Below the pieces are notes generated by a model, which saw nothing but the letters and a program-made list of their open reading frames with translations, did not search any database and was not told the origin of the DNA. Both the position numbers and the translations under genes were made by a program. Positions 1 to 33,434 of a DNA stretch of 33,434 bases are shown here, piece after piece. The stretch spans positions 1 to 33,434 of the forward strand of contig JAILBH010000026.1 in assembly GCA_024681195.1 (NCBI GenBank), given 5' to 3'. The number at the start of each line of letters is the position of its first letter. The first letter of the stretch is position 1. The DNA is from Treponema sp. Lineage in GTDB: Bacteria; Spirochaetota; Spirochaetia; Treponematales; Treponemataceae.

Positions 1-2
1 AT

Positions 3-707
3 ATGATTCTGGAACATCTTTTGAAGGGATGTTTGAAGGCGCGGGCTTTTGGAAAGTCATACCCTCAATCAGATTACACTTCCTTTGAATACATCCTTGC
101 CCATCTTAAAAAGTCGACTCTTAATTCCGATGGCTCTCTCATGGAATGGAACCGCGAAGTAGAAGAGGTTGAACCGGGGCACCGCCACATAAGCCATTTG
201 TACGGTCTTTATCCGGGCCATACAATCACTGTAGAAAAAACTCCGGAACTTGCCCAGGCCTGCAAAAAAACTCTGGAAAAACGTCTGAAAAATGGCGGCG
301 GTCACACAGGCTGGAGCCAGTCCTGGATAATAAACTTCAGAGCCCAGCTGGAGCAGGGTAACGAAGCACTGGAAGCACTTACAAAGCTTCTGACCCATTC
401 AACCTTGCCAAACCTTTTAGACAATCATCCGCCTTTCCAGATTGATGGAAACTTTGGCTCTCTTGCCGCAGTTATCCGCATGCTGGTTCAAAGCGAATTT
501 GACGACCAGGGAAATGTTCATGTAAAACTTCTTCCGGCCCTTCCTGATGAACCTTCATGGCAGTCCGGCTACGTTCAAGGAATAGCCATTAAAGGCGGCT
601 GGACAATTGACTTTGAATGGAAAGACGGCAAAGTTGTGAATCATACACTGCATCGCGGGAAGAATTGCATAGAAGAAATGCCTGTTATTACGAATGCAGA
701 GAAATAA
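3..707 (+). CDS. Glycoside hydrolase family 95-type alpha-L-fucosidase, C-terminal part (5' end outside window)
   Basis: Open at the window edge; motifs GHRHISHLYGLYPG, GGGHTGWSQSWIINFRAQL and LLDNHPPFQIDGNFG are typical of GH95. Confidence 0.85.
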   Translation: MILEHLLKGCLKARAFGKSYPQSDYTSFEYILAHLKKSTLNSDGSLMEWNREVEEVEPGHRHISHLYGLYPGHTITVEKTPELAQACKKTLEKRLKNGGGHTGWSQSWIINFRAQLEQGNEALEALTKLLTHSTLPNLLDNHPPFQIDGNFGSLAAVIRMLVQSEFDDQGNVHVKLLPALPDEPSWQSGYVQGIAIKGGWTIDFEWKDGKVVNHTLHRGKNCIEEMPVITNAEK

Positions 708-744
708 CTCAATCATTAACATCATTGTTTATAGGAGAAAGAAA

Positions 745-1885
745 ATGAAAAAAAACACTGATTAAGTTTGCAGCTCTTGCTGCATTAATTACATTGGGTT
801 TTACAGCTTGTTCTAAACCAACGGATAACAACTCCAGTAAAAACAAAAACACATCTGCTGATGATGAAATTACCGAGGACATTACAACCGCTATAACTTG
901 GGATGGAAAAGATTCATCAGGCAATCCTTTAACTTATTATATTAATAGCGAAGTTGATATTAAAAATGGTGGACATCTTACTATTACCGAAGGTGCAATT
1001 GTTAAATTTGGTCCTAATGGAATGTTCTATGTAGGTGTAAATGGTGCCATCACTGCAACTGGAGCAAAATTTACTTCTTACAAAGATCCTGACGGAAGAA
1101 AAATTAATGCTGCTCCTGATGCTAATCCTGCAATGGGTGACTGGAAGCAGATAACCATTAAAGGTGGAACTGGAAAATTTACTTCTTGTAAATTCTATTA
1201 TGGTGGAAAGGAAGAATGTAGTACTTTGGCCGTTTCAGATAGTACAGGAAAAGCTAGAGTAGACAAGTGTGAATTCCGATATTGCGATGGAACACATGCA
1301 GCAACACCAAGTGATGCTCGTGCTGCTTTACGATATACTAAGGAAGTTACATATAATTCAGAAACTAACTGTGTAACAAATAGCGTATTTAAGAATAATA
1401 AATGGCCTTTGGCTATTCCTTCATTCTTTACTCTTGATAATTCTAATACTTTTGGAACAACAGATGAAGAAAAGAATGAATATAATCTTGTATTTATTAA
1501 TTCAAACGAGATAAAAATTACTGCGTCTTGGTCAAAACAGAATATTCCTTATCTCTATGCTGGATCAAATCGTATATATATTAAAAATGGTGGTATTCTT
1601 ACAATTCAAGGTTCTTCAGATGCAAATGACCCAACAATGGTTTGTTTTGCAACAACTGGATTTGAAATTCAAAAAGGTGGAAAGTTAAATTTATCAGGTA
1701 ATATAACATTTACCAACCGCCCTGGTTCGGGTACACCTTTTAGTGGAATTATTTGTCATCAGGGAAATCAATATATGTTATTGATTCAAAATGGATCAAT
1801 AAAAATTGAAAATTGTGAACCATCAAGTACATATAGCAATTCAGATAGACAAATTCCGATTGGGACTTCGAATGTAGGAAACTAA
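745..1885 (+). pseudogene. Beta-helix-like surface lipoprotein; signal peptide out of frame because of an A8 run (possible phase-variable gene or sequencing error)
   Basis: ATG at 745 after an AGGAGA Shine-Dalgarno, then A8 (748-755) and TAA at 763. With 7 As it reads MKKTLIKFAALAALITLGFTACS..., in frame with the ORF at 794-1885. The body has repeats such as NGGHLTITEGAIVKFGPNGMFYVG and NGGILTIQG. Confidence 0.6.
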
Positions 1886-1920
1886 TTTATGATCTTTGAT
1901 AATTATTGATTATAATAAAA

Positions 1921-1947
1921 CTGGCATCTTCGGGTGCCAGTTTTTTT
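1921..1947 (+). terminator. Rho-independent terminator with UUCG tetraloop, probably bidirectional
   Basis: CTGGCATC-TTCG-GGTGCCAG followed by T7; the opposite strand also ends in a short T run. Confidence 0.85.
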
Positions 1948-1962
1948 ATGAAAAATCCAGAA

Positions 1963-2811
1963 TCATGCTTTTACAAATAATTCTTCTTTAAGTTTTATAA
2001 CTTCACTTAATGGAAGATTTGTTATTTGCGAAACTTGTTCCGGCGAAAGCTCCATTTTAAGGGCATTTATTGCAGCTTCAACAGCTTTGTTGTGTGCACC
2101 TTCTTCAATGCCTTCGCGTTTAGCCATTCTGGTAATATCTCTGTCATGTAAATTCATAGCGGCGTAATCACTCCTGAATTTTTCATTCTCTTTTATCTTT
2201 TCAATTGTGGCAGAAAGATGCTTGTTAAAGTCATCTTCTCCAGGCTCATTTGTACAAACATATTTTAGAAATCTTTTTATTCTTTCATCTTTTTCATGCT
2301 CATACGCACTTGAATTATAAATCACTTTAACGCTTTTGTCATTTAAATTTACAAGAGGATTTTCTTTACAGGTGTTCTCAAAAGTGTAACATGGCATTCC
2401 AAACGGCTTGTTGTTTTCATTTTTGAAAGGATCATTCTTGCAGATAAAAAGAATATAACAATCTTTTAGTTCTGAATAATCCTGACCTTTCATAAGACAG
2501 TCAATGTCTACAAGACTGTTGTAATAGCGTGTGCGTTTTCCCAAAGCTTCCTGCGGATATGACTGCATTTCTATATCAATGATTTTATCAGAATCCTTTA
2601 GATACACATCAAGTCGTACGCCTTTGGTTGTATAGTACGGTGCTATCTGTTTTTCGATTTCTGGGTATTCTACATGTCCAACCTGAACATGCAGAAGCCG
2701 CTCTACAAGTTCGGCACAGATATCTGGTTCATGTAAAACCGCCTGAAACATACCATCATCAGTGAAGGTTAATTCTTCAATGGGTTTTGGATTATAAGAA
2801 TAGTTTTGCAT
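1963..2811 (-). CDS. Rpn-family recombination-promoting nuclease / PD-(D/E)XK nuclease transposase-like protein
   Basis: N-terminal FTDDGMFQAVL..., catalytic-type GVRLDVYLKDSDKIIDIEMQ, then RTRYYNSLVD; C-terminal helical tail. Confidence 0.8.
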   Translation of the reverse strand: MQNYSYNPKPIEELTFTDDGMFQAVLHEPDICAELVERLLHVQVGHVEYPEIEKQIAPYYTTKGVRLDVYLKDSDKIIDIEMQSYPQEALGKRTRYYNSLVDIDCLMKGQDYSELKDCYILFICKNDPFKNENNKPFGMPCYTFENTCKENPLVNLNDKSVKVIYNSSAYEHEKDERIKRFLKYVCTNEPGEDDFNKHLSATIEKIKENEKFRSDYAAMNLHDRDITRMAKREGIEEGAHNKAVEAAINALKMELSPEQVSQITNLPLSEVIKLKEELFVKA

Positions 2812-3014
2812 AAAGTCTCCTTGGAAAATTAAATTTTCCCTACCTTAGTTAACAAAAAAAATTGTTAAAAGAGGAAGTAAATTTTGAAGATTTTTGAAAA
2901 ATCCAAAAAATTTTGTATTTTTCGGTTTATATGACGAGGACCTTTTTTACACAGAAACGGCGTAGCCGTTCCCAATCCGTGTGGCAACCTATTGCACAAA
3001 ACCGCGTTTTTCAT

Positions 3015-3173
3015 TATTATATTTGATACGTATTTAGACTTTGGGACAAGTGGTGTTTAATCCCCGTTTTACGCTGGCTGGCCGGTCTGAATTACCAGTC
3101 TTTTGCAGGTTGGATTCTGTTTCCTTATTCCACTGCACCGGGCGATTGTAAAACATTTTAATAGAGGTATGTT
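3015..3173 (+). promoter_or_regulatory. Candidate promoter (-10 TATTAT 3015-3020) and structured 5' leader of rplU
   Basis: Long untranslated region with nested complementary segments: CCCG 3063-3066/CGGG 3139-3142, CTGG 3078-3081/CCAG 3095-3098, and GCAG-gt-TGGA 3105-3114/TCCACTGC 3129-3136. Confidence 0.4.
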
Positions 3174-3488
3174 ATGTACGCAACTATTGAATTTAAGGGC
3201 AAGCAGTACAAAGCAGAAAAAGATGTTGTCCTTACAGTAGATAAGCTTGATGCTGAAAAAGGTACAAAGATTGACATTGATACCGTTCTTTTGGTAAGCG
3301 ACGGTGACAAAATCAGTGTAGGTACTCCTTATGTACAGGGTGCAAAGGTAACTGTAGTTGTAGAAGATTCTTTCCGTGATAAGAAAGTTTTGGTTTTCAA
3401 ATACAAGTCAAAGAAAGACTATCATCGCTTGATTGGTCATAGACAGCAGTACACAAAGGTACGTGTTGAGTCTATCACCCTCGCATAA
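3174..3488 (+). CDS. rplU: 50S ribosomal protein L21
   Basis: MYATIEFKGKQYKAEKD... and KYKSKKDYHRLIGHRQQYTKVRVESI; SD AGAGG upstream. Confidence 0.95.
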   Translation: MYATIEFKGKQYKAEKDVVLTVDKLDAEKGTKIDIDTVLLVSDGDKISVGTPYVQGAKVTVVVEDSFRDKKVLVFKYKSKKDYHRLIGHRQQYTKVRVESITLA

Positions 3489-3503
3489 TAAAAGGAGATT
3501 ACT

Positions 3504-3758
3504 ATGGGAAGAACACGTGGTGGATCTGGTGCAAAAAACGGACGCGATCCGAATCCTAAGAGTTTGGGCGTAAAAAGATATGCCGGTGAATCTGTAACAG
3601 CAGGTTCAATTATTGTAAAGCAGCGTGGAACAAAATTCTATCCTGGAGCAAATGTTATGAAGGCCGGTGATGACAGCCTTTTTGCTACAGTAGACGGAAA
3701 AGTAGTTTTTGGTGAAAGAAACAATCACAAAATTGTTTCTGTAGAAGCTGCAAAATAA
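3504..3758 (+). CDS. rpmA: 50S ribosomal protein L27
   Basis: GGSGAKNGRDPNPKSLGVKRYAGESVTAGSIIVKQRGTKFYPGANV; follows rplU. Confidence 0.95.
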   Translation: MGRTRGGSGAKNGRDPNPKSLGVKRYAGESVTAGSIIVKQRGTKFYPGANVMKAGDDSLFATVDGKVVFGERNNHKIVSVEAAK

Positions 3759-3780
3759 GTTCGGTTCTTACCGAATACAG

Positions 3781-3815
3781 ATGCCCGGTAAATAAAAGTG
3801 CCGGGCATTTTTTTT
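3781..3815 (+). terminator. Rho-independent terminator/attenuator between rpmA and obgE
   Basis: ATGCCCGG-N12-CCGGGCAT plus T8, 11 nt before the obgE ATG. Confidence 0.8.
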
Positions 3816-3826
3816 GGTGGTGCAGT

Positions 3827-4948
3827 ATGATAGGTTTTGCTGATGAAGCTACAATAGAAGTTCGTTCCGGCAACGGCGGTAATGGCTGTGTTGCATTCAG
3901 GCGCGAAAAGTATGTTCCTCATGGTGGCCCTAACGGTGGTGACGGCGGAAAGGGCGGCGACATTATTTTTAAAGTAAAACGTAATCTTCGTACTCTTGCA
4001 AATCTTCGTCACAGAGTTTGCTTTAAGGCAAAAAATGGTGGCGACGGACAGGGCTGGAACCGCTTTGGTGCCGATGGAGAAGATTGTGTAATTGCTGTTC
4101 CTCCTGGAACAACAATCCGCGATGCCGAAACCGATGAAGTAATTTATGATTTTTCTTCTGCAAAAGGAGACGAGCAGTTTACCTTCCTTAAAGGCGGCAA
4201 CGGCGGCTGGGGTAATGTTCATTTTAAAACTTCGACTAATCAAGCGCCACGTCATGCTAATCCCGGTCAAAAGGGTGAAACCCGTTTCTTAAAACTGGAG
4301 CTTTCTATCATGGCAGATGTTGGTCTTGTAGGTTTTCCAAACGCCGGTAAATCAAGTCTGCTTACATTCTTTACAAACGCACGTCCAAAAATTGCGCCTT
4401 ATCCGTTTACAACAATCATTCCAAATCTTGGAGTTCTTCGTGTAGACGACGAAAGCGACATTATTATTGCAGATATTCCTGGAATTATTGAAGGAGCTTC
4501 TGAAGGTCTTGGACTTGGAGACACCTTCCTTAAACATATTACAAGAACATCCTGTCTCATTTTTATGATTGACTGTTCTGACGCAAATTATCTTACAGCT
4601 TATGAAACTCTTTGTGGTGAGCTTAAAAATTATTCTGACAATCTTATGGAAAAGCCACGTATTGTTTTGTGCAACAAGATTGATGTAGAAGGTGCTTTTG
4701 ATAACGCTGTAGAAGTTGCAGAAAAAATAAGGGCAGCCGAACCGGATACTGTTGTAATTCCTGTTTCAGTTCATACGGGCCGTGGAATGAAGGACGCACA
4801 GCATCAGATTATGGAGCTGGTAAATCGCCAGGAATGCAGAAACCTTTGTGAAGAAAAACCGGCTGCAGAATTTGGCAGCAGCTTTATGCAGGGACGCAGC
4901 GCCGACGATGACGACGAAAATATTCAGTACCCGGGAAGTGAAGAGTAG
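3827..4948 (+). CDS. obgE: GTPase ObgE/CgtA
   Basis: Glycine-rich Obg fold (FADEATIEVRSGNGGNGCVAFRREKYVPHGGPNGGDGGKGGD) and G-domain GFPNAGKSS, DIPGIIEGAS, NKID. Confidence 0.95.
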   Translation: MIGFADEATIEVRSGNGGNGCVAFRREKYVPHGGPNGGDGGKGGDIIFKVKRNLRTLANLRHRVCFKAKNGGDGQGWNRFGADGEDCVIAVPPGTTIRDAETDEVIYDFSSAKGDEQFTFLKGGNGGWGNVHFKTSTNQAPRHANPGQKGETRFLKLELSIMADVGLVGFPNAGKSSLLTFFTNARPKIAPYPFTTIIPNLGVLRVDDESDIIIADIPGIIEGASEGLGLGDTFLKHITRTSCLIFMIDCSDANYLTAYETLCGELKNYSDNLMEKPRIVLCNKIDVEGAFDNAVEVAEKIRAAEPDTVVIPVSVHTGRGMKDAQHQIMELVNRQECRNLCEEKPAAEFGSSFMQGRSADDDDENIQYPGSEE

Positions 4949-4958
4949 GGAGGCAGCT

Positions 4959-5651
4959 TTGAAAATTGCAGTTTTTGGTGGCAGCTTTAATCCTCTTCAT
5001 ATTGGGCACGCAATGCTTGCAGATACTATTATCACAGAGCTTGGCTACGATAAAGTTTTATTTGTACCAACCTATATTACTCCGCACAAGGTTTGCGGTG
5101 GAAAGGTTACTGCAGAACAGAGACTTGAGCTTGTAAGGGCTTTTTGTGCGTCGGTTCCGGGCGGTCGTTTTGAAACAGAAACCTGTGAGTTTGACAGAGG
5201 AGGTGTTTCTTACACTTCTGATACTCTTGAATTTCTGACTAAGAAATATGAGGGAAAACTGGAAGGTAAGCTTGCCTTTGTAATGGGTGATGAGGTTGCT
5301 GCAGAGTTTGATAAGTGGCGCAATCCTCAAAAGGTATCTGATCTTGCAGATCTGATTATTGTTCACCGCTATCCTGATGTTGGTGCTTTAGAAAAGGCTC
5401 TTTATGGTAACCAGAATCCTGCTTCCGACAGTTCTTATAAAAACAAACCTGCAGGTGACTATAAGGGCGATTTTGCCGTTCAGTTTGACAAGGATAATTT
5501 TGCTTATCCGCATATTTATATTGAAAATCCTATGCTCCCTGTTTCTTCTACAGATATAAGGGGACGCATCAGCGGAGGAAAAAGCTTTAAGTATCTTGTT
5601 CCATCTGCAGTATATGATTATATAGAAAAAAACGGTTTGTACAGGGAATAA
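4959..5651 (+). CDS. nadD: Nicotinate-nucleotide adenylyltransferase
   Basis: AVFGGSFNPLHIGHAML and PVSSTDIRGRI. TTG start at 4959 after SD AGGGAGG; the ORF-track start at 4848 lies inside obgE. Confidence 0.9.
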   Translation: MKIAVFGGSFNPLHIGHAMLADTIITELGYDKVLFVPTYITPHKVCGGKVTAEQRLELVRAFCASVPGGRFETETCEFDRGGVSYTSDTLEFLTKKYEGKLEGKLAFVMGDEVAAEFDKWRNPQKVSDLADLIIVHRYPDVGALEKALYGNQNPASDSSYKNKPAGDYKGDFAVQFDKDNFAYPHIYIENPMLPVSSTDIRGRISGGKSFKYLVPSAVYDYIEKNGLYRE

Positions 5652-5652
5652 A

Positions 5653-6231
5653 ATGTTTGACTGGGATAGTGTTACAGAAAGAATAAGAGATTATACGGAG
5701 GCACATGTAAAGCCTTCCCGCTATGATCACAGTGTGCGCGTTGCCGAAATGTGCGCAAAGCTTTGTCGCCGTTATGGACTTGATGAAAACAAGGGATATC
5801 TTGCCGGTATTGGTCACGATATGTGCAAGGATATGCCTAAGGCTAAAATGCTTGAGACTGCGGCGCGCGACGGAGATCCAATCACAGATTTTGAAAAAAA
5901 GACTCCTTCTATTGTGCATGGTCGGGCTGCAGCTGTTATAATGAAGGAAAAGTTTGATATAACAGATCCTGATATTCTTGAGGCTGTTGCAAATCATGTT
6001 TCCTGCAGGCTTGGAATATGTGATCTTGGAAAAATTCTTTTTCTTGCAGATAAGATTGAACCTGGACGTCCTCAATCTACAAAGGAATACAGAGAAAATC
6101 TTATGAAGCTTCCACTGGATCAGATGTTAGCGTCGGTCCTTCAGAAAAACTATGAATATATTACGAACAAGGGTTTTGACGTTTACCCGGATACAAAAAA
6201 AATGATAGAATACTATCAGGGAAAGAAATGA
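5653..6231 (+). CDS. yqeK: HD-domain protein, YqeK-type bis(5'-nucleosyl)-tetraphosphatase
   Basis: RYDHSVRVAEMCAKL, GIGHDMCKDMP, NHVSCRLGICDLGKILFLADKIEPGR; follows nadD. Confidence 0.9.
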   Translation: MFDWDSVTERIRDYTEAHVKPSRYDHSVRVAEMCAKLCRRYGLDENKGYLAGIGHDMCKDMPKAKMLETAARDGDPITDFEKKTPSIVHGRAAAVIMKEKFDITDPDILEAVANHVSCRLGICDLGKILFLADKIEPGRPQSTKEYRENLMKLPLDQMLASVLQKNYEYITNKGFDVYPDTKKMIEYYQGKK

Positions 6232-7454
6232 AAAAGCTAAGAAACGAACAGAAGGGTATTATTTTTATTGTTCTCATTGTAATTATTATTCTTGTATTGA
6301 GTATGTTTTTTGTAAACTCACTCAAAACCAACAAGGTAAAAGAAGCTTTGGAACACGATACTCTGCTGCGTATTCTTTTTGTAGTTCAGAATGATGAAGA
6401 AAAGGTTCTTTTTTCTGATGTAATCATTTATGATACTTCTACTAAAAAGGCTGCTGCAATTAATCTTCCGGGTTATACAGGTGCAATCTTTCAGTCTCTT
6501 GGAAGAACAGACCGTCTGGATCAGGTTTATAACGAGCTTGGAATTGAAGCATACAAAACCGAAGTTCAGAAAATGCTTGGTATAACTGTTCCCTATACTT
6601 CTGTTGTAAAGCTTGAAGACTTTATAAAGCTTTGTGATATTTTTGGTGGAATGAGAGTATTTATTCCTTCTCCGATTGATGTTGTTTCGGATGATGGAAA
6701 GCGTTATCTTTTGCCTTCCGGCGCTATCAACCTTGATGGAGATAAGATTGCGGTTTACTTAAGCTATCGTGATGAAGAAGAAACCGAAGAAACAATACAG
6801 GATCGTTATCAGAATATTATGGGTGCTTTTCTTACCGGTCTTCATGATCAGAACTATAAGATTTTTAATAAAAAGCAGAACTTTAAAAAATTTGCTGAAT
6901 CAATTCAGACAAACCTTGCAGATTACGAGGAAGAAACCCTCTATTCCGAGATTTCAGAAATTGATACAGAATCTATAATCAAGCAGACAATTACAGGTTC
7001 GCTTCGTAATGTTGAACTTCGTGGTGGTGAAGCTCAACAGCTTTTGTTCCCTTTGAACAACGGTGAATTTATTAAGGAAGCTGTAAAGCAGACAACCTAT
7101 ATGCTTATGTCTTCGGATGGAACTATTTCTAACCGAATTTACGTTCTTGAAATTCAGAACGGAACTACAACTCAGGGACTTGCACGACGTACTTCTACCT
7201 TGTATCAGAATGCAAGCTATGATGTTCTGAGTGCGGTAAATGCCGATTCAAACGATTATGCAGAAACAGTCATAATTGATCACATCGGAAACGAAGCAAT
7301 TGCAAGACAGGTTGGAGAGCTTATCCGCTGTACTAATATCAAGCAGGCAACGGATATGGAAGGCGGAGCACAAACAGACAGCATGGTTGATTTTACTATC
7401 ATTCTTGGTCGTGACTTTAACGGTGCTTATGTAATTCCAGGTGCTTCATATTAG
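6228..7454 (+). CDS. LytR-CpsA-Psr (LCP) family protein
   Basis: N-terminal TM segment, LCP-like core (RTDRLDQVYNELGI... LEDFIKLCDIFGGMRVFIP) and LytR_C-like tail; ATGA overlap with yqeK. Confidence 0.8.
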   Translation: MKKLRNEQKGIIFIVLIVIIILVLSMFFVNSLKTNKVKEALEHDTLLRILFVVQNDEEKVLFSDVIIYDTSTKKAAAINLPGYTGAIFQSLGRTDRLDQVYNELGIEAYKTEVQKMLGITVPYTSVVKLEDFIKLCDIFGGMRVFIPSPIDVVSDDGKRYLLPSGAINLDGDKIAVYLSYRDEEETEETIQDRYQNIMGAFLTGLHDQNYKIFNKKQNFKKFAESIQTNLADYEEETLYSEISEIDTESIIKQTITGSLRNVELRGGEAQQLLFPLNNGEFIKEAVKQTTYMLMSSDGTISNRIYVLEIQNGTTTQGLARRTSTLYQNASYDVLSAVNADSNDYAETVIIDHIGNEAIARQVGELIRCTNIKQATDMEGGAQTDSMVDFTIILGRDFNGAYVIPGASY

Positions 7455-7480
7455 ACAAAATAAATTAAGGATTAAATACT

Positions 7481-7852
7481 ATGGAAACTAAAGAAAATAC
7501 AGTAGAAAAAACAACAGAACAGAAGGCTATTGAAATTGCAAAGCTTATGGAAGACGGAAAGGGTAAGGATGTTACTCTTATTGATATAAGCGGCCTTAAT
7601 TCCTGGGCAGATTATTTTGTTATTGCAACTGTTACCAGTTCCGCACAGCAGCAGGGTCTTTCAAAGCAGATAAAGGATTATATTAAGGCAAACGATCTGG
7701 AAATTCATCCTACAAACAGAAGAAGCCCTAATGGAGATGACTGGAATCTTATTGATCTTGGAAATATTGTTGTACACCTTATGTCAGAGCAGGCCCGCGA
7801 ATTCTATAATCTTGAAAAGCTTTGGTTTAAGGGAAAAGTAATAAGTTTGTAG
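7481..7852 (+). CDS. rsfS: Ribosome silencing factor RsfS
   Basis: GKDVTLIDISGLNSWADYFVIATVTSSAQQQ... and DWNLIDLGNIVVHLMSEQAREFYNLEKLW. Confidence 0.95.
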   Translation: METKENTVEKTTEQKAIEIAKLMEDGKGKDVTLIDISGLNSWADYFVIATVTSSAQQQGLSKQIKDYIKANDLEIHPTNRRSPNGDDWNLIDLGNIVVHLMSEQAREFYNLEKLWFKGKVISL

Positions 7853-7865
7853 ACCGCCTTACACA

Positions 7866-8135
7866 TTATAAGTCGTATTTGTCGATGAAGGTGATGTCGT
7901 CTTCGTCATCATTACGGTTTGAAAAATAACCGTCTTCTGGTTCAACATCGTCGTATGGCTCATCTATGTCTTCTTCTTTAAAGACATCATCGTAGTAAAG
8001 GTCTTCGTCGCTGTCAAAATCATCGAGATCATCGTCTTCATCATCGCCGAAGTCATCATCAAAGTCTTCGTCAAAGTCATCGAAGTCGTCATCTAGAAAC
8101 ATCGAAAATTCATCAAGTTCTGGTTCTGAGAACAT
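7866..8135 (-). CDS. Hyper-acidic small protein of unknown function
   Basis: 89-aa ORF with about 46 Asp/Glu and only 3 Lys/Arg by hand count; convergent with rsfS and divergent from ispE. SD weak. Confidence 0.6.
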   Translation of the reverse strand: MFSEPELDEFSMFLDDDFDDFDEDFDDDFGDDEDDDLDDFDSDEDLYYDDVFKEEDIDEPYDDVEPEDGYFSNRNDDEDDITFIDKYDL

Positions 8136-8283
8136 AGGTTACCCCATAGTATGTGCTTTTTCAGGTGGATATTTTTTTATTTCCCATCCACTAAAGAAGA
8201 TATAGTAAAGTAGCATTATTATCAACTAGTTTTTAAAAAAATTTTAAAGATTCTGTTATAATTTTATAAAATCTTTGTTATGT

Positions 8284-8311
8284 TTGACAACAATATGAAT
8301 TTTAGTATAAT
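8284..8311 (+). promoter_or_regulatory. Perfect sigma70-type promoter for ispE (TTGACA-N16-TATAAT)
   Basis: TTGACA 8284-8289, TATAAT 8306-8311; CDS start 8320/8323. Confidence 0.85.
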
Positions 8312-8319
8312 ATGTAAAA

Positions 8320-9192
8320 TTGATGGATGAAATTTTTACTGAAAAGGCTTATGCCAAGGTAAATTTTAATCTAAGGGTTCTTCCTGTTCGTGAAGACGGA
8401 TATCACAATATAGAAAGTATATTTCAGACTATTGAGTTGTTCGACGAATTGGAAGTTTCTGTACTTGAAGAGTCAGGCTGTTTCGTTGACTGCAGTTCAA
8501 TTAAACTCCCCCTAAATAACACATTAACTTCAGCATATGATGCCTTCTGCCGTGTTGCAGGAACAAAGGTGCCGGGTGTTAAAATTGTGTTAAAAAAAGG
8601 AGTTCCTTCGGGCGGCGGTCTTGGCGGCGGATCTTCGGATGCAGCAGCATTGGTGAGAGTGTTGGAAAGAATCTGTAATATACAGCTTTCTGACAGTCAG
8701 CTTGAGTTTATTGCAGAGAAAACGGGAAGCGATGTTTTCTTCTTTATGAAATGCCGGCCGGATGGAACAGGATGTGCTCTTGTTTCTGGGCGTGGTGAAA
8801 AAGTAAAGATAATTAAGGGACGCACGGATTTGTTTCTTGTGCTGGTTTTTCCGGATGTCTGCAGCTCTACTAAAGAAGCTTATTCCTTAGTAGATGAAAC
8901 TTTAAAGTGTGAAAACAGTTGTAAATATCCTGCCTTTGAGGAGCTTGAAGGTGTTTACCAAAAAGCTCCATCTGACTGGATTTTTATGAATACGTTTACT
9001 CCTGCGTTGTGTGGCGTATACAGTGATTTATCAAGAGCGTTGAGTACGTTAAAAAATGCTGGTTCCGAGTTCTGCGACATGTCTGGTTCGGGTTCAACAT
9101 TATACGGGGTTTTTACAAAAAGGCAACAGGCCGAGGCTTGTTTGGAGCTTCTTAAATTGTCCTGGAATTGTGCTCTTGTTCGGTTGCTATAA
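8320..9192 (+). CDS. ispE: 4-diphosphocytidyl-2-C-methyl-D-erythritol kinase (start TTG 8320 or ATG 8323)
   Basis: [65 protein letters not shown]. Confidence 0.93.
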
Positions 9193-9218
9193 AAAAATGT
9201 TTTGGAGGTAATTGGCTT

Positions 9219-9497
9219 ATGCAAATTACAGAATTACGTATTCGAAAAGTCGAAGACGAAGGTAAGTTACGTGCTTATGTAACAGTAACTTTTGACAACT
9301 GCTTTGTGGTGCACAATGTTAAGATCATCGAAGGAAAAAGCGGCTTATTTATTGCCATGCCTAGCAGAAAAACTGCTAACGGTGAGTATAAGGATGTAGC
9401 TCATCCAATAAGCCCTGAGTTCCGTACAGAACTGCAGAATAAGATTATTGCTGAGTATGAAGCAGGTCATGTTGAGGTTGGCGGCGAAGCTGACTAA
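9219..9497 (+). CDS. spoVG: SpoVG family protein
   Basis: [58 protein letters not shown] at 9204-9208, so start 9219 rather than 9168. Confidence 0.95.
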
Positions 9498-9518
9498 CTG
9501 AAACTATATATATGACTT

Positions 9519-9589
9519 TCTCCGCTGGTGTAATGGTAGCACACGAGCTTTTGGTGCTTAGAGTCCGGGTTCGAATCCTGGGTGGAGAA
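9519..9589 (+). tRNA. tRNA-Gln (anticodon TTG), CCA not encoded
   Basis: Acceptor TCTCCGC/GTGGAGA, anticodon loop TTTTGGT (TTG), T-arm CCGGG-TTCGAAT-CCTGG, discriminator A. Confidence 0.92.
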
Positions 9590-9594
9590 TTATT

Positions 9595-9609
9595 CTCTGC
9601 GTTGCAGAG
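9595..9609 (+). other. Short perfect hairpin between tRNA-Gln and rplY
   Basis: CTCTGC-GTT-GCAGAG with no following T tract. Confidence 0.6.
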
Positions 9610-9645
9610 GCAAAAATATTTTATGGATATAAGGAGCTTTACGAA

Positions 9646-10197
9646 ATGAGTAAGCAGACTTTGAACGCAAAAGTTCGCACTGCATCTGGTAAAACAGCTG
9701 CTAAAAAACTTCGCCAAGTAGGTAGTATCCCAGCCGTTATGTACAACGAAAAGGGCGAAGCTACTATGCTCGAAGTGAACGAAGTTGAATTCAACAAGAT
9801 TTGGAGAACAATTACTCCAACAACTTCAATCAATCTTGTCGTTGACGGCAAAGAAAACCTCGCTTTGATTAAGGATACTGAATACAATATCCGCACAGAC
9901 AAGGTTTTGCATGCAGATTTCTTTGTACCTGCAGCAGATGAAAAACTTGTTATGAAAATCAAGGTTCATTACACTGGTACACCAGCTGGTGTTTTGAAGG
10001 GTGGTTTTATGAAAGAGCGCAACAACGAAATCAAAATTAAGGCTGCTATTGCAGATCTTCCAGAAACAATTGTTGCAGACATTTCTAAGATTAACGCAAG
10101 TGAAGCTTTGCGCGTAAAGGATCTTGAAGTAGGTAAGAACGTTGAAATTCTTACAGACAAGGAGCTTCCTTTGGTAACAGTTTCACCAGCACGCTAA
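9646..10197 (+). CDS. rplY: 50S ribosomal protein L25/Ctc
   Basis: LNAKVRTASGKTAAKKLRQVGSIPAVMYNEKGEA... HADFFVP; SD AAGGAG. Confidence 0.93.
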   Translation: MSKQTLNAKVRTASGKTAAKKLRQVGSIPAVMYNEKGEATMLEVNEVEFNKIWRTITPTTSINLVVDGKENLALIKDTEYNIRTDKVLHADFFVPAADEKLVMKIKVHYTGTPAGVLKGGFMKERNNEIKIKAAIADLPETIVADISKINASEALRVKDLEVGKNVEILTDKELPLVTVSPAR

Positions 10198-10230
10198 TTT
10201 TGTTTAAGTACAATTAAGCAATTTTACAGG

Positions 10231-10268
10231 CACGGGTGGTAGACAGTAGTTTATCATCCGTGTTTTTT
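10231..10268 (+). terminator. Rho-independent terminator of the rplY transcript
   Basis: CACGGGTG-N16-CATCCGTG followed by T7. Confidence 0.85.
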
Positions 10269-10272
10269 TATT

Positions 10273-10278
10273 TATAAT
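10273..10278 (+). promoter_or_regulatory. Candidate -10 box for tilS
   Basis: TATAAT 7 nt before the tilS ATG; -35 weak (TTATCA, 16-bp spacing, inside the upstream terminator). Confidence 0.5.
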
Positions 10279-10285
10279 ATAGTAA

Positions 10286-11650
10286 ATGGAACTAACAATG
10301 CCCGGTAACGGTGAATTTACAAAAGAGGTAATGCAGGGACTTTCTAAATGCGGTGTGAACCTGAAGCTGCTTGCGGCTCAAAAAAAATCAATTGGGGTTG
10401 CCGTATCGGGAGGGGCAGATTCTGTATCTCTGCTTGTTTCGCTTTGTTCCATTTGTAAAGATTATTCTATTCCTTTAAAAGTAATCACAGTAAATCATTA
10501 TATTCGTAGTGATAAAGAAACCTGCGGCGATGTTAAATTTGTAAAAAGTCTTTGCGGCTCTTTGTGTGACAGAGGCTTTAAGCTTACTTTAAAAATCCAC
10601 GAATTAAAAAAAGGTGCTGCTCTGGAGCTTGCCCAGTCCCAGAAATGCGGTGTGGAAGCTGCAGCGCGTGAACTCAGATACGCTGCTTTTGAAGGTTTTA
10701 TAAACGAAGAAAAACTTGAATACTTATGTCTTGCCCACAATAAAAATGACCAGATGGAAACTCTGCTTATGCGGTTTTTGCAGGGGGCAGGAGGGAATTC
10801 AAAAAACGGAATTCCTTGTGTGCGTCAAAAATATATAAGACCTCTGCTTTGGACGGAGCGTTCTAAAATAGAAGCTTATCTAAAAGAAAATAAAATAGAA
10901 TGGTGTACCGACAGTTCAAACACCGATACAGCTTATCTTCGAAACCGGATCCGCGCTAAACTCATTCCGCTATTAAACGACCAGTTTGAAGGCTGGGATA
11001 AGGCTGTGCTTTCGGGTTCAGAAAAATCAGAAATGGATGCAGATTGCCTCCAGACTCTGGCCCAGAACTTTTTTGAAAAACACGCCCGCTGTGGCAAAGA
11101 AATAAAGCTTGATGCTCCTGAGTTTTACAGCCTGCACCGTGCACTCAAAATGCGTGTGCTGCTGCTTGCGTTTAATGCTCTTGGAGTAAGCTCCCGTGTG
11201 CCGTTTGTTTTTTTACGGGATATATGCGATTATGCCGATAATTATAATGGAGGAGAATCGCAAAAAACTTTTGCAGAACTAAGCGTAATCTGTAAAAAAA
11301 AGGAAGTTTTAATAAAAAAAGCATGCCAGGTACAGAAGGAAATAGTTTTTTCTGTTATAATAGAAGAATCTGGAATGTACGAGCTTCCTTTTTGCCGGGT
11401 TGAAGTTCCGCAAGCTCTTGATTTTCCTGTCCTGCTTAGAAGCTGGCAAATGGATGATTCTATTCAGACGGCAGATGGAGGAACCAAAAAGGTTAATGAC
11501 GTTCTTTCAGACTGGCATGTAGAGGAATCTCTTAAAAAGTATATTCCTGTAGTACAGGCCCTTAAAGAGAGGGAGCAGAGAATATTATGCATTTTGGGAA
11601 GCTGTATGGGTTACAGTGACTGGATTGTTAAAATGGAATGTGAAAAATGA
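10286..11650 (+). CDS. tilS: tRNA(Ile)-lysidine synthase
   Basis: PP-loop VAVSGGADSVSLLV, AHNKNDQMETLLMRFLQGAG, IRPLL...DSSNTDTAYLRNRIR. Confidence 0.93.
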   Translation: MELTMPGNGEFTKEVMQGLSKCGVNLKLLAAQKKSIGVAVSGGADSVSLLVSLCSICKDYSIPLKVITVNHYIRSDKETCGDVKFVKSLCGSLCDRGFKLTLKIHELKKGAALELAQSQKCGVEAAARELRYAAFEGFINEEKLEYLCLAHNKNDQMETLLMRFLQGAGGNSKNGIPCVRQKYIRPLLWTERSKIEAYLKENKIEWCTDSSNTDTAYLRNRIRAKLIPLLNDQFEGWDKAVLSGSEKSEMDADCLQTLAQNFFEKHARCGKEIKLDAPEFYSLHRALKMRVLLLAFNALGVSSRVPFVFLRDICDYADNYNGGESQKTFAELSVICKKKEVLIKKACQVQKEIVFSVIIEESGMYELPFCRVEVPQALDFPVLLRSWQMDDSIQTADGGTKKVNDVLSDWHVEESLKKYIPVVQALKEREQRILCILGSCMGYSDWIVKMECEK

Positions 11651-13737
11651 AAGCGATTAGAGTTTGTTTAGTTTTAGGTTTTGTTCTTTTTGCAGGTTTT
11701 TCTGTGTTTGCACAAAGCAGCTCTGCAGCTGCCAACCGAAGAACCGCCGAACGCTGTTTGAGTCTTTCTGAAAATTTTATGCTTAATTCCGACTGGCAGA
11801 ATGCGTTGAATCAGGCAGAGCTTGGCCTTTCTTATGATGATTCAATTTCGGATCTTTTTTATGTTAAGGCCGCTTCTCAGAGTAATCTTGGTGTTCGCAA
11901 GGCAGATGTAATTGAAACAATAAAAGAATCTTTTGCAAAAGATAATTGGGTAAACTATACAAAAAACAGTGCGCGAATTCTTTATGCAGATATGCTTAGT
12001 GATACAGGACTTTATGACCAGTCACTTGCAATTCTGGATTCCGAACCGCTTTTGTATTCTGCTGATTCTGAATTTATAAGAATCAAAAACTATTACAGAC
12101 TTGGAACTACAGATTCTATTGCTCAGGCAAGAACAAGGCTTAATTCTTCACGTAAGATTTATCCAAAGGATGAACGTTTTCCAAAGCTTTTCTTTATGTT
12201 TGAGTTTGCCTTTATGAGTTATGCTGAGAGAACAGGAACTCCTTATGAAGTCCCGGAAATTGTAAGAACAATTACCAACTCTTATACGGTTTCTATTCCA
12301 GATTATTCTTCTGCAAATGTTGAGTCAGAAATTCTTGCTCTTATGTTTTGCGAACCGGAACAGCAGAAAAGACTCTTAAAAGCTGTAGGAGAAAAAAATC
12401 AGAACAATCCGACTTTTGCTTATGCAGGATTAAAAACAGGAGTTATTTCAGAAGAAAAAGCCTTTAATCTTTTCTTTGATTCATCAAACGGTTCTTATTC
12501 ACTTGGGCTTTTGGAAGACTTTGGACTTTTGCTCAAGGATGAAGAACTGATTCAAAACTTTAAACAGCGCATAGCTTCACTTGAAGGAACTGTTTATATA
12601 GATAATGACCTTGATCTTCAGTCCGAAATTGTTGTTACTTATGAAAGAGGAAGAGCCCGTACAATCAGCTATGATAAAAATATGGACGGAATTCTTGAGA
12701 TTTTTGCAACCTGTGATTTTGGTGCTCCCGTTTCTCTTTTCTTCTCTGATTCAAAGCTTGATTTATTTTATGAGTTTTATCCATACGTAAGCCGTGTTGT
12801 AGATAATACCAGCGGAAATGTTTATCACTTTTTGACAAATGAATATTCTTACAATCCTTTTGAGATGACAGTTGATACATTGTTCTCTCGTTATGAAGTT
12901 GAATTTTTTGTTCCTTATATTGATCAGGAAATAGAAATCCCTGATGAATTTATGCTTGCAAAAAATGCTTCGTCGCTCGAGGTTGCAACAAAAGAGCGCC
13001 GCAATTCCCGTGTAAGCTACACAATTTTTGAAGGATGTCCTGTTTATGCAGTATTCCTTGATTCTGGTTCGCGCTATGCTTATGCTTCAATCGAAAATAG
13101 TTATCCTTTTGTCCGTTATGTTGATTATGATAATGATGGTGTTTATGAAACTTCTGAAACCTTTGACATGGATACCGAGAATAAATATTCAGATGCCCAG
13201 AATGTTGAGCTTATAAAAAATATTTTTGGCAGCAATACTTTTAGCGAAAAGCTTTATCTTAAGAAGGTTCAGATTGACCGCGACGGAAATACAATCGTAG
13301 AATTTTCTGAAGAATACCTTGGCTATAATGGAAAGATTTCTTCCTGGGATGCAGATGAAAACGGTGTACTTGATTATGAATATATCCGCTATCCAGATGG
13401 TGCTGACGGAGTTTTGTTAGAAGAGACTATCATTTACAATGAAAACGGTGATGAATATCTTTCCATAAAAAATCAGAATGGAGTACCAACAGCTATTCGT
13501 TCAGAAGGAAAAGATGTTGAAGTCTTTAAGGGACAGAATGAAAACTTTTTCTGGATTGAAGAAAAGGGTGGTGACCTTGAAGAAACTGCAATCTTGAATA
13601 ATGTTTCCGGCGGGGTAGAGCAGGGGGCTGTTCGAGTTGTTCAGCCTGATGATGCACAACGCTTTTCTGTTATTAAGGTTGGAAACGGAATATTTTGCAA
13701 AAAGCTTTACTCTTTAGTAGCTGGAGATGAAGAGTAA
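11647..13737 (+). CDS. Large exported protein with signal peptide, TPR-like N-terminal region and Asp-rich calcium-loop-like motifs; function unknown
   Basis: MKAIRVCLVLGFVLFAGFSVFAQ signal peptide; DADENGVLDYE, DYDNDGVYE, YDKNMDGILE motifs; ATGA overlap with tilS. Confidence 0.75.
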   Translation: MKAIRVCLVLGFVLFAGFSVFAQSSSAAANRRTAERCLSLSENFMLNSDWQNALNQAELGLSYDDSISDLFYVKAASQSNLGVRKADVIETIKESFAKDNWVNYTKNSARILYADMLSDTGLYDQSLAILDSEPLLYSADSEFIRIKNYYRLGTTDSIAQARTRLNSSRKIYPKDERFPKLFFMFEFAFMSYAERTGTPYEVPEIVRTITNSYTVSIPDYSSANVESEILALMFCEPEQQKRLLKAVGEKNQNNPTFAYAGLKTGVISEEKAFNLFFDSSNGSYSLGLLEDFGLLLKDEELIQNFKQRIASLEGTVYIDNDLDLQSEIVVTYERGRARTISYDKNMDGILEIFATCDFGAPVSLFFSDSKLDLFYEFYPYVSRVVDNTSGNVYHFLTNEYSYNPFEMTVDTLFSRYEVEFFVPYIDQEIEIPDEFMLAKNASSLEVATKERRNSRVSYTIFEGCPVYAVFLDSGSRYAYASIENSYPFVRYVDYDNDGVYETSETFDMDTENKYSDAQNVELIKNIFGSNTFSEKLYLKKVQIDRDGNTIVEFSEEYLGYNGKISSWDADENGVLDYEYIRYPDGADGVLLEETIIYNENGDEYLSIKNQNGVPTAIRSEGKDVEVFKGQNENFFWIEEKGGDLEETAILNNVSGGVEQGAVRVVQPDDAQRFSVIKVGNGIFCKKLYSLVAGDEE

Positions 13738-15352
13738 AATGAAGCTTAAACAATTTACCGGCTGCTTAGTATTTTTTATTTCTGCAATTTTATTCTTTGG
13801 CTGTAAGTCTTTTGAGCAGCCCGACAGTGTTCAAAAACCTCTCGATTATACCGACCAGGATGTTATAGAAAACGAAATCAATAATATTCATGAGCTTTTA
13901 AAAACTGAAAGTACAAAGGCTTTGTTCCATGCCTGTCTTCTTGGAAACGAAGACGTTTTAAAAGAATGCCGGGAAGCTGTAAATAAAGAAGCGTTCGAAA
14001 AAGAAGATTTTTCAAAACGAGTTGTTCTTTTAAAATCTTTGCAGAGTTCCGGAGATTATTCAGAAGAAACAATTAAGAATTATCAGGAAGCTTTGAAAAA
14101 TATGTATCAGGATGTCCCGGGATATAATGTAGATAAAGCTAAGCTTCCAAAAACTACAGCCAACTGTATTGATGCTACTGTAACTGTATGGGTAGATCAG
14201 GGCTACAAAGTTCAGAATGGAGCCGGCTATAAAGATAATGTAATTGGTTCAGGATTTTTTATTGATAAGCGCGGGTACATAATCACAAATCATCATGTAA
14301 TTCAAGAGGTTGTAAATCCTAAACGAAAATCCTCCTGCAAAGTTTATATCCGTCTTCCATCTGATATGGAAAAAATGATACCGGCAAAGGTTGTGGGCTA
14401 TGATTCAGTGCTGGATCTTGCGCTTTTAAAAGTAGCTTATGAACCGGCTTTTGTATTTGAACTTGGCGACAGTTCTGCACTTGAAGTTGGCGACAAGATT
14501 TCTGCAATAGGAACTCCAATTGGTCTTGAAGGCACTATTACAAGTGGAATTATTTCTTCTACTTCCAGAAGTCTTATTACCATTGGAACTGTTTTCCAGA
14601 TTGATGCGGCTGTAAACGCAGGAAACTCAGGCGGTCCGATTATTGATAATGACAGAAAGGTTCAGGCAGTGGTTTTTGCGGGAATGCTTGACTCACAGGG
14701 CTTAAACTTTTCAATTCCTGTTGAATACCTTAAACAGGAGCTTCCTTTATTATATGCCGGTGGAGAAGTTAAGCATGGCTGGCTTGGAGCTTATGGTCAT
14801 ACAAAAAAATATAATAATGAAAATGCGGGACTTGAAGTTCAGTATGTTATTCCAGGCAGTGCCGCAAGTTATTCCGGATTCCAGATTGGTGATGTTATTA
14901 AAAGCATAGATGGTGTTGAAATAAAAACTCTTGAGGCGTTTCAAGTTGTATGCCTTAAGTATGAAACAGGAACTATGCTTAACTGCAAAGTAGATCGTGA
15001 CGGAAAGCTTATAGATGTTGTAATTTATCTTGAAAAGAGACCGGCTTCCCCTCTTAAAGAAGCTTTTAAAAGTGATTTTGTAGATAATTCTTTTATTCCA
15101 ATTTTTGGTATGAAGATGACACGTTCATCGACAACAAACAAAAAATTATATAGAATAGAGTATGTTCTAGAGGGCAGCATTGCAGATCAAAACGGATTTT
15201 CTGAAAACGATAATCTTGAATTGTATGATGTTTCCTTTGATGATGAAAACGAAATATTTTATGTTGTAATTGTGGTACAGAGAAGAAAGAAAGGTTTCCT
15301 TGATATTCAGATGGGACTAGGAACCTCTTATGACAATCCTAATTATTTCTAA
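13727..15352 (+). CDS. HtrA/DegP-like S1C serine protease with PDZ domain, predicted lipoprotein
   Basis: Lipobox-like ILFFGC; triad regions TNHHVI, SVLDLALLKV, NAGNSGGPIID; PDZ VIPGSAASYSGFQIGDVIKSIDG. Start may be 13727 or 13739. Confidence 0.88.
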   Translation: MKSKMKLKQFTGCLVFFISAILFFGCKSFEQPDSVQKPLDYTDQDVIENEINNIHELLKTESTKALFHACLLGNEDVLKECREAVNKEAFEKEDFSKRVVLLKSLQSSGDYSEETIKNYQEALKNMYQDVPGYNVDKAKLPKTTANCIDATVTVWVDQGYKVQNGAGYKDNVIGSGFFIDKRGYIITNHHVIQEVVNPKRKSSCKVYIRLPSDMEKMIPAKVVGYDSVLDLALLKVAYEPAFVFELGDSSALEVGDKISAIGTPIGLEGTITSGIISSTSRSLITIGTVFQIDAAVNAGNSGGPIIDNDRKVQAVVFAGMLDSQGLNFSIPVEYLKQELPLLYAGGEVKHGWLGAYGHTKKYNNENAGLEVQYVIPGSAASYSGFQIGDVIKSIDGVEIKTLEAFQVVCLKYETGTMLNCKVDRDGKLIDVVIYLEKRPASPLKEAFKSDFVDNSFIPIFGMKMTRSSTTNKKLYRIEYVLEGSIADQNGFSENDNLELYDVSFDDENEIFYVVIVVQRRKKGFLDIQMGLGTSYDNPNYF

Positions 15353-15367
15353 ACTACGGAGCTTTAA

Positions 15368-17173
15368 ATGATAGAAATGAAATATAAGCGCAACTTTTGT
15401 ATTGTTGCACACATAGACCATGGAAAATCAACTTTGTCTGACAGACTCATTCAAAAGGCCAAGATTATTGATGATCGCAAGATGATGAATCAGATTCTTG
15501 ATAATATGGATATTGAACGAGAACGTGGAATTACAATAAAGAGTCAGGCTGTAACAATTCCTTACCATGCGAAAGATGGTCATGACTATGAATTAAACTT
15601 TGTAGATACTCCGGGTCACGTAGACTTTAGCTATGAGGTTTCGCGTGCTATTGCTTCCTGCGAAGGCGCCCTGCTTTTGATTGACGCTACACAGGGTGTT
15701 GAAAGTCAGACTGTTTCAAATATGTATATGGCGCTGGAACACGATCTTACTATGGTTCCGGTAATCAATAAGATTGACCTTGCTTCGGCCGATATTCCTT
15801 CGTGCAAGAACCAGATTGATAACGAGCTGGGACTGGATTCTGAAGATGCAATGTGTGTTTCTGCAAAGACAGGGGAAGGAATTGATGAGCTTATGGAGGC
15901 AATTGTTACAAAATTTCCTCCTCCAAAGGGAGATCCAAATGCTCCTCTTGCTGCTCTTATTTTTGACTGCCATTATGATATTTACCGAGGTGTAGTTGTT
16001 CACGTAAGAGTTATGGAAGGTCGTCTTAAGACCGGGGATCTTATAAAGATGATGAGCAGCGGTACTCAATATAAAGTAGAGCAGTGTGGTATTTTTAAGA
16101 TTAACTATGAAGAAACCGGAGTACTGGAAGCCGGCGATGTAGGTTATATTATTTCGGGCTTAAAAACTGTAAGCGATGTAAAGGTAGGTGATACAATTAC
16201 ATCTGTGGAAAATGGAGTCAGTCAGCCTTTGCCTGGATTTAAAGAAGTTAAGCCTGTTGTTTATTCTTCTATCTATCCAATGGATTCAAATGATTACGAA
16301 GAACTAAAAGACAGCATGGAAAAGCTTAAGCTTAACGATGCAAGCCTTATCTACGAAAAAGATAATTCTCTTGCACTTGGTAACGGTTTTCGCTGCGGCT
16401 TTTTAGGGCTTTTGCATCTTGAAATTATTCAGGAACGTCTGGAACGTGACTTTGATCAGGCTGTAATATTTACAGCTCCATCTGTACGCTATCTCTTGCA
16501 TCTGCAAAACGGCGAAGATATGTATATTGATAATCCGTCGGAATATCCTCAGGGACGCATTGCAGACGCAGAAGAACCATATATTAAGGCAAGTATCATA
16601 ACTCCTGCAGAATATCTTGGTTCAATTATGTCGCTGTGTACCGAAAAACGTGGTGTTCAGACTAACATGCAGTATCTTGATACAAAGCGTGTAGAACTTT
16701 CCTATGAAATGCCTTTGAGCGAAGTTTTATTTGATTTTTATGACCGTCTTAAAAGCTATAGCCGTGGTTATGCTTCTTTTGATTATGAGGTTATAGGCTA
16801 TAGACCAACTGATCTTGTAAAGGTAGATATTCTGCTTAATGGAAAAATGGTTGATGCTCTGTCTCTGCTCACCTTTAAGGCAAATGCAGTTGACCGTGCC
16901 CGCAAGGTTTGTGAACGCCTTAAGGGAGAAATTTCGCGCCAGCAGTTTAAGGTTGCCATTCAGGGTGCAATCGGTAGTCAGATTATTGCCCGCGAAACTG
17001 TAAACCCTGTACGTAAGGATGTTCTTGCCAAGTGTTATGGTGGTGATATTACCCGTAAAAGAAAGCTTTTGGAAAAGCAGAAGGAAGGTAAAAAGCGCAT
17101 GAAGATGATTGGCGATGTTGAGCTTCCACAGAGCGCCTTCCTTGCAGTTCTTAAAGAAAACGATGACGAGTAA
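15368..17173 (+). CDS. lepA: Elongation factor 4
   Basis: NFCIVAHIDHGKSTLSDRL, DTPGHVDFSYEVSR, GFRCGFLGLLHLEIIQERLERDF. Confidence 0.97.
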   Translation: MIEMKYKRNFCIVAHIDHGKSTLSDRLIQKAKIIDDRKMMNQILDNMDIERERGITIKSQAVTIPYHAKDGHDYELNFVDTPGHVDFSYEVSRAIASCEGALLLIDATQGVESQTVSNMYMALEHDLTMVPVINKIDLASADIPSCKNQIDNELGLDSEDAMCVSAKTGEGIDELMEAIVTKFPPPKGDPNAPLAALIFDCHYDIYRGVVVHVRVMEGRLKTGDLIKMMSSGTQYKVEQCGIFKINYEETGVLEAGDVGYIISGLKTVSDVKVGDTITSVENGVSQPLPGFKEVKPVVYSSIYPMDSNDYEELKDSMEKLKLNDASLIYEKDNSLALGNGFRCGFLGLLHLEIIQERLERDFDQAVIFTAPSVRYLLHLQNGEDMYIDNPSEYPQGRIADAEEPYIKASIITPAEYLGSIMSLCTEKRGVQTNMQYLDTKRVELSYEMPLSEVLFDFYDRLKSYSRGYASFDYEVIGYRPTDLVKVDILLNGKMVDALSLLTFKANAVDRARKVCERLKGEISRQQFKVAIQGAIGSQIIARETVNPVRKDVLAKCYGGDITRKRKLLEKQKEGKKRMKMIGDVELPQSAFLAVLKENDDE

Positions 17174-17185
17174 GGCTTTTACGCT

Positions 17186-18799
17186 TTACTTTAATATTTT
17201 CAAAAAATAATCTATTTCTACTCGTACTCGGTTTAAGAAAGATTGTGTATAGTTGAAGCGCTGTCCGTCCGGAAAGTGCAGGAATAGATATTCCCGTTCA
17301 GAGATTAGTTTTGTAAGTACGTTTTGAAGTTCGGCTTGAGGAAGTTGTTTTTCTCCGGTCAGGAGCGACTTTATTTCCAAAAGAGCTTGAGCTTCTTGTT
17401 TTAAGATGAGAAGTGTGTCAGCTTGTCCTTCGACAGGCTCAGGTCCTTCGACAAGCTCAGGAACCACGGTTGCGGCTTGTGGGCCCTGCGCGGTCTGCGG
17501 TCCCTGAGCCTGTCGAAGGGCATTCATAATTTCATTATATCTTGCCATTATGGGAGTAGTATACATTTTTTCATTTTTCTTAAAGGCCGGTTCACAAAAG
17601 GCTGCTGCATAGTTTGCATCGTTTTTGATGCGGTTTGAGTTGAAAAATCTTGCATTGTCTGCCATGGCTCCTTTTGTATGAGTTCGTCCTGCAGAATAGG
17701 CAAAATCAAGTCCCCAGGTGTAAACGGGAACAGTTTCGTCTTTTCTAAAAAGCATTGCATAATACCAGGCGGTAATACCAACAGAACCAAAAGGATCGTT
17801 TTTAGGAGGAAGAATGCCGGCTTTGTCAAAGCGTTCTAAAAAAGAAGCATTAACAAATTGGGTTGTAAAAAAACTGATATCAACTGGTTTGAAAAAACGT
17901 GTAATACTATGAACGGAAGAAAGCCCTGCAAAAATATGTGTACCGCATTCACTCATGCCAATAAAGCATTTGCTTATTACGTTCTGAGCTTCTTCTATAA
18001 AAACTCCATCTGGAATAATTCCGGATTTTACCAGAGGTTGCAGTGCTGTGTCTGCACATAAAATAAAATATTTTTTTGTACCGTCAGAACACTCTTTTTT
18101 TATTTTTTTTATTCCGTCTAAGGCAGATTCACCGGCACCAAAAACAATGATTGGTTTTCCAACGCTGGCAAAAAATTTTGTAATTGGAGTTGTGTCTGTC
18201 AGTATAGAAAGGTTTTTAAAAAAGTTTGTTGAATATTTGCGGCCAAATTTTACAAGGGTTACTCTGTTAGCCCAGAAGGTCATAAGTGCATTAGTTGCGT
18301 TTTCCATTACCTTTTCATAAATGGTATTAGACTGTGGATCTATGGCAGAAAAATCTATACGGATAATTCTACGGAAGGTTCCAGGCGGGGGCAGAGTATA
18401 ACCGCTTTTTAAGGTAACGTGAGGCTTTGTTAAAAGCGGGCCAAGCTCAAATAATTCCTCTTTTTCTATAAACGTGTATTTAGAAGAATCTGGTACAGGG
18501 GAGGCAGCTATAACCTCCAGCTGTTTCATAAACTCTCTTAGTGCTGGATCAATTTCGCAGCCAAGAAGAAGACAGTCCGGCGGAAGCTTTTGAGCAAGCT
18601 CTTTTAAACCATAAGTAAGAACCGGCGAAACGCAAAGGATTAGAGTCTGTGGCTCTATCTTTAACTCACCGATTATCTGATTTATTGCTTTGGATGGATT
18701 ATATTTGGAATAAAGAAATCTGTTTTTATAAGAAACAGTAAAGCCCTGTGCCGTTTGAACGAGACAGGGCTTATTATTATTTATTGAAGAGTTATCCAA
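17186..18799 (-). CDS. DUF115 / motility-associated (MptE-like) family protein
   Basis: GKPIIVFGAGESALDGIKKIKK, FILCADTALQPLVKSGIIPDGVF, YTWGLDFAYSAGRTHTKGAMAD; carries an in-frame repeat insertion. Confidence 0.75.
   Translation of the reverse strand: MDNSSINNNKPCLVQTAQGFTVSYKNRFLYSKYNPSKAINQIIGELKIEPQTLILCVSPVLTYGLKELAQKLPPDCLLLGCEIDPALREFMKQLEVIAASPVPDSSKYTFIEKEELFELGPLLTKPHVTLKSGYTLPPPGTFRRIIRIDFSAIDPQSNTIYEKVMENATNALMTFWANRVTLVKFGRKYSTNFFKNLSILTDTTPITKFFASVGKPIIVFGAGESALDGIKKIKKECSDGTKKYFILCADTALQPLVKSGIIPDGVFIEEAQNVISKCFIGMSECGTHIFAGLSSVHSITRFFKPVDISFFTTQFVNASFLERFDKAGILPPKNDPFGSVGITAWYYAMLFRKDETVPVYTWGLDFAYSAGRTHTKGAMADNARFFNSNRIKNDANYAAAFCEPAFKKNEKMYTTPIMARYNEIMNALRQAQGPQTAQGPQAATVVPELVEGPEPVEGQADTLLILKQEAQALLEIKSLLTGEKQLPQAELQNVLTKLISEREYLFLHFPDGQRFNYTQSFLNRVRVEIDYFLKILK
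17427..17519. repeat. Palindromic repeat element inserted in frame in the DUF115 gene
   Basis: CCTTCGACAGGCTCAGG (17427-17443), CCTTCGACAAGCTCAGG (17445-17461) and inverted CCTGAGCCTGTCGAAGG (17503-17519), the exact reverse complement of copy 1. Confidence 0.9.
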
Positions 18800-18801
18800 G
18801 A

Positions 18802-20310
18802 TTAGTATGAGCTGCTCATGAAGTTGTCGAAGTATACTCCAATAAAGTTATTTTCAAGCTTTGGACTTGCAAAAATAACTGCCTGAGAAGCATTTTCATC
18901 AACATCTGCAATTAAGAGCGAGTAGTTGCTTTCCTTCTCTTCTTCTACGGCTTCTTCTGTTCCTTCTGCAGGCTCTTCTTTGCCTTCTGCAATGTACTGA
19001 AGAACGGCAATGTCTCCATTAAGTACAATAGGATTAGAATATTCGCCTAATTTGATAGAGAAGGCATTCTTTAAGAAGTCTTCATTTTTGTCTGCAGAAG
19101 CAAGAGCAGTATTTGATTCTGTATCCATTGTATCAAAGAACTTTACAGCTCCGTAGTTTAATGGAGATGCAGGGACATCAGAAACTGTTACATCTGCATA
19201 ATTTGCTGCTGCTTCGTCAAATGAAGTCTGCTTAGCTTCCTTAATGAACTTGTTTGCTATATCTGTGTAATAATCTTCGATGATTGTTTTTTCATAGATT
19301 GTAATATAGTTCTTAACATCTTTGATTGTTTCTTCTGAAGTAAAATCCGGGCTAACAGGAGCAGCGTTATTCTTGAAGATTGTGAAACCAATTGTTGTTT
19401 CAAGAGCAGGACTTACTTCACCTGCAGCAAGACCAGTTACCTTAATAAGAGAATCTTTGTCATTAAGAATGTTTTCAATCTGATACTGAGAATTGTTAGA
19501 AAGCTTTCCATTTGAGTCGCTGTAGTTTTTATCTGAATATTCAGCAACAGCATCTTCAAAAGTAATCTGTCCCTTGGCAATTCTTGAAGTAACCTTGTTT
19601 GCAATTTCTTTTGTTTTTACTGTTATAACAGACATGTCATATTTAATAAACTTGTCTGAGTTAGCCTTACCAAACTTAACCTGTTCTTCTTCCGGATAAT
19701 TGTTGGTAGAGAAGGTTGCCATCTTAAATGAACGGAATTCTTTTGCAAAAGTATCAAGGAATTCTGTTTCCGCATCTGCTGCTTTAAGACCAAAAAGCTT
19801 GTAGCCACAGAAGCTTTCTGTTGTACCAAAGTTATCATCAAAATAGCGGCCAGTATAAAGAGACTCTTTTATGCTTTTTGTAAGATTATCGATATAAGAA
19901 GAATCTGCCTGCATATAAGCTTTCTTTGAGAATTTTCCATCTGCATCTGTAAAGTAAACCTTAACTTTGCGGTTAATGGAATCTTGAGGAACTTCATAAC
20001 CAGCAGCCTTAAGAATTTCTTCCTGTGCATATTTTACTACTGTGGAATTGAACGCATAACTATAAATTGTAAATTGATTTGATGAGTTTATTTCCATTCC
20101 ATTGTTTCTGTACATTTCTGCATACTGTGAAAGGAAATTTGTAAAATCAGAACCATATTCATAGCTGATTTTTTTGCCATCGTATTTACCAAAAACAAGT
20201 CCCTCCTGCTGGCCTGCTGTTCCAGATAAAGATGATGGAAGTACGAATGCGACAAAACAAATAATAAGAATGATTGACGCACCGAATGTGTAAAGTACAC
20301 CCTTTTTCAT
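18802..20310 (-). CDS. SurA/PpiD-like peptidyl-prolyl isomerase (parvulin type), membrane anchored
   Basis: N-terminal TM, SurA_N-like region, parvulin-like TSRIAKGQITFEDAVAEYSDKNYSDSNGKLSN. Confidence 0.7.
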   Translation of the reverse strand: MKKGVLYTFGASIILIICFVAFVLPSSLSGTAGQQEGLVFGKYDGKKISYEYGSDFTNFLSQYAEMYRNNGMEINSSNQFTIYSYAFNSTVVKYAQEEILKAAGYEVPQDSINRKVKVYFTDADGKFSKKAYMQADSSYIDNLTKSIKESLYTGRYFDDNFGTTESFCGYKLFGLKAADAETEFLDTFAKEFRSFKMATFSTNNYPEEEQVKFGKANSDKFIKYDMSVITVKTKEIANKVTSRIAKGQITFEDAVAEYSDKNYSDSNGKLSNNSQYQIENILNDKDSLIKVTGLAAGEVSPALETTIGFTIFKNNAAPVSPDFTSEETIKDVKNYITIYEKTIIEDYYTDIANKFIKEAKQTSFDEAAANYADVTVSDVPASPLNYGAVKFFDTMDTESNTALASADKNEDFLKNAFSIKLGEYSNPIVLNGDIAVLQYIAEGKEEPAEGTEEAVEEEKESNYSLLIADVDENASQAVIFASPKLENNFIGVYFDNFMSSSY

Positions 20311-20350
20311 ATTGTTACCCTTTATATATTAGTTTTAAAATAATTAAACT

Positions 20351-20379
20351 ATTTTAACACAGAATCGACTTGTAGTCAA
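20351..20379 (-). promoter_or_regulatory. Promoter for the SurA/PpiD-like gene (TTGACT-N17-TAAAAT)
   Basis: Minus-strand TTGACT (20379-20374), 17-bp spacer, TAAAAT (20356-20351); the gene has SD AAAGGG. Confidence 0.6.
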
Positions 20380-20475
20380 TTTACGGTTTTTACAGTTCAA
20401 AAGAACAAAAAAAGTTTCAATTTTTTTAAATTTGGGTTTATAATATAAGAATCTACTTTATAAAGGAGTGTCTTT

Positions 20476-20697
20476 ATGGCAAAATCAAAAGATTATTTTG
20501 GATTAGGAAGACTTGTAAGCATTATTCTTGCAATTATTCCTTTTACAGCCTGGATTTGCGGTTTTCTTACAAGATTTAAGGAAGGAAAAATCATCGCAGG
20601 TCTTATCCGTTTAATTTTCGGATTCACAATTGTATGGGTTCTTGACCTGATCTTAATGATTCTTCAGGGAAAAATCCTCCGTCTTCTTAACTGCTAG
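20476..20697 (+). CDS. Small conserved-looking membrane protein (73 aa)
   Basis: Two hydrophobic segments; TATAAT at 20439-20444 and SD AAAGGAG upstream of ATG. Confidence 0.7.
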   Translation: MAKSKDYFGLGRLVSIILAIIPFTAWICGFLTRFKEGKIIAGLIRLIFGFTIVWVLDLILMILQGKILRLLNC

Positions 20698-20753
20698 TTT
20701 CTGGTAGTAGAAGCAAAGAATTAATTAATTAAAAAACGAAAGAAAATTTATAA

Positions 20754-20829
20754 GCCCGAAGATTTTCTGACGGCGAGCAAACCTCATCTTCGTCCCGTTT
20801 GCTCACTAGCAGAAAATCTTCGGGCATTT
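20754..20829. terminator. Long hairpin between convergent genes, probable bidirectional terminator
   Basis: GCCCGAAGATTTTCTG 20754-20769 / CAGAAAATCTTCGGGC 20810-20825 (16-bp perfect), inner stem GAGCAAAC 20775-20782 / GTTTGCTC 20797-20804. Confidence 0.8.
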
Positions 20830-20842
20830 TAAATTTAATTCT

Positions 20843-21970
20843 TTATCTGCTTGTGCTTAATTTATTTTTGGCTTCGTATCTTGCAACTGCTTCACTAATC
20901 AAAAGCTCTACAAGGTCTGAAAACTTAAGTCCTGCTGCATCACACATTTTTGGGAACATGCTTATTGGTGTAAAGCCAGGCATTGTGTTTATTTCGTTCA
21001 GATAAACTGCTTTTGTATCTCGGTCAATAAAGAAATCTACTCTGGAAAGACCAGTTGCGTCCAAAACCTTATATGCAGCACAGGCTGTCTTACGGATTTT
21101 TTCAAGGTCATTTTCAGAAAGCTCTGCAGGAATCAAAAGCTTTGCCCCATCCGGATCATTGTATTTTGCATCAAAATCATAGAAGGTATGGCTTGGAGCA
21201 ATTTCGCCCGGAATATAGGCAACAACATCTTCAACATCACTATCTGCAGGGAAGGTAACAGAGTTGCCGGTAACGCTGCATTCAATTTCACGTGCATTGA
21301 TTGCTTTTTCTACCAGAACCTTATCATCCCAGTTAAAGGCTTCCATAATTGCAAAAGAAAGCTCCCTGCGGTTATTTGCCTTTGAGGCACCGTTAGAGCT
21401 TCCTGCACAGCAAGGCTTTACAAACATAGGATAACCAAGCTCTTTTTCGGTTTCTTCTATAACGGCATCATAAACTACGCTATCAAGTACAACAGAACGT
21501 TTTACACATACATAAGGAACAACAGGAAGTCCTACGCTCTGCCATATCATCTTTGTCTTTTCTTTATCCATTGTGATGGCAGAAGAAAGATGTGTACAAC
21601 CAACATAAGCAATATCTGCCATTTCAAATAATCCCTGAATGGTTCCATCTTCGCCGTAGGTTCCGTGAAGGGCTGGGAAAACAACATCAATATCTAAAGC
21701 TTTTCCGCCGCAAACAAAGGCATTCTTCTTTGCGCCCGGAATTATACTTACAGCCTTTGCAGAATCTTCTTTGATTGTGAGGGCGGCTTTTTCATCACTG
21801 CAAATTCTTTTGTATTCTGCTTCATCCTGGAGGTACCAGCGGCCATCTTTTGTAATACCAATTAAAATCACCTGGTTTTCTTTTTTGATTCCGCGGGTAA
21901 TTGCTGCTGCAGAAATAAGGCTTATTTCATGCTCACCTGAGCGGCCTCCGTATATTACTGCTATGTTCAT
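20843..21970 (-). CDS. ddl: D-alanine--D-alanine ligase
   Basis: IAVIYGGRSGEHEISLISA, VFPALHGTYGEDGTIQGLFE, MFVKPCCAGSSNGASK, NEINTMPGFTPISMFPKM. Confidence 0.95.
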   Translation of the reverse strand: MNIAVIYGGRSGEHEISLISAAAITRGIKKENQVILIGITKDGRWYLQDEAEYKRICSDEKAALTIKEDSAKAVSIIPGAKKNAFVCGGKALDIDVVFPALHGTYGEDGTIQGLFEMADIAYVGCTHLSSAITMDKEKTKMIWQSVGLPVVPYVCVKRSVVLDSVVYDAVIEETEKELGYPMFVKPCCAGSSNGASKANNRRELSFAIMEAFNWDDKVLVEKAINAREIECSVTGNSVTFPADSDVEDVVAYIPGEIAPSHTFYDFDAKYNDPDGAKLLIPAELSENDLEKIRKTACAAYKVLDATGLSRVDFFIDRDTKAVYLNEINTMPGFTPISMFPKMCDAAGLKFSDLVELLISEAVARYEAKNKLSTSR

Positions 21971-23724
21971 AGTGAAAAAATCTCCTTTAATGCTTTGCGT
22001 GCCTCTGTTATTTCATCATAAGGCATAACATGGTCTTTATAAATAATACTGTTTTCGTGTGATTTACCAAGCAGAAGAACAATGTCCCCTTTTTTTGCCA
22101 TCTTAAAGGTCTGGCGGATTGCTTGAGGTCTGTCGTGAATTATAAACAGATTTTCATCCATAACCTTGCCTTCTTTAACAGCTCCTTCTGCAATCATTTT
22201 AAGAAGCTCTACCGGATCTTCGCCGCGGGGATCTTCGTCTGCAAGAACAATTACATCACAAAAACGGGCTGCAATTTGTCCCTGAAGAGGTCGTTTGGTA
22301 AGGTCTCTTTCTCCACCGCTTCCAAAGACTGCAAAGATTCTGCCGTTACAGCGTTTGCGGATTGGAGGAAAGATAGTTTCAAAGCTCGAAGGTGTATGAG
22401 CGTAATCTACTATAAGTTCAAAATCCTGACCTTGATCAATTACTGTCATGCGTCCCTTGATTGGAGTAAAATCACAGATTTTTTCTGCAAGCTCGCTAAA
22501 GCTTTTGCCTGTTACACTGCTTACGGCAGTAATTGCGGCCATAAGGTTATAGGCATTAAAGGCACCCGGAAGAGGCGCTTTTACACTAAAGCGGCTTTTT
22601 GGACGAGGCTGAACAGGATCGTAATTATCCGGATAAATTGCGGTTTCTCCGTCTGCCTCTACATCAAAGGTAAGGCCGTAGGTTGCAGCTGCAATGTTTC
22701 GTGCAGTCATATAGCGGAGGTTGTCCGGAATTGCAGGAAGCGGAGTTGCATTGCCGCCTGTTTCGGCTGCAGCTTTACCGGCTTTTCCTTCTGTCGTAAA
22801 ACCGTATACCGGATGACTTGTTGAATCAATAAAATATGTTGCAGAAGGGTCTTCCAGATTTACAATCCCAATTGAATTGATTTTCTGTTTTACACCTGCA
22901 ATTGTTTTTATATGACTGTGTTTGTCCAGAGCTCGGAAAAGGTTTGCCTTGTCTGAACGGTAGGTTTCAAAGTTTTTATGAAATTCAAGATGCTCAAGAG
23001 TTACGTTCATAAAAACACCGCAGTCAAAAAGAATGTTTCCGCAACGGTTTAATTTTGCAGAAAGCCCGTGAGATGAAGTTTCTACTACAGCATATTTACA
23101 GCCGTTTTCGAGCATTTCGTTTAAGTGGTGCTGAATTATCGGGGCTTCTGGTGTGGTCTGATGCTGTGGATTTGGCTGAGCATCTCCTCCAAAGGAATAT
23201 TCAACTGTAGAAATAAAGCCTGCTTTTTCTCCACAGGCTCTGAGTAACTGCCAGATAAAGCTTACCGTGCTGGACTTTCCTTCTGTACCTGTAACACCAA
23301 TTACAATAAGCCGTTCGCTTGGATTATCATAAAAGCAGGAAGAAAGCGGAGCCATAGAAAAACGTGCGTCAGGAACATTTATGAGGGCAGGTGCAAACTT
23401 TGGAGTTTCATCGCTTAGTGCATTTTTCATTGTTCTTTTAATGATTGCTTCGGCAACATCTTCCTGCTGGGATTTAGAAAGCTTTCCCTGGAAGACTACT
23501 GCATTTGCACCTGCCAGAATGGCCTGAGCAATATAATTATTTCCATCTGTATGAGTGCCTGGTAACGCAAAATAAAGGGAGTCTTTGCCGGCTTCGCGGG
23601 AGTCAAAAACCAGGTTGGTAACAGGAATATTATTTATTTCTGATAAATCGTCGATTTTAGTACCATCTGCCGCCACCACTGCGTTTTCGAACGCCGGCAG
23701 AATCTGTGAAAGTTGTTTTGTCAT
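21967..23724 (-). CDS. murE: UDP-N-acetylmuramoyl-L-alanyl-D-glutamate--diamino acid ligase
   Basis: VIGVTGTEGKSSTVSFIWQLL, ETSSHGL, VDYAHTPSSFE, FGSGGERDLTKRPLQG, LADEDPRGEDP. Confidence 0.93.
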   Translation of the reverse strand: MTKQLSQILPAFENAVVAADGTKIDDLSEINNIPVTNLVFDSREAGKDSLYFALPGTHTDGNNYIAQAILAGANAVVFQGKLSKSQQEDVAEAIIKRTMKNALSDETPKFAPALINVPDARFSMAPLSSCFYDNPSERLIVIGVTGTEGKSSTVSFIWQLLRACGEKAGFISTVEYSFGGDAQPNPQHQTTPEAPIIQHHLNEMLENGCKYAVVETSSHGLSAKLNRCGNILFDCGVFMNVTLEHLEFHKNFETYRSDKANLFRALDKHSHIKTIAGVKQKINSIGIVNLEDPSATYFIDSTSHPVYGFTTEGKAGKAAAETGGNATPLPAIPDNLRYMTARNIAAATYGLTFDVEADGETAIYPDNYDPVQPRPKSRFSVKAPLPGAFNAYNLMAAITAVSSVTGKSFSELAEKICDFTPIKGRMTVIDQGQDFELIVDYAHTPSSFETIFPPIRKRCNGRIFAVFGSGGERDLTKRPLQGQIAARFCDVIVLADEDPRGEDPVELLKMIAEGAVKEGKVMDENLFIIHDRPQAIRQTFKMAKKGDIVLLLGKSHENSIIYKDHVMPYDEITEARKALKEIFSL

Positions 23725-23730
23725 AATTTT

Positions 23731-23759
23731 ATTATAACGTATTGCATTGGCATTGTGAA
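23731..23759 (-). promoter_or_regulatory. murE promoter, minus strand: TTCACA-N17-TATAAT, 6 nt before ATG
   Basis: TTCACA (23759-23754), TATAAT (23736-23731), start codon at 23724. Confidence 0.8.
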
Positions 23760-23762
23760 CTG

Positions 23763-23791
23763 TTGCGAAGTAAACCTCATTACAATATAAT
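23763..23791 (+). promoter_or_regulatory. queD promoter: TTGCGA-N17-TATAAT, 6 nt before ATG
   Basis: TTGCGA 23763-23768, TATAAT 23786-23791, ATG 23798. Confidence 0.75.
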
Positions 23792-23797
23792 CAAACT

Positions 23798-24199
23798 ATG
23801 TTTGAAGTACGCGTAGAAGCAGATTTTAGTGCTGCTCATTTTTTAAAAGACTATAACGGCAAGTGTGAAAATCTTCACGGCCACAATTATAAGGTATTTG
23901 CTCACGTAAAGGGAAGAATTCTGAATGAAGGCGGCATGCTTCTTGATTTTACAAAATTAAAGGGAGCTCTGCGTTCTGTATGTGCAAAGTTAGACCATAC
24001 TAACTTAAATGATATGGAAGTTTTTGAACAGAACCCAAGTGCCGAGCGTATTGCAATGTTTGTTTATGATGGAATTGTTTCTGAGCTTGCAGGGCAGGGA
24101 ATTGATTTAGCTTATACACCAGGCAAGAAAGAGGCTTTTCTTTTTGCAGTTGATGTTTTTGAAACCGAAACCAGCCGGGCAAGATATTGTGTAGAGTAG
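23798..24199 (+). CDS. queD: 6-carboxytetrahydropterin synthase / 6-pyruvoyl-tetrahydropterin synthase family
   Basis: FSAAHFLKDYNGKCENLHGHNYKV, LLDFTKLKGALRSVCAKLDHTNLND. Confidence 0.93.
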   Translation: MFEVRVEADFSAAHFLKDYNGKCENLHGHNYKVFAHVKGRILNEGGMLLDFTKLKGALRSVCAKLDHTNLNDMEVFEQNPSAERIAMFVYDGIVSELAGQGIDLAYTPGKKEAFLFAVDVFETETSRARYCVE

Positions 24200-24208
24200 T
24201 GTCCTTTT

Positions 24209-24973
24209 TTAGAATCTCATAGGAACGCCCATTCCATCAAGCTCTTTTTTTATCTGTCCGACAGTATAAGTTCCGTTATGAACCATGCTTGCAATGAGTG
24301 CGGCATCTGCTTTGCCTTCTGTGAGCGCGTCTGCAAGGTGCTGTGGGGTTCCGCCGCCACCGCTTGCAATTACAGGAACATTTACGTTTTCAGAAATCAA
24401 GCGGGTAAGCTCAATGTCGTAGCCGTTTTTGGTTCCGTCGGCATCCATTGAGTTTAATACAATTTCTCCGGCGCCAAGGCTTACGCCCTTCTTTGCCCAT
24501 TCGAGAGCATCAAGACCTGTGTCTACGCGACCGCCGTTTATAGTTGTTCCAAAGCCGCTTGGTTTTGTAGGATCGCGTCTTACATCCATTCCAAGAACAA
24601 TACTCTGGTTTCCGAATACGCGTGCGCCCTCTGTGATGAGGCCCGGATTCTTTACTGCCTGACTGTTGAGCGAAACCTTTTCGGCACCGGCAAGAATTGT
24701 AGAACGGATATCTTCTATAGTGCCGATTCCTCCACCAACGCAGAACGGAATGAATACCTGCTGTGCTACGCGAGAAATCAAATCAAGGATAGGGCCACGA
24801 CCGCGGGCAGAGGCGATGATGTCATAAAAAACAAGCTCGTCAACACCCTGGCGGTAATATTCAGCAGCCATTTCTACCGGATCACCAATATCTATATTAT
24901 TCTGAAACTTAACGCCCTTTGTAGTGCGTCCGTCCTTTACATCAAGACAGATTATTATTCGTTTTTTTAGCAT
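24209..24973 (-). CDS. hisF: Imidazole glycerol phosphate synthase subunit HisF
   Basis: [68 protein letters not shown]. Confidence 0.95.
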
Positions 24974-24975
24974 AT

Positions 24976-25605
24976 TTATATCTCACAAAAATTCTTAAGA
25001 ATCTGGATTCCCATTTCACCGCTTTTTTCGGGGTGGAACTGGGTTGCAAAAATGTTTCCGCTTTGAATTACAGACGGAACCTTAATTCCATAATCTGCGC
25101 TTGCTTTAATTACACTCGGGTCGCTCGGGCAGATTACATAACTGTGAACAAAATAAACGTCAAAATCATTTTTGATTCCTTTGAGGATAGGGCAGTTACC
25201 GTTTTCAAGGGTAAGGTTATTCCAGCCCATATGAGGAACCTTCATATTCTGGTTTTTGAGTTCAGGCTTAATTGAATAAAAATGCCTTATTTCGCCTTTT
25301 ACAAGACCAAGACATTCTGTGTCGCCTTCCTCTGAATGCTCAAAAATAATCTGTGAACCAACGCAGATTCCAAACAAAAGTTTTCCAGCCGCAACCTGTT
25401 CACGAACAAAAACATCGAAGCCGCTTTTTTTAAGCTCGCTCATAGCAAAAGCATCGTCGCCGTCGCCAGGGAACATAAAGCGGTCACAATCTGCCTTAGC
25501 AAGTTCTTCCGGATTTTTTGAAGTAACATAAGGAATGTTCAGGTATTCCAGAGCGCGTTCAAGACTTGTAATGTTACCTGCATTAAAATCTATAATTCCT
25601 ACCAT
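24976..25605 (-). CDS. hisH: Imidazole glycerol phosphate synthase subunit HisH
   Basis: [63 protein letters not shown]. Confidence 0.95.
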
Positions 25606-25612
25606 AGTTGTG

Positions 25613-25618
25613 ATTATA
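25613..25618 (-). promoter_or_regulatory. Candidate -10 box for hisH
   Basis: Minus-strand TATAAT 7 nt upstream of the hisH ATG. Confidence 0.5.
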
Positions 25619-25663
25619 GAAAAAAAACTAAAAATTTGGAACTGCAGGGTCGATAAATTCTAT

Positions 25664-25891
25664 ATGAAGATAAAAGAATTTTTCAATCTTGTTCTTGGGG
25701 TAGTAAAGGACTGGCACGTAATTGTTACTCTGGTTGTAATGCTTTTTGTTATGTGGGCAGCTAACTTTATTATTACTTACAGGAAGAAACCTCGTAAGGG
25801 CAAGAAAGGAAAGAAAGCCGCTCCGGCACCGGCTCCAAAGCCTGCAGAAGAAAAGACCGAAGAAAAAAAAGAAGAAGAAGCTTCGGAATAA
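25664..25891 (+). CDS. Small single-pass membrane protein with Lys/Ala/Pro/Glu-rich tail (75 aa)
   Basis: MKIKEFFNLVLGVVKDWHVIVTLVVMLFVMWAANFIITYRKKPRKGKKGKKAAPAPAPKPAEEKTEEKKEEEASE; ATG 25664 is the likely start (ORF-track start 25535 overlaps hisH). Confidence 0.65.
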   Translation: MKIKEFFNLVLGVVKDWHVIVTLVVMLFVMWAANFIITYRKKPRKGKKGKKAAPAPAPKPAEEKTEEKKEEEASE

Positions 25892-25951
25892 TCCCACCAT
25901 TTTTTTCTCTAAAACTTCCTGTTTTTAAATAAATTCGACTATATATAATGT

Positions 25952-27535
25952 ATGGAAGAATTTAAAATTCATGCTGATGACTCAATCTATGAAGATGATG
26001 AGGTTGCAAAGGCAGCCTGGGAAAAGTTTGGAATCCGTTATATGTTTCCGTGGCAGAGACTTGTTGTTGCAAATATCATGGAAGCATATGAAGCTTCTGA
26101 CTGCCAGAATGATGCTTTTTGTAAAGGAAGACAGATTGTTTTATTGCCTACAGGTGCAGGAAAGTCGCTGTGCTTTCAGGTTCCGGCTTTGCTATTGGAT
26201 GGACCAACTCTTGTAATTTACCCGCTTCTTGCACTCATGACAGATCAGCAGAGGCGCATGGAAGAAGGAAGTCTTAGAAGTGTAATGTTTAGGGGAGGGC
26301 AATCGGCAAAGGAACGTGAAGAAAATTTTAGAAAAATTAAAGAAGGGGCAAAAATCATAATTGCTAATCCTGAAGTCCTGCAGAATAAGAGTCTTGTTAA
26401 GCAGCTTAAGGAAGTGGGAATTTGTCATATTGCAATTGATGAAGCGCATTGTGTTTCTGAATGGGGAGATTCGTTCAGGCCGTCTTATCTTGGTCTTGGA
26501 GAAGTTTTAAACGAGCTTGCGGTTCCTGTAATTACGGCTTTTACAGCAACAGCGTCTCCTCCTGTTCTCTCTCGTGTTGCAGAAATTTTATTTGGAGGGC
26601 AGGCTCACGTTGTCCGAAGTGAAAGCGACCGCCCGAATATTCATTATTATGTAAGGAAGGCTGCTGTTAAGAAAAAAGAAGCTTTATACCTGGCTGCAAC
26701 AGAACAGCGTCCCATGATTATATTTTGTGGAACCCGTGGCAAGAGCGAGGATATGGCTCGTGAATTAAATTTTTGCTTTGGTGAAGGAACAGCAATGTTT
26801 TATCACGCGGGACTTGAACGTGAAGAAAAAGAATTTATTGAAAAGTGGTTTTATTCCAGTAAAGATGGAGTGCTTTGTGCAACCTGTGCTTATGGAATGG
26901 GTGTTGATAAGAAGGATATAAAAACTGTTGTGCATCTTGAGCCATCTGCGACTGCCGAAGCCTATATTCAGGAAGCGGGCCGTGGTGGAAGGGATGGTAG
27001 TGTTGCAAAGGCAATCTTACTTTGGAGTCTTTCAGACAGTATTGAATATTCAGTTTATAAGGCCGGTTCAAGGGAGGCGGCTCTTCGAGATTTTGCAGAA
27101 ACTAAAAGCTGCAGGCGTCAGGTGCTGTTGGATGCACTTGGAGCCGAACAGGCTGTTTGCAGTGGGTGTGATATTTGTGAAGGAATTGACTATGCGCCAT
27201 GTGACTGGGAGATTGCTTACAAGCTCATAAAAAAGAATCGTAACTATTATACAAAGGAGGATGCACAGGAAGAACACGCCTGGCGCATGAATAATATTTT
27301 AAGAAAAACGCTGGGGCTTAATGTATGGAATCATAATGACAGTGTAGAAACCTTTAGTCAGCTTATAAAAAGCGGACGCATTAAGAGTTCAGGTATTTTA
27401 TGGAAGGGCAGGCTAAGAATCGTAGAATCAAAAAAGGCATTGATTAAAAAAAAAGGCCCCGGAGTAGAAAACGTGCGTCGACAGGTTTCTTCAGCTGGCG
27501 GCGCATGTTTTCTACGGGAGGGGCCGTTTTTTTAA
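25952..27535 (+). CDS. recQ: RecQ-family ATP-dependent DNA helicase
   Basis: LLPTGAGKSLCFQVPALLL, AIDEAHCVSEWGDSFRPSY, FTATASP, QEAGRGGRDG, zinc cysteines CRRQVL...CSGCDIC. Confidence 0.9.
   Translation: MEEFKIHADDSIYEDDEVAKAAWEKFGIRYMFPWQRLVVANIMEAYEASDCQNDAFCKGRQIVLLPTGAGKSLCFQVPALLLDGPTLVIYPLLALMTDQQRRMEEGSLRSVMFRGGQSAKEREENFRKIKEGAKIIIANPEVLQNKSLVKQLKEVGICHIAIDEAHCVSEWGDSFRPSYLGLGEVLNELAVPVITAFTATASPPVLSRVAEILFGGQAHVVRSESDRPNIHYYVRKAAVKKKEALYLAATEQRPMIIFCGTRGKSEDMARELNFCFGEGTAMFYHAGLEREEKEFIEKWFYSSKDGVLCATCAYGMGVDKKDIKTVVHLEPSATAEAYIQEAGRGGRDGSVAKAILLWSLSDSIEYSVYKAGSREAALRDFAETKSCRRQVLLDALGAEQAVCSGCDICEGIDYAPCDWEIAYKLIKKNRNYYTKEDAQEEHAWRMNNILRKTLGLNVWNHNDSVETFSQLIKSGRIKSSGILWKGRLRIVESKKALIKKKGPGVENVRRQVSSAGGACFLREGPFF
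27455..27533. terminator. Very long hairpin inside the recQ 3' end, bidirectional terminator for recQ and the OmpA-family gene
   Basis: GGCCCC-gga-GTAGAAAAC-g-TG... paired with ...CA-t-GTTTTCTAC-ggga-GGGGCC; A9 on one side and T7 on the other. Confidence 0.8.
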
Positions 27536-28749
27536 TCCATAATAGTTATTTCTACTCTACGATTCTTGGCACGGCCTTCCTCTGTATTGTTGCTTGCTAC
27601 AGGTTCCTTAGAGCCTTTTCCCTGTGTAAAGATGTGATACTGATCGCGTACCCCAAGCTTAATCAGGTAAGAAGCAACAGCTTCGGCACGTTCTTCAGAA
27701 AGCTTCTGGCGGGCAGCGGCTGTTCCACGGTCTGCGCAATGACCTGTAATCAAAAGATCATTTGAATACTGTTTAAGTAAATCTCCAAGCTTTTGCAGTT
27801 TGAGTTTTTCGCTTTCCATAAGTACATCGGAGTCAGGTTCAAACTGAATGTTATCCAGACTGATTGTAAGTCCCTTATCACCTTTTTTTACCGAAATATC
27901 AGTAAGGTTTAATTTATCAAATGTATCCTGAAGCTGTTTTGCTGTGTTGTCATCATTTACGGAATTAAATTCTGTGAGTTCTGCATGTGCTGTACCGGTG
28001 AATACATAAAGATTTCCGTATACATCGCCAATTTTAATAAGAAACTCTTCATCGTAATGATCAAGAAGACCACGGCTGTTGTCCCAGTAAAGAATCTGCT
28101 TTGACCAGCCTTCAGAGCTTGCAAGAGTCTGGCCGTTTTTAAGCAAATCTTCTGTAGCTTCGTAGCTAAAATCATAATTTACTTCGATTACATTCAGTTT
28201 TTTGCCGTCTATGGTTTTATCTTCTTTATAGGTATAGTTTGCTTCAAAAGGAAAGATGAGAGCTTTATCCATGTTAAAGGCTTTTCGTACATCCTGAACT
28301 TCCTTGCCTTTTGCTGTCCAGGTCTCGCCAACCTTTATTTTTTTATCTGGAAAAACCGGAACATTACGAACTGTTGGCATATAAATATCATCCGAAATTG
28401 TAAGCTCTCCGTTTTTCTTGCGGCTAAAAACCGAAGTTGTTTCTTCTCCCCACGAAAGGCTTTTGCCGGTCCTCTGGCTTATTGTGTTTTCGGTAGTCAT
28501 GTAGGTAGCGTAGATAAAGGCTTCTCCGTCTGTAGTAACATTTGTCATTGACGAAGATATTCGGTTTATGATTTCGGAATGATGACTTGGTACGCTGTTT
28601 ATGTAAACGTCTTCTTCTACTGTCGAAATATAACTGCCCGAATTTCCTTTTTTCTGTTTAAATTCAAATTTTGTTGATTGGGCAAAAAGTGATGCTGCTG
28701 TGCTTAGCGTAATTAAAGCACCTGATACAAAAATCAATAGTCTTTTCAT
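27532..28749 (-). CDS. OmpA-family outer membrane/periplasmic protein
   Basis: Signal peptide; C-terminal OmpA domain LLITGHCADRGTAAARQKLSEERAEAVASYLIKLGV...GSKEPVASNNTEEGRAKNRRVEI. Confidence 0.9.
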   Translation of the reverse strand: MKRLLIFVSGALITLSTAASLFAQSTKFEFKQKKGNSGSYISTVEEDVYINSVPSHHSEIINRISSSMTNVTTDGEAFIYATYMTTENTISQRTGKSLSWGEETTSVFSRKKNGELTISDDIYMPTVRNVPVFPDKKIKVGETWTAKGKEVQDVRKAFNMDKALIFPFEANYTYKEDKTIDGKKLNVIEVNYDFSYEATEDLLKNGQTLASSEGWSKQILYWDNSRGLLDHYDEEFLIKIGDVYGNLYVFTGTAHAELTEFNSVNDDNTAKQLQDTFDKLNLTDISVKKGDKGLTISLDNIQFEPDSDVLMESEKLKLQKLGDLLKQYSNDLLITGHCADRGTAAARQKLSEERAEAVASYLIKLGVRDQYHIFTQGKGSKEPVASNNTEEGRAKNRRVEITIMD

Positions 28750-28773
28750 AAAAAATCCTTTATCATGTTATAT

Positions 28774-29172
28774 ATGTTAAACAATTTTTCGGTAACTACG
28801 TTACTTTTGATTTTCGTCATAATTGGGCTGGTACTTTTGTTAATTATTCAGCAATTTTCTATAAGCCGCCGTCTTAAAAAGGTAAGGCAGGATGCTGTAA
28901 AAAGATCGGGAGCAGTAAAAGGAGGCCAGCTTGCAGAGCAGATTGCTCCTTTTTTACCTGAGTTTCCGTGTGATCCCTCTGATGCGCGTTTTATTGGTAA
29001 ACCTGTAGATTTTGTTGCTTTCCCGGGGCTTAGTGATGGTGGGGAAGTTAATGAAGTTCTTCTTATAGAAGTAAAAACCGGCTCTTCGCAGCTTAATTCC
29101 CACGAAAAAGGAATTAAAGAAGCTGTAAAAGCCGGTCGTATAAGATATGTTGAATATCGTATTAAAGCGTAA
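28774..29172 (+). CDS. Holliday-junction-resolvase-like endonuclease with N-terminal TM helix (start 28774 or 28765)
   Basis: TM segment followed by GQLAEQIAPFLPEFPCDPSDARFIGKPVDFVAFPGL and EVLLIEVKTGSSQL (PD-(D/E)XK-like). Confidence 0.65.
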   Translation: MLNNFSVTTLLLIFVIIGLVLLLIIQQFSISRRLKKVRQDAVKRSGAVKGGQLAEQIAPFLPEFPCDPSDARFIGKPVDFVAFPGLSDGGEVNEVLLIEVKTGSSQLNSHEKGIKEAVKAGRIRYVEYRIKA

Positions 29173-30385
29173 CGTTATTTAGCTTTAACAATTCTTTTGC
29201 AGAATCTACACTGTCTGTTCCATGAAGGTTTTTGATTGGAGCAAATTCTGCTTTGCGCTCAACTTCAAACGCAAGATTGTTGTCCATCATATGAACCATG
29301 TCTAAAACCAGCAGTTCAAACTTGTAGCCGTTTGGTTCTGTAGGAGAAACCTTATTACCGTTTGCGTCAATAAAAGGAATCTTTTTTTCTACAACATGAA
29401 CTTCCAGACTTTCGTTTACAATCTGTTCGAGCTTTTGGAGAGAGAACAGGTAGTTTAAAATTACGCCGAATTTATAGGTAAGGCTTCCATCAGAATCTCT
29501 TGCTTCTGCCATTTCTTTTGACATTTCATAGTATTCAACAATAGAAGGCTTTCCGTCTTCAAGACATAAGAGTCCCATTTTTTCATGAGGTTCAACCTTT
29601 CGTACTACCTTTGATGCACTCTGATATTTTCCTTCGATAGTAGCACCAACAAATACAGGGTCTGCAATTTTTTGAAGTACATTATCAACAGCAAAAATAT
29701 TAATCCATTTTACACCGCGTGCATGAAGATCTTTATCAAGGCCTGCCTTTATCATGGAAGTAAACCAGCCGCCGTTCCCGTTAGGAGAAGTAGCAAGTCT
29801 TCCTTTTTCTTCGAGCAGGAGCTTGCCATCAAAATCAACAGCACAGGCCATATCCTGAATAAAGAACTTAACAAAGCTTTTGTCGTAGCCAAAGTAATTA
29901 TGTTCTTCAAAAAAGCTTTGTGTTGCCTTGTCGTTCTTTTCACTGGTCATAATGTATAAAGGAACATAAACACCAGACTGTTTTACAACATCCATCAGAT
30001 TATTGATAAGACATTCAAAAATATACAGATGGCGGGTTTCTCCAACATCATAGCAGCCCTTTGGAAGATCAAAACCAAGACGAGTTCCCATACCGCCAGC
30101 AAGGAGTACAGCTGCAACTTCGCCTTTTTTTACAGCCTCAAGTCCACTCTTTTCGTAAGCAGCTTTGTTCTTTGCAATTTCATCCATGCTGAGTGCAGGA
30201 GGAGGTGCAAATTCACCGCGCTGCGATTGAGAAGCGGTCCCGATTTTTCCAAGATCATCCCAGTTAATATTTTCTATCTGCATTAAAAGCTCTTCTTTTG
30301 CTGCCTCATCCAGACTGTCAAAATATCTTAGAACCTGAGACTGGTTTTTGTTATTTAGTAACTGTTGTGCATTATTGAATGTCAT
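29162..30385 (-). CDS. UDPGP-family nucleotidyltransferase (UAP1-like UDP-sugar pyrophosphorylase)
   Basis: VAAVLLAGGMGTRLGFDLPKGCYDVG, SPNGNGGWFTSM, FAVDNVLQKIADPVFVG. Confidence 0.82.
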   Translation of the reverse strand: MTFNNAQQLLNNKNQSQVLRYFDSLDEAAKEELLMQIENINWDDLGKIGTASQSQRGEFAPPPALSMDEIAKNKAAYEKSGLEAVKKGEVAAVLLAGGMGTRLGFDLPKGCYDVGETRHLYIFECLINNLMDVVKQSGVYVPLYIMTSEKNDKATQSFFEEHNYFGYDKSFVKFFIQDMACAVDFDGKLLLEEKGRLATSPNGNGGWFTSMIKAGLDKDLHARGVKWINIFAVDNVLQKIADPVFVGATIEGKYQSASKVVRKVEPHEKMGLLCLEDGKPSIVEYYEMSKEMAEARDSDGSLTYKFGVILNYLFSLQKLEQIVNESLEVHVVEKKIPFIDANGNKVSPTEPNGYKFELLVLDMVHMMDNNLAFEVERKAEFAPIKNLHGTDSVDSAKELLKLNNVTL

Positions 30386-30397
30386 ATTTATATTCTC

Positions 30398-31447
30398 TTA
30401 GTCAGCAGTAAATCTGATTGTTTCCCACTTTTCGTTGAACTTTTCGAGGTCTTCACCTACGTCGAGCTTGAGTTCTCCACCAGCCATTTCTTCTGCCTTA
30501 TACATAGGAACTGTTGTGCGGATCTTGTCTGCTTCGAGGTTTACAAAGCCCGGGAAGCGGAAGTCATCAAGGAACATTGCATAGATTTCCGGGCGATGGA
30601 TAAAGTTGATAAAATCCATAGCGCGGTCATAGTGTTTTGCACCCTTAAGGATAACCATTGAGTCGAGGTACTGAGGACCGCCTTCCTTTGGAATAAAGAA
30701 GTCAATCATTTCATCCTGCTTTTCTTCAGGAACTTCGCCATATACAACTTCGGCATAACCCTGGCAAACCCAGAAGTCACCGGCTGCAAAAGATTTACCA
30801 AAGCCTTCGGCATCAAACTTTACGAGATTTGGCTTCCAAAGGTTATTGATGAGGTCTGCAGCACCCTGAAGCTTTGTATCATCAACTGTATTTACAGAAA
30901 GTCCCTGATAAGCAAGAGCGTCACCAATAACTTCGCGCATATCGTCCATCATAGACATGTGGCCCTTAAGATCTGTGCGTGCAAAAATGTTCCATGACTT
31001 TTCGTAGTCTGTAACCTTGAGTTTGTTTACTGCAATACCGGCCATACCAAGATAGTAAGGAACCTGCCAGTTCATATCAGGGTCAAAGGTCATAAGCTGT
31101 TTACATGCAGGATTGATGTACTTTTTATTTGTAAACTTTGTCTGGTCAATCTGCTGAAGCATTTTCTGATTGATCATAATTGAAGTGTAGTCCTGAGAAG
31201 GGAAGGTGATGTCATAACCCTTGGCACCGGCCTTGAGCTTGGCATACATAACTTCGTTTGAATCAAAGGTGTCTACCTTAACTGTACAGTTGAATTCTTT
31301 TTCAAAAGCCTGAAGTACTGAATCAGGTGTGTAATAAGTCCAGTTGTACAGGTACAAAATTCCATCATCTTCTTTTTTACAACCAGTGATTGTAAGAGAA
31401 GAAGCGACCAACAATGTTGCTGTCAAAACGAGCAAGAATTTTTTCAT
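30398..31447 (-). CDS. potD: Spermidine/putrescine ABC transporter substrate-binding lipoprotein
   Basis: Lipobox TITGC; LYLYNWTYYTPDSVLQAFEKEFNCTVKVDTFDSNEVMYAKLKAG. Confidence 0.92.
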   Translation of the reverse strand: MKKFLLVLTATLLVASSLTITGCKKEDDGILYLYNWTYYTPDSVLQAFEKEFNCTVKVDTFDSNEVMYAKLKAGAKGYDITFPSQDYTSIMINQKMLQQIDQTKFTNKKYINPACKQLMTFDPDMNWQVPYYLGMAGIAVNKLKVTDYEKSWNIFARTDLKGHMSMMDDMREVIGDALAYQGLSVNTVDDTKLQGAADLINNLWKPNLVKFDAEGFGKSFAAGDFWVCQGYAEVVYGEVPEEKQDEMIDFFIPKEGGPQYLDSMVILKGAKHYDRAMDFINFIHRPEIYAMFLDDFRFPGFVNLEADKIRTTVPMYKAEEMAGGELKLDVGEDLEKFNEKWETIRFTAD

Positions 31448-31480
31448 GTATATATCTCCTTATATGAAAAAATAAACACA

Positions 31481-32362
31481 TTAATGTCCTGCAGCAAAGC
31501 CCTTCAGACCTTTACGGCAGAGGAAGGCAATGGTACAGGTAATTAAAATCATAACTACAGAAAGAGAGTTTATTACAGGTGAAACGCCAAAGCGAATCAT
31601 GGAATAAACATACAGCGGCAGGGTTGTTGACCCCGGTCCAGATACAAAGAAGGTAATAACAAAGTCTTCGAGCGACATTGTAATTGCCATTAAAAATCCC
31701 GAAAGAATGCCTGGGAAAATAGCAGGAACGACTACCTTAAGCATTGTCTGACGTTCTGTTGCACCAAGGTCGTGTGCAGCTTCTATGATTGAATAATCAA
31801 ATTCATCGAGGCGGGCATTTACCATAAGGAATACAAACGGAAGACAGAAGGTTGTGTGTGCTGCAAAAACTGTAAACAGTCCAAGCGGCAGATGGATTCC
31901 GCTAAAGAAGATTACCATAGAAATACCAATGATAACTTCCGGCAGAACCATTGGAAGATATGTAAGGGTTTGAATAAACTTCTTTCCCTTGAATTTATAC
32001 CAGTTTACGCCGATTGAAGCCATTGTTCCAAGCAGAGTAGAAACAAGGGCAGACGACAATGCAATAATCAGACTGTTCAAAAGAGCCTGCCAGAGAGCGT
32101 TGGAATTAAAGAAAAGTTCCTTGTACCATCTCATGCTAAAGCTTGTAAACTCTGCTCCCTTGCTGTCATTGAATGAATATACAATGATTACAAACAATGG
32201 AATAAAAAGGAAGAACAGGGTGAACCACAAAACTGTCTTAGAAAAAGACCATCTTCGTTGTCCTGTTTTTTTCCAGGTACGGCGTGCATGACGTGCATTT
32301 TCTGAAGTCGGCTTTTTTGAGTGGAGAACTTCGTGAATAGCAATAAATATGTTTTTTGCCAT
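31481..32362 (-). CDS. potC: Spermidine/putrescine ABC transporter permease
   Basis: PLFVIIVYSFNDS..., binding-protein-dependent permease motif EAAHDLGATERQTMLKVVVPAIFPGI; TAATG overlap with potB. Confidence 0.92.
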   Translation of the reverse strand: MAKNIFIAIHEVLHSKKPTSENARHARRTWKKTGQRRWSFSKTVLWFTLFFLFIPLFVIIVYSFNDSKGAEFTSFSMRWYKELFFNSNALWQALLNSLIIALSSALVSTLLGTMASIGVNWYKFKGKKFIQTLTYLPMVLPEVIIGISMVIFFSGIHLPLGLFTVFAAHTTFCLPFVFLMVNARLDEFDYSIIEAAHDLGATERQTMLKVVVPAIFPGILSGFLMAITMSLEDFVITFFVSGPGSTTLPLYVYSMIRFGVSPVINSLSVVMILITCTIAFLCRKGLKGFAAGH

Positions 32363-33273
32363 TAGTTTGTACCTCCAACATAGTTTTCTTCTTTTGTAGT
32401 TTTAGTCTTGAGCTTAGCTTCCTGACTGTTAGAGCGTGTAATCCAGACAATTCCCGCAACAGAAATAACTGTAAGTACCATAGAAAAGGCAGCAGCAAGC
32501 GGCCAGTTACGGGTCTTTTGTACCTGGTCTACAATGATGTTACCAAGCATGTACGAGTCTTTACCACCAACGAGGAGCGGAACAGTGTAGGCACCAAAAA
32601 TTGGAATAAAGGTAAAGATGAGTGCCGAAACAATACCGCTCTTAATGCCAGGAATCAAAACCTTAAACATTGACTGAGGCTTTGTAGCACCAAGGTCGCG
32701 TGCAGCTTCGAGCAGAGAAAAATCAAAGCGGTCTACTGCAGTAAAGATTGGCAGAATTGCATACGGAATGTACATGTAAACACTTACAAGAATTACCGCC
32801 TTTGTGTTGTAAAGGAACGGAACATATTCTTTTGTAAGGTGCAGAGTCATCAAGATCTGGTTTAAGATACCGTCATTGTTCAAAATGCTCATCCAGGCAA
32901 AAATGCGGATAAGTGAGTTTGTCCAGAACGGAATGATTACAAGAAACAAAAACAGAGTCTGGTGGCGGCTGCGTGCCATTGCATAGGCACTTGGAATTGC
33001 AACCAGTATTGTAAACAGCGTAGACAGAATTGTGATTTTTAAGGTGCGCAGTACAATCAAACCATATTCAGGCTTGCACATCTGTTTGTACGCTTTAAAC
33101 GAAAGCTGCCATTCAACACCACCGTAAATTCCTTTTTTAAGAAAACTGTAAATAAAAATGATGATGAGAGGAGCAACAAAGAAAATCATGAACCACAGGC
33201 CCATCGGCCAGCCGTAGAACGAGCCCATAGTAATGAGCTTTTCACGGTCTTTATTCAAAGCTTTATCTTTCAT
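32362..33273 (-). CDS. potB: Spermidine/putrescine ABC transporter permease
   Basis: FVAPLIIIFIYSFLKKG..., EAARDLGATKPQSMFKVLIPGIKSGI. Confidence 0.92.
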   Translation of the reverse strand: MKDKALNKDREKLITMGSFYGWPMGLWFMIFFVAPLIIIFIYSFLKKGIYGGVEWQLSFKAYKQMCKPEYGLIVLRTLKITILSTLFTILVAIPSAYAMARSRHQTLFLFLVIIPFWTNSLIRIFAWMSILNNDGILNQILMTLHLTKEYVPFLYNTKAVILVSVYMYIPYAILPIFTAVDRFDFSLLEAARDLGATKPQSMFKVLIPGIKSGIVSALIFTFIPIFGAYTVPLLVGGKDSYMLGNIIVDQVQKTRNWPLAAAFSMVLTVISVAGIVWITRSNSQEAKLKTKTTKEENYVGGTN

Positions 33274-33283
33274 AGGGCACGCA

Positions 33284-33434
33284 CTACTTATTAATGTCTT
33301 CTACAATGTAGCCGTCTTCTGCCGACCACGAAACATATACACGATCCTTCCACTGAATAACAGGACCGTCGTCCATATAGTCTGTATGCTGCTTGAATAC
33401 CTTGATGATTTTGCCGGTATCGAGCTTTACATAG
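33284..33434 (-). CDS. potA: Spermidine/putrescine ABC transporter ATP-binding protein, C-terminal end (partial)
   Basis: Translated by hand from the minus strand: YVKLDTGKIIKVFKQHTDYMDDGPVIQWKDRVYVSWSAEDGYIVEDINK*; TOBE-like tail upstream of potB. Confidence 0.85.
   Translation of the reverse strand, partial: YVKLDTGKIIKVFKQHTDYMDDGPVIQWKDRVYVSWSAEDGYIVEDINK

Follow-up and report, generated by a model that had tools for sequence, protein, structure and literature searches.

Several housekeeping genes of a gut-type Treponema genome appear to carry a σ70-type promoter placed directly against the start codon, and very probably they are expressed from ordinary leaderless or near-leaderless mRNAs. 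The -10 signal at these genes is position-specific, has a -35 partner, is absent from the controls and is conserved among relatives; from this pattern we infer where transcription starts and how ribosomes bind. The proposed scheme would cover murE, queD and hisH, tilS in this genome, and roughly 5% of genes, with ispE as a close variant whose leader would be about 3-5 nt.

Genome, sample and controls

The window, the whole 33,434-nt stretch of DNA that was analysed, corresponds to contig C206 of a draft assembly that totals 2.27 Mb over 230 contigs, is 77% complete and has a GC content of 37%. The closest matches to its LepA came from rumen and gut Treponema (92-96% identity), and the nearest named species found by LepA were T. 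berlinense, T. zioleckii and T. parvum (82% identity). For the own-genome sample, 60 extra stretches (521 kb) were added to the window, giving 554 kb with 411 called genes, 156 of them operon-first. Genes were called with a coding-potential model whose choice of start was blind to upstream motifs, and start codons are as called except where homology fixed them. Chance levels for spacing came from dinucleotide-preserving shuffles (n=300), and whole-genome pattern counts set TATAATN6-7ATG against the phase-matched control TATAATN12-13ATG. Ortholog footprints used at most 30 congeneric loci per gene, own genome included, with starts set by homology and a control gap of 25-28.

A -10 element at fixed distance from the start codon

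The original prediction held that, at SD-less genes, TATAAT lies 6-8 nt before the start codon more often than in shuffled upstream regions, and the own-genome sample bore this out with a sharp peak at 6-7 nt. TATAAT stood at gap 6 in eight and at gap 7 in another eight of the 156 operon-first genes, with 0.6 per position farther upstream, and these 16 compare with a shuffled mean of 0.87 and a maximum of 4 in 300 shuffles. When the window's own genes were left out, 13 cases were found where 1.18 were expected (Poisson p = 4.8e-10). The reversed hexamer TAATAT gave no peak in the own-genome sample, and operon-internal genes in the same sample showed no comparable TATAAT peak. With the looser pattern TAnnnT, 32 of the 90 SD-less operon-first genes had an element at gap 6-7 (9 in shuffles), compared to none of the 66 genes with a Shine-Dalgarno (SD) sequence; the absence of an SD partly reflects geometry, as a -10 element spanning -7 to -13 fills the position of an SD. 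ATG is the start codon in 31 of these 32 candidates.

Given the low GC content and the frequency of TATAAT in intergenic DNA, AT-rich upstream sequence might yield TATAAT followed by ATG by chance, but this base-composition or codon artefact is already refuted by the genome-wide tests and carries next to no weight. The 16 cases stand against 0.9 in dinucleotide shuffles, the reversed hexamer lacks a peak, the phase-matched gap of 12-13 is much rarer, and a more AT-rich genome (29% GC) of family f7, taken through the identical procedure, had no peak, with TAnnnT at 14 SD-less genes at gap 6-7 and at 14 at gap 26-27.

A second alternative invokes short leaders, from a few nt up to about 15 nt, with transcription starting slightly upstream or the true start codon lying a few codons downstream, and unstructured, S1-assisted initiation. 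It would accommodate the 58 of 156 operon-first genes that lack both an SD and a -10 element at gap 6-7, as well as ispE, whose ATG lies 11 nt past TATAAT and whose relatives have gaps of mostly 5-11, and tilS, which has a second in-frame ATG four codons on. As a general account it is nevertheless unlikely: the gaps cluster narrowly at 6-7 rather than over 8-15, homology of hisH and queD begins at residue 1, and downstream in-frame starts with an SD were not in surplus among the candidates (3/32, compared to 8/66 SD genes), so that miscalling of starts is not indicated.

With leaderless initiation as the preferred reading, the 32 candidates observed, where about 10 were expected, suggest a leaderless share of roughly 5% of the 411 genes. 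Those outside the window are ordinary housekeeping genes, including ispG, queA, murC, ruvB and the genes for phosphofructokinase, a CheA-type chemotaxis kinase and a UvrD/PcrA-type helicase. The candidates lie closer to their upstream neighbour than SD genes do (median 90 vs 144 bp, p = 0.025), which would fit a compact-genome reading; the difference was not significant in T. parvum. A link to non-secreted proteins was unsupported (hydrophobic N-terminus in 8/32 candidates vs 24/66 SD genes, p = 0.36; T. parvum, p = 0.07), and adenine enrichment past the start codon did not differ between candidates and SD genes.

The original prediction also saw two modes of initiation in the window, with SD-less starts at several operon-first genes, SDs at genes inside operons and normal leaders at some other genes. 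The SD-less class with a gap of 6-7 is upheld, and the picture is incomplete in that the 58 operon-first genes noted above belong to neither mode; not every SD-less gene is leaderless. SDs at operon-internal genes were found for part of the set, and the genes at 5653, 6228, 11647, 13739 and 29162 have no canonical SD; upstream of obgE there is GGTGG only.

The -35 partner and a proposed route of initiation

Alignment of the 32 candidates on their -10 elements revealed an information peak at -23/-22/-21, counted from the 5' base of the -10 (T 84%, T 66%, G 41%), which corresponds to a spacing of 17 bp, together with a G two bases 5' of the -10, the mark of an extended -10. At least four matches to TTGACA were present in 44% of candidates compared to 14% of the control, and the same -35 peak appeared in 22 T. 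parvum candidates. Because the -35 box sits at exactly 17 bp, the elements are read as σ70-type promoters.

RNA polymerase normally starts about 7 nt past the -10 at promoters of this type. With a housekeeping promoter of the σ70 type placed directly at the start codon, polymerase would begin about 7 nt past the final T of TATAAT. At gap 6 this position is the A of ATG and at gap 7 the base before it, and the resulting mRNA would open with AUG or one base ahead of it. Such a 5'-terminal AUG could be bound by 70S ribosomes and translated without SD pairing.

Promoters in the window

All five genes named in the original prediction (ispE, tilS, murE, queD and hisH) match their own NCBIfam models (Table 1). 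The distances given for four of them hold as stated, with TATAAT-to-ATG gaps of 7 (tilS), 6 (murE), 6 (queD) and 7 nt (hisH) and an SD in none.

Table 1. Promoter elements and coding sequences at the five genes, in window coordinates.
Feature	Position	Strand	Remarks and basis
ispE -35, TTGACA	8284-8289	+	perfect consensus; 16-bp spacer; sequence, relatives
ispE -10, TATAAT	8306-8311	+	8 nt to TTG, 11 nt to ATG
ispE CDS from conserved ATG	8323-9192	+	NCBIfam ispE TIGR00154; ATG conserved, TTG 8320 not
Terminator-like hairpin and T-run after rplY	10231-10269	+	directly before tilS -10; sequence
tilS -35, TTTATC	10250-10255	+	weak; sequence
tilS -10, TATAAT	10273-10278	+	gap to ATG 7 nt
tilS CDS	10286-11650	+	predicted leaderless in this genome only; NCBIfam TIGR02432
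murE CDS	21967-23724	-	predicted leaderless; NCBIfam TIGR01085
murE -10, TATAAT	23731-23736	-	gap to ATG 6 nt; sequence and relatives
murE -35, TTCACA	23754-23759	-	17-bp spacer; sequence
queD -35, TTGCGA	23763-23768	+	17-bp spacer; sequence
queD -10, TATAAT	23786-23791	+	gap to ATG 6 nt; sequence and relatives
queD CDS	23798-24199	+	predicted leaderless; NCBIfam TIGR03367; homology from residue 1 fixes start
hisH CDS	24976-25605	-	predicted leaderless; NCBIfam TIGR01855 from residue 2; relatives: homology from residue 1
hisH -10, TATAAT	25613-25618	-	gap to ATG 7 nt; sequence and relatives
hisH -35-like, TTCCAA	25636-25641	-	17-bp spacer; sequence

Orthologs of hisH, murE and queD in related Treponema kept the spacing gene by gene, in line with the comparison that had been proposed. 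TAnnnT was found at gap 5-8 in 28 of 30 genus loci for hisH (2 at the control gap of 25-28; SD-like sequences in 2/30), in 13 of 14 for murE (3 at the control gap; SD-like in 1) and in 21 of 30 for queD (3 at the control gap; SD-like in 4). The position of TAnnnT is constant among these orthologs and the surrounding bases are variable; the -35 of hisH is individually weak. In the divergent murE-queD pair, 3 bp separate the two -35 boxes (23754-23768); the promoters therefore probably compete for polymerase and exclude each other.

These arrangements also bear on whether the -10 boxes, though real, belong to a minor promoter, with translation proceeding mainly from longer read-through transcripts. 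The position of tilS, 88 bp beyond rplY on the same strand, would allow this, with a terminator-like hairpin between the two genes, but no adjacent co-directional gene reads into murE, queD or hisH, because murE and queD point away from each other, as do hisH and a small gene at 25664. With the -10 elements in addition conserved at fixed spacing, read-through is a highly improbable account. That selection holds the leaderless start at hisH, murE and queD (and the near-leaderless one at ispE) genus-wide because the genes thereby share one translational control, such as an effect of growth phase or stress on 70S/IF3-sensitive initiation, is a speculative extension that we consider doubtful.

For ispE, the original prediction correctly placed the TTG within 6-8 nt of TATAAT (the distance is 8 nt), and its choice of TTG as the start is not supported: among 30 congeneric loci the start mostly aligns with the ATG, the upstream TTG (8320) is present in two only, and we rejected it. 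By analogy it is also disfavoured because leaderless starts in mycobacteria exclude TTG (PMC4633059). Since the TTG is not conserved, the relevant gap is 11, outside the 6-8 range. The promoter itself is almost always retained, with a TTGAC-type -35 in nearly all of the 30 loci, and ispE is among the 12 perfect TTGACA-N15-19-TATAAT combinations genome-wide (4 in the control). On this evidence, ispE is best read as a gene with an ATG start and a predicted ultra-short leader.

The tilS arrangement is a local one and was not conserved, with any such element in 3 of 14 usable congeneric loci. In several relatives (loci L063-L069) the tilS ATG directly follows a terminator-like hairpin and T-run, and in L064-L067 TATAAT lies just 5' of the hairpin, giving the order promoter, hairpin, U-run, AUG; an attenuator-like start is possible in these relatives.

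A sixth case, recQ (25952), was rejected, as its TATAAT lies 2 nt before the ATG and does not fit. The sequence there (25936-25952) is ambiguous: TATATATAAT extends to 2 nt before the recQ ATG, and TATATA would give a gap of 6. Elsewhere in the window, at 745-793, an ATG with an SD is followed by eight A's and an early stop, and a lipoprotein-like signal sequence runs on in another frame into the CDS at 794-1885; a homopolymer frameshift, phase variation or an assembly error is possible.

Breadth across the genus and phylum

Whole-genome counts of TATAATN6-7ATG exceeded those of TATAATN12-13ATG in the window's own genome (164 vs 98) and in all 20 congeneric genomes (2907 vs 1779 in sum). The excess extended to four named strains, T. 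parvum (107 vs 70), T. berlinense (116 vs 60), T. zioleckii (122 vs 77) and Marseille-Q4130 (93 vs 49), so the expectation that related Treponema would share the spacing was confirmed at this level too. In T. parvum gene context the TAnnnT peak was present, with exact TATAAT at 6-7 only once in a 400-kb sample. Two other families of the phylum, as sampled, had no excess (f23 and f32, ratios 1.02 and 1.05), and the small-genome family f7 had hardly any (ratio 1.14). The strongest excess among the tallied groups was found for G127 (family f8) and for G209 and G272 (family f11), at 5.2x and 2.9x; f8 and f11 are candidate lineages richer in leaderless genes.

Relation to known leaderless systems

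Leaderless initiation is an already known mode of starting translation, and what is new here is a set of well-supported predicted Treponema members. As far as the literature searched shows, the class has been measured within the phylum only in Leptospira, and our predictions would extend it to Treponema of the gut and oral cavity; that literature yielded no map of transcription start sites in this genus. Conservation at the level of individual genes makes the prediction directly testable in cultivated species such as T. parvum and T. berlinense. For annotation, start callers that rely on the SD can misplace such starts, and at leaderless candidates the promoter and the start codon cannot evolve independently.

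The predicted class resembles the "TA-led" leaderless genes that were predicted in 6 of 18 Spirochaetes genomes, which likewise have TAnnnT or TATAAT about 12 bp before the start codon and no SD, and the share is alike, at 1.8-6.9% of genes there and about 5% here (Zheng et al. 2011, PMC3160421). Unlike that study, whose main text does not name Treponema, the present analysis resolves the signal per ortholog and adds a -35 box. In mycobacteria, the leaderless state is largely kept between orthologs (PMC4633059). Within the same phylum, differential RNA-seq of Leptospira interrogans identified about 440 mRNAs with a 5' UTR of less than 10 nt, half of them less than 2 nt (PMC5243855); leaderless mRNAs are measured there and predicted here, and whereas no promoter motif was reported in that study to hold a set position relative to the start site, the Treponema candidates have a motif at fixed spacing from the start codon.
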